Positions 1 to 64,000 of a DNA stretch of 64,000 nucleotides are shown here, in pieces. A model generated the notes under the pieces. It made no database searches. It saw nothing but the letters and a program-made list of their open reading frames with translations, and had not been told where the DNA came from. The stretch covers positions 65,771,417 through 65,835,416 of the forward strand of contig CM049319.1 of the NCBI GenBank assembly GCA_026874595.1, given 5' to 3'. Origin of the DNA: Sipunculus nudus (lineage: Eukaryota; Annelida; Sipuncula; Golfingiida; Sipunculidae). Within the stretch, counting starts at the first letter, position 1. Each line of letters starts with the position of its first letter. Both the position numbers and the translations under genes were made by a program.

Positions 1-2100
1 GGGTTTAAGTTACGGATAAGAAAAGGATTAGATTTAAGTTACAGATGAAACTAAAGAGCAGATATAGGTCACGGTCAAGGGATCAGGTATAAGAAATGGT
101 GAGAAGGGAATCAGTGTAAGTTGAAAACGAGAATAGGGGTCAAGTTAAAGATTCAGAGGAGAATGGGGATCAGGTGTAAGTAAGGTTGAAAACGGGGTCA
201 GTTTTAAGTTACAAATGAGAATAGGGATCAGATTAAGGACACGGATTAGAAAAGGGATCAGGTTGAGGTCACGGATGAGAAAAGGGATCAGGTATAATAA
301 ATGGTGAGAGAGGGATCAGTTTTAAGTTGAAAATTAGAAGAGGATTCAAGTTTAAGTTTCAAATGAGAATAGGGATCATATTTACGTTACGGATGAGATT
401 AGAGATCAGGTTTAAGTTACAGATGATTTTAGGGATCAGATTTAGGTTATGAATAAGATTAGGGAACAGATTTAAGTGACAGATTAGAAAAGGGATCAGG
501 TTTAGGTCAAGGATGAGAAAAGGGAACAGGTATAAGAAATGGTTAAATTGGTCAGTTTTAAGTTGAAAATGAGAAAAGAGATCGAGTTTGAGTGTCTGAA
601 AAGAATCGGGATCAGGTGTAAGTAAGGGTGAGAAAGGGATCCGTTTAAGTTACAAATGAGAACAGGGATCAGATTTAGGACACTGATGGGAATAGGGATC
701 AGGTGTAAGTTAGGGTGAGAAAGGGATCAAGTTTAAGTTACAGATGAGAATAGGGATCAGGTTTAGGTAACGGATGAGATAAGGGATCAGTTTTAAGTTA
801 CAAATGAGAACAGGGATCAGATTTAGGACACTGATGGGAATAGGGATCAGGTGTAAGTTAGGGTGAGAAAAGGATCAAGTTTAAGTTACAGATGAGGATA
901 GGGATCAGGTGTAGGTAACGGATGAGATAAGGGATCAGGTTTTAGTTACAGATGAGAACAGGGATCAGGTTTAAGTTACGAATGAGAATAAGGATCAGAT
1001 TTTAGTAACAGAACAGAAAGGGGTCGGGTTTAAGTAACAGATAAGAAAAGGGGTCAGACTTAAATTACACATGAGAATAGGGATCAGGTGTAGGTTACAG
1101 ATGAGTAGAGGGATCGGATTTAGGTTAGGGATAAGATGAGGGATCTGGTCTAAGTTTCAGATGAGAAGGGTGATCAGATTAAGGTAACACATAAGATTAG
1201 GGATCAGGTTTAAGTTTCAGATGAGAATAGGGATCAGGTTTACGTATCGGATGAGATTAGGAATCAGGTTTATGTTAAAAAAGAGGATAGGGATCGGATA
1301 TAGGTTAGAGATCAGATCGGGGATCAGGTTTAAGTTTCAGATGAGAAACATTTAAGTTACGAAAAAGAATAGGGATCGGATTTAGGTTACGGATTAAATT
1401 GGGATCAGTTTTAAGTTTTAGATGAGAAAAGGGGTAAGGTTTACGTTACAGATGAGAATAGGGATAAGGTTTAATTAACAGCTGAGAATAGGGATCATAT
1501 TTAAGTTACAGATGAGTATAGGGATCGGATATAGGTAAGGGATAAGATTAGGGATCAGGTTTAAGTTTCAGATGAGAATAGGGATCAGGATTAAGTTACA
1601 GATGAGAATATGAATCAGGTTTACGTTACAGATTTGAATAGGGATCAGGTGTAATTTACGGATAAGAAAAGGATTAGATTTAAGTTACAGATGAGAATAG
1701 GAAAAGTCAGAGTTTCAGTGTCATTAAGAAAAGTGAAAAGTGGCCAGGTCGAGTTTTGGATGAGAAAAGTGAGCAATATTTAGTTACAGGTACGAATACT
1801 GATTATTTTTAGTTACGTGTAGGAATATGAGTGATTTTCAGTTACAGATGAGATTAATGTGCTTTGAGTTACAAATGAGAAAGTGATCAGGATTTTAGTT
1901 ACAAATGAAAAAAAAATGATTTTGGGGTTTATTTAATGTTGACTTCAGTTTTGAATGAGACAAGGATCGAATCAGGTATTTGGCCCAGGATGAGAAAAAC
2001 GAGCAGGGGTGAAAGTTACGGTTGAATAACGTGAAAAAGTTTACAGTTACGGATGAGACAAGGGACCATGCAAGTTATAATTTCGGATGAAACTGTGAAT
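1..2100. repeat. Degenerate ~30-bp minisatellite
   Basis: About 50 imperfect copies of a ~30-bp unit (core GGGATCAGGTTTAAGTTACA, then GATGAGAATA) run from base 1. Copies are clear to about 1700 and decay towards 2100. Single-base substitutions and small length changes are frequent, so the array is old. It is cut by the left edge of the window, and no coding frame runs through it. It lies on the 3' side of gene A exon 3, so it is probably within an intron or downstream sequence of that gene. Confidence 0.9.
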
Positions 2101-2360
2101 CAGTTTATATAGCCACGGATAAGTATAGCAATAAGATTATCAGTAAGTAGCAACATTTAGATATGATTTTTTTTAACCAGACCAATACGGGTTCATAAAA
2201 AGCAAATCAAACGATGGAAGATAACAGACGTTGAGGTTAGTTATCAGGGTACCTGGACGAATCTAAAGATTTGGGTTTTTTAGGTTGAGTTTGAACCTTA
2301 TTTTAGCATTTAAAAAAATATCAACTTTTTAGATTACAGATGATATGTACAAACTCTTAC

Positions 2361-2503
2361 CAGAGCAGAACTCATCATAACTCTCATACGACTTGATAGC
2401 TGATTCCATGGACGCCATTAGTGACACGCGGGTCGCCTCAGCACAACCTTTCAGGTGTCCCATTACGCATGCGCGGTACTGAGTCAATACTCCCTTCTTT
2501 ACC
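2361..2503 (-). CDS. Gene A exon 3: second half of a six-cysteine repeat
   Basis: This internal exon (143 nt, phase 2 in, phase 1 out) is bounded by an acceptor ending TTCAG and a GTAAGA donor. It encodes about 47 residues with cysteines 4, 5 and 6 of a six-cysteine repeat: YRAC, C-x7-C to LKGC, then the end motif YDEFC. It aligns with gene B exon 3 (YDTMC, same C-x7-C, same phases, 146 nt). The entry codon is completed by AA from exon 2, giving Lys. The gene must continue to lower coordinates because the reading frame is open at the donor. The product is a predicted secreted protein of unknown function; the family was not recognised. Confidence 0.85.
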
Positions 2504-4480
2504 CTGAAGTGAAATTTAATGTGTGTATGTACGAGTAACAGAGATTTACAACTCTGAGGAATAGGACTTACCAACAAATGCAAAGATAAATACAGTTATA
2601 AATGCAAATATATGTAAACCAACTCTGAATACTGCAATTCTAAAGCTAATTTATTATACAGTGATAATAATTTTAACCTACAAAATTGAAGATACCTGCA
2701 AATGCAACATCACCGAAGTCCTCTGTAATGGCGAATAATGGCGAGTGTCTGGATGAAGCGGCAGTCTCCCACCCAAACGTAGAGTTTTAATTAACTGAAG
2801 ATCAGTTTATAAAATAAAAGGCCTGAATATCATGTCTGGATTTACCATACATATTATGTTAATTGTTTAATGGAATACAACGGTTTAATAATACTAGGTA
2901 TATTTTTCAGAATTTACCTGCTTGTTACTTAATTTAGGAATTATCGTGGTTACCAATAATGTAATTATTATTTAGAAATAATGTTTCTGTACTTATACTA
3001 CTGTATAGACAATGTACAATATACCATAGCTGCTTACCTTAAACCCCTTTTACCTCATAAAAAAACAGAATAATACCCGGAAAGCACAACTTGGTGAAAA
3101 TATAATTGGTGACATAATCTGGGGTTTTAAAATACATGTATGTATATTATATATGCTAAAGCAAAATAAGGAAAATATTTAAATGCAAACGTATATTTTA
3201 ACCTGATAAGCATTTCAAATAAAACACTGAAATACCAACACGGATAAACACGTTACAGTTTTTGTTTGTGTAAATCATCCAAATTCACTCAGGCAATTTA
3301 TAAAATGCCTAAAATGTTCATGCATTTTACAAATTGTCTGAAATGACGTTCTTTTTTTTCAAACACCTTAGTCCTAAAAAATAAAATCATGTATTTTACA
3401 TCATATTATTGCATAATTTATTTTTTATATAATCTAGTTCTTGCAGGAATATTTATGTAATCATATTAGATCTTAATATTTTACTGTCTCAGGGGTGTAA
3501 TTTCAGTTAGCACTTTGGGAGTGTGGGAAAATTGTTACAAGTTTCTTTCAAAATTTCAGCAAATTTGGTATTAAATAACATATTCTTGCTTCAGAAACAA
3601 ACGAAATAAAAGTGTTTGACCTTAAATACTTTATGGAGAAAGCATCCCGGCCCCCAAATCTGCACGATTTATTTCGTTTGTGCTTTAATACCTGGCTTCC
3701 ACAAGGTCATCGAAAAGAGTGATTTATGCCATATTATTTCTAAAAGAAAATGATATTTCAGGAAACTGAAATTTTTGTAAATTACTCATATTTTACGGAT
3801 TGAAATTATAGGTTATTTTTTATGGCAAAATGACATTCTTTTATTTGAAAATATAGGGTCTGGGAGGGTGGAGGTAATATAGCATATGCTTATTATTCCA
3901 AGCCGTCACAGTTTGGCTCCACTTAAAGAATGTTCATATTAAAAGTTACTACTAGAGTCGGTAACTCACTTAAGCATATCTTTATCATGTCATTGATATT
4001 AACACCTATGTAACTACGCTTAACCGTTACCGTTCCTCATCACATAACTTTCATATATTATTACAGATGTTAATGTGTATTTGATCAAAAGCTTCCATTT
4101 GGCTTGTCTCTTGTTTTTACATAAACAAGATGTATAGTAATATTATGAATTGTAAAATATTATGCGTATTTCATTATCATATGATAATGTGCATATTTCA
4201 ACTTAATAATTCTGGTTGCCCTCACCAGTCTGTGTATTTTATTATTCGATCAGTACCCTCATAAATAGCATGGAAGAGGAAACAGCCATGAAGTAGCTGA
4301 TTATACCATATAACAACGTCTGTTTAACAATAATGAGATATGTGAAACAAAAGACTACTTCTTATCGATTCATTCCATGTTTTAAATAAACTGACTGATT
4401 TTCAGTCAATTTGGAAAATGACAGAATATTTCGTGCATTTTACAAATTGATTGATTTCACACATTGACTGTTATATATTA

Positions 4481-4574
<94 letters not shown>

Positions 4575-6022
4575 ATTGTCGGACCTGCTTAATTGTATAT
4601 CGTATAATTGCATATCCTGTACAATTGTATAAATGAGGAAATAAAAAAAAAATAAATGTTGTTTTAATTAAACTCTTTGTTTAATAAATTCCTGATATTT
4701 TAATATATCGGTCAAATGAGACACCAAAAGCAAATACTTGCACTATATTTACTGTGTGCACTTACTTTTTCTACATTTGTATAGTATGTATCTGATATGA
4801 TAAATTAGAATACAAAAACAAATACTAAATTATTAAGGAAAAACTTTAGTTGAGTCAGATGAGCATCAAAAACTGAATATCTAATAAATGTCTATATCAG
4901 TCAACTGTATGCTGTAATCTGTCAATCTGACAATCCGGATATTCAATGTGCGACGATGAAATTCATAGAACCTTAAAGATTAACACCCCGTCTATTACAA
5001 TAGCTCGCTTAAAGGAATATTATAAGTGGACAAATATGGTATTCAGTTAATCGGGATGTATGTTTAATTCGTCAAATACAAAAGCAGATACTTGCACTCT
5101 ATTTACATTAATATGGTAAATTACAATACAAAGACAAACACTTAGTTATTTTGTTGAAAAACAAGCTACTGCCGGAGACATCAAAACCCCGCCAAGAACA
5201 TGATGTTGCGCTTCGTACACTATTATCACGATTCTGCAACCCTTTATCCCTGGCCACCTCCAGAATTAAAGGGACATAAACAGGAGCTCAATTATGGCTA
5301 TTCTTTTCCTCATCAGTGCAGTTTTGATTTATACAAATGTTTCCCAGCACACGGTCCCATTTTCTTGCATAAGGCTGTTCAACACAGTGTGATGGCTCTG
5401 CTTGTTGGTATACATAGTCTGTTTACCATAACAAGGTCGCGTGACCGGAGGTCCGATTAAGAGAGGCAACACGTTGTGTTTCAGCCAGCAGAAACATGTA
5501 TTACCTTTTTGGGGGGCTAAATCAGACCGGGCATCTCCAGATTGACACGTTTTTTTTTGCTCAGCGATGCACACGGCCCCACGCGCTGTGTTTATTTTGA
5601 CACCTTTCATCGCGCCCGGTCCACTGTCTTTAACATTTGTTTACAGGAGAAAGCAAACGATTTCAGGGCAATATTTTGGCAGGTACATATTTATTTTAAA
5701 GGGAAGTAGCTATTTTTCGTGTTTACTCAACATGCTGTGTAGGTGATTGGGCCCTTTGAGCACAAAGTAAGACCTAAAAATTGTACCATATAAGTCGAAA
5801 TAGTTGTTTGTCACAATAGGAAAATATCCTTTCTATTATAAAAAAAAATCTTGGTTCGGATTAGGACCAAAACTTAATGGATTGATCCTTGAGGGTTTTC
5901 TTAACCCTTTGATAATTAAAGAAATTCTGTTCAGTACTGTTTGCATTAAACTGCTGAGAGACAGACCGAGGGTAAAGTAAAATACCCAACGCCACCTGGC
6001 GGAGGAAGGACGAATTTCTTAC
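2504..6022 (-). other. Gene A intron 2
   Basis: This is a 3.5-kb intron from the GTAAGA donor after 6023 to the TTCAG acceptor before 2503. Most of it is AT-rich, with an (AT)n/(GT)n tract at 4482-4574. A block at about 5175-5640 is noticeably more GC-rich and has short open frames on both strands (86 and 93 codons) that resemble nothing I know. I see no coding exon in it. Confidence 0.6.
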
Positions 6023-6137
6023 TTGCACACTTGTTGATAATTTCCGGCAGAGATGTAAGGGTCGAGTTGTCTCTTCATGCTCTGAGCACATACCGGTGGT
6101 CCCGCCGAGTTACAAGCCAAGGAAAGAGCAGGGAGGG
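6023..6137 (-). CDS. Gene A exon 2: signal-peptide end and first half of six-cysteine repeat
   Basis: This internal exon (115 nt, phase 1 in, phase 2 out) has a TTTTTAG acceptor and a GTAAGA donor. Joined to exon 1 it continues a hydrophobic stretch (ALPALSLA) and then gives CNSAGPPVC (C-x7-C) and, at the 3' end, QQVC, which are cysteines 1 to 3 of the repeat. Its length, phases and final -C-x codon are identical to gene B exon 2 (115 nt, ending QFC). Signal peptidase would be expected to cut just before the first of these cysteines. An overlapping 76-codon frame here is a shadow that ignores the splice sites. Confidence 0.87.
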
Positions 6138-6226
6138 CTAAAAAATCACCATAATTACCTCACTTAATCAACATATCAAGTTATAATCAAGTTACAGGAT
6201 GTGCTTTTCGCCACAGAATCTATACA

Positions 6227-6650
6227 GGGGTTGTTATGTAATCATCCTGTCCGTTTGTATATCGGATTGTTATGTAATCATTCTGTATGTTTGTATATCG
6301 GTATGTTATGCAATCATTCTGTACGTTTGTATATCGGTATGTAATGTAATCATTATGTCCGTTTGTTTTCAAGTATGTAATGTAATCATTCTATCCATTC
6401 GTATGTTCATATGTTATGTAATCATTCAGTCCGTTTGTATATCGGAATGTTATTTAATCCTTCTGTCCGTTTGTTTATCGGTATTTTATGTAATCATTCT
6501 GTCCGTTTGTATGTCGGTATATTATGTAATCTTTCTGTCCGTTTGTATCGGTATGTAATGTAACCATTCTGTCCGTTTGTGTGTCTGTATGTTATGTAAT
6601 TATTCTGTCCGTTTGCATATCGGTATGTTATGAAATCATTCTGTCCAGTT
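6227..6650. repeat. 36-bp tandem array in gene A intron 1
   Basis: About 12 imperfect copies of a 36-bp unit (core TGTAATCATTCTGTCCGTTT, then GTATATCGG plus TATGTTA). The period is a multiple of three, so one frame stays open for 119 codons with repeated CYVIILSVCIS-like residues. That frame is a by-product of the repeat, not evidence of a gene. The array begins about 90 bp upstream of gene A exon 2. Confidence 0.9.
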
Positions 6651-7844
6651 CTGGACTACTAAGTTTGTGTGTAGGGAGCTTTGGCGAGTTGTTTATGTGT
6701 AACATTATAAGGTTGTTATTGGCATAGGGGTTGTTAAATTTTATAAATCGTTCATTGTTCCCTGAAAGTTCCTGTTGGTGAGGGGCACCTGCCCAACGGG
6801 ACATGGTGATGTGATCAAGTGCGGATTAGGAGGGACGCAATGGGCGCACGGCGAAGTTAAATTTACGCCACTGGTGAGCATTATATGTTAATTTGCTTAC
6901 ATCCGTTATTCTTCTTACCCTATTTCATTCTTATACAGACAGATATTAACTTATTGTGTGGTGGAGTACCGATCAATGTTTCCTTCATCAGGTGCTCTTT
7001 GTTTTATATAATTATATATATAATTTTCCATTAATTTCCATTATTAATTATAAATATAGCGTTATGCAGGGTTTAATAAGGTAATCAAGATCGAGGGTTT
7101 TATGTGCCCGGTTTGCGGTCAGTCAGTGGCTAGCTGTGGTAAGGTGGTGTACAAAATGAATTAATAATACTGAAATCAGCCCGACCTCACGCTGATCAGG
7201 CGTCCTAACAGGTACGTGCCCGGATGTTGAAAAAGGCAGCTACTTTGGCCACAACGTGAATGCAAATTTATTTTCTTATTTACTCCTGCATTGGCCGACG
7301 ATTTATTTATCTTTCATAAAAAGATTAGCACAATGCAAAAACCTTGAACTGATGTTATTTTATAAAACAAAAACAGAAAGATTTTTTTACTTGCGAATTG
7401 ATCATTTGAAACAAAAATTTAAAAATACATATGTAACTTCTCTCCTCCCGGGTACTTTTTTTTATTGGTTTATATTTATATTAACGAGTATATTAGAAAG
7501 CACAAAATTGGGCCTTCAAACATTAAAACAAATTATGAATATTTTTTCGAGAAACAAAATTAAGACTGTGGTTGTTATGCTTCTTTAATGTTTTGTACAA
7601 ACTGTCTCTCAAATAATGAATTGCCATCAAGAAATTTGTCTTTTGAGCAGACAGTTCTATCTCACATCTTATTTAAATTAATTGTTAACAAAAACGACGT
7701 CATTCTGAAATCAATCTCTTAAAGAATACAGACGTATCTGTTACCAATAATTGTCACCAATGGCTGGAGGACAGATGATTAAAACGGATAAAAAAGAAAT
7801 GCATTTGTAAAGGTGTTATTTTAGTGGACTTTTGTTGTTTATTT

Positions 7845-7849
<5 letters not shown>

Positions 7850-7918
<69 letters not shown>
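7850..7918. repeat. (AT)n microsatellite
   Basis: Pure AT dinucleotide tract in gene A intron 1, about 70 bp long. Confidence 0.97.
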
Positions 7919-7922
<4 letters not shown>

Positions 7923-8129
7923 CAATCTTTTTATTTTGACTGATGAGAAATATTTTATGTGAACAAAAGAACATGGAAAAAATATCATGTTTTATAAGAA
8001 ACAGAGCATTCTGGTATACAACGGTCCCATGGCCTCTTTTGCCCAGTAACGTCAACGACGCCATGAATAACGTGATGGCCGCTAATTACATATTGTAGTC
8101 ATCGAGACGTATAAGCACATTGCTTTTTG

Positions 8130-8405
8130 CATTTATTGCTACCGCAAGGAGGATACGCCTTCTTGTGTGTGTTCGTGTGTGTGTGACTGTGAGTTGCCCA
8201 CAACATAACTCACGTAGTCATGAATATAATTTCATGAAATTTTCAGGGGATTTTCGAAATGGGCCAGTAAAAAATTAGATATAGGTGGGGATCCTACCCT
8301 TTATCCGGATCCAGGATTGTCATCAAAGAATATTCACAAATGCACAATTGATTATGCCCAAGTAAACCTGGTATATGGGTCAAATAAGTGAATGCAAATA
8401 CAGTT
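8130..8405. repeat. Dispersed repeat, copy 1 (partner at 62760-63110)
   Basis: This segment shares an ordered series of blocks with 62760-63110: CCGCAAGGAGG, a TTCGTGTGTGTG run, TCATGAAATTTTCAGGG, a GGGCCAG/GGGCCGTG block, GGATCCAGG, ATATTCACAAATG, and CCTGGTATATGGGTC followed by GTGAATGCAAA. The order is the same in both copies. It carries no recognised coding sequence and is an unclassified interspersed repeat. Confidence 0.7.
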
Positions 8406-8438
8406 TTGGAGCAGACATGGGGTCTATTACAGTTGTTC

Positions 8439-8582
8439 TATTACTATTACTATTACTATTACTTTCAATTTCTGATATTACTATTACTATTACTTTTACC
8501 ACATTTTATCTTCTATTACTATTACTATTACTATTACTATTACTATTACAATGGTATCTATTACTATTACTATTACAATTAC
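8439..8582. repeat. (TATTAC)n hexamer array
   Basis: Imperfect hexanucleotide array. It creates overlapping Leu-rich and Tyr-rich frames that are not genes. A second array of the same hexamer lies at 10609-10730, near an inverted copy of the flank ACATGGGG/CCCCATGT. Confidence 0.9.
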
Positions 8583-9349
8583 TTAAACTGATGGGAGGAT
8601 TCTAGACCTTGCGTAGCCATGAGTGCTATAAACTAGCACTACAATCACATGTTTAAATAATATTACAAGCACCTATATCATCCAGCTACCTACACAATTT
8701 TCTTATACTGTGTCTGTCATTCACAAGAAGCCTAAAGATACATGACCTTAATTATTTCAGCTTCATTAATTCTGTTTTTTTTTTATATCTTGAAACCTCA
8801 ATGATCGGTATTGGGGCTTTCAAGTCGAAATTATAAGATAATTATATGAACTCTTGAATACATGTAATTTAAAAGCAACCCATTGTAAAGGCCCTGGCAT
8901 ATGTAAAATATTGATTTATAATTATATGCATACGTGTACATTTTATATTATTTTTATATATATTTCACATAAATTTATTTTATAGTATATACTTCCATTT
9001 AGATTTAATCTTCTGACTCATAATTAATAAATAAAGATTTTCATTGTAACTAAAAATTGTCTCCAGAGGAATTATTCATGATTATTGCATATTAATATTT
9101 AGTATCAAAGCTAACAATTTAGTCCCTTATGTATCAAGAGAGGAATTTATGTAGGGCTGTGTCATGTTTCCAAATCCTTTTAAATATATCCAATAAATAT
9201 ACTGCTTACGTCAAGATTTTGGTCAGAACCAAACTGGAGACAAAAGTACCCCATCTTCACGGGTGTATATGTTCATTGGGTTGTGATGCCATGTTTTATA
9301 CCATCACATAGTACATCTAGAGAGTGAACAGAGGTGGTAAACTTTACAA

Positions 9350-9625
9350 GGTGTCATCCCAAATGGACGGGTTCAGATAGACAGGTCGGATTTTTTCGAT
9401 CCCATCTGGACGGGTCCCAGTTGGACGGGTCCCAGACAGACGCTCTATCAATAACGAATGGGTTTCAGAAATAACGAAGGCTTCAATCCCCGGATATTTT
9501 CGTACGTAAAAAAATACCATAGCTTTTCAATGGAACCCGTTCAACTGGGACCCATCTAACTGGGACCCGTCCAAATGGGACCATCTAAATGGGACCCGTC
9601 CAACTGGCGCCTGTCCAACTGACAT
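9350..9625. mobile_element. Foldback-like element with GGACGGGTCCCAGTT arms
   Basis: The left arm (about 9350-9437) carries tandem copies of GGACGGGTCCCAGTT. The right arm (about 9533-9625) carries the reverse complement (AACTGGGACCCGTCC) in several copies. The two arms could fold into a long hairpin over a ~95-bp AT-richer centre. Tandemly repeated inverted arms are the hallmark of foldback-type elements. No transposase is present, and the class is not assigned. Confidence 0.75.
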
Positions 9626-10608
9626 GTAATCCTTTACAATAATGGTAGCATGCATGGCTTTTATTCTTCAGGCATGCCCTTCTTCATCACAGCAAAACCA
9701 GCATAGGATAATTTAGGAATATGGAGAGTGATTTAAACTAACATCAATTTTACAAAACAAATACCATATTATTTAAATCACTTTCACAATAAATTTGGCA
9801 TTTTACAATCTTGTACTTTAAATTTTGTACATAACAGGATCTAATTATTTGATATCAAAATTTCAGATATAAAATAATAAAATATTGACAGTTACTTATA
9901 TTCTTATATTATAAAATCAATAAATTAAAATCATTAAAAATCGTTCATTTAATTTTCAAAATATAAATTAACATACTTTTAGATACTGAATGAAGGTTTG
10001 TAAAATGTGTACTATGAAATAACAGTCAAGTATTAAAAGAATAGTTTTAAAAGAATATGTATATAAATTAATTAGATAATACATGTGCCTGCAGTATGAC
10101 TTTATCCAAGTGATTGTAGTACTTGTATGAGTTTATTGCATTGTAGACTTCAATACATTATGCTTAGTGTGGTATTGCAATCTGTATGATTAAAATGCAA
10201 ACTGGCTTGTGAAAAGAAATCTAAGTACATTTCAAAATATGCATATGGATTGATGGATGTGAGATAAGATGTACAAGTCACAATGATAATACACTATTTA
10301 TCTGTCTCTTAACATCAAACATGCCTATATCTGTTTATCCATGGTTTATTAATCAAAGGTCAGATTGTGCCAGGTAACTTATTTGGCTGTGACCTACTCT
10401 GTCCAGTACTCTTATGTAATTACCACCAGTGGTCACCAGCAATGTGGCAGCTGGCCCATGCTTGCTTCAACAATAGGCACATCCTGTGCATTTACTGGAC
10501 AAGAACTGAGTCTGTTCAGCATTATTTGCTGATATGCTTCATGATCAAGGGGCTCACAGGAAGTAATAGAAAGTAATATGTATTATGCTATTACTTTGCC
10601 TCCTGTTT

Positions 10609-10730
10609 CTATTACTATTACTATTACAGCTCAACTTTTTCAGTCTATTACTATTACTATTACTATTACATGGAAAAAGCTGTAATAGTCTATTACTATT
10701 ACTATTACTTATTACTATTACCCCATGTCT
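10609..10730. repeat. (TATTAC)n hexamer array, second copy
   Basis: Interrupted TATTAC hexamer runs, separated by AGCTCAACTTTTTCAG and by ATGGAAAAAGCTGTAATAG, which are themselves near-inverted copies of each other. No gene. Confidence 0.85.
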
Positions 10731-10822
10731 GTTTTGGATCATCCCACAATAGGTACCCGTACATTGCGGAGGCTTGCATCTTGCATACCTTAGAATGCAG
10801 ATTTATATTTCCCATAAACAAC

Positions 10823-10890
<68 letters not shown>

Positions 10891-10974
10891 TAGAAGTATA
10901 TATATATACTAGAAGTATATAGGTGCAAAACGAATCTAACAGTGCTCCATTAGCCTGATGCTAAGAGCTGATAC

Positions 10975-11044
10975 ACAGAATTTACAACGAAAATGTTCAG
11001 TTACACATTCATGTGTAACTGAACATTTTCGTTGTAAATTCTGT
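10975..11044. repeat. Perfect 34-bp-arm palindrome between (AT)n tracts
   Basis: Arms 10975-11008 and 11011-11044 are exact reverse complements separated by only TC. The palindrome is flanked by (AT)n at 10828-10889 and 11049-11113. Its setting resembles the Penelope terminal palindrome at 22.8 kb, but the sequence is different and no hammerhead core is present. It also makes near-identical peptides appear on both strands. Confidence 0.95.
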
Positions 11045-11045
11045 T

Positions 11046-11116
<71 letters not shown>

Positions 11117-11861
11117 CCATACATAATATTGGTACATGACTGCGAAAGAAAGTCTAGGAAAAAAGCCGTAAAACTAATGCCTCTGGCATTAACCAAATAA
11201 AAAATCACTAAAGCAAAACTCTAATTATTAAATATTTTATGTGATTGTTAACAAATGTAAACCAAAAAGAAGGGCGGACATACATGAATAAAACAAGACA
11301 TATCTAAATGACAACAAATTACTGAGTTACTTTATTAAGACCGTATAAATGTGACATATCATTGTCCTATAGCTTTTTGAACGAAGCTAAATTGACATAT
11401 ATGTTCTTCACGAAATCGTTAAGAATTATATTTTTAATGAGGCAAGAATGGAATAAGAGGGCACCAGCTGATTTTTTTTTCAGGAAAAAAAGATCTAACT
11501 TATATCATGACCTAAGTTAAGGCCCAGGGAAAGGCATAATTTCAGGTCTCGCTTTTGTATTAAAACTAGGGGTGCATTTTTGCATCAAGCATCTCATAGT
11601 ACCAATATTAACAGGGATACAAATATTAAATATAGGTTCCATTCGCCATTCATAATTATTATGGAAATAGCAAATGTTAACGAAAATGTAATTATATTTA
11701 GGTTTACAGATGACAAAAAATACGATTTTTTATAGCAAATTGACAATAATATATAAGACTTCCATCTGACCTTACCCTGTATCTGTATTTTACATTGAAT
11801 TTGAAACTAAATTTAAATTTAAACTATTTGATACCAGGTAATATTCAGATATTATTTGCTG

Positions 11862-11865
<4 letters not shown>

Positions 11866-11910
<45 letters not shown>
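11866..11910. repeat. (AT)n microsatellite
   Basis: Pure AT tract about 80 bp on the 3' side of the gene A exon 1 donor. Confidence 0.97.
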
Positions 11911-11917
<7 letters not shown>

Positions 11918-11986
11918 TTATTTAGACATATAAATATATATTGATAGTACAAATAATCGAATTTCTAATCTCCTATTGAAACTTAC

Positions 11987-12032
11987 CCAGACTCAGTATG
12001 AGACAGAGAGTTCTGGCGGCCATGGTTTTCAT
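11987..12032 (-). CDS. Gene A exon 1: start codon and signal peptide
   Basis: This 46-nt coding exon begins at ATG (12032-12030) and ends at a GTAAGT donor in phase 1. It encodes MKTMAARTLCLILSL plus the first base of an Ala codon finished by exon 2. Together the two exons give a classic signal peptide: basic N-terminus, Leu/Ile core, small residues before the mature cysteine. A second ATG at 12023-12021 (aaaccATGG) has the stronger initiation context and may be the real start, losing three residues. Unlike the introns, the flank on the 5' side (12033-12240) is GC-rich, as expected for a promoter or 5' UTR. Confidence 0.82.
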
Positions 12033-12594
12033 GGGATACGTCTATGTCTGTAACAGTCTGGAGTCAGAGTGGCTTTACTTCACACATAAAGGCAGAGCTG
12101 CGCCCTGGCTGCCCCAGTGACAGGTCCGGTTGTGGCTGGCGGTTTATTGCTGCAGGGTTGGGTCCCACAATGGCGCCCTGTCCGCGTTCTCACGAAGCAT
12201 TACCCCACGCGCCTGACTCTGACGACGTGGTCGCTATTTGTAATTATCTTGGAAATACGAAACTAATTGACCAATAAACAGTGACGCAAAAATAAGTCAA
12301 AATGGGTTTACTCTTTAATTTTTTTGAATATTTGAAGACTTCTGCACTTTAATGTCTGCCATGTGTGTTTATTTTTTTATTAAACAAGTATTGGGATACA
12401 TATATAATGTGTACGTTTGTTGGCCATATTGCTTTCATCAACTGCTAAGGAGGAAACATAAAGTGAGAGTGAGACAGTTTAATTTTCATAATAATCTCTC
12501 TCTCCGAAACACACATGTAGAAACATTCATACTCTTACGGAACCTAATATAGACAGATCACGTCTGCGTTATGAACACAAATTTTATCAAGGAG
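12033..12594 (-). promoter_or_regulatory. Gene A 5' flank, probable promoter region
   Basis: GC-richer sequence (12050-12240) immediately upstream of the gene A start codon. I see only a weak TATA-like CTTTATG about 60 bp upstream of the ATG and no firm core-promoter motif. The 77-codon plus-strand frame here has no recognisable similarity and is taken as noise. The flank ends where the truncated gypsy element begins. Confidence 0.4.
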
Positions 12595-13068
12595 ATAAAA
12601 AAGTTCGCGTTGGAATGTCATTAAACAAATGCTCATAATTCCGCAGCAGTTTCTCGAGGTCTTGTGGTTGTTGTGCGGTAAGGTGTGACAGTTTGGCATC
12701 CAGGTTGTTAAGCACGTCTGAGTTTTTTAATGGTACTGTACCACACTGAATGTCTACATCACACTTACAATCAGTTTACAATCTACTTTAACTGGGTCAG
12801 GGTCAGTTTTTACACAATTACCGGCAGTAACATTATGTGCAACATCTGATGTGCTATTTCTGTCATAATATGGTTAACATGGCACAGTTGATTCTTCTGA
12901 CGCCTACCTGGTGCCAACAGTATGTAATTTAAATCACTGACTTTCTTGTCAACAATGTAAGGACCAAAATACCTAGCTTGCAGAGGTCTGCCAGGGATAG
13001 GAAGTAAAGCAAGGACCTCTTCACCAGGCTCAAATGTCCTATTGTTTTCATTTTACTTTGTGCAGATT
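12595..13068 (-). pseudogene. Gypsy post-integrase domain and start of RT linker (broken)
   Basis: After a frameshift past the integrase core, the minus strand encodes a post-integrase domain with LALLPIPGRPLQARYFGPY and a downstream CHVN motif, about 13050-12860. Further on (about 12735-12598) comes a linker with LDAKLSHLTAQQ and PTRT, the type that sits just upstream of RT in this element group. Similarity ends abruptly at about 12598. At least one frameshift and stops interrupt it. Confidence 0.75.
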
Positions 13069-13907
13069 TTAGATTTGACTTTGCAACCTCACAGCATTGT
13101 GTAGTTTAGTGCGAAAGTCTGAGATATACTGCAGTAAACTAAGAGAATCAGGATTTTCACACAAGAGTTTTTCTTTAAGCAGTTTCAATGGGCCTCGAAC
13201 GGAGTGTCCAAAAACTAGTACAAAAAGACTGAAACACAAGGACTCTTGAAAGGATTCTCTGACAGCAAACAGCAATAGGTGGATTCCTTCATCCCAGTCT
13301 TTCTGTGTGTCATAGCAATAAGTCCTGATCATGTTTTTTAATGTCTGGTGAAAACGCTCGAGGGCGCCCCGACTTTCAGGATGGTATGGCGAAGAGCTGT
13401 ACTGTTTTATACCTAGCTCAAGCATAACTTGTGGGAATAAGCCAGACATAAAATTATACCCTTGGTCAGACTGGTCGGATTTTGGTAATCCAAAAGTTGT
13501 AAAAAACTTGGTCAGAGCTTTAACAACACTTTTGGCATTAATTTTGCGCAATGATATTGCCTCAGGGAACCTGGTAGATGCCCACATACTTGTCAGCAAG
13601 TATTCATGTCCAGATTTTGTTTTGGGCAGTGGTCCAACACAATCAACAATAATCCTACTGAATGGTTCCCCGAAAGCAGGAATAGGCCTAAGTGGGGCCT
13701 GAGGAGGATTCTGATTGGGCTTGCCTACCATCTGGCATGTATGGCAAGATTTACAATATTGGACAACATCTTTCCCTGAGGTTAGGCCAATAGAAGTGTG
13801 TATTAACTTTCTGATAAGTTTTATTTATATCTAAATGGCCAGACAAAGGAGCCTCATGTGCCTTGCTCAGAACGTCACTGCGAAAGCTTTTGGGCATTAC
13901 TATTTGA
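13069..13907 (-). pseudogene. Gypsy integrase: HHCC zinc finger and DDE catalytic core
   Basis: The zinc finger (His at HEAPLSGHLD, then CKSCHTC) is split by a one-base frameshift near 13779. The catalytic core is open for 220 codons. The first Asp is in IIVDCVGPLPKT, the second in SDQGYNF, and the Glu in GALERFHQTLKN, so the DDE triad is retained. The 5' portion of this coding region is displaced to 15183-15348 by the Helitron. The upstream open frame starting at 13951 reads partly into Helitron sequence and is therefore a chimeric artefact. Confidence 0.88.
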
Positions 13908-14036
13908 CCAGCAATTACCCGTGCTACGCACGGTTTGGGCGTACACAACAATCCATACGGTGGTATCGGATATACACCAGAAATCCGGAGTTACAGAAAA
14001 TCACAAAAATCGCGTTACGCTTTTAATATATATATC
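13908..14036 (-). repeat. Internal copy of Helitron 5' end next to its 3' end
   Basis: Within the Helitron, about 13944-14036 repeats the 5'-terminal ~70 bp (15112-15182): ATATTAAAAGCGTAACGCG versus ATATTAATAGCGTAAGTCG, then GATTTTTGT and a CCACCGTA(T/C)GGATTG block. The last ~130 bp therefore look like a miniature Helitron with both ends. Confidence 0.75.
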
Positions 14037-15182
14037 CATTATATGTATGGCGTTGTGGATAAATATCTTTTTGAACAGCGTTCGGAACATATTTCGGAAC
14101 AGCGTACAGTCGCACACCTTCGCTCAAAGCCAGTGCCTAACATGTGGTCGGGATCTTTAAGAAATAGTACCTAAACATGTATCATGTGACATGAGAAACT
14201 GATCAACAATATCACAATTACGTACAAAAGAAACCGCCCATGGAATAGACCTAAGAAAAGAATGCTAAAATACCAGTTTTATTTGTGAAAATAATAACAA
14301 TTATGGCCATGGCTTATACGCAATAAGCATACATACTGAATGAAAGAATATAAAGTCTTTAAAATAAAGAGTATTACATAAACATTATTGAATGAGATGT
14401 CATATGGATATAAAAGAGACAAATACCAGTATAACCGTATTAAATCAACATTTTTTACAAGAATTATACATTCGTAAATGTAGTAATGAGAAAAAATCTC
14501 GATATTAAAAACATTTCAAGTCAATATTATGTTTATAACTTTTACAAATCCACACGTGTACACATCACACTGTACCAACCACGACGTGAATTTGGTAAAC
14601 ATTTTCTTTTCATCTCTTACATAGTAGGTCTACATATGCATATGTTTGTGAATAATTGTTAAGCATCTCAATCGCATACTAGGCCCTGGACTTCGTGCGA
14701 CCGCTTGTGCGCTGTTCAACCATCACGGTTTCCGCGACCCAGTTGATGTGCACTCAAGCATATCAGGTCAGGTTGGTCACAGGTAGGAGTCCTCGTGCGA
14801 CCCCCCGGTCGCAGGAAGGCCTGCGAAACAATTCTTTCAAAGAATCCCCTTTTGAGAAGGGATTGCCGGTGGGGATTATTTACCGCAAATTGTACGAAAA
14901 CCCCACATAGGGCCCCCGGAGTGAAACTGTCCCGCCATCACACACTCTATGGCCACTGTGTTACCGGGCCCGAAGACACAAAGAAAAGAGGCGCCCGCAG
15001 GGGAGCAAATATTAAAATTATTAATTATGCAAGTAATACGCAAATATTGCAAATAAAAGTGGGTGGAATCTCTTCGGACAAACCCGGAGCATGTGTATGT
15101 CGAAAATCACGGCAATCCGTACGGTGGTATCAGAGAACATACGGAAAATTACAAAAATCGACTTACGCTATTAATATATAGA
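13908..15182 (-). mobile_element. Non-autonomous Helitron inserted in gypsy pol
   Basis: On the minus strand the insert begins TCTATATATTAATAGCG (5' TC at 15182-15181) and ends CTGG (13911-13908). It has the hairpin CCGTGC-GTA-GCACGG (plus 13919-13933) 7 bp before its 3' end. It sits exactly between host A (15183) and T (13907) with no target duplication. All four traits match canonical Helitrons. Removing it restores the gypsy reading frame at that point. There is no Rep/helicase coding; the short internal frames (up to 128 codons) match nothing I recognise. Confidence 0.88.
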
Positions 15183-15348
15183 TGTTTGATGGCCCACTCT
15201 TCACCAGCGCATACATCAGGTGGTCGCCATTTACGCATAAGCACTCCATCATTAACATAGTAACAAACTGGATTCTGAGAAGTTCATCTTTAGAAACTAC
15301 CCTGGGAAACAAACATGAAATATCAGGGTCCTTATGATGTTCCGTGAT
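15183..15348 (-). pseudogene. Gypsy region between protease and integrase zinc finger
   Basis: This fragment on the far side of the Helitron is continuous in frame with the integrase zinc finger once the insert is ignored. A frameshift near 15270 splits it, but the downstream part clearly encodes a GEEW motif right up to the Helitron junction. It links directly to the protease-side frame without room for RT-RNase H, which supports the PR-INT order. Confidence 0.7.
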
Positions 15349-15840
15349 CAGTTCGGACCTTGAGAATGCTGCATCCTGTAAGGCGAGTCATTAGACGAGT
15401 CACTAGTGACTCCCAGAGTGTTATTATCTGGACCATTATCCTCATGTGTGTTTTTCTTGGCCATAGATCTAGTTACAGCACATGAAGGATACATACCAGG
15501 AGTTTTTTTGACTTTTCGGATCAGTGTCCTGATCAAGTGAGGTCTTTTCTGTCACTGTTGGTACAGGCTGTACTTTATCACCGGCAACATCATTGCCTAG
15601 TAGCAACTGAATTCCCTTAAAGGGTAAAGTAGTTCTTATGCCAACAGTAATTTTCCCAGAAATCAAATCTGACTTTAAATGGATACTGTGAAGCGGAACT
15701 GAAGTGTGCCTGTCTGAAAACACACCATTAACAAGTGCATGTGTACCGGTAAAGGACCTATTAGAAAGTGGCAAAGTGTTTGCTAACATGAGAGTCTGGC
15801 CTGAACCGGTGTCCCTCAAAATTCTAATAGGGGTAGAATC
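15349..15840 (-). pseudogene. Gypsy retropepsin-like protease (frameshifted)
   Basis: This is an aspartic protease of the retropepsin type. The catalytic motif RDTGSGQTLM is at about 15815-15786, and the C-terminal flap-side motif LLLGNDVAG is at about 15610-15584. A second frame from 15536 carries YPSCAVTRSMAKK, typical just downstream of such proteases. The two frames overlap by a frameshift near 15500. Confidence 0.85.
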
Positions 15841-16415
15841 TGAAAAAAAAAATCACTTGCAAGTGATACAAAACCATCATGTATGAATGGCTCAAATAAC
15901 TCCATCTCAGAGTCAAGAGAGGAATCTACTACCTCAGCTTCATCAAACAATGAACTGACATTGACAGTGTCAGTCATAAACTCTTTTTCAGAGTCATTTA
16001 AGGAATATACATCCTTTTTATCATCAAACTCCTCAAGGGAGTCAACAGAGGAATTTTCCTCAGCAGAAACAAACTTCTGTTTGTCATAAGAGGACCTGGC
16101 CTTATTTGAAATACTCTCGCAAGAGTCATAAAAGGACTTAGCCTTATTTAAAGGATACTTCTCGCAATAGTCTTGAAAGGACCTAGCCTTATTTAATTCC
16201 TCGCAGGAATCAACTGAGGTTTTTACCCCGCAAGCTACGGATCCTTCTTTGGATTCAGACGGCACTTGGGCCTCCGTAGCATCAAACTCTTTATAAGAGT
16301 CAATAAAGGAGTTGTACCCCTTATTTACATGAAAAGAGCCTGGCTCTTGTAGTATGCTATGCAAAGATTTTGAAACAAAACCAGAAGGTTTGCTATTTGG
16401 TTTATTCGCAAGTTT
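15841..16415 (-). pseudogene. Gypsy gag-protease linker rich in acidic and serine residues
   Basis: An open frame of 182 codons linking the zinc knuckle to the protease. It contains repeated short Asp/Ser/Glu-rich units such as YDSCE, DSLEEFD and DSSLDSE. Low complexity; no catalytic motif. It is separated from gag by one in-frame TAG right after the zinc knuckle, where the frame otherwise continues, so that stop is probably a decay mutation. Confidence 0.7.
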
Positions 16416-17310
16416 CTAGCAGTCAGATATTAGATGACCTTCCTTCTTGCAGTAATTACAGATTTTCTTTGAAAATGACTGGGCTTTGTTGGACTTAGAC
16501 ACAGTGGACGTGGACTGAGATGTAGCAATAGACTTTGTTGAACTATCAGGACTACTAGTACTGGGTGACTGCGCTGTAAACTTATTTTGACCATACTGAT
16601 TTACATTCTTGTTTGTGAATGACTGGTTTGATTTGCTAGTAAAGGACATTTTGTGTGTTAATGAATAACCATCAGCTAATTGAGCAGCAATGTCTAGTGT
16701 TTCAGGACATTTCTCATCGAGAAAATTTTTAACATCTATGTTAATGCAGCGCTTAATTTCTTCAAGCAAATTCAAATGGCGCAAATTGTCATGATCTTTT
16801 ATTACATTTTTAGAACTACACCAGCGATCAAACAACTGCTCTTTTGTCCTAGCATATTCGACGTAGGTCTGTTCTTTGCGCTTTTCCCGATTTCTGAATC
16901 TCTGGCGGTAAGCCTCCGGAACTAACTCATCACCTTTCAGGATTAACCGTTTTACCAGGTCATAGTCAGCAGCAGCTTCTACTGAAAGCTCTGTAAAAAT
17001 GTCTCTGGCTTTACCAGTCATTACACTCTGTAACAGCAGAGTCCAATTTTCCTTATGCCATTTTAAATTTTCAGCTACCTTCTCAAAGTGTAAGAAATAT
17101 TTATCAACCTTTTTTCTTGAAAAGGTGGAACAAGTCTAATGTGTTTAGTAATATCAAAACTGTGTTGGGGCAGCACGTAGACTATGTTCTAGTTTAAGTC
17201 TTTCTAATTCAAGTCGTTTAACTAAATTTCTTTTTCTTTTTCTAGTCCTTCTCTTTCTAACCTTTCTTCCCTCTCTTTTAATGCTAGCTCATGTTGCATT
17301 TCCAACTTTT
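16416..17310 (-). pseudogene. Gypsy gag: SCAN-like capsid and CCHC zinc knuckle
   Basis: The 201-codon open frame from 17021 shows a SCAN/capsid-like helical domain (ELVPEAYRQRFR, then YVEYARTKEQLFDRWC) and ends in a CCHC knuckle, CNYCKKEGHLISDC. The same protein continues N-terminally to about 17310 in broken frames: HFEKVAENLKW and a charged coiled-coil-like Glu/Lys/Arg-rich segment are visible with several stops and frameshifts. Confidence 0.85.
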
Positions 17311-17344
17311 TTAAATTCTAATTGCATAGCCAGGCTGTCCTTAT

Positions 17345-19668
17345 TTTATGTTTCAACTTCACTTTCTTCAATTAAATATATATATAAATGGGCGTAGCAA
17401 GGATTAAGGGAAGGGAGGAGGCAAAAAAGTGAGCACAGGTAATTGATGCGCATATTTATATATATATATATACAACATAATAATATATACAAGATATATA
17501 TACGGTTACACCCCCCCCCCCCCCCGTCATATGCCCGGCCATATCCAGTACTCCCCGTATTAATGTATTGTTTCTTGAAAATTCTACATTCAATAGGTTT
17601 GTTCGTGCAAATATGGTATGTTTTTCTTTATCAATGTTTTCCTAAGTAAAAAGTCAAAGCCATGGTTTGTAACATACACAGTTATATTTGCATGTATATG
17701 GACACGTCTGTCCGGACATCTGAGGTCACCTGTTACCGCTGACTGAATCGGTCTTTACTTTCAGACTGGAAACCTACATTCTGAGCCGTGTGTTTGGGGG
17801 GGGGGGGGGGCAGGGATCTCTTCTATGGGATGCTCCCAAAACCTTGCGTGCATCATTAATTTGGCCCATAGTCCTAGGTTGATTCTTGCATAAGTTACTG
17901 TACATTTGAATTCAAAAAAAAAAATTTTTGTTGTTGTTGGTGTTAACCGTCTCCATTTTTTTAATGCTGACTTATTTAATTCTTACATCTGCATTTTATA
18001 TCCTGGTGTCACCAAGGCCCGGTGTCTACCGCACCTGCAAGTTCCCATTGCTTGGTCATAACATCGAGGAACCTCCGAAAGGCCACAGGCGCTTGAATTG
18101 CTATTAGTGTAGATTTCGGTTAAATATGTTACTTTTTCTGGGTCATTTCTTTATAAATATTACTTATCTGAGAGTTTCCTAGCGTTTATAAAACAATATG
18201 GTCTTTCTCGTTATTATTAACTTAATATTTAAGGTAGGCAGGCAAGTGACCCCCGTCCTTAGGTCTGACAGCCATGACTGCCATCATTTTATATATATAT
18301 TCCTATTTTAACCGTAGGTCTCCTTCAATTTTTTTAAAATCTCAGTTTATAGCCTGTAAATTTAAGACATGGTGTAGATATTAAACCTCTCCTGTGCATT
18401 AGTATTAATCCGCAGTGTCTTTCTCTCTATGTTTTCAGTCGAACTGCTCTGGTGCACTGTTTCCCAGTATCGATGTTTTCTTGTTAATTAAATGTAATAG
18501 ATGCTTTCTTTCCCAGAAAAGTTCAGTATTTCTGTTTTATATCCTAAAACGCAAATCGCAATGATTTTGTACTTCAACCTTTTACTAGTGTTTCATGAAA
18601 AACAACAGAATGTTCTCTGACTTAAATGAATGTGCGCAGCACGGTAGACACTAGCCATGTATACAAGACTCAGCAGGCGTTTATATTGGACTTGTAAGCC
18701 TATATATGATACAAGCTCCCGTGGGGGGGGGGGGGGGGGGGTATTGCAACGGTCACCGATTCTGTTGATTTGATATCGTGGTCCGTTGTAAACAGCCGAT
18801 AATATTTTTTTGGCTGAGGTACCGACTTCCATTTGTTCATGTTTCTTACACTACCTTACACTATACACTTTTTTTTGCGGGTTTCCTTTCAGGTTGTGCC
18901 AGTCAGGCGCCTTCCTTTCAGGTGCGCGGGAACGTCATTCATACAATGAGCCCCGCGCTATCTCAGTCGCGAACCCGAGCCAGCCAGCAGCTGGTTTAAA
19001 AACACTAGATAGCCATCGGATTGAACTAATTTTTAGTACGTCCGCCTGTCTTTAAGTCTTTTAGAAATCAGCATACGTAAATCAACATACCGATGATTTT
19101 GCTTACCACCAGAATTTGCTTTATTTATTTGAACACATCCACATGTTCCCCTGTGTGTCTGCCAGTGTGTCTTCCTATTGTCCTATTTTAACGCTCGACC
19201 TCTGGTCGTCTAGTTTATTGATTGCCGGAATCAGAGATTTTCGGCAAAGTATATTGGTCAGTACCGCATGTCTGTTTGTTTCTCTGCACTCGACAATTTG
19301 TCGACAATTGCATTTAAACATATTGAGCAGGAAGAAAATAAAAAATCCTGGAAACCTATTCCTTTTGGTCAAATATGTCAAAGGACCAGGGCAATGTAAT
19401 CGAAACACCAGTGACCTCAAAATGTTCTCTTTCATCATGATTTTGTCAATTGTGATTGTGGCCACATCAACTGCAGCTTTTTTGGTCAAAATTCAAGAAA
19501 TTTGAAAATATTTATCGATATTTCTTAACTTTGTCATTTTAAAGGTAGAGAGCCTTGCAAAACATCGCAGTTTGTATCGTCAAACGAGATTTTGCGAGTT
19601 TCACTTCCCTATAGGCCGCAATATCGTTTTTAACTGATATATTTTTATGTTATAACAAGATATACCGA

Positions 19669-19733
<65 letters not shown>

Positions 19734-22620
19734 CATACATATTGTTTTCATTTTTGGGAAGTGGCCACCAGGAGGCGTAGTACATGAACACTATAGAATA
19801 TCATATTTGTGCTGTATATCCAAAATTACAACTATATCACAATTTTTATTGCAACATCCGAATACCCATGACTTATTCCTGCGTGCAGTATTCTGCATTT
19901 ACCATTTTTACATATTTTACGGTTAAACACGAGACACTGAATATATGAGGTTTTATTTTTCGACCTCTGTCAATGTTTATGCTTGATAGGGTCTATTTTT
20001 TTATCATGTAGCATTTGATTTTTTTTAATGACACAAAAGCAAGTCTCGTCAAATGTCGCTGGGTTAGTTGTCAAACGAGAACATGTGATATTTTGAGAAA
20101 AATCCCTACAACTCTCAACTTTTCATCCGAGAGTGGTCTAGATTATTCACATATGATTACACTTGGTCACTTTTAGCAGACACATTTGCAAGTCTCGTCA
20201 AATGCCATACAGTTTCTGCTAAACGTGAATATTATAAACAATAAATTATATATAAACACCAGTTACAGTACCTTGCGGGGGGGGAGGGGGAGTCAGATAA
20301 ATATATAAGGTAATGACCACGTCTTGTCCTTTACAAAAGATACATACTTGATCTATATACACACCAATATGAGTACTTTCTTTGCAGATATTGTTGTGTC
20401 TGTAAAAAGAATTAACACATGCCTCATAATACTGAGAAGAAAGAAAAAGACTATTTTTTTCAAATATGTAAAGATGAATTTATTGTGCTACAAATGTTGT
20501 CATACATATAAGGAAAGTACTGCATATATTTGTCCATTCTTAAAACATAAGAAAGGTATTCGTTGTGTCTAAGGCACAATCCTATAGATTAACTCACAGA
20601 TTCCAAATATAAATCCCCTGGCTGGTCCATATTGTGCATATTGGAACAATTACCCTGTTGATTAATACAAAATTAGAAAGATGTTTGTAGTGCAGAGTCT
20701 AAGGCACACACCAACTTTCCTTGCACGGCTTTCATTTACCATAAACGCTCTGGTTGGTCCACGATGTGCATAATTACCCTACCCCTCTTACGAAAGTAAC
20801 GTGTCGTTAATGGTTAAGCGAACACTGCATGTCCACTTGGTTAAAATCATTTAGCATATCATTCAAAAAATATTTATACACCTTGCTGGAATCTCGACCA
20901 CTTGAAAACGGATACCTCTACTTGGAATTTCCCAGTTACCGTCACAGTGACGTAGTTTTAGGATTTCCGATTTTATGTAACTTCTTAACACCAACTACGG
21001 ATTCTGAGCTTAGAGTCGAGCGAGTGACGTCATTGCCCAGTGAACACCGTGAAGTGTTTTCCTTCATTACAAAACGATGTTGTACAACAGCAAATTCAAC
21101 TGTGTTTTAAACAACATAAGCTTTCACTGTGCATTTTAAACAACAACATTAAGGCGAAAAAAAGCAAAAGTTTTAAAGATACACAAGTTGTTACATGCAA
21201 CATGGTTATATTCATTTTACTAACTGATTTCAATCAACTTCTGTTTAACGTGGAGCAATTGTCGTAGGGCACCACCAGGCCTTGGTGAGCGCCTATAATT
21301 CACGGCTACCCTGGTTGCAGTCTATGGCAAATGCTGCCGCGCAAGCAGCGGTTGAGGGAAATGAATGCAGCCAAAGGAACCTACATGGAATGTAGCTTAG
21401 GTTGCCGTAACACTAGTATTCAAGAAAACGGTCCCCGAGTTATTGGGTACATTGGGTAAATATAATAGTGAATTCACAATATATTAACTTTCATGAACCC
21501 CTGCAGATAACGGATGCAGTGTCCCTCATAAAATTCAACTTATGGCTTTTGATATTGAAACGACACCTTAAAGATATTACTTTCTTTACATCTTTGTCGA
21601 TAACGATAAAAATAATATAGGAATGTATAGTGGCAAGTTCATTTTAAACAAAAACTCACCACGACTTACAATGTAGACGTTTCAAGCTTAAAAGAAAATT
21701 GTTCACTACAAGTTTTGGTTCAAAATATCTTGAACGGACTTATTCGCACTAGAAACTGGTATATACTTCTCACGGATTTTGTGCAAAATATCTTATGAAA
21801 ATAATATTTATTTCTTACATAGAGTGTAGACAGATCGATTCTTTTGATGTTATATCAAGAAATATCAGGTAACGTTTAAAGTTTGTATAAAATACAATAT
21901 ATACACAGGAAAAGCTCACATGAATCAATCAAATACACATGTAGACATGAACACAAGCTATTAACAATAATCAGCCTCACTCATTTCTGTAGCGTCTTTA
22001 TCAGGCCAGATTTTTAACAGATTTTTTATTTGAAAACAACTTTTTTAAAAGCAGGCTGGAATAGGACAGGAAAATTAAAATATTCGAAATGACATGCAAA
22101 ACAACTAAGTAACACGTTAATCTCTCATTTTTTATAAGTCTTAAATACGCATAAATGTCATACACAATCCTAAAACAAGAGACCAATGGTCCTTAAAGTT
22201 CTAATGAAATCTTAAGCCAGCAGTGGTTAAACGTATATATATATCATGAACAAATATGGATATTTCCACGTCTTTAGACTTGTACCCTGCTTATTTCTTA
22301 TTGTTTTGATGGTTAAATATGCATATCCTGATGGAATTTAGCAGGTAAGGGCTCAAACTACGAGTTGTTTTTGTTGATGGCCGCTGAATGGTGCTAGACC
22401 AAGCAGGCTGTTCGTTTTCATCATATCAAATTAAATTTCATCATTTCAAATCAAATTAAATGACGCAAGTCCAGAACATATAATTTTAAAATAACATCTT
22501 TTTTTTTAAATATGAAATTTAAGGTCGGAGAGTCCGTAAACCAAAATCTGTAAAAATTCCGGCTTAAACAATTATTAGCCTTATACTTATTATTTTTATG
22601 CTACCTCACATACTGATATA
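17345..22620. other. Intergenic region between genes A and B
   Basis: No supported gene. It holds short AT tracts (17457-17472, 19676-19730), several poly-G or poly-C runs (17509-17525, 17797-17811, 18722-18740, 20276-20290), and scattered AT-rich sequence. The longest frames (up to 129 codons) have no domain features. Motifs of the kind GTCTCGTCAAATG recur three times near 19.6-20.2 kb, hinting at an old dispersed repeat. Confidence 0.5.
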
Positions 22621-22626
22621 CAGATT

Positions 22627-22630
<4 letters not shown>

Positions 22631-22676
<46 letters not shown>
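22631..22676. repeat. (AT)n flanking a Penelope fragment
   Basis: AT tract that abuts the left end of the Penelope terminal fragment. A second tract at 22905-22930 abuts its right end. Confidence 0.95.
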
Positions 22677-22679
<3 letters not shown>

Positions 22680-22765
22680 GGTAGTGTTACCCTCCGATGT
22701 AAAGTGCTCTATGGCCTACAAGCTAGGCCAGAGCGGTATAACTCTGAAGAAAAACAACACTGTTA

Positions 22766-22813
22766 ATTCACAACAGACTGTTTCACGGGATGCGACCCGA
22801 TCATCAGGTGAAT
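22766..22813 (-). ncRNA. Hammerhead ribozyme (minus arm of palindrome)
   Basis: Exact reverse complement of the plus-strand ribozyme at 22833-22880: stem I ATTCAC/GTGAAT, core CTGATGA, four-pair stem II CGGG/CCCG, core GAA, stem III ACA/TGT with loop GTC, cleavage expected after the T following TGT. This arm has the orientation of the Penelope leader. Confidence 0.85.
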
Positions 22814-22832
22814 GTGGTTAGATTCTAACCAC

Positions 22833-22880
22833 ATTCACCTGATGATCGGGTCGCATCCCGTGAAACAGTCTGTTGTGAAT
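22833..22880 (+). ncRNA. Hammerhead ribozyme (plus arm of palindrome)
   Basis: All elements of a minimal hammerhead are present in order. Stem I is ATTCAC (22833-22838) pairing with GTGAAT (22875-22880). The core is CTGATGA (22839-22845). Stem II is CGGG/CCCG with loop TCGCAT. GAA follows, then a three-pair stem III ACA-GTC-TGT (22865-22873). The cleavage site would be after T22874. Position 10.1/11.1 is a T-T mismatch, which is unusual. Penelope elements are known to carry such short-stem-III hammerheads. Confidence 0.85.
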
Positions 22881-22905
22881 TAACAGTGTTGTTTTTCTTC
22901 AGAGT

Positions 22906-22936
<31 letters not shown>

Positions 22937-22954
22937 ATATTATATATTATATAA

Positions 22955-23103
22955 CATAAAACCTCGGAATTACGACCACCAATGGAACCTCAATAAAGCG
23001 GTCGTGGTTGTCTAGGCATGGCCTTATATAAAAAGCAAAACAAAATTGAGACCGTTATTTTGAGGCGATCGCTAAACAGAGGTGGTCTTTAGGCGAGATT
23101 TTA

Positions 23104-23106
<3 letters not shown>
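22955..23106. mobile_element. Small TIR element (MITE) beside the gene B stop codon
   Basis: The left end CATAAAACCTCGGAATTACGACCACC is similar to the reverse complement of the right end (CAGTAAAATCTCGCCTAAAGACCACC). A TA follows the right end, as in Tc1/mariner-type elements. It is about 150 bp, non-coding, and lies 50 bp beyond the gene B stop, so it may lie within the 3' UTR. Confidence 0.65.
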
Positions 23107-23140
<34 letters not shown>

Positions 23141-23155
23141 GTATTTGTTGTCTGT

Positions 23156-23223
23156 TCATCTTCCAAGTAGCGCCAGGGCAGTCAGACCAAGGACGAGGAG
23201 AGGAGATCCTAGGGTGATACCGA
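23156..23223 (-). CDS. Gene B exon 11 (last): hydrophobic C-terminus and stop
   Basis: Terminal exon: TTTCCAG acceptor, phase 1 entry, 22 codons including TGA at 23158-23156. After a Gly-rich junction with exon 10 it encodes a hydrophobic tail, ITLGSPLLVLGLTALALLG, ending in Arg and stop. A hydrophobic stretch at the extreme C-terminus after small residues, with no cytoplasmic tail, is the pattern of a GPI-anchor signal. A very short-tailed membrane helix is the alternative. No clear AATAAA was seen before the (AT)n tract at 23108-23138. Confidence 0.87.
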
Positions 23224-24909
23224 CTGGAAAAAAAATATAATTTATATAAATACAGTATTCAGAAATAAAATTGTGAAATCTTCATGTTATGTCGTAATTG
23301 TCAGATACAGAACGGTGGTAATTTCTTAAATTCATCCGGATTCAATATAAATCTTTTATTTCTTGACATAGCTTTCAATTAATTTACGAGCGACATGACA
23401 GTACTCCGTTCAATTATTGTCCATTTCATAAAATATAATTTCTATTATGAAGTCCTCTAAAAATAAACGAACAATGTGCGAAACGCAAGCATGAAACATT
23501 CTCGCAAGAGGCGCTGTTTACAAACAAGCTTAAATTGTTTTTATAAAACTTTGTGACAACAAAAAATACTGTTTACAAGAAAGCTTCAGATTTTTTTAAT
23601 AATTAATAATTAAAAAATTCGGTTACACCAAAATGGACTGCATAACCCTCTTTACCATACTACCTTTATACCTACGCTGAGGATGTATTTAGATTCCGGG
23701 CTAGGAATAATCCAGAATTCATAACCTGTCGTTAAGACATTAGAGCGAATCGCCGATGTTCGATCAAGACCGCAAAAATTAGACCTGAGACCCTCTGTTC
23801 CGTTATCCAACGCCTTAACTACAACACTAGACTATTTCCTACCCCTGTTATGTTATTAATTTGCGGAATTTCGAGATCTGTCTTTATCAGTTTTGTCGTA
23901 CAGTACGAACGTTGGTGGTCGGCACAATATGTCATTATGTGTAATTATACTCTTTTTTTATCCAGATAATGTTCAGAACTGTTCAGATAATGGAGGTTCA
24001 ATTACAGAATACTCCTTGTCTCTTAAGCTTTTCGATGCTGCATAAATGAACATTTTGTCCAACTGATCAAGCCCGAAATTAACACACACACGCCTTGTTT
24101 TGCCGACCGTTCAGATAAGCGAGTTACAAATATAAATATATGTGATCTTTGTCATTCTTACTGTTCAGATCATTAACTGACATTATATTCTAGCCAAACG
24201 TATTTTAGTCCTGTATGTCCCGTTAATCATAGTTTTATTATATATACACCTATTATTTGTCCTCCTAATTGTCAAATAACTGAGGTTAATGTTATATACA
24301 AATAGTTTGTTTTAGTTCAGATTATTGAGGTTCGATTATTTATACATATACTCTATTACTTAGAATTTCAATTGTTCAGAAAATGAGGTTCCGAATATAC
24401 ATTCTCTTTGTCCTCAAAACTGTCCAGATTATCGAGGTCTTCTATTTAAACATAATAGGGGTTAATGGGGGGGGGGTCTATTCTAAACACACATACGCTT
24501 TGTCCTCATGACTGTTCAAACTATTCTGAATAAATATACTTTTAACTGTTAAACAACCGAGGGTTAAATTTGTACGTATACACTTATTCTTTTTTTTGCT
24601 AACTGTTAAGAATCCGAGGTTCGATCATTAATTCATATATCTTTCTAGCTGTTCGGATAAATGAGGTTCATTTGTAATTTTCAAAATGTTCTGAGAATCG
24701 AGCTTGAATCATTTATACATAAATCCTTCCACCTGTTCGGATAAATAAGTGGGTAATTTTCTAACTGTTAGGACAACCGAGGTTCAGTCATTAATATATG
24801 TATCTTTCCAGCTGTTCGGATATATAAATTCAAGTTCATTTTTAACACGTTTGTCATTTGAATGTAACGGATAACTGAGGTCGTTTTAAACAGATAACGC
24901 AGTTCTTAC
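23224..24909 (-). other. Gene B intron 10 with very degenerate ~60-bp tandem repeats
   Basis: From about 23945 to 24880 a motif such as CTGTTCGGATAA followed by GAGGTTC and an ATTCATATAT-CTTT block recurs roughly every 50-70 bp with heavy divergence. It runs almost up to the exon 10 donor. A degraded tRNA-like block (A-box-like TAGTTAAGGCGTTGG on the minus strand, about 23795-23809) may be an old SINE. No coding sequence. Confidence 0.55.
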
Positions 24910-25091
24910 CTCCGCCCACTGGGCCGTCCTGCGGTAGGGGCACAGTGGCCACCAGCTCACAGTTGTTTCCTTGGTTACCCAGCTGCTGTTGGAGCAGGGG
25001 CTTCACCATCTTATGAACCAGGTAGGCCTTCAAGGAGCATTTAGTAGATTCAGCGTCGTCAGACACACACTTCAGAACATTCTGGGCATCA
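24910..25091 (-). CDS. Gene B exon 10: second half of six-cysteine repeat 4 and Gly-rich stem
   Basis: Internal exon of 182 nt, phase 2 in and 1 out, with a CTTTAG acceptor and a GTAAGA donor. It supplies cysteines 4 to 6 of repeat 4 (LKC, then TKC after nine residues, then NNCEL). A short non-cysteine stem follows (VPLPQDGPVGGG), which would position the cleavage and attachment site for a GPI anchor. The C4-C5 spacing here is nine rather than the seven seen in the other repeats. Confidence 0.9.
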
Positions 25092-25612
25092 CTAAAGGAA
25101 GAGAGAGGTCGAGGTTACATATGTATGTCGTAAAAACTGCAGCATTATCCACAGAAGGAAGACAACGTTGTATATAATAAGAGACCGATGGGTCATGACG
25201 CTCAGCTGATTGCTATGCGGACAATCTTATGATCTACTGTAAAATAAATTAGTGCATGACATATGAATCTAGATTTAAAGTAATGAGTTAAAGTGAAAAA
25301 TGGAAAACATTTGGACGCAATTCTTTTGAGACAGGGACATTCCTATCTAGTAACTTTTTCAATAAATGGGGGACATGCCATATAATTGTATGTTTTGAAA
25401 CCCACCACTGACAATATGATTTATATTGAGAAATGTGTGGAGGCATAGAATAAACCGGTGGAGGTGCAACGGCTAGTGTGTGTGTGTGTGTGTGAGGGTG
25501 TGTGTGTGTGTGTAAGTGAGTCAGTGAGGGGGTGGGTGGGGGGGGTTTGGTGTGGTGAGTATGTAAGACTTTGTGATCAAAACATGTTCTCTCTCTCACT
25601 GAAGTTGAAGCA

Positions 25613-26616
25613 CCAGAGGCGTTATAAAACATCATATCAATAATACATCCATGATCAGCTGGCTTATCTGCCATCAGAGACGTTATAAAACATCATATCA
25701 ATAATACATCCATGATCAGCTGGCTTATCTGCCATCAGAGGCGTTATAAAACATCATATCAATAATACATCCATGATCAGCTGGCTTATCTGCCATCAGA
25801 GACGTTATAAAACATCATATCAATAATACATCCATGATCAGCTGGCTTATCTGCCATCAGAGGCGTTATAAAACATCATATCAATAATACATCCATGATC
25901 AGCTGGCTTATCTGCCATCAGAGACGTTATAAAACATCATATCAATAATACATCCATGATCAGCTGGCTTATCTGCCATCAGAGACGTTATAAAACATCA
26001 TATCAATAATACATCCATGATCAGCTGGCTTACCTGCCATCAGAGGCGTTATAAAACATCATATCAATAATACATCCATGATCAGCTGGCTTATCTGCCA
26101 TCAGAGACGTTATAAAACATCATATCAATAATACATCCATGATCAGCTGGCTTATCTGCCATCAGAGGCGTTATAAAACATCATATCAATAATACATCCA
26201 TGATCAGCTGGCTTATCTGCCATCAGAGATGTTATAAAACATCATATCAATAATACATCCATGATCAGCTGTCTTATCTGCCATCAGAGACGTTATAAAA
26301 CATCATATCAATAATACATCCATGATCAGCTAGCTTATCTGCCATCAGAGACGTTATAAAACATCATATCAATAATACATCGATGATCAGCTGGCTTATC
26401 TGCCATCAGAGACGTTATAAAACATCATATCGATAATACATCCATGATCAGCTGTCTTTTCTGCCAACAGAGACGTTATAAAACATCATATCAATAATAC
26501 ATCCATGATCAGCTGGCTTATCTGCCATCAGAGACGTTATAAAACATCATATCAATAATACATCGATGATCAGCTGTCTTATCTGCAACCAGAGACGTTA
26601 TAAGACATCATATCAA
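25613..26616. repeat. 61-bp satellite array, left block
   Basis: About 16 copies of a 61-bp unit (core CGTTATAAAACATCATATCA, then ATAATACATCCATGATCAGC and TGGCTTATCTGCCATCAGAGA). Copies are 95 percent or more alike by eye, so the array is young. It is interrupted at 26617 by a modular element and resumes in register at 28784. Confidence 0.97.
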
Positions 26617-28783
26617 CTAGACATTTCTTGGCACCGCAGGTGCCAGAGTATCCCGAGACATAGTACGGCCCCACCCCCTTTAAGAATAGGCCCGCATTTT
26701 TAGCAGCATATACTGACACCTGGCAAGCAATTATTGTTTCTTCCATCTATCAATCCACAATATTTTTGAAGATGTTGGTCCTGTGACCTTGACCTGTGAC
26801 CTCATGACCCCAAAATCAATTCGGGTCTCTTTCAATGGGACATATATAAGTCAAGTTTGAAATCTATACATCAATAAAAGCAGGAATTATCATCCAGAAA
26901 CTAATTTTTTGACAGATGGCTCCTGTGGCCTTGACCTTTGACCTTGTGACCCCAAAATTAATATTGATCATCCACTTTAATATATAAATCAATAGAGGTC
27001 TAGATTTATTGATGGGCCATATATAAGTCAGGTTTGAAATCCAAACATTAATCCAGGCTTGAATTATCATCTCGGGAACTAATTTTTGGACAGATGGCTC
27101 CTGTGACCTTCACCTTTGACCTTGTGACCTCACAATTGACAGGCGTCTTCCTCTATTGGCAGGGGAACTTTATGTGCAAGATGTAATGTCTGAGATGAAA
27201 TGTTTGGCTGAAAATGCATCCACAATTCTAAAGATGTGTCCTGTGACCTTGACCTTTGACCTCATGACTTCAAAATCAATTTTGGTCTTGCTTTTCCAAT
27301 GGGACATATACAAGTCAAGTTTGAAATCTATACATCAATAAAAGCAGGAATTATCATCCAGAAACTAATTTTTGGACAGATGGCTCCTGTGACCTTCATC
27401 TTTGACCTTGTGACCTCAAAATTGATAAGGGTCTTCCACTCTTGGCAGGTGAACTATATGTGCAAGATGTAATGTCTGAGATGAAATGTTTGGCTGAAAA
27501 TGCATCCACAATCTTTTTAAAGATGTGTCCTGTGACCTTGACCTTTGACCTCATCACCCCAAAAACAATTCGGGTCTTGCTTTTCCAATGGGACATATAC
27601 AAGTCAAGTTTGAAATCCATACATCAATAAAAGCAGGAATTATCATCCAGAAACTAATTTTTGGACAGATGGTTCCTGTGACCTTCACCTTTGACCATGT
27701 GACCTCAAAATTGATAAGGGTCTTCCTCCATTGGCAGATGAACTATATGTGCAAGATGAAAGGTCTGAGATGAAATGTTTGGCTGAAAATGCATCCACAA
27801 TCTTTTTAAAGATGTGTCCTGTGACCTTGACCTTTGACCTCATGACCCCAAAATCAATTGGAGTCTTGCTTTTACAATGGGACATATATAAGTCAAGTTT
27901 GAAATCAATACATCAATAAAAGCAGGAAATATCATCCAGAAACTAATTTTTTGACAGATAGCTCCTGTGGCCATGACCTTTGACCTTGTGACCCCAAAAT
28001 TGATATGGATCATCCACTATTGCCAAGTAAGCTATATTTTCAAGATGGAGACCTGGGATGAAAGTTTAGCTTAAAATGCATCCACAGTATCTTTTAAGAT
28101 GCGAGTCCAGTGACCTTGACCTTTCACCTAATGACCCTAGAACCTATAGGGTTCTTACTTTAGTGGTGGGCCATACATAAGTCACGTTTGAAATCCATAT
28201 GGCTATCAACACTGGAGATATCACAAGACGTGTGTGATTTTCACCAAATATGGACACATTAAAGGTCAAGGCCACTCTCATGGTAAAGGCCATGACCCAA
28301 ATGTAAATAGACCTCATCCCATAACCCATCTCTCAACATGTGCATAATATGAAAGAAATCTGTCCATTAGTTTTTGACTTATAATGCTTACAGTATGTAA
28401 GTGGCAATTATGGGGGTATTAAAAGGCGTAAAAAAAGAAAAGGATAATAGGTGGCGCCACCAGTTTCCGGTACATCACAAGGCTATCCAAGATCTTCGGT
28501 CACCTTGATTTTTGGACCAGTCCATGCAAGCTTATTTGAGATATTAAAGAATTTGTGTTATTTTCAGCAAAAATGGACCTATTCAAGACTCTCCTAGCAT
28601 AGGTCATGACCCCATTTGAAATAGGCTTCGTCCCCTTACCTATATCTATACAAATGTAAAGTTTGAAAAAGATCAGTGAAATATTTTTTGAGTTATCCCG
28701 CTCACAAGGTTTTTCTGCGGCAGCGGCGGCGGCGGCGGCGGGACCGTCATGAAACCATAGTATCCCGACTTTGTCTGGGGATA
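26617..28783. mobile_element. Modular hairpin-ended repeat element, copy 1
   Basis: This insertion splits the 61-bp satellite. It begins CTAGACATTTCTTGGCACCG (with a GGCACCGCAGGTGCC palindrome). It continues with several ~144-bp half units carrying TGACCTTTGACCT motifs, one GGTGGCGCCACC module and a (CGG)n tract, and ends in a hairpin GTATCCC-...-GGGATA. CAA flanks both sides. No protein is encoded; the many 60-70-codon frames are artefacts of the repeat period. The same element recurs at 54122-57306. Confidence 0.85.
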
Positions 28784-29061
28784 CAATAATACATCCATGA
28801 TCAGCTGTCTTATCTGCCATCAGAAACGTTATAAAACATCTTAGCAATAATACATCCATGATCAGCTGTCTTATCTGCCAACAGAGACGCTATAAAACAT
28901 CATATCAATAATACATCCATGATCAGCTGTCTTATCTGCCATCAGAGACGTTATAAAACATCATATCAATAATACATCCACGATCAGTAGTCTTATCTGC
29001 CATCAGAGACGTTATAAAACATCATATCAATAATACATCCATGATCAGTTGTCTTATCTGC
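28784..29061. repeat. 61-bp satellite array, right block
   Basis: About 4.5 further copies of the 61-bp unit, continuing exactly where the left block was interrupted. They end at TCTGCCA, where a TGGCGCTACC module-like sequence follows. These copies mostly carry AGCTGTCTTATC where most left-block copies have AGCTGGCTTATC. Confidence 0.93.
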
Positions 29062-30409
29062 CAAGATGGCGCTACCAGTCTTTAGTAAGAGAACAAGGTT
29101 CCGAGAACCTATGGGCGTGTTCAAGGTGTGACAACAAGATACAACAAGTGACCCATAGGACATAACGCTCAGCTGCCAAGATTCACAACTTCCAATCAAA
29201 TTTTTGAAGAACCATTTTGCCAATTTGTTGAAATTTTAACGACAGCAGAAATTTATATCACCTATGTCTGATTAAAACACAGTGAATTGATGGTCTGAGG
29301 AAAAATGTATGGAACTATTCACATATGTTGCTTGATACCTGTCAGTCTCAAAAGGAACACCACAAAGGGCAAATATAAGATCAAAATATTTAGCAATTAT
29401 CAAGGAAATCCTTGCAAGAATTATTGATAAACGGGTGCTTCTGTATGAATTTTTATTCAATACTAGCCAACTGTACTGCACTTTTATAAATGATGGTAAT
29501 ATTTATAAAGAAATATACGTCCGACCACGTTTACTTTAATAGTTCTTGAGATAATATGATCAAAGAGAATTTAAAGATGGTTGCCTGGTGGCCATATTGG
29601 ACTTCTGACAGGTCTGAAATCAGACAACAAACATTCTCTAAATCTGACCAAACATTGAAGAAAATCACTGAAACTGCACTGAAAAAAGGATTTCAAAGGT
29701 GGCTAACTGGCAGACATAATGGATTTCTGACAAGTCTGACATATGATATCACACATCCTCAAAAGAGACCAATCTTGGGGCGATTTCTCCAAAGGATGTT
29801 ACATTAATGAATGTGAAAAACAATTCAAAAGGCCTGTTAAGGCCCTCATATCGTATTTATGGATATGCAAATGTAAAAAGTGTTAGTCCAATATTTTATA
29901 TTATCACTCTATATTATCACTTTTCAATGGGGTCAGCAGGGTAGGAAAACTGCAAAACCTGAAAGAAAAGAAATGCAGAAAGCATGACTAAGAGTCTTGT
30001 ACTAAAAAAATTCCATCCTAATTCCAGGTACACATCCACATATTATGAGAACAAACACTTGCTTTTATATCTGGTGATTTATATAAAAATATTCAGATAT
30101 CTAGGAAACTAAGTTTATTGCTATGATTCCATGAAATAAACTGCAATATCTCCCATCATCTTATAAATCAGTAGCTAAACCTTAATACTATACTCTCATA
30201 GTTTTCATGCCTGGCTGAAGCATTCCGGCAACAGTGTTTTTATTATGCAGTAACGAGGTACTTTTCATTCAGCCTTATCATTTAATAGGCTGATACAAAA
30301 GGGAGTCAAATGCCACCAGTGACACTCACAATTTAAGCCACACAGTGAGATGGACCAGTTGGAGTGCAATCGTTTTATATAAGAAAAATACAAAATTAGT
30401 TATTGTGAA

Positions 30410-31450
30410 CATACCTGACCTATGACCTTGGCCTTCGCTCACATATCATATTCTTTCTAAATGATGGGTAACTACTAACCACTTAAATCGGTTGTTATCA
30501 CTTGACAACCAATTAGTGAATAACTTTGACCTGCAACCTTTAACCTCTTGACAAGCTGACAACAAAATCAATAAGTTATTTCTTCAAGCAAAAATACCTT
30601 TTATGAAGTTTGAATCAAATTTAGCGATGCATAGATGTGGCATATGTGAAAGACTGAAGGTTTGGGTTGAACAGTTTAACTTGAAATATGTTCACTAGCA
30701 TTTAGAACAATTAATATTGTGAACTTTGACCTTTGAACTCAACATCCATAGGCTTCTTTCCCTTTTGGTAGGTAAGTCATATATGACAGATGGATGTTAA
30801 AGATTAAAAAGTGTGCCTGAAAATGACTCCACGCAAGAAGTGGGTCTGTGAACTTAACCTTTGACCTTAAAATCAACAGGTCATTTCCCCTGTTTGCAGA
30901 GAAGCGATATCAGTGCTTGAAGGTTTGAAATATGTCCACGACCAGTTAATAAAAATGGATCTTGTGACCCCCACCTTTGACCCTGTGACCTCAAAATCTA
31001 TAGGATTCTTCTCCCACTTTATAGGAGAGCTATATGTGAAAGATCAAAGATTTGGGATGAAAGGTTTGGCTTAAAATGCTTCCAAAGGCTTTTCAAAGAA
31101 ATGGCTCCTGTGAACTTGACCTTTGACCTTGTAACCTCAAAATAATTATGGTTCTTTCCCTGTTTGTAGGTGAGCTGTATGTGAAAAATGGAAAGATTGG
31201 GATGAAACTTTTGGCTAAAAGAATTATTTCTTGGGGTGCAAACACACCCTGTAACTTCGAGAATATAGGTCACAGTGACCTAATTTCAGGTTTGCAAGGA
31301 GATCTTTTTAGTACCTCTAAGTCTGCATAGGGTTCATGACCCTTACGATGTGTGCCCTGCTAACGGACGGCCGGCCAGACGGAAGGACGACGCACAAAGA
31401 CCCATCGCTATAGCCTAGCATGATTGAAGGTCAGATGAGCTAAAAATAAT
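30410..31450. repeat. Older relative of the modular element
   Basis: Diverged units with TGACCTTTGACC/TTTGACCTTGT motifs are spaced along this stretch. It includes a perfect inverted AGGTCA-CAG-TGACCT site at 31268-31282 and ends with a GGACGG-rich segment and CCATCGCTATAGC...GATGAGCTAAAAA. The same tail occurs at 33030-33108. Confidence 0.65.
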
Positions 31451-31621
31451 GTGACAGGAAGCGAGTGTTACCGGCCTGTACCGTAGTCCAAATCCTTAAT
31501 GGATCTCTGCGGATTTACATATTAGTTAAAGAATTAGATCAGAGGGCATAAAAATGGAAGCGGTTACCTCCACCAAAAAAAAAAAGATCTTTAAAAAAAG
31601 AAAAAGAAGAGATTTCACCAT

Positions 31622-31697
31622 GATTATCACCGGCGAGATTCGAACCGGGGACCTTGGGCTTCGAAGTACAATGCCTTTTAAATGACATCATGCAGTC
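31622..31697 (-). repeat. tRNA-derived SINE fragment
   Basis: The minus strand carries GGTTCGAATCT, a good polymerase III B box. It is preceded by AAAAGGCATTGTACTTCGAAGC, which resembles the D-arm to anticodon region of many tRNA-derived invertebrate SINEs. The A box is degraded. It lies about 60 bp downstream of the gene B exon 9 donor, inside intron 9. It is too decayed and short for a functional tRNA. Confidence 0.6.
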
Positions 31698-31760
31698 CCC
31701 CCCCCCCCCTCCCCCCCGTTATTTCATACCTGATTTTTACATATCATAAAGAGTACTTGC

Positions 31761-31830
31761 CTGCAGGTCGATAGTGAGCCTGTCATACATTGAGAGTTGA
31801 TCATTTGTTCAGGAGGAAGTTTCTGACAAT
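31761..31830 (-). CDS. Gene B exon 9: first half of six-cysteine repeat 4
   Basis: Internal exon of 70 nt, phase 1 in and 2 out. Acceptor TTTTCAG; the donor is CAG|GCAAGT, a GC-AG intron with otherwise perfect consensus. It encodes cysteines 1 to 3 of repeat 4 (DCQKLP, C2 after twelve residues in SQC, then STC). Both flanking joins keep frame, which supports the GC donor. Confidence 0.86.
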
Positions 31831-32445
31831 CTGAAAATTAAAGAAATCTTTAAAATGGTAGGCAAGGCTCAGCTTAAAATACGATTATGATTATGCTGAT
31901 TACGCTACATATCGAGGACTGTTCATCTATTTCATGATAAATATAGGGAGTGAGACTAATTTTCGCGGAATTCGATCTCGATCTCAGAGATCGTGCTCTC
32001 GGCCTCGGTCTCGAAGCACAAATGGATTTGGTGTCTTTCCTGTCTTCGAATTAGAAAGAGAAGTTCTGGTTTTTTAATGTATACACTGTGCATGATTGAT
32101 TTTTCTCTGCTTGTACAGTCTCCTTCTTAAGACACCGCTTGGTCTGGCAGTAACATAACATTAACTGATTTTCAAGTTATGAAAATATGTTCTCTGGAGT
32201 AATTAAGAGTTGAGTTTATCTGGTCCCGTTTCCTTCTTATATTAATAGGCCTTAGCCTGGTCTGGGATTACATGGTCCAGTGAAAGAAAAACGGGTATCT
32301 ACGGTAACACGTACCCTGCTACAAAATCAGCGCCACCTGTAAATACAAATAAAGGATGAGTATAAATTAACGAACATTTAAAAAAGTTAAAATCAGTTTG
32401 AGTGTGGTTATCCCTTAAAAAATATTGGAATATTTTGCAGCTTAC

Positions 32446-32580
32446 CTGGATCACACTGGAATCTCATCATCCTATTCCAAGACTCTGGGACGACTGCTCC
32501 ATCTGAGGTCATCAGGTTCATTGCCTTGAACATGAGTTGCATAAGGCCGGCACCGGGATTTTGGCCTTCGCCAGATGGCG
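32446..32580 (-). CDS. Gene B exon 8: spacer and last cysteine of repeat 3
   Basis: Internal exon of 135 nt, phase 1 in and 1 out, TTTTAG acceptor and GTAAGC donor. It is the only symmetric exon in the gene. It encodes a Gly/Pro-rich spacer (SGEGQNPGAG), then a helical Met-rich stretch (LMQLMFKAMNLMT), and ends with FQCDP, the sixth cysteine of repeat 3. Repeat 3 is therefore split by one more intron than the others. Confidence 0.88.
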
Positions 32581-32755
32581 CTAAAACGTTTTTTAAACCT
32601 GTAAATAGAATTGTCGATACAGATATTACAATGATGATAATGATAACAATTATAATAATAAAGAAGAAGAAGAGGAAAAGGGACCTCTGGGTCACTGCGA
32701 ATTTTGCCCTGTTAACAGACGACCGCATCTTTAAAGGTAAAAAAAATTAGAGAAA

Positions 32756-34240
32756 ACAAAAAAATACAGGTGGCTCCACCAGTCTGCAGGAACTGATAAC
32801 ATACTCCATGATCAATATGCATGCGAAGAATCATGGTGAACAATTTATTAGTTGTTCAGATATTGGAACTTTTGCATGAAATTTATAATTATTCTGGGGT
32901 TTTACTTCTGAGCCCAACAGCTCATGGTATATGGGTAACAGAGACCCAAATTCACGTTTCCTAGAATTTTTTTCATGGACCTCCCTGGATGTCAAGGGAG
33001 AAGATTCCAGGTCCAGCGGATACGATTTGTGTTCAGATGGCCGGACGGACGACGGCCAAAGAGTAATCGCTATAGCTCAGATGACTTACAGTCAGCTGAA
33101 CTAAAAATGTATAAAAAAAAGAATAAAATAAAGGTGGCGCTACCACTCTCCAGGAACTGAAGAAACCAATCATAATCAATAAACTCACTGGGATTAAGGA
33201 CTATGGATGAAACTACATCTGAGAAACTGACATAACTGCTGTCATTTGATGGTCTCAAAAACAGAAAAAATTAAAAACTAGAATACGGGTAGTCGACAAG
33301 CGACTACGTGTATCCGCAAAAATCAGAGTAGGACGGGTGAAGTGAGGCATGGATTGAGTGGCAAGGGAAATAGAGTTACATGTGTTACATATTAGAATGG
33401 ATCTCAGCCACATAAACATGATTGTAGGTGGCACCACCTGTTATTTGAACGAGAAACTATCCAAGATGTATACACATGCATAATTTCAGGTGGAAAAGTC
33501 AAACCACTGCACAGATATGAGTGATTATATCCCAAAGCAGACAAATAGATGGACGCTGTGCAAAAATTGCTGCAGGTGGCGCCACCATTTTTGTGTATGT
33601 TATAAAGCTATCCAAGGGCTACATTTGTGTAATTTTTTTTCCTGATTGGTCAAACGAGTCCGTAGATATAAGCATGGATGTCTACAGCATGAACGTGAAT
33701 GTAGGTGGCGCCACCTATCATAAAATCAAGAAAGCTATGCGGGATGTATATGCATGCCGAATTTCAGGTAATTTGGTCAAACCACTGCAGAGATATGAGT
33801 GATTTTAACCCAAGGCAGATGAACAGATTGACACGGTGCAAACATGGTTGCAGGTGGCGCCACCTTTTTAGTGTATGTAGCCATCCAAGTGCTACATTTG
33901 TGTAAAAAAAATTCCTGATCGGTCAAACGGTTCCCGAAATATGTGGGTTTATGTGTGGAAACAGACGCTCAAACGGACGCTGGGCAGAGAGGAAAGGTCA
34001 GAGGTCAAGGCCACTTGGTTAGGCGCCAGTTCACATGTGACCCGATAATTTGTGTAAGTTTCGGAAAATCCGTCCAGTAGTCTCAGAGGAGTTCTCCGGA
34101 AACCAACGCGGCGGCGGCGGCGGCGACGGCGGAACCCAGTCAAAAACATAGTATCCGCAAAACTTCGTTTTGGCGGATACAATTACGGGTGGCGCCACCC
34201 GTTTTCCGGAACTTATAAAACTGTTCATAATCAATATTCA
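32756..34240. repeat. Cluster of GGTGGCGCCACC modules, with a hairpin-ended element
   Basis: The palindrome GGTGGCGCCACC, or a 1-2 base variant, recurs at about 32766, 33130, 33428, 33577, 33704, 33852 and 34191, each heading a ~130-150-bp module with a shared CTATCCAAG block. From about 33278 the modules form an element beginning CTAGAATACGGGTAGTCGAC and ending with (CGG)n and the hairpin GTATCCGCAAAAC-TTCG-TTTTGGCGGATAC (34151-34180). No protein coding. Confidence 0.75.
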
Positions 34241-37200
34241 AGGCAAGATTCATAACAATCCATCCGTTAATTATTGAGATACTGGAGGTTTTGTATCAAA
34301 CTGTTTATTATTCTGGGGGGGGGGGGAGGGGTAGTTACGAGCCCCATAGCACTGAGGATATAGGTCGCAGTGACCTAATACTATCAACAGTCACCTCTAG
34401 AATGAAGCCGCCCAAATCACAAATGTTCGTCTCTGGTCTTCATCCGGGATAAATAATTAGACATATGCTACACCCTTTTGGAATCTTTTGAAGTAAAAAC
34501 ATTTTATATTGATCCAGTTGAGCCCCATGATTCGATGAATAATTCTTTCAATGTTCCTCTTACCCTCAACACAGTTTCCTGAAAATCTTTTCATTACTTG
34601 ACGTAAAGGTTGCTGACAGTAATACAAACCAAACCAGGGGAAAACGTAATACATTGCCACCTATAGGAGGTATAAAATACTCTAAATATTTCAGAGAGCC
34701 TCTCATGTTCAAGACATGCATAGGCGCTTTAATAAAACAAATATGAGTAAAATACTTAGTTATTTAGAAGCAAGCAAGAGCGACTGATTCTATAAGCGCA
34801 GAATGACCATTCCTTAGATCAGCTGGTAAAGAGTCCTAACTAAAGTTCGGGTCCGAGAGCAGAGAAGCTAAGGTCCCCACAGGAAACATATTGTGAAGAT
34901 GTTTGGATTTTGGAATGAATATTTACAATAGCGTTATTCGGACTACCACATATAGAGTGTTTGAACTGGTGTTTACCAGGAATTCAGCTGATAAACGGAC
35001 ATGTTAATTAGATGAAAACATGCGCTCATGTGGCCCTGCCGCACTTGGTATGTATGTTTGTTAATAAAATGGGTAAAATAAAACGTGATTCAGTATACCG
35101 ATAAACCTAACTCAGTGCTAGCTCTTATCACTAATGATGAACTAAGTGATCAGAGAACCGTAAATTAGTAACAGGATATTCCGAGAAACGGGTAAGTCTG
35201 TTTCTAGAATTGTTCAAGATGTATGGGTAGGCAACGGATCATCCAGTGAGACTTGTTAAGGCCAGTTAAAAATTATGCAACAAGGTCGCTAGACCGAAAC
35301 GAGGGGAGGATTTTTCCGATAGAGGATGACGTCATTACTAGTACGTGAGAGCTAAACAAAAAGGGTTCAAGGGTCTCACGTTGTTCACAGTAATGACAAT
35401 GCAACTGGTTCCGTTCATTCACGCCAGACACGCATATAGTTATTATTATCTAAATTGGGTACCATTTTCCTCCATGGATCTTGCCCCTGCGTGGGGTTTT
35501 CCAAACGTTTGTGAGCCATTGATTTCTATAATCGTCACAAGAGGTCGCTGCATTTGCCCTTATGGCCCATTTATGTTAGTATATTTGAAGGAGATGGCCT
35601 CAGAATAATGGGTAAGTCTGAGAATATTATGATTAATACAAAACAACATAAACATCCGAAAAAAATTAGAGGTAAAAGCAACAAGCCTTCTTTGAAAGGA
35701 GCAATCGTGTTTATTAAACATGTGAAGGAAATAGAAAAATATATTGCTTATAAGAAAGGAAATACTATTGTACATGATAAAAAATGGAAGAAACTGAACT
35801 TTCTTACAGAAAGCAGTAACACACCAATCTTAAATTTATAATTTAGGGTTCTAGGGTCTTTTTTTATCATGAAATAGTTTACACGTAGACATTTAAGTGA
35901 TTGATAAAAGTATGTTAATGATATGAGTAGATATATGTGATAACAACTGTTATAAATAATCAATAAAAAGGAATGTTCATTTATATTTTCACATAAGGGT
36001 AAATTGTATTGCTAGCATACATATATAAATGGGCAATGAATTGTGATTAATTATAAAAACGTGGTTACTTAAGTTTTACTGAGTTAGGTCTGTATAGGGA
36101 AGTCTGTATCATATATTAACGGTAAGACAGGTATTGTTATGTACCATTACAACTTGTTTGTCTCATGAATGTAATTTTCATCAATTTAAAAGAAGGTGAC
36201 AGCTATAGCATTAAGATATGTATGTTTCACTTAATTATCACTAGGTGACAAGAGAGATTTAAAGCATGTAAAAATAATAATTAATAGGGTATAATGTAAA
36301 TTGTCCTATGGGTGTACTTGGTCTGCCATTCTGGCAATAGCTATTCATTGTAAAAATTGTTAACCTTCTCTTACAATAATAGGTAAATAAACATCCACTA
36401 TGACAGGATTAATTGAATGATGTATCAATCATACAAAGATTGTTATATTAGAAAACCAAAGTTATATTTTTTATAAGGTGATATGGGGATATCTGGTTTA
36501 ATATGTATGCAACAGGAAATCAACATATTTTTTTTTTGTATTCACAGCTAGTAAGGTATATATTGTAATCAGGCAGTCAGTTACTTGAGGATTAGAATGA
36601 ATTAGATCAAGTTTTTGTATAGGGCCCTAGGGTCAGATGAAGTTAACTTATCCTTGATAATTAAAAAAAATAGGTTTAGTACACAGGTAGCTAGGTACCA
36701 GGTGTGCATTAATATAACAGGTTGCATGTGTATAATAGATCTGTTAAAATTTAAGGATTAGTAACAATTTTTGTTCTATTGAAGTGTGTTGCTTACAGAG
36801 ATCATATCTCACCTGTGCCAGATTGTCCTGTTTTTCATCCATTTTTAAAAATGTTTCTGTGCCTGTACTTTTTTGATTCAATAAAAAAAAATCTGAAAAA
36901 AATGTTACAGCAATCATAAAAGACGACCACCGTCACGAGTTAACACAAAGGTGTCCGTGTACTTGAAAAAAAAATTATTTCCGGCACTCAAAGTTGAACA
37001 ATTCCATGGTACCTTCGTTTTCAATTTAAAACCAATATAATGTTTTAAACGTACACTTTGCTTTCTTACGGTGAAACTGTTTAAAATGTTTTTTTTTTAA
37101 ATGCATGTATAATGAAAATCAAGTATCGTTCATAGATTATTTTTTATTTAAAATAACTTATACAAAGTAATTAATCGTGATTTATATTGCTATATCACTT

Positions 37201-37285
37201 ACCCCATCTAAATTTTGGTCAGTCTGTCCATTGTTACTTTTTTTAAAGAATGTATTGGCAAATGTGTTAAATAAATGGCGTTTAC
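34241..37285 (-). other. Gene B intron 7, remaining part
   Basis: AT-rich sequence (AT content rises towards 36.9 kb) with no recognised gene. A poly-A-like run after AATAAA on the plus strand (36880-36902) could be the tail of an old retrocopy, but I found no recognisable body. Open frames of 60-95 codons at 35345-35841 show no domain. Confidence 0.45.
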
Positions 37286-37371
37286 CTTCAAAAATATCCA
37301 TTCCCATGCATTTCTTCATTTCCCTTTGTAAGCAGGCCATCGTGTCGCCAATGTTGACGTTGTTCATCATC
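37286..37371 (-). CDS. Gene B exon 7: cysteines 4-5 of repeat 3
   Basis: Internal exon of 86 nt, phase 2 in and 1 out, TTGTAG acceptor and GTAAAC donor. It encodes MMNNVNIGDTMAC, then C-x7-C ending MKKCMGMD. This is the conserved C4-x7-C5 feature of the repeat. Met content is high, as in the neighbouring exons. Confidence 0.88.
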
Positions 37372-38487
37372 CTACAATTAGATAAAAATGTGTCAACTGC
37401 ACAATACCTGGGGAGCGTGTATCTCAGTCAGTAACACATTTGTTATAAAAATCCTAATTAATATACGAGAAAACTTGCACCTAACCCGAGTAACCTGTAT
37501 GATTATGGGACTTCGCTAAAAAATTAGCAAAGTTTGGACTCGAGTACCTGACTCTGCTCAGAGTACCCGTTGCTATGACAACCCTATGAAATTATAACTT
37601 AGTCGCTCATTATAAAGGTCTAGTATTTTATATGCAAGGCCACTACACAATCAGTTTTTCTTTAGGTTCGCCGCTCCCGTTCTGTTTTGGTTAGCATATG
37701 ACTGCCAGGTAATGTTGTTAAATTTGGATATATTTCTTAAAATACATATGTGTGAGAGCAAATTAACTAACATTTGTGTTGATAATTTGCACAATTTCAA
37801 GAGATGAAGCGATTTTTTTTTTATTTCACATATCGTGCCTGGACCAGTTAATTATCAAAGATGCCAAAACTGATCCCTCGAACCATATATTTATCTACTC
37901 AGAGTCCGTAAAGCTATTAGTTTATTGGCGTGATCTGGTTGTGGTAACAAAACCATAAAAATGTCACCTGAAGAAGGCAGCTCTCTTTAACCAGAAACCA
38001 TGCTAGGTCATTTGTAACACTAGTATATAGAATACCTGTTCGTTTGCAATAATGTACAAATCAATGTGTGTAGAGGCGATCATAATATATTCATATTTTT
38101 CAATGATTTCAACGAAAGCTACATATGGAAGCGAGAGCCTAATATATCAATTACAAATTTCACTTTAAATCTCCATTTTATGTTTACAGTCTGTTGGACC
38201 CGTCACAATGATCTGACAGATCCTGGGTGTACTTGCAATCTTTGTCCTTAGCAGTTTATATTTTTAGAGATTTTACATAAAATCATAAAATCATCAGCTG
38301 TAAACTGATCCTTTTTTCATGTTAACAATGACCTTGACTGCCGTATAATTACTGAAATTACTGAGCAATGGCATATTACGGTTGTTTCTGAAAACCAGTG
38401 ACATGATAAAATGTATACTACAGTGGCGTGATAAAATATTTTGAAACCCAAGAGCAACTGATCATAAATTACACGAAAAGTACGTAC

Positions 38488-38632
38488 CTGCATAAGGCTG
38501 CTTGCCGCGACATGTTGAAACTCATTAAACCCTGGAACCGTGGGTCCTTCATCAAATTCTGATAATTGTCTCCTTGGATACCCAAGGCCTCCATCATGTC
38601 TCGAACACAACCCTGCAGTCCTTCACAGTTTG
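38488..38632 (-). CDS. Gene B exon 6: first half of six-cysteine repeat 3
   Basis: Internal exon of 145 nt, phase 1 in and 2 out, CCAAAG acceptor and GTACGT donor. It encodes NCEGLQGC (C-x5-C), a long helical insert (MMEALGIQGDNYQNL) and AALCR, giving cysteines 1 to 3. The insert between C2 and C3 is the longest of the four repeats. Confidence 0.9.
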
Positions 38633-39303
38633 CTTTGGAAAAACAAGTAAAACAAATCTGAAACTGTTTTACGTATATCTGATAATACAGTGGTTTATTT
38701 TTCATAAAGATGTACATGTATCCTAAAAGGGGCAAAGTAGGTTTTTTTGTCAATGTTGCAAGGACATTGATGAGTTAATTGGTTGAATAATATCTGTTCA
38801 GAAGCACCAAATCCTTATATATGAACTCCGGAAGAGGCTTAAATTGTCCTTCAAACCATTTATACATTTTTAAAGTATTTGAGAGGGTATTCCCCTCCGG
38901 TGCATACCCTTCCCCTTATTACTTATCACTGACTTTAAAAAAATATGGTTCATGGTTTTATGTTTAGGTCAAATTAATCTCCAATACTAATATAATAGGA
39001 GATGATATCTACCGATACCTACCAGTATTTGGAAATCCCATTTTTTAAACAGCAATGCTTTCAACATTTATACATGACAAGGGGTAACAGAGCTGTAGTC
39101 CAAGTATAGACGGATAAAATCTAAAAAATATAGCTCATCCCCTAATCAAGAAATTGTTTTATGGTAGTTTTCTGTAGTTTGGGATCCGTATTTTGACCCG
39201 TTAATTAATAAGCACGCAGTTGGATGGCTTGAAAGTAATCGCTCACGGTAATGTGGTTTGGTTTTTTTGCCGTAATTATAGGATGTTACAACTATAAACT
39301 TAC

Positions 39304-39479
39304 ATGGATTTGGTCCGGGGCCGGAACCGGAATCAGTCGGGGCACCCTCGATTACGATGCTGCAGCCATTTTGGTTTGCCAAGGAAACACTCTTCGCAAA
39401 CATTTTCTTGTAATTTTCAACTGCAGCAGGACAGTTGTTGGTGGCACTCCATGCACACTGGGCTACTGTTTGTGTCATC
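39304..39479 (-). CDS. Gene B exon 5: second half of six-cysteine repeat 2
   Basis: Internal exon of 176 nt, phase 2 in and 1 out, TTTCAG acceptor and GTAAGT donor. It encodes AQCAWSATNNC (C4-x7-C5), a helix (ENYKKMFAKSVSLANQ), NGC (C6), then a flexible Gly/Pro/Ser linker (TDSGSGPGPNP) separating repeat 2 from repeat 3. Confidence 0.92.
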
Positions 39480-40235
39480 CTGAAATTAGGACATAATAAC
39501 TTAATAAATTATGGTGCTCTATAGACCTTGACCAATGACAAGTCCACCTGATTGGTGGTGGATAAAGAGTAAAGTGGAAAAAGGAAGGACTTAGGGTCAG
39601 GTAATATAAAAAATATCCAAAGATCAGGTAAAGGTGAAGATAAGATGTGGTATGGTCAAGTACAGGAAGGTAAAGGTAAGGATTGGTTACGGTATCCTAT
39701 AGTAAATCTAGGTGTACTGTAATGTATCGAATAGACGCAATGAGGGCTAGGTTCGGCAACAACGCCGAAAAGTACGGGTAAGGTAAGTAAACGTAAACAA
39801 CTTTAAAAAAAAGTTTCGATCGGATTTCAAGAAATTTTGTGAAGCGTAATATGTCACCCCTTTAATGGAACAACACCTTAAATTTTGGATGTAATCCGGA
39901 TCACCATAATATATTATCAATTCAAAGGACAATATAGTTTTGTGACACAGGGCGATTCCATTATTCCCGGGGAAACTGTCCAATTCATACTTATTAGGAA
40001 CATCATTTGATAAGCAACAGATCAAGTGAACCCGTTCCACTGACTCGTGACAACACAAAAAAGGTTGTCTAGAGGATCCTGGCCGATCATTTCAGTAGTC
40101 ATAGTTTCCACAAAATTTTCTCATGTAAAAATGTCAGAAGAAATTTAACTGAAAAAGATTAATTACAAAGAAAGACAAAATCACCAAAAATAATAAAATT
40201 ACAAAGATAAATGTTATACTCTGGTACAAACTTAC

Positions 40236-40329
40236 CGACATATATCTTCTTTGCCCTGCCCTTCCATGCCTTGCATTTGTTTGCTGCACTCTGCCATTGC
40301 CATAATTTCAGCTTGGCAAGTTTGGCCAC
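40236..40329 (-). CDS. Gene B exon 4: first half of six-cysteine repeat 2
   Basis: Internal exon of 94 nt, phase 1 in and 2 out, CACAG acceptor and GTAAGT donor. It encodes TCQAEIMAMAEC (C1-x9-C2) and, after a charged Gln/Met/Gly-rich segment, DICR (C3). It is the shortest first-half exon apart from exon 9. Confidence 0.9.
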
Positions 40330-41903
40330 CTGTGTGATTAGACAGATATGCTTATAATATACATACTTTAAGAAGAACGAAATTAAAGAATTACAAGTTA
40401 AGGATCATTTAACTGGATCTTTCGTGCAATGAACGCCAAATCTCATTTTAAATTGGGACTACGTCGGTCGATCTATGACCGTACAGATTATCAGCCAACA
40501 AATGCCGGATGATTAACACCTTAGCATGATCGATATAAAAAAAATGACATTTAAACTTTGAATAAAGATTGATTTGAAGCATTTTGAGAATAAAATAACA
40601 GGGAAAAAGTGTTGCTTAATATTAAGAGGTTAACATTTTCCCCTTAAAATTCTAATCCATAAAACATGCATGATTTTTTTTTATTTGAGCGGTGATTGGC
40701 CGAGTACCATGCACGATGTCGTGGTAAGGTAGTAATTCACTCATATATCAGTCATTTTGTTATTTTATTCATTTCTGTGATACATTTTTGTTAATAACCT
40801 TTTACTAATTGCAGTGTGAGTCTATATTTAATACAATATCAATTTCATTTAATTTGCGAAATGTGGTGGTGATGTGTGGGTGTGGGGGGGGGGGGGTTAT
40901 AGCAAGATACATCCCCCCTTTTGAAAACGTGTCCCCCATCGAATTACGCCCATGCAAACTTTTACTTTAGCCTAATCAGATTTGGTCAGTGGCTGCAGGT
41001 AACTCTGCTCGGCGAGACTAAGAACCTGTCTTGGCTATCGGGGGCGCAAAATGACGCAGTGGACGGGCTTTACCCCAAACCCGTCCCTCCCCTACGCCCT
41101 TCGATTGCAAATTGTTACCGAAATTGTCAAGATAAGATTCTCGCCAGTGTTATAATATGTTAATACATGTTGGAAGCATATCTGTCAATTTTTATTCACG
41201 CATTATACGCGAAAGGGTTTTCAGACGACAAACGGGTCGAATACTTTGATCCAAAGCGCAATCACGCAACAAATATATTGTTCGATATACTTCGTGTCCA
41301 AATTTACCACTTATTTGGATAAAACCAGCCGGATGTTCTCCCTAGTATACAAATGACTGGACGTTGCGTTAGCTTCAATACTTATAAATTCTTTGGGCCA
41401 GTGTGCGCATATAATTTATATTGTTGAAGCAAATCCTAATGTTAAAGTCCTTATATTGATGGGTTGCAGTCCACTCAGCCAGAATGTAATTTCAACACGG
41501 TTTTACTGTTCATGCCTGCGCTATAACTGTAACTGCCAGCATTTACGACATCATCGAACCATGCTAGGTATGCACACAAGAATTTTACAGACTATTCCCT
41601 CGAAATCGGTTGTATCTGTCCAGCCGCGTGATTCCGGCAATTTCTCGGCAGCGATTGATCCAACCGCTCTAAACCTAAGCTCTTTGCAGATATACGTCGT
41701 TAGAGTACTTTTGTGGCGTATTTACGTGAACTCGTTAAACATTTTCTTTCCATCGTTTTTCCCCCTTTTTCGTGTAGATTAAAATATCGCAAGTCTTATA
41801 GCAGTAGGAATGTTACCAAGAAGTGCAAGTTGGTTGTCGGAATACCGCTGGTTTAGTAGGATAAAAAAATGACCTTACTTTTCCTAAATTAAAATTCACT
41901 CAC

Positions 41904-42049
41904 CCTCACTGCACATAGTGTCATACTGTGCGTATCCTTTCAATGAATCCTCAAGTGCTTTACTGAATGTCTCCTTCATTGATCCATCACAGGTCGCTAT
42001 AACACTCTCCATACACGAACGGAAAGCCGGGACGGCCTCCTTGAGAGCC
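41904..42049 (-). CDS. Gene B exon 3: second half of six-cysteine repeat 1
   Basis: Internal exon of 146 nt, phase 2 in and 1 out, acceptor CCGTGCAG and donor GTGAGT. It encodes ALKEAVPAFRSC, C4-x7-C5 ending ATC, a helical stretch, and YDTMCSEG (C6). It aligns with gene A exon 3. The acceptor lies only about 20 bp from an (AT)n tract and 70 bp from the Penelope element, so the branch point may sit in recently inserted sequence. Confidence 0.92.
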
Positions 42050-42064
42050 CTGCACGGAGGAACG

Positions 42065-42065
42065 G

Positions 42066-42116
<51 letters not shown>

Positions 42117-42118
42117 TA
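42065..42118. repeat. (AT)n at Penelope 5' end
   Basis: AT tract between gene B exon 3 and the Penelope leader. A shorter tract (44698-44716) lies at the other end of the element. Confidence 0.95.
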
Positions 42119-42244
42119 TAGGCCATAGAGCACCTTACATCGGAGGGTAACACTACCTTCTACTCCAGCTCCAGCGACAGGTACGTTGTCGAGCACTTTT
42201 GTTAACCCACCCCGTCCTGAAATTCAACTTAAAACATCTTCAAA

Positions 42245-43454
42245 ATGATCAAAGCTAACTTAAACTACTCTTTGAAAAACATTCCCATCCCTAGTAATCT
42301 GTCCTACACCAAATCCCTGATAAGTAAATTTGAAAGCCTACTTCGGAGAATGCGATGGAAGGCATTCCATTTTGAAAACCCTGGTCAAACTTCAGCTAAA
42401 CAAAACTATGGATTCAAAACCACATATTCACCCCCTCATAGCGAACACCTCAGGGCATTTGAAAGTGATATCTATGAAATGGTCCGGAACATTGAATTTC
42501 AGAACTCACACAATGCATTCCAGAGACAAATGGCCAATGACATCAAGACAATCAGACAATCTGACAATCTCCTAGTACAGGCAGATAAGACCACCAACCT
42601 GAACAGTATGCCGAAAGAATACTACAATAAATTTCTTACAGAAAACATCACTAAGACATACAAAAAAGCAGACAAAAATATCTGTAAAAATATCAATACA
42701 GAAGCCAAAGAAATAGCCGGTTCCCTTAACCTAGCAGACCGCATCGAAGTCATGGCCGAGCGCAATGCTTACATTACTTTGAAAGACCACAAGGATAATT
42801 TCGAACAAAACCCCAAGTGCAGATTGATAAATCCAGCAAAATCTGAAATAGGTATCATTAGCAAAAAGCACTTGGAAAAAATTCATAGCCAACTGAGACT
42901 GAAAACCAAACTCAACCAGTGGCAAAATACCGCACAGGTAATATCTTGGTTCAAGAAATTGAAGCTGAAACAAAAATCAAAGTTCATAAAGTTTGATATT
43001 GTTGACTTTTACCCCTCGATCACAGAAGATCTTCTCATGAAAGCCCTCAAATTTGCCAAAACCATGGTCTCCATTCCAGAGGATGTTATCAAAACCATCC
43101 TGCACAGCAGGAAAAGCTTACTGTTTAGCAACGGTAACAACTGGGTGAAAAAAGATCATACTAGTTTTGACGTTACCATGGGCAGTTTTGATGGCGCTGA
43201 AGTATGCGAAATTAGGCTATCATTAGGCAGATACCTATGATGATCAGCAAACGTGTATCTGACAACTCCTGCAATAAAGAGCTATTTATGAAAGCCAAAC
43301 CCATGTATGACAAAGCTTTAGCGAAAAGCGGGTTCTCAGAAAGCTTAAAATATGTTGAACCCACAGTGAAAAGCAAAAGAAACAGGAAAAGGGAATAATA
43401 TGGTTTAATCCACCCTACAGCCGTCATGTAAAAACCAACATTGGCAGACAATTC
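42245..43454 (+). pseudogene. Penelope-type reverse transcriptase, deleted for the catalytic core
   Basis: 331-codon frame (42245-43240). Visible RT features are KCRLINPAKSEIG, motif A FIKFDIVDFYPSITEDLL with its Asp, and MGSFDGAEVCE near the end. The expected motif C with the two catalytic aspartates is missing. Immediately after, in another frame (from 43222), comes the downstream segment QIPMMISKRVSDNSC, so a large internal part was deleted. A further frameshift near 43400 leads to WFNPPYSRHVKTNIG, typical of the RT-endonuclease linker of this class. Confidence 0.88.
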
Positions 43455-43979
43455 ATGAAACTAGTTGAAAAACACTTCCCTCAACATCACAGGTACCACA
43501 GGTTATTCAACAGGAACAATTTGAAAATTAGCTATAGCTGTCTACCCAACATGTCTAACCTGATCAGCAAACATAATATGAAGGTTTTAAATACTGACAA
43601 TGCTGTGAATGTACCTCAAAAACAATGTAACTGCCGTAAAAAAGACGAATGTCCTGTGAATGGTCAATGTCAGCTGAAATGCATTGTCTATAAGGCAACA
43701 GTTAGAACAGACAATGACGTGAAACACTACATAGGGTGTACTGAAGGTGATTTCAAGACAAGATACAATAACCACAAGCAATCCTTTCGGAACAGATCCC
43801 ACGCTAAAAATACTGAACTGTCTAAACACATTTTGTCACTAAAAGACAACAATATCAATTACAAGCTCTCCTGGGAAATATCTGCCAAGGCAGCACCTTA
43901 CTTCTGTGGGACTAGGAAGTGTGATCTCTGCTTGTCTGAAAAGCTACTTATAGCAACGGCCCCATTGGATCATTGTTGA
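43455..43979 (+). pseudogene. GIY-YIG endonuclease domain of the Penelope element
   Basis: 174-codon continuation. It begins with a cysteine cluster CNCRKKDECPVNGQC of the sort that precedes the nuclease in Penelope elements. The GIY-YIG fold follows: IVYKATV, HYIGCTEG (YIG), the catalytic Arg region FKTRYNNHKQSF and the Glu in TELSKHI, then YKLSWEI. Catalytic residues look preserved, but it is cut off from an intact RT. It is not a host gene. Confidence 0.88.
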
Positions 43980-44625
43980 ACTCAAGAGCTGAAATTCTCT
44001 CCAAGTGCCGCCATCAAAACAAATTCACCCTGAAATATTTTAAAACCTAGCATTGGTACTAATAATCCGCGTGCCCCCTTAACCCCCCCCCCCCCCCAAC
44101 GAGGATCCGCTGGGCAGACTTGCCTGTTCAGGTAGTTGTTCTCTCACTGCTTTGCAGTGATGAGGGACATGGCGTTACCATTACATCATGGTGAGTTTAC
44201 GGAGTGGATTGCATTTGGTATGAGTATAGTATAGTATATTTGCCTTTTATATTGTATATTTGCTTTGTATATTGTGTATTTTCATAGTATATGTGTATTT
44301 TTATCATATGTATACTACTGATATGTTCACTGCTTCCAAGAACCTATTAGAAATCAATTCAATATGCTAATTAAGCATCCTGGTATACATCTTTGTATTA
44401 TATATAAAATTTACAACAATAAATAACCTCTTTGCCCTGCCCTGTTATGTTCCAGTATCGCACGTGTACCCCGACCAATCCTATTGTGCACCCGAGGACA
44501 ATAGGATCAGTGTCAGTCTTTCACATGCCCCCCCCCCCCCCCGCCCCGAATCACACAAAGCATAATCTCGTAATCTCGTAAAGTCTTGGCTTTTCAAAGC
44601 ACGCCGTTAGCTTCATTCTAATCAC

Positions 44626-44673
44626 ATTCACCTGATGATCGGGTCCCATCCCGTGAAACAAACTGTTGTGAAT
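44626..44673 (+). ncRNA. Hammerhead ribozyme at the Penelope 3' end
   Basis: Second, diverged example of the ribozyme at 22.8 kb. Stem I is ATTCAC/GTGAAT, the core CTGATGA (44632-44638), stem II CGGG/CCCG with loop TCCCAT, then GAA and stem III ACA-AAC-TGT. Differences from the other copy fall in the loops of stems II and III while every pairing and core base is kept. That pattern is what a folded functional RNA would show. Confidence 0.85.
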
Positions 44674-44722
44674 TATCAGTGTTGTTTTTCTTCAGAGTTA
44701 TATATATATATATATAAATCAA

Positions 44723-45838
44723 GAATACGGGTAGTCGACGAGTGAAAACGTGTTACAGACGAAATCAGGAGGGCATTTATTTATTCAAGGTGGCACCACC
44801 TGCCTGGTTTATAAAAACAAAACTCTAAGCTGAATGGACATGCCAAATTTCAGACCAATACCTTGAACCATCTTGAAATATGAGCAATTTTCACCAAAAG
44901 TACATGTACGGATGAACCCGCGAAAACGACTGCAGATGGCGCCACCAGTCTTGTTTGTAAGATGGAGGTGTCGAGAATCAATGTACATGCATAATTTCAA
45001 CCCGATATATTGAAGAACCAATGAGATGAACAGATGGCAAATGCACAAATAGACGCTTAGCAAAAAGTATTGTAGGTGGCGCCATCAGTTTCCATAACGG
45101 GATGGAGAGATCCAAGATCTATGGACATGCAAAGTTTTAGCTTAAAGGGCCAAATCACCTATATGACCTTTATAAACTACAGATTCCCTTGGAGCTATCA
45201 TAAAAATAGGTAAGAAAACGTTGATATCACCGCATACAGGCTGCTTGTTTTGTTTATATCAACGTGTTTATAATATGTAGGAGCCTGCCATAACAATCAA
45301 AACAAATTCAACAAGGGCATCTAGCAGCAAGTCAATAAGCCAGAGCTTTGCAAATGGCGTTTTGTAACGAGTGACCTTTTTACCTCCGCATAAATGCAAA
45401 CTACCACCTAAGGTTACATGTTTTCCCGTTTTTCAACATTGCTGTGTTTACAAATATGTTGTTGATAAACAAGTTCACACATCATTCACGAAGGCCTTAT
45501 AAGAACTTTTTCACACCAAAACTTCCATTTAGATGATTAACAATACACAAGAGTAAGCCAGGAATAAAATAAATTCTTTTTTAAAAGGTAAGTGATTAGG
45601 TACCTTTAATACATTGAACCACTCCTAAGGTAGGGGTTGTCTTAAAGACACCAAGATTCGTACTGCATTGAAAGGATTGTAGGTGGTACCACATGTATTT
45701 GGTACGCACAACTATATAGGTGAGGGAACAACTGTGCGAGATTTCGGAAAGATCGGTCAAAGAATCTCAGAGGAGTTCTTCGAAAACGAAAGTGGCGGCG
45801 GCGGAACCCGCGCAAAAACATAGTATCCGCAAAACTCT
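44723..45838. repeat. Hairpin-ended GGTGGCGCCACC module element, copy 2
   Basis: Starts GAATACGGGTAGTCGAC like the copy at 33.28 kb. It carries GGTGGCACCACC, ATGGCGCCACC, GGTGGCGCCATC and GGTGGTACCACA modules at about 44789, 44937, 45074 and 45681, then a (GGC)n tract and CATAGTATCCGCAAAAC. The terminal hairpin is cut short. About 45140-45640 is unrelated, possibly an insertion. Confidence 0.7.
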
Positions 45839-46278
45839 GTTAATATTTCTGTTGAGTTTCATCAAAATGCATCATATTCCTAGTAAATAATCGTGGAGAC
45901 ACCATAGACCCTGGTGACCTCTGACCTCATTCAGCTAAGTTATTCAAATTCCTTATTAATATTGTAGAAGACAACTATTCAGGAAAATGTTAGAACGTAT
46001 GTTTAGAGAAGGACACATTGCTTAATAATATAAAGTTCTAATGTTATGTCTTCGGGAATGGCAGTGCTGTAAGGGTAAGGAGTGCGATTTTAAAACCTTG
46101 TAATTGATGTATTGGTTATTCCTTAGTTGATAAGCCGGGGTATTGTCACTTTTCATCAGCAGACAAGTTTAATTGAAATTTCTTTAAACCACTGAGGGAG
46201 CAATGAGCCTTAATATTATAAAAACCCTGTGAAGTGACTTCTGCAAACATGACTTTGGCCTGTAGCCTTTAATGTTTA

Positions 46279-47065
46279 CAGTGAAAATCTCCCCTTAATC
46301 GGACACTCAAGGACTGGAGGATTTTGTCCGTTTTAGTGAGTCGTCCTGTATAAAGCGGTTTGGCATATTGCGTCAGTTTGTCATTGAATGTTTCTGATAT
46401 CCTATGTTTTGATAAAATGTACGCCTTATTTGAAATAGGCTACATAAATTTGATTTAAATCATTTTCAAAATAGCTTAAATATGCCCTTACAATTTTTAA
46501 AACATAAATATTAATAATATATATAATATATACTAGTATTATTTTAAGATAGGTAGATTAACATCAGCTAGGCATACTGAAGATTGATAATTGACAGCAT
46601 CCGGACAGCTAATTACTTGTTAAAGGATAGTCTTTATACGCATTCACCATACAAGGTGCGAACTGTCGCAAACTAATTACGGCTCCCCGGGCCCGACGCC
46701 GATCACCAGGCACGAACGGCAGTCTTTGATGGTGGTCTTGTCAAATGTAAAACTGTTTCAGTTTGAAGGCTTATGTTTCCTAATTTACCTATCAATCTTA
46801 ATTTAATAATGATCGTGTTACACATTTACAGAAATAAACAATAATTTCGACCATATATTCCAAAGGTTCAACGGGCACAACGCTTGTCGGGCTGTCGCTT
46901 CGACCAAAACAGGTCATACGAGGTCATGACCTCGGAGCGCCATCTCCTGGCAAATATATGAACATAAATTAGAATATAGAGGCAAATTTGAAGGGACTGA
47001 AGTTTAGTGTCCGCATTGGTGAGTTGACCGCCTTACTGAGTTGTCTGTAAGTAGGAGTTTCACTG
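46279..47065. mobile_element. TIR element with TA target duplication
   Basis: Left end CAGTGAAAATCTCCCCTTA and right end (read inverted) CAGTGAAACTCCTACTTACA, each flanked by TA. The sequence just inside the ends also matches in part (GTCCG, TTAGTGAGTCG on one side; GTCCGCATTGGTGAGTTG on the other). The size (787 bp), TA duplication and ACAGTGAAA ends suggest a non-autonomous Tc1/mariner-type element. No transposase frame is visible. It resembles the small element at 22955-23106. Confidence 0.65.
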
Positions 47066-47478
47066 TATGTTAAATATAAAAGCAAAGGAGTGATTTGTTA
47101 CTGAATTACGAAGATTAAATTGAATTAAAGATCAACCTAGGCTGTCTAGGGACAATTTAGGGTTTCGCCAGTTTAGTGCTTTTTTTTTTAGCCTTGCTCA
47201 AGGAAAGAGGACGTCCTTAATTACTGTGCCCGGGTATTAGATTAACTGACACCTGACTTCTTCTTGAGCGTTCATATATGTTAACCGGACATGCCTGTTA
47301 TCTCGTAGATACAGAACTCCCGGGTATACGTGATACCAGGTCCATATTCATGTCCGTTGGTGAAATGGCTTATATATTGATTTAATACTGGGGTCTCATA
47401 TGTGCCATGCACTTAGTGTACTCATCGAAGCAGCGCCCCAATATGAAATCGACAAGCATCACGATTCGTGTGCCGTCT

Positions 47479-48280
47479 GTAACAGGCCAGATTATTCCCC
47501 CTGCCCAGTTTATACCCGGGTATAAAACAGCCTAGGCCAGAATATACCCCGGGGTATATTCCGGCCTAGGCTATTTTATACCCCCCTAGGCCAGTTTATA
47601 CCCCCACATGCAATCAGGTTTCACTGTTATTTAATTTATCAAAGTTGATATAATAACAAATTTCAATGTTATCCATAAAATGATATAACCGATCTGATTA
47701 AACACATGTACTCTCATGCATTTTCAATCACAAACACACACCTTAGGGTTACACACATACACATATATATGTAATCGAGTAGAAGCCTCGTTATTTTACA
47801 TATTTTTTGTATTTATTGATACTATAAACTGAGAAAAACTGATTTAAAATGTTTGCTTGCTCATGGAATAATGACAGCAGACTGAGAGGATAATTCTCTA
47901 TAATTATAATCTTCTTAAATTTATGGACGAGTAACAGTTTTTGTAATGCCTGCTGTAAGCACTCATAAACCATGCATCTTTCTGTTACATTAACCTTATA
48001 TTGATATATAAGTCCAGTATGAGGCCTTAATTGAATTGTTACAATTGTAACGTCAACATTATTTTTCCAGACTAAAGTGCATGATATTTTTCCCTGAATG
48101 TTCATACCACTGAGATGACCGCATTAAAATGACAACCGATATTTTCTAAATATATCGCTCGTTCGGTTTTTCTCTGGAGGTCGAAGGACGCAGGATAAGT
48201 GAGCCACTGCCATGAATTTCTTGTGTTCTTTTTGGCTTCAATTGTGGTGATCTTATACATCCAAATGTACACTATACATA

Positions 48281-48332
<52 letters not shown>

Positions 48333-49183
48333 TATGTATGTATATGTGTACGTATGTATATCTGTATGTATGTATATGTATGTATGTATATGTATGTATA
48401 TTTATATATAGTTATATGTACATAAATATATATGTATATATGTATATGTATGTAGATATATGTTTTGATGCACTCTATTCATTTAGTATGTTTAATACCA
48501 TAATGTCGATTGTGGTCTATGTATTATTCAGATTACCAATCTCAGGAAGCCCCCCCCCCCCCCCCAACCCCACGATCCACCTCAGGGACCCCCCCCCTCC
48601 CCCACCCTAAGGAAACCACCTCACAGAAACCACTATCTCCTAGAGAAACTCAAGCCTCAGAGAAGCCCCAAACAATCATTATAATTATTACTTGCATGCA
48701 TGAGAACATGCAGGCATAATGAAGTTATTTAAGTTCATACAAGACAAAACTTACAAGTATACATACTAACATAAATGCCGCAAATAGAATTAATATTAAT
48801 AACACGAAAACTGAGTTTTAGCTATATCGTTAAAAAAACAGTTCTTATTTTATCAGACACAATGACTAAGTCCATATAAAATTGAGTTTTAGCTATATCG
48901 TTAAAAAAAACAGTTCTTATTTTATCAGACACAATGACTAAGTCCATATAAAATTAACTATTGTGTTAAGCATAGCAGTTTTTTATTGATATATATCAAA
49001 GATGTTAGAAGCAACAAGGGGGTATAATCCAGCCCAGAGGGGTATAAAATAGACTGGGCTAGATTATACCCCGGGGTATAAAATAGCCTAGCCCGTTTTA
49101 TACCCGGGGTATATTCTGGCCTAGGCCAGTTTATACCCGGGTATAGAATAAGGGGGGGGGGGGGGGTTATTCTGGCCTATTAC
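47479..49183. mobile_element. 1.7-kb element with palindrome-dense inverted ends
   Basis: The left end GTAACAGGCCAGATTATTCCCCC matches the inverted right end GTAATAGGCCAGAATAACCCCCC. Both ends contain clusters of GGCCTAGGCC and TATACCCCGGGGTATA palindromes within 130-170 bp. The interior is AT-rich with an (AT)n tract (48284-48326), a poly-C tract (48551-48565) and a 71-bp tandem duplication (48813-48955). It has no recognisable transposase. Non-autonomous DNA element, class unknown. Confidence 0.65.
48813..48955. repeat. 71-bp tandem duplication
   Basis: Two adjacent near-identical copies starting GAGTTTTAGCTATATCGTTA, differing mainly by one base in an A run, so the duplication is recent. 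Confidence 0.95.
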
Positions 49184-49491
49184 ACCGTCACTGTCCTCGT
49201 ATAAGGTGCGTGTCGCAGCGAATTGCCCTCATCGAATTCTGACAGGTTTGTTTCTCAAAGTTTCTCAAAACAGCTCATGGGGGCTGCCATTTGAAAACAA
49301 ACTAAAACACGGATGTCACAGGGCTCATGTCGACTTTACGGGTATACTGCTAGTAAAAATGTGATTAATATCATAAATTATTTAAAATCAAGCTTATACT
49401 TATTTTACCTGTGAACCTTTAATTACTTAAACCTGTCGCATGAACGCTGTGCGCTCCACTGGGTGCATTCAAGTTGTAACTGTGTACTTAC

Positions 49492-49606
49492 TGACAAAAT
49501 TGCCCCATATCGCCGCTGGGAGTGCCTATTCTTGAAGTTAGGATTTTCTGGCAGTTCATCATGGCGTCGCTGTCACAGGCAGCTTCGCCCATGGCCACCA
49601 ATACCC
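49492..49606 (-). CDS. Gene B exon 2: signal-peptide end and first half of six-cysteine repeat 1
   Basis: Internal exon of 115 nt, phase 1 in and 2 out, acceptor TTTTACAG and donor GTAAGT. It begins with hydrophobic residues (VLVAMGEAA) that would finish a signal peptide. It then gives CDSDAMMNC (C1-x7-C2) and QFC (C3). Length and phases match gene A exon 2 exactly. The upstream exon with the start codon was not found up to 64000. Confidence 0.9.
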
Positions 49607-50707
49607 CTGTAAAATAAAAGAAGTATTGGAAGATGTATGTGAGGGACCCATCACCAGTATAAGCGGTAGCTGTAAAATAAATTAAAGTAGTGACATTACT
49701 TGTAGCAGGGGTGGTAACAGAAGTAACAGTGGTGATAGTTGTGGTAATAGTAGTAGTCGTAGTCGAAAAAAGTCGCTGCAACTAGAAACCACCGTTAACA
49801 AGGTGGACCTGTTTCCTTGTCAGGATGCTGTTGTTGGGCTTTTAATCCCATAAGTACCTATTTTTCTTCTCTTTTAATCTAGCTAGTCATTTAATATGCA
49901 AAATGCAATCGGCCATTTTCTTTAAAAATATATAATTTCCTGATAAAAAAATATATTTGAACTAATGTTAATCAACCTTTTATTAAAATTATGTTGTGAC
50001 ATGAGATCGAATGTTTCCCTGTACACGCGCGTTTTATTGAATTTAGTTTGTATGACTAGTCTTTTTCGAATTTTTAAAATCTACTTATAAAAACGAGGTT
50101 CAAATCCCTTTATGATTGCTGTAGTATCGTTCCCATGAATTCAGGACATGCATTTGTAGCTTAAGTCAATAAAAACCTTGCGTGGTACACTTTCAAGATA
50201 ATAGGTATACACACACCCGTTTTCTCTGCCTGGTTTGTATATGTTTGCTTAGAGTATATAATAACCAGAAATCGTGAATTAGTGACCATGACTGCATCAC
50301 GAACCCTAGTATTGTAATGCTTACTGCCGTCTTTATTAACTGACAAACACCTATCACAACATTTCTAAGGGGGTGGAAAGTGTCACCTTTGTCTGTCAAT
50401 TAGCGTCTCGTTGTCTCTAGGACTAAATATATGCGGTAAATACCGCTATACCGTGACACTTCTCACGTCCTTAGAAATTTCTTCTCATACCCTTACCTGA
50501 GTTTCCAATAAAATGTGTGCATGTCCAACTTGTGATTTATACTAAAGGATTTGCTCAGAAAATCTGGAAACTATATAATCTTGTGTTTTTCATATTAAGG
50601 TATAGAGGGCCTACGGCAGATTTAATTTTTATAAAGGGGCTGACCACCATGCCAGCCCGTTCCTCACTCGCCTACATTTAACTACTATAAATTAATAGGT
50701 TAGCATG

Positions 50708-50749
<42 letters not shown>

Positions 50750-51128
50750 CATATCATATATAACATATCATATATAACATATCAGTGAAATCCACTTCAT
50801 CTAAATCATGTATCCTTTGTTTGGAGGAAAAGTACTTTATTATTCATCGCCCCTTATTATGCACTCTCAACAAAAGAAATGAAATCGCAGCGACATGCAG
50901 GCACAGGTCAAAACACCTCCTGACCAACTACAAATCCCCTGGATCAAGTATATTATTCCCGACAAGACCACTCAGTGTTCCTGACGAGTGAGGGCCCGTA
51001 GGGGCCCTTACGAAACAGAGCTGTCGAACACAAGTGTGTTTAAGTCCTGAAATATATGTATTGCAGCTCCTTGTATTAGTTGAGCACTTTAAATCCCCCA
51101 GGGTTTTGTAACAATCTGGATAACATAT

Positions 51129-51180
<52 letters not shown>

Positions 51181-51553
51181 GTCATATATATGCACATATA
51201 GTTTGTTATAGGAGGTTATTTGTATCATGTTTAACCCTTGAATATTTGGTTTGTCTTTCAGCAACCTTGCGCAGAAAGTAAGGATCAGATTTAGCTGATA
51301 TTGTATGAGGATTAGTAAAATATCCAAGGAACAATCCATGAAATATTGAAGGCAATCTAGGTCACCATAACAAAGCTTTAATTCAAATGATTATATACTT
51401 ATGGGACAAGGGGCGACGTTGTTTAATCCATCCTTCATCATGCAGATATTAAACAGGTATCAGGAGCCTCTTTGATTTATTGCACCTGTCACCTGAGACC
51501 CCTATTGGACTCGTGTTGAAAGTCTATAGAGCACCACATGCAGGAGTGTTGGA
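49607..51553 (-). other. Presumed first intron or 5' flank of gene B, proximal part
   Basis: Contains AT tracts (50710-50749, 51144-51177) and short tandem ATATCATATATAAC copies near 50755. A possible minus-strand exon-like string ending in a GTAAGG donor (50493 area) has no signal-peptide character and the wrong phase, so I do not call it. Nothing else supported. Confidence 0.45.
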
Positions 51554-51558
51554 TTAAG

Positions 51559-51765
51559 CAGGGGCGGATCCAGGATTTAGGAAAAGGGGGGGTCCAACCC
51601 AGGAGGACAAATGAAAACCTTAAAAAAAATGTCCTCAGGTCTGAAAAAGGGGGGGGGGTCCAGGCGGCAAAATTTTGTCTGAAGCCCTTAAAAAAACGTT
51701 GTTTCTGATGAAAAAGGGGGGGGTACGGACCCCCTGGACCCCCCCCCCCCCTGGATCCGCTTCTG
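51559..51765. mobile_element. 207-bp MITE with CAGRRGCGGATCCAGG ends
   Basis: TIRs CAGGGGCGGATCCAGG and (inverted) CAGAAGCGGATCCAGG match at 14 of 16 bases. TTAAG is found directly outside both ends (51554-51558 and 51766-51770). The interior has AAAAAGGGGGGG runs. TTAA-containing duplication hints at piggyBac, while CAG...CTG ends are also seen in hAT; class left open. Confidence 0.8.
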
Positions 51766-52129
51766 TTAAGATCTAGGCGAGGGTATGTAGGCTACGACTA
51801 CACCTCTAGTTTAATGTACGATTTATCTATTTATAAAATAATTTTAAGCTATAATGGTAGAAAATCGCCAATAATCAGTTGGAATGGTATACGTTGATTG
51901 AAACATGAAGATTTTATTAAACCCCAAGCTTGCAAATTCAATTTTTTATGTCAGTCCCTAAAATCCTGTAATATATATCACCGGATTTTAACTATAAGAT
52001 TAGCCAAAACTTCGTCATTGTTAAAAAAACTTTTTAGTTTGATGATAAGAATCCAGGAATTAGGAAGTAGCGCCTGCCGCCTTCGAGTTTTCAAACATAT
52101 ATTCGAGGGAAGGGATACAACATCTGCGA

Positions 52130-52745
52130 CCCTCCCTCATATGACCCCCCCTCGGACCACATCATCCCCCTCCTCCGACCCCATCATCGTCCACTCCCCA
52201 GGCCCTTGTCCCCCCCCCCCCCTGACTACATTACAACCCCCCCCCCCCGACCTCATCATCAGTCCCCCACCCAGGACCACATCATCACCCCCCTCGCCCC
52301 CCCCCTGATTACATAACCACCAACCCCCCCCCCGACCACATAACCCCCCCCGACCACATCATCACCCCCCTCGTCCCCCCTGACTACATTACCACCCTCC
52401 CGACCACATCATCACCCCATCACCCCCCCGACCACATCATAACCCCCCCCCTGACCACATCATAACCCCTCCCCCCCACGACCACATCATCATCCCCCTC
52501 CCCGACCACATAACCCCCCCCCCCCTCACCACATCATCAACCACCCCGCCCTCGACCACATCATCTTCCCCCCTCCCGACCACATAATCACCCCCCTCAC
52601 CTCCCCCCCCCTAGACCACATCATACCCCCCCCGACCACATCATCACCCCCCCCCCCCCACAACCACATCATCACCCCCCCCCCCCCGGACCACATCGTC
52701 ACTGCCACCCCCGACCACATCATCACCCCCCCCCCCCCTTCACCT
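52130..52745. repeat. C-rich degenerate array of GACCACATCATC units
   Basis: Roughly 25 copies of GACCACATCATC(A)CCCCCC with variable C-run length, hence a period of about 18-26 bp. It is strongly strand-asymmetric (almost no G outside GACC). Pro-rich plus-strand and Gly-rich minus-strand frames are artefacts. Confidence 0.92.
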
Positions 52746-52859
52746 CCCCCAAGGTCGTACATCCGTAACAGGGATATTATAAGGGTCTTTCTCTGCAGGA
52801 AATGCCCACATTCATCAATATGTACGCACAATAATGTACGAAAATATCTGGCTTTCATC

Positions 52860-54121
52860 GAGAATGGTAATCTTATTCATTTCCACTTAGTCCCCCCGAG
52901 TCCTGCAACTGGGCCCCTAATCAATCTAAACCCCGTGCGGCCATATATATACATACGAAATGGCAAATTACTTGCACGTTCGTCTGAATACCGAGTTCCA
53001 TTGAATGTACGGTCAGGATAATTGTCATGAGACATGACCAGACACTAATAATGATGGCGACCTCCATATCAATGTATCTTTAAACGCAGAATGAAATCAA
53101 TGACCTCAGAATATTCATATGATAAAGAAAACGAGACACATGCAACAGTCAGTAAAAGGGAGTAAATTTAACTGCGTGTAATAATCAAGAGTTGGTTAAT
53201 GGGCTGGTTTTTGCAAGGTATTTTTCTTTTCATCCAAACTAAGAGATTAACTGGAGAGGATTATTTCTGATTTCCCTTTTATTCGTGCCAGATTTGTGCA
53301 CTGAAAACATTTGTTTGTCAAATCAACAACTTCAGAGATGTCGAATAGGTGTGAAATCAAACGACCCAGGTTGTCAATATTTTTTTTCTATCAGGAAATA
53401 ACTCGTTGTCATAGAGACGAAATTTCAGTTGGGTTTGTGAGTTCACATGTATTCATTTGTGTTGATTAATTATTCGTAGCCTAACGTTAAGATTATCGGC
53501 TGTTTGCCACGATATAGGTGCTACAGGATGGATGACGGTTTCAGTAGTATAGTTGTATATCACCTCAAGTTAGGCTTACTATAGTCCATTTATAAATGAC
53601 AACGTCGTGTATTCATGGCTAGATAAAAGTTCGGATCCAGAGAGACAGCTTTGCCTTTTCTAAATCATGCGCTCTATATATAAGCATGCAGTCATAAGAA
53701 GCTGTAAATGCAGGGTTTGCAATACTTTGTATACTAGAATGGGATGGTTTCGGGCACGTTAATACCTCACATTTCGTTTAAAAATCCGCGTCAGTAGTCC
53801 GGACACCGGATACGATGCGATGACATGTCTTAACAAGGTGTTATGACTGTAATTTAATTAAAACCTTATGTTATTCTACGGCATCATGCAACATTTATTA
53901 TTAATGCAAACTTATTGGATTATAAGGGGACGCCTGGATTTCTATTAGATTCTGACGGTGAGTCATGACTGCGATCTTCTGTCAGTCTGTCAGGTGAATA
54001 TTGGATTTTACGGGGTGAGGATAAAGGGCGTAAATGGACATACAACAAAATCAATATGGCGAACTGTCGACACCTAACTGAAAGCATGACGGAATTACAT
54101 TGGTAACGGGGGTATTCACAA
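52860..54121. other. Unannotated stretch
   Basis: Single-copy-looking sequence of mixed composition. I see no gene, repeat or splice-bounded exon that fits gene B phase. Confidence 0.4.
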
Positions 54122-57100
54122 CTAGACATTTCTTGGCACCGCAGGTGCCAGAGTATCCCCAGACATAGTAGGCCCCCACCCCCTTTATAAATAGACCCCC
54201 ATTTTTAGCAGCATATACTGACACTTGGCAAATTCATTGTTTCTTCCATCTAACAATCCACAATCTTGTTAAAGATGTTGGTCCTGTGACCTTGATCTTT
54301 TTAGAGATGTGTCCTGTGACCTTGACCTGTGACCTCATAACCCCAAAATCAAATCTGGTCTTGCTTTTCCAATGGGACATATGCAAGTTAAGTTTGAAAT
54401 CTATACATCAATAAAGCAGGAATTATCACCCAGAAACTAATTTTTGGACAGATGGCTCCTGGGCCTTCAGCTTTGACCTTGTGACCTCAAAATTTATAGT
54501 GTTCTTCCTCTCTTGGCAGGAGAACTATATGTGCAAGATGAAAGATCTGAGATGAAATGTTTGGATGAAAATGCATCCACATCTTTTTAAAGATGTGTCC
54601 TGTGACAATGACCTTTGACCTCATCACTCCAAAATCAATTTGGGTCTTGCTTTTCCAATGGGACATATACAAGTCAAGTTTGAAATCCATACATCAATAA
54701 AAGCAGGAATTATCATCCAGAAACTAATTTTTGGACAGATGGCTCCTGTGACCTTCACCTTTGACCTTGTGACCTCACAATTGATAGGGGTCTTCCACTC
54801 TTGGCAGGTGAACTATATATGCAAGAGGAAAGATCTGAGATGAATTGTTTGGCTGAAAATGCATCCACAATCTTTTTAAAGAGGTTTCCTGTGACCTTGA
54901 CCTTTGACCTCATGACCCCAAAATCAATTCAGGTCTTGCTTTTCCAATGGGTCAAATTCAAGTCAAGTTTGAAATCCATACATCAATAAAAGAAGGAATT
55001 ATCAACCAGAAACTAATTTTTGGACAGATGGCTCCTGTGACCTTCACCTTTGACCTTGTGACCTCAAAATTGATAGGGTTCTTCCTCTCTTGGCAGGTGA
55101 ACTATATGTGCAAGATGAAAGATCTGAGATGAAATGTTTGGATGAAAATGCATCCACATCTTTTTAAAGGTGTGTCCTGTGACCTTGACCTTTGACCTCA
55201 TAACCTCAAAATCAATTTGGGTCTTGCTTTTCCAATGGGACATATACAAGTCAAGTTTGAAATCTATACATCAGTAAAAGCAGGAATTATCATCCAGAAA
55301 CTAAATTTTGGACTGATGGCTCCTGTGATCTTCACCTTTGACCTTGTGACCTCACAATTGATAGGGGTCTTCTACTCTTGGCAGGTGAACTATATGTGCA
55401 AGATGAAAGATCTGAGATGAATTGTTTGGCTGAAAATGCATCCACAATCTTTTTAAAAAGGTTTCCTGTGACCTTGACCTTTGACCTCATGACCCCAAAA
55501 TCAATTCAGGTCTTGCTTTTCCAATGGGACATATACAAGTCAAGTTTGAAATCTATACATCAGTAAAAGCAGGAATTATCATCCAGAAACTAAATTTTGG
55601 ACTGATGGCTCCTGTGATCTTCACCTTTGACCTTGTGACCTCACAATTGATAGGGGTCTTCTACTCTTGGCAGGTGAACTATATGTGCAAGATGAAAGAT
55701 CTGAGATGAATTGTTTGGCTGAAAATGCATCCACAATCTTTTTAAAAAGGTTTCCTGTGACCTTGACCTTTGACCTCATGACCCCAAAATCAATTCAGGT
55801 CTTGCTTTTCCAAAGGGTCAAATACAAGTCGAGTTTGAAATCCATACATCAATAAAAGAAGGAATTATCATCCAGAAACTAATTTTTGGACAGATGGCTC
55901 CTGTGACCTTCACCTTTGACATTGTGACCTCAAAATTGATAGGGTTCTTCCTCTCTTAGCAGGTGACCTATATGTGCAAGATGAAAGATCTGAGATGAAA
56001 TGTTTGGATGAAAATGCATCCACATCATTTTAAAGGTGTGTCCTGTGACCTTGACCTTTGACCTCATAACCTCAAAATAAATTTGGGTCTTGCTTTTCCA
56101 ATGGGACATATACAAGTCAAGTTTGAAATCCATACATCAATAAAAGCAGGAATTATCATCCAGAAACTAATTTTTGGACAGATGGCTCCTGTGACCTTCA
56201 CCTTTGACCTTGTGACCTCAAAATTGATAGGGTTCTTCCTCTCTTGGCAGGTGAACTATATGTGCAAGATGAAAGATCTGAGATGAAATGTTTGGCTGAA
56301 AATGCATCCACAATCTTTTTAAAGATGTGTCCTGTGACCTTGACCTTTGACCTCATGACCCCAAAATCAATTGGAGTCTTGCTTTTTCAATGGGACATAT
56401 ATAAGTCAAGTTTGAAATCAATACATCAATAAAAGCAGGAATTATCATCCAGAAACTAATTTTTGGACAGTTAGCTCCTGTGGCCTTGACCTTTGACCTT
56501 GTGACCCCAAAATTTATATGGATCATCCACTACTGGCAAGTGAGCTATATATTCAAGATGGAAGACCTAAGATGAAAGTTTGGCTTAAAATGCATCCACA
56601 GTATCTTTTAAAATGCCAGTCCAGTGACCTTGACCTTTGACCTCATGACCCTAGAACCTATAGGGTTCATACTTTAGTGGTGGGCCATACATAAGTCATG
56701 TTTGAAATCCATATGGCTATCAACACTGGAGATATCATAAGAGGTGTGTGATTTTCACCATATATGGCAATATTCAAGGTCAAGGCCACTATCATAGGAA
56801 AGGTCATGACCCCAATTTAAATAAACATCATCCCATAACCCATACCTATGTATATGCATAATATAAAAGAAATCTGTCCATTAGTTTTTGACTAATAATG
56901 CTCACAGTACTGTAAGGTGGCAATTTTCGGGGTATTAAACGGCACAAAAACAAGTAAAGAATAATAGGTGGCGCCACCAGTTTCTGGAACATGACAACCC
57001 TATCCATGATCTTCCATCAAATTGATTTTGGGATAAATCCATGCAAGATTTCTTGAGATATTAAAGAATTTGTGTGATTTTCCCCAAAATTGGACCTATT

Positions 57101-57306
57101 CAAGGTCAAGGACACTCTCCTAGTAAGTCATGACCTCATTTTAAATAGGCGTCGTCCTCTCACCCATATCTATACATATACCAAGTTTGGTAAAGTTCCG
57201 TGAAATATTTTTTGGGTTATCGCGCCAACAAGATTTATATGCGGCGGCGGCGGCGGCGGCGGGACCGGTATGAAAACATAGTATCCCCCGACTTTGTCTG
57301 GGGATA
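54122..57306. mobile_element. Modular hairpin-ended repeat element, copy 2 (long form)
   Basis: Same start (CTAGACATTTCTTGGCACCG) and same end ((CGG)n, hairpin GTATCCCCCGACTTTGTCTGGGGATA) as the element at 26617-28783, again flanked by CAA. It carries more of the ~289-bp double units between 54.3 and 56.5 kb. Each double unit has one half with CACCTTTGACCTTGTGACCTC and one with TTGACCTTTGACCTCATGAC. A GGTGGCGCCACC module is at about 56968. Two adjacent double units (near 55.3-55.8 kb) are almost identical, so recent unit duplication has occurred. Confidence 0.87.
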
Positions 57307-58655
57307 CAACTATACATATCAGGCATGTAAAAGAGAAACGAACAGATGGATATAGATAGAGCGGTTGTTAAATGCCGCATGTTATATTATTCACATATAT
57401 TATATTAGGGTAATCATTATGTCCATATTCATGAGTTATTTATCAACAAAATTTTATCACAGCTACAGTTCTTGCATTTTGGATCTGATAATAATCGGTT
57501 TTTGTAAGCATATGATGTACACGTGGAAGCATTTGAATGACAGCTACATACAAATCTGAAGGAAAGGGAAGAACGTCAAATACAAACACCTGCTGCAATA
57601 GGTAGTTTTACAGTAAAACAGTAGGTCTGCATTCCCTGCCAAAATTCCCTTGTTGACATTAATAACGGATGCGATCTGCTTTATTTAGGAGACAAACACC
57701 TCAATTGACTAATCATAAACAGCTGTTTCACATAAGTAACATTAAGAATAAACGGAATCTCAGTTGATTTATTCAAACAATTGTAAAAATACACTTCCGA
57801 AATTTTACTGAGGTTACAAGGTCACAACATCAAGAAACCATATCGCAGGTTGCTCCAAGGGACACTTGGTACACCTGGGTCGTCTATTGTCACAGGTGCA
57901 TAAAGGATTAACGGTGGGAAACTACAGGGCGTGACGCACAAACCAAAATCGATACAGATTCAACAGAGTGAGGTTCTGGCACCTTACTGTGATATAGTGA
58001 CAGAGATATCCAAGCCGTACATACCTTAAATTCAACTTACTACAGATGTCCATAACCATATTTGTACAGGTGATTTTTTTTTCTAGATCTTTTGGCATAG
58101 AGAGCAAATTAATAATCCCCCTCCCCACGAAATGAATGTCAACGTTTTAATATTGTTAATGTATCAAAAGTGTGAGGACCTAAGAGGCTGATGTTTCTTA
58201 ATGTTTTATGGCAAAGAGAAAATATATTTAATTTGTTTTGCCGATTTACAGTTAACCTGTAGACCAACTAAAAGATATATTTTCTACTATATACAGTATA
58301 GTATATGATATATGAACTCGGGAGCTACATACAGACCTGCACATATACACACAGAGAGACTTACGAATATAGACACGTTAAATATTGCATTCAACCAGTG
58401 TCAGTATGGGTCAGGCTTTTTATATATGAGGTGCGTGAAGTATAAATAAAGCTGTGACAACCCCTATCAAGCATCCATAAATAGCTTAAATGCTATAACA
58501 TGCATACACAATTACGCTTGTTTTATTTGAACAAACCACATAAGCACCAAACAGCAGGATGAATAAATATTTAATTGCATACTAATGATTATAATGATGA
58601 AGGATTCCGTATGCGGATGCCGTCTGTTAATCCTAATAATCTGTTAATGCTAATA

Positions 58656-58700
<45 letters not shown>

Positions 58701-59221
58701 GTTTATATGATGTATTATATATTGCGTATAATATACAATGGAAACACTATGAGGATTGCGGAGAACACGTCATTCCTCGCTAACAAATGGTTGAGCTGGT
58801 AGACATACCGCCAGATGGTAAGTTTCTATTATTGTTCATGTGAACAGATATGTACATGTCTAGAAGGTAAAGCGTGAACAGAATATCTTGATAAGATAAT
58901 GTTGCTCCAGGTGAAAATAAAACTAGTATCTGGCGCCTAGCGAATCCCCTGGTTTGTTTACACACTATTGGTTTAAGAAATGAAGTCTGTGTTAGATGTT
59001 TTTATGTGGGTGCTTATATAGACGTGGGACATGATCAGCAGACAACGGTATTTATACTAATAGGAGCCCAAGGGTCAATACAAAAACATGGAAAGCCACT
59101 GCAGACTACGTTTACATCTTGCTTTTTAGATCGTCAATATTAAAACTAATGCTGTCAGATCTTTATCATTTATAGATTATTTTGTTGTATGCTCATATTT
59201 ACATATGTATATAATTTCATT
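57307..59221. other. Unannotated stretch with one AT tract
   Basis: AT-rich sequence with an (AC)n/(AT)n tract at 58649-58699. No coding features supported. Several candidate minus-strand donors in phase 1 exist (for example at 58045 and 58820), but none is preceded by a hydrophobic signal peptide. Confidence 0.4.
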
Positions 59222-59821
59222 TCAGCCTATGGTAAAATGACAGGTAATCTTCCGAAACCACGCACAGAAATCCTAAAAACCTCATTCTTCTACGCAGGCA
59301 GTGCTTTATGGAATAGCCTTCCGACAAAATTAAAAAATGCCAACAATCTGAAAAGCTTTTAAAGGCTAGCGCGCACATATTTCTTTGCATATAATCCAAA
59401 GGTAGAATAATTACCTTTCAATTTCTACTTGTATAGCTAAATAATACTAATATTTGAGCGTCATCTAATTTTTCATTACAGTACTTATGCGCATCGTGTG
59501 TAGACTTTTATATATACATTTCATTTATATTGTACACAATTGTGCTTAATATGTATTTTAATTTCGTTTTATGTATTTAGTAACTCTGTTGCATACTTTT
59601 CGTAATGAAACTCGACCACATTTATTTGTACTTCAACTTTAGCTGTCACCGCGTTTTCGCTTAAAATTTCTGTGATTGCATGGTGTAATTTTAGTTTATT
59701 TACTTATTTAATATTGTATTTTATTGTGATGTATCTATGTATTACAGGGCCCTTATAAAAACAGAATTTTATTCTGATAAAGGCTACCCTGAAAGATATA
59801 GTAATAAATAAATAAATAAAT
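59222..59821 (+). mobile_element. LINE 3' end (non-LTR retrotransposon)
   Basis: The plus strand encodes the C-terminal motif of LINE reverse transcriptase ORFs: LPKPRTEILKTSFFYAGSA, then LWNSLPTKLKNA and LKSF, followed by a stop within FKR. A ~400-bp 3' UTR follows, ending GGCTACCCTGAAAGATATAG and an (AATA)n tail (59802-59821). It is 5'-truncated as usual. The exact clade is not assigned. Confidence 0.82.
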
Positions 59822-59902
59822 CATTTATGTGGCATTTCTGGGGTACTTAAAAAGTGCCCATGCCTGGGATCCTCCTAAAACCTGATTGTTTAGTCCTAAA
59901 AG

Positions 59903-59904
<2 letters not shown>

Positions 59905-59963
<59 letters not shown>
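59905..59963. repeat. (AT)n microsatellite
   Basis: Pure AT tract. Confidence 0.97.
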
Positions 59964-59967
<4 letters not shown>

Positions 59968-60419
59968 TTAAAATCTTGTAACAGTAAATATAACGTTCCA
60001 TACGATCTTAATTCGCTCTTTGAGGAAATATATTTAAGTAGAAATCATAGTTTTGTATACTAAAGTGCGATGGTTTGCTTTTGCACGAATCTTCAGTTTT
60101 ATAATAATAAATGGAAATCTTTTATATACGCTGACCTGACTTCCAGTGACCCTTGTGTTAAAAGGGCATGACCCGGATATCTTTTGAACAGTTATAGGAG
60201 GTCACGGTTGGGCGTACTTCTTGACTGCGGGTGACCGTATTTGAGAATAATTTGCATTTGGTTTGTATGGAAGGACACATCCCTTGTATTTACATCCCAC
60301 CTTAGGCATCTGATGGTTGACTTACTCAGGAATGTGACAGGGGTTAGAGAAGGGGATGTGGGATTGTTGCGCATACCTTTCGGCAAGGGGCGCACAGGCA
60401 TAGATCTGTGTATACTATA

Positions 60420-60620
60420 AGTTATGTTCACGAGCGGTTCAAATTCGCGTTGTTCGAAAATGGAAAATTGTCGCAAAAATAAAATCTTCGTGAATAAGAT
60501 AGCCAACATACAAAGTGTTTTTATTTATTTTCGTGAAATCGTGAAAATGAAACACTCGCGAAACATTTCGAAAGTGAAAATCGAGAAAATATATCCGCGC
60601 GAATATGAAACCAACCACAG
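60420..60620. repeat. TCGCGAA-rich repeat fragment
   Basis: Short stretch with recurring TTCGCG/CGCGAA/TTCGTGAA words in AT-rich context (for example TTCGTGAAATCGTGAAAATG). The style is that of a degraded interspersed repeat. No coding. Confidence 0.45.
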
Positions 60621-60910
60621 GATATCTTTATATACTTCTGTCTATACATTTATGTCCGTATATATAAAAACAGTGATATTTGAAAGAATACCGATATTAA
60701 ATTTTGGATAGAATCTGCGTAATACTTCATTAATCTTGTCACATACTGGATATATGTATTTAAAACAATAAATCATTACTTCATAGGAACTGGGAATCGG
60801 TGAAAATAATTTTATTAATGAAAACAATAATAATCATTTGTGGTGGATGCTTGTTTCATTTATCTTGGTTTCTTATTTATCCTAAGACATATTCAGGAAT
60901 ATAGTCCCGA

Positions 60911-60914
<4 letters not shown>

Positions 60915-60992
<78 letters not shown>
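60915..60992. repeat. (AT)n microsatellite
   Basis: Longest pure AT tract in the window, about 78 bp. Confidence 0.97.
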
Positions 60993-60994
<2 letters not shown>

Positions 60995-62759
60995 ATCACT
61001 CGTAGCAAATGAAATAATCCCTTAATCGACACTCAATGTAAATTATAAAACGACAATAAAAAAAAAGAAAAATGTTTGAAAACAAAAACATACTGCAAGT
61101 TTATTTTTTACTTGCAGATCAGTGAAGTCTGGAATCAGAGAGACCTTAGAATAAAATTCGGTGGGGGTAAGGGATGTGACATTGTCGCTTGCAGCAGTCA
61201 AATGGAGAATGCCCCGCTTTGTACAGGCAACACAAACCTGAAAAGGGGGACGCCTTGAGCGACTTCTTTGTGAAAAGCAACCCTTCCCATTTCACTTGTT
61301 AGCCCTGTCATCAACTCTGAATACTATACATCCGAATCACAATACGCCATATCGCCTGATATACATGGATGTCCGTAAAGATTTACACGATCCCTGCCAG
61401 TCTCTTGATCCACGCGCACTTGAACCTGAGATGTAACCAAAGAACCGTGTCAAAGTCCCATTGAAAGAAGCCAGGCCTGGTTATAGCATCCTTCTGTACA
61501 TAAGGTCACTGATTCTACACGTGAACGCATACCAGCCCAGCCATGTACATAGTACATACATAGCTACATGATTGCCAGTGGCGTCAAGTGTGGGGCTGAC
61601 TCATACTCAGTCAGAGTCATAGGTGTTTTTTTTACGAATGTTCTAGTGTACACATTGTAATTATATAAATATTTTAAATATTACAGCCAAGAATATAGAA
61701 AAGAAAGTTTTTAGTTGCACAATAGAAACTATGGATGAGGTGGTTAAAAATCCTCTGATAATGCAGATCCATCAAGTAGATAGGGCTGAGATGTAACCAT
61801 AGTTTATCATTCTCATTATTGATACATCTCATTTAAAGAATAGCAGAGGGATGACTACATTGATTATTCCCTCTTGCTAAAAGGTTAGGGGATGTATACG
61901 ACTAATACTAGTATACCCCCACCAACCTACTGCTTGCTGAGCAATGTAAATACATTCGAGGGACAAGTTGCAGTTGAAGGCTTCATAATGTCAAGCTGCG
62001 TCGGCCTCATGCCAAATTATTAATACTATATTATGTTAAAAACGATGAAACTAAGCGAGTTCCTTAAATTAAATGTAAGTGCAAAGCCAATTACATATAC
62101 TTAATTATGGGATTTCTTACTCGCCCTTGCCTATATAATGTATAGATGCATTTAATAAGTCACACACCGCAACAAATTAACATATGTAAACTAATAAGTT
62201 TATAAATATAAATTTATTTTAATATTTTAAAAGATAATGTTCCGCTTTTTAGAAAGAAAAAGAAAAGAGAACGAAGTGAGATATTATCCTAACTACTTTA
62301 TGCATGAGTCAAGTCGCTAAAAGAAAAAGAGGCAAACAAGCAACCAAATAACCAATATAATATTAAAGATATATCAGCCCTCGCAACCGCATTGAAATGA
62401 ATAAAAATAAGTAACAAAGGACCATGCAGGGGTAGACGTATTTTCGCGAATTTTACATCATCGTTTTCATCATCAAGAGCCATGAAATCCCCTCTTGAAA
62501 ATAGAATTGGAACGAGTCTACACCCAGACGAGAGCTGAGTCAGACAGGGACAAGTTGTCCACTTCGATCGAGTCTTTTGGCGAGAACTCTGTAAACACAG
62601 AGGACCTAGTTTCCTAATGTTTCTGGCCATATCAGCGTTTTTCTTTCAAGCAGTGATCGATCCTGTTGACAGTTTTATGCCGGGTTTATTCAGTGCTCGA
62701 GAGATAAGGTTTCAGTAGATTTTGTTATGATGTTCTGACATGGCTAGCGCAGGATATTT
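60993..62759. other. Unannotated stretch
   Basis: No gene supported. A 110-codon minus-strand frame (62630-62298) lacks any recognised domain or splice context. Confidence 0.4.
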
Positions 62760-63110
62760 TTGATTCCCGCAAAGGAGGGTTTGCGTTCATTCCCGTTCGT
62801 GTGTGTGTTTGGTTTTACCTGCATGTGTTTGTTCACATCATACCTCCCGAAATCATGAACAGAGTCTCATGAAATGTTCAGGGCGTTTCAGGACTGGGCC
62901 GTGAAAGAACCGATTAGATTTTGGTGTGTATCGGAAACACGATCCGGGTCCAGGAATGATTTCCAGGAATATTCACAAATGTATATTCATTTATACACGG
63001 ATGAACCTGGGATTATGGGTCGAATAGGTGAATGCAAACACGGGTTTGGGGAAACTTCTGCACGAATGAACCTGGGTGTATGGGCCGAATTAGTGAACGC
63101 AAACACGTTG
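62760..63110. repeat. Dispersed repeat, copy 2 (partner at 8130-8405)
   Basis: Shares ordered blocks with 8130-8405 and has a second tandem copy of the last module (GAATGAACCTGGGTGTATGGGCC). The 88-codon frame across it is caused by the module repeat. Confidence 0.7.
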
Positions 63111-63714
63111 GCATGCATTCCTGAAGATGCACAATTCTAGTTATTTCTGTCGCTGGCTATATCTGAATTCCCAAAATATCTTTACAAAGGGATTCTTACA
63201 AAACATATTATATTCACCAAGAACTACCTGGTTTTGTATTTTTAAAATAAATTCAATCTGTACAGTTTGGGAATAACTTATGGCAGCTTATCACAAAAAA
63301 AAATTATTTTACAGAGAAAAAATCGAACATGGAGGAATATTGCCCCGTGTGTAAACTTTAATATACATTATATGTTTCGGATCGTGTGTTACCGTGAGTG
63401 AAACATCGCGTCTCAATCGTTTTGGAGATAACGTATCGTTACAGGCTTTATGACAACTTTAGCTGATTATGTTGTCCTATACACTGCAGCCCGTTGCAAT
63501 TAGCCCGTATACCGGTACTACAGGCCGCTTCAACTTCCTATAGACTTGCTTTACTATCGAATTGGTTAAAACCTCCAGACACAGACAAATGTAAAGGGCG
63601 ACTTGTGAATCGAGTGAGACACTTGTATATTTCAGTTAACAATATATGAATATTTTTTGAGAGTGCGTTTGATCACTTGTTTCCATGGTGCATGTTTTAG
63701 CCCTATTTTCTTTT

Positions 63715-63748
<34 letters not shown>

Positions 63749-64000
63749 TACATGTCGATATACAACAGCCGTTTATGGGAGATAAAATACACAGACAGCA
63801 GATCGACTAACACCAAGGGATTGAGGCTGTGCACACGTGGTGTTTACAACACAGAGAAGAGAAAAATGTTCTGTCTGCTTTCGAATACACTGAAAGCTTG
63901 GCTGCTTCGTAAATATTAGTTCTAGCAACGGGAGGTCAGGAATTGTTAGACATTTGGATACCCAAAAAAAATATCTGGTATAAACCAGCGCTATTGCGGC
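63111..64000. other. Right-edge stretch with poly-T
   Basis: Non-coding by inspection. A poly-T run (63710-63745) could be the reverse-complement tail of a retrocopy, but no body was recognised on its right side. Confidence 0.4.

Follow-up and report, generated by a model that had tools for sequence, protein, structure and literature searches.

Gene B and its neighbour gene A

The window, a stretch of 64,000 nucleotides of Sipunculus nudus DNA, carries on its minus strand ten exons of a gene (gene B), which run from 49606 to 23156 and were joined in phase into 410 amino acids. All ten were located with splice sites, translations and consistent phases (in order 1>2, 2>1, 1>2, 2>1, 1>2, 2>1, 1>1, 1>2, 2>1 and 1>stop), as the sequence-only reading had proposed. 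Acceptors are AG in every exon, and the donors that nine of them need are GT, with GC in exon 8. The 24 cysteines of the product form four sets of six (C1 to C6), encoded by exon pairs in which a 1>2 exon carries C1-C3 and a 2>1 exon C4-C6; this pairing had also been recognized earlier and was confirmed.

Repeat 1 begins in the first exon within the window, probably the second of the gene, which also encodes the end of the signal peptide (49492..49606), and is completed at 41904..42049. Repeat 2 is encoded at 40236..40329 and at 39304..39479, the latter continuing into a Gly/Ser/Pro linker. The C1-C3 exon of repeat 3 (38488..38632) contains the only N-glycosylation sequon of gene B, NMS, and is followed by an exon for C4-C5 (37286..37371) and by an additional symmetric 1>1 exon for C6 (32446..32598), so that the earlier description of a split third repeat was borne out. 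Repeat 4 comprises the exon with the GC donor (31761..31830) and one that ends in a linker (24910..25091). The final exon (23156..23223) encodes a short hydrophobic tail after a GPVGG stretch, resembling a GPI signal, and the stop; hydropathy over 15 residues is 2.03. The introns of gene B are very long, and one holds retroelement-like frames.

Gene B probably has 11 exons, as its signal-peptide exon is not in the window and a candidate lies outside, at 85347-85314 in window coordinates on the minus strand, 21 kb beyond the window. It encodes MKGLLLASVLA followed by GVLVAMGEA and ranked first among three candidates retained by a filter of our own making; looser filters within the window listed many candidates, none convincing to us.

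Gene A, the tandem neighbour, lies on the same strand, is built of the same module type and starts within the window. Its signal-peptide exon (11987..12032, 0>1), identified by sequence and phases, gives the candidate signal peptide MKTMAARTLCLILSL plus ALPALSLA. The next exons encode the end of the signal peptide with C1-C3 of module A1 (6023..6137, 1>2) and C4-C6 of the same module (2361..2503, 2>1). Exons of four further such modules, belonging to one or two genes, were found outside the window, to the left of this part of gene A. With these candidate signal exons, inside the window for gene A and outside it for gene B, the earlier suggestion of secretion was supported, and the gene B product is very probably a secreted cysteine-module protein. 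Its GPI anchoring, part of the same suggestion, appears likely from the composition of the tail in the last exon.

The surroundings were scanned over 314 kb with an exon signature of two forms: phase-1 entry, three cysteines and phase-2 exit right after C3, or phase-2 entry, C-x6-10-C-x17-40-C and phase-1 exit, both with fair splice sites. On the minus strand 19 rows were obtained, corresponding to 14 distinct exons, all within this cluster, between -34597 and 49669; the plus strand gave none. The signature was modelled on gene B together with the first module of gene A, which contribute nine of the 14 exons, and was slightly widened after a 50-kb scan had shown the other five. As it was drawn from these modules and then widened, clean controls are provided by the plus strand, which is empty, and by the remainder of the minus strand, which shows no matches.

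Cysteine spacing and two kinds of module

In gene B a phase-2 intron lies in the codon directly after C3 in all four repeats. The gaps between consecutive cysteines are 7-18-12-7-25 in repeat 1, 9-15-8-7-22 in repeat 2, 5-38-13-7-55 in repeat 3 and 12-7-8-9-25 in repeat 4, and the spacing C4-x7-C5, previously noticed in three repeats, is indeed present in repeats 1-3, with x9 in repeat 4. By the distance between C3 and C4 two kinds of module can be distinguished, alpha (C3-x12/13-C4) and beta (C3-x8-C4). The two kinds seem to alternate in gene B, with alpha repeats 1 and 3 and beta repeats 2 and 4, where repeat 3 is assigned by spacing alone; module A1 of gene A is alpha.

Resemblance beyond the cysteines was weak among gene B's own repeats (61 of 2000 shuffles equally good). 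It was found for repeat 2 against repeat 4 (25/1000), and repeat 1 against repeat 3 gave no residue-level support (285/500). Across the genes, the alpha modules B1, A1 and A2 resemble each other in each of the three pairs (0/1000), and so do the beta modules (A5-A3 0/1000, A5-B2 1/1000, A3-B2 0/1000), while hhalign found no link between alpha and beta (81 of 100 shuffles equally good). In searches of the 1.43 Gb genome, the alpha query A2 retrieved, after its own locus, A1 at E 1.08, B1 at E 4.58 and a single stray match; with the beta query A5, A3 (E 0.001) was the only match apart from A5.

That the protein grew as a two-exon module was duplicated, as proposed from the sequence, finds support in the common intron position and in a neighbour made of the same modules; the picture is finer, with two alternating kinds. 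Given this alternation, the most recent doubling in gene B may have involved a four-exon double module.

Family searches and the RGM N-terminal domain

No Pfam or NCBIfam model reached its cut-off for the modules scanned, in line with the sequence-only reading, which could not name the family. Two known systems share the general plan. Prosaposin carries four six-cysteine helical domains, the saposins, in one precursor; gene B likewise has four six-cysteine repeats, but their cysteine spacing differs from the saposin consensus, and no saposin model was among the Pfam hits of the scanned modules. The domains of GDNF receptor alpha and GAS1 are GPI-anchored, helical, cysteine-rich repeats, a plan that gene B would share if it is anchored; the GDNF-domain model was likewise absent among these hits.

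The lead to repulsive guidance molecules (RGMs) was chosen after scans of 24,736 models. RGM_N (PF06535) matched one alpha and one beta module weakly, B1 (E 0.026-0.032) and A5 (E 0.075-0.17), with best scores of 15.2 and 13.7 bits, below the curated Pfam cut-off of 24.2 bits; in A5 an unrelated model, IL27B FN3, outscores it (E 0.0048-0.0099). The beta profile, compared with 177,635 PDB sequences, listed two, the second being RGMA in register (E 1.1); RGM was not listed for the alpha profile. Aligned by hhalign with three RGMs, against shuffles that kept the cysteines in place, residue shuffles were equally good in 1/150 cases for beta, 1/150 for alpha and 0/150 for all seven modules, and column shuffles in 0/150, 1/150 and 0/150, respectively.

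The RGM N-terminal domain of RGMA, RGMB and hemojuvelin has six cysteines in the same order as the modules. The spacing C3-x8-C4-x7-C5 of human RGMA and RGMB is exactly that of three of the four beta modules (A3, A5 and B2), and C5-C6 differs slightly, x21 as against x22-23. From C3 to C6 the gaps are x8-x7-x23 in A3 and A5, x8-x7-x22 in B2, x8-x9-x25 in B4 and x12-x7-x25 in B1, A1 and A2. The host's own RGM has x8-x8-x21, with x8 and not x7 between C4 and C5, and encodes RGM_N in one undivided exon, followed by RGM_C (E 9.3e-23), whereas here several modules occur, most of them split after C3. The intron after C3 and the exact x7 are therefore not common to the host RGM. The spliced 410 amino acids of gene B gave no Pfam hit and hence no RGM_C downstream.

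In the reverse direction, an HMM of three vertebrate RGMs failed to distinguish the modules from 7810 reading frames: among module frames A3 stood highest, at rank three (E 0.72). Of their own shuffles, 0/300 scored as high for A3, 7/300 for B1 and 23/300 for A5; B2, B4, A1 and A2 were without any score. An RGM_N scan of the genome gave 12 matches, including the real RGM of the host and none of these modules, though these are divided among exons. Against the three RGMs, A1 never exceeded its shuffles, and A2 did so with RGMA only (26/1000). Most RGM alignments span only C3 to C5 or C6. As the reverse tests failed, we do not claim membership in the RGM family; the modules faintly resemble, by sequence, its BMP-binding domain.

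A six-cysteine helical domain specific to this lineage, unrelated to RGMs, is a substantial possibility, though somewhat below an even chance; the common spacing and C-x-A-L-R would then reflect convergence or a pick among weak hits. The lack of a family model at cut-off, the negative reverse tests, the confinement of most alignments to C3-C5 or C6 and the large number of models scanned all speak for it. Against it, one module of each kind matched the same model, cysteine-keeping shuffles were equally good in only 0-1 of 150 cases, and the beta profile brought up just two sequences from the PDB, one of them RGMA.

Kinship with arthropod DUF1397 (PF07165; 27 kDa hemolymph glycoprotein), which would make the product a secreted, unanchored ligand carrier of the body fluid, appears improbable. 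This was the only weak model for A1, matching locally over C3-C5 (E 0.025-0.029) with 14.4 bits, short of the cut-off of 25.7 bits; no other module scanned matched, a genome scan gave a single match elsewhere (E 9.8), and gene B terminates in a hydrophobic tail. A decaying or mis-joined gene of chance open frames, for which the long introns with retroelement-like frames, the GC donor and gene models drawn from genomic sequence might speak, is hardly credible given ten exons free of stops and phase breaks, 14 signature exons on one strand against none on the other in 314 kb, and the same layout in gene A.

A possible fold and a possible use at the cell surface

The RGM N-terminal domain is described in PMC7354924 as a three-helix bundle with three disulfides, required for the effects of BMP2 and GDF5, and RGMs are given there as GPI-anchored. 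For the modules, the helical nature suggested earlier found partial support: the C4-C6 half of repeat 1 (exon 41904..42049) was predicted with high confidence as two helices (residues 2-18 and 23-46, mean pLDDT 89.2).

We infer a gene B product of about 422 amino acids with a signal peptide, four small helical modules in the order alpha-beta-alpha-beta, each presumably tied by three disulfides, and a C-terminal anchor signal. Each module might fold as a bundle like that of the RGM N-terminal domain, for which we see the case as evenly balanced, and we judge fold and surface display taken together to be about an even call. A chain of such bundles would expose a number of helix faces on the cell surface and could engage a secreted ligand, or a partner carried by another cell; we favour this as the mechanism, although the role as co-receptor or trap is in itself less likely than not. 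It is also conceivable, though rather unlikely, that an RGM-N-like BMP-type ligand-binding domain escaped from RGM, gained an intron after the third cysteine and multiplied into GPI-anchored tandem arrays, the lineage's multivalent TGF-beta/BMP traps or co-receptors, which current family models do not recognize.

The neighbouring genes probably encode membrane-anchored, secreted proteins of repeated small six-cysteine helical modules. The growth of a disulfide-rich protein can still be read from this locus, in its two-exon modules with a single fixed intron, in the two kinds that alternate and in the adjoining genes. If the link to the RGM N-terminal domain is true, these would be multi-domain relatives of a domain that is single in RGMs, and the ligands of such arrays would become a directly testable question.

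The exon chain of gene B

The exons of gene B, a minus-strand gene with four six-cysteine repeats (B1 to B4, with cysteines C1 to C6), were placed by splice sites and reading frame and then joined. The sequence-only reading had claimed ten chained exons from 49606 to 23156; this was borne out, both end coordinates matching to the base, and the joined exons showed the alternating phases and the exon of repeat 3 that enters and leaves in phase 1, as described there. Their translation gives 410 aa with 24 cysteines (5.9%), and the spacing C4-x7-C5, claimed for three repeats, was found in three of the four. The phase-2 intron falls within the codon right after C3 in all four repeats, and exon 8 has a GC donor. 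Skipping of the additional symmetric exon (32446-32598, minus strand) would remove C6 of repeat 3 and keep the frame. At about 37200 (minus strand) the C4-C5 exon of repeat 3 has a frame that remains open beyond its donor up to a GTAAGT, a possible alternative exon end; exit there would be in phase 0 and would break the chain.

The signal exon was sought in the 114 kb upstream of gene B, among start-to-donor exons ending in phase 1, with a signal-peptide filter of our own. Three candidates passed; the best (85347-85314) encodes MKGLLLASVLA, continuing into GVLVAMGEA-ACDS of the first exon in the window. With this candidate gene B would have 11 exons, 422 aa and a first intron of about 35.7 kb.

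Inside an intron of gene B, some 200 bases away from an exon, two adjacent reading frames of 331 and 174 aa (42245-43979, plus strand) gave no Pfam match at 0.01; we take them to resemble a Penelope-like retroelement. Between the signal exon of gene A and gene B, the minus strand holds pieces of an LTR-type retroelement at 13072-17135: an integrase core, and a SCAN domain with a weak zinc knuckle. One gene B intron holds a 61-base tandem repeat at 25614-26616 (16.4 copies) and 28784-29063 (4.6 copies), the two arrays being separated by a block made of a different repeat. A tandem repeat of 289 bases, rich in TGACCTTTGACCT, occurs at 27012-28199 (4.1 copies) and, 26 kb apart, at 54295-56651 (8.2 copies). 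Near-identical stretches with GTTGTTTTTCTTCAGAGTTAT at the end adjoin TA runs at 22733-22910 and 44620-44700; at 22733-22910 they form an inverted repeat.

Gene A and the extent of the cluster

Queries with gene B repeat 1 picked up a tandem relative on the same strand, gene A, with a signal exon at 12032-11987 (phase 0 to 1) and, for its module A1, a C1-C3 exon at 6137-6023 (phase 1 to 2) and a C4-C6 exon at 2503-2361 (phase 2 to 1). This layout matches gene B repeat 1, with cysteine spacings of 7-20-12-7-25 in gene A and 7-18-12-7-25 in the repeat.

An exon signature was then scanned over 314 kb, the window with flanks of 150 kb on its left and 100 kb on its right. The 19 resulting rows represent 14 different exons, every one on the minus strand within -34597 to 49669 (negative coordinates lie left of the window), and no match was seen on the plus strand of the 314 kb. 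Nine of the 14 exons (seven from gene B, two from gene A) had shaped the signature, and the other five had come to light in a first scan of the nearer 50 kb, after which the signature was made slightly wider; the clean controls are thus the plus strand, which was empty, and the rest of the minus strand, also empty. In the left flank the signature marked, on the minus strand, module A2 (one exon from -2966 or -2990 to -3092, another from -17233 to -17378), the first half of A4 (-21632 to -21794) and A5 (one exon from -33820 to -33919, another from -34413 to about -34570). Module A3, recognized by eye, has GTCAG-type donors and lies at about -19960 to -20062 and -21037 to -21212.

A4 may have its second half at -23575 to -23663, and beyond this a stop-containing candidate for a last exon lies near -24470 to -24560; one of nine hydrophobic candidates listed (-38735 to -38814) may be a GPI-like tail. 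Two possible 3' ends, the early-stop exon and the later beta module with hydrophobic tail, lie between -24470 and -38814; the left-hand modules may make up either two genes or a single gene A having both ends.

Across the assembly (1.43 Gb, 153 contigs) A1 at E 0.001 found itself only, A2 found itself, A1, B1 and then one stray match, and A5 found itself and A3. These three queries gave no clear module copy outside the cluster, at a low sensitivity at which A5 missed even B2 and B4.

Two kinds of module

Modules were compared in cysteine-anchored alignments against cysteine-keeping shuffles. The alpha modules (C3-x12/13-C4) B1, A1 and A2 are alike, with 0 of 1000 shuffles as good in each of the three pairs. 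Among the beta modules (C3-x8-C4) 0, 1 and 0 of 1000 shuffles were as good for A5-A3, A5-B2 and A3-B2, and these three share C4-A-W-x5-C5; B4 was weakly like B2 (25/1000) and showed no likeness over shuffles to A5 (128/1000) or A3 (420/1000). The 12 alpha-beta pairs gave z from -1.1 to 2.3, and hhalign found no link between the two kinds (81/100 shuffles as good). The four gene B repeats together were weakly alike (61/2000). Repeat 3 is called alpha from its spacing only, since it is not like repeat 1 beyond the cysteines (285/500). The C3-C4 gaps of gene B (12, 8, 13 and 8), the gaps between its modules (6, 21 and 3 residues) and a peak of repeat similarity at two-module distance suggest that the gene may be built of an alpha-beta double unit, against which the unlikeness of repeats 1 and 3 speaks.

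A lead to repulsive guidance molecules

The Pfam search of the spliced protein proposed by the earlier reading gave no match for the full chain and only weak ones for separate modules: RGM_N, the N-terminal domain model of repulsive guidance molecules (RGMs), for B1 (E 0.026-0.032), DUF1397 for A1 (0.025-0.029), and for A5 RGM_N (0.075-0.17) behind IL27B FN3 (0.0048-0.0099), besides further weak matches of single modules. Because such values are near chance level for a handful of queries, RGM was tested further. A profile of four beta modules had two matches at E up to 10 among 177,635 PDB sequences, a CRISPR Cmr2 protein (0.012) and RGMA (1.1), the latter aligned in register from C3 to C6; RGM was not among the PDB matches of the alpha profile. 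Aligned with RGMA and RGMB by hhalign, the beta, alpha and all-seven sets each had 0/100 cysteine-preserving shuffles as good, A5 and A3 alone 2/100; against RGMs an earlier four-module set gave 1/100. With the RGM of S. nudus itself added, the counts were 1/150 (beta), 1/150 (alpha) and 0/150 (all), and 0/150, 1/150 and 0/150 with column shuffles. Among 21 module-RGM pairs A5-RGMA (0/1000), A3-RGMB (0/1000) and B1-RGMA (5/1000) stood out, and A1 was no better than shuffles against any of the three RGMs.

An HMM of three vertebrate RGMs did not set the modules apart from 7810 frames; their best frame, from A3, came third (E 0.72). The HMM gave no score to four of the seven modules; own shuffles scored as high in 0/300 (A3), 7/300 (B1) and 23/300 (A5). 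A genome scan with RGM_N recovered the true S. nudus RGM (E 2.9e-11), and none of its 12 matches was a cluster module. The RGM_N of this protein lies in a single exon, uninterrupted after C3, and has 8 residues between C4 and C5, against x7 in most modules. RGM kinship is therefore a lead, not membership.

The RGM N-terminal domain is described as a three-helix bundle with three disulfides, required for effects on BMP2 and GDF5 signalling, in GPI-anchored proteins (PMC7354924). The same groove of BMP ligands is described as taking a helix from TWSG1, RGMs and others (PMC11167000). The part of repeat 1 from C4 to C6, given an alignment with its counterpart from gene A, was predicted to form one helix at residues 2-18 and another at 23-46 (mean pLDDT 89.2, pTM 0.63); C4 sits inside the first and C5 past its end, while the end of the second carries C6. 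Such an arrangement would be needed for an RGM-like bundle, yet helical hairpins are common, and structural comparison of the predicted half-module returned generic helical hairpins.

The gene layout sets modules between a signal-like start and a hydrophobic end, and the half-module is helical by prediction. Three disulfides would form inside each module, and the gene B protein would be GPI-anchored and displayed at the surface. It may fold into two compact double domains linked by a hinge, because the alpha-to-beta gaps are short (6 and 3 residues) and the Gly/Ser/Pro linker between the pairs is longer (21). Adhesion or immune recognition might be its use. The likeliest use, tentatively, would be that of a ligand-binding co-receptor or trap.
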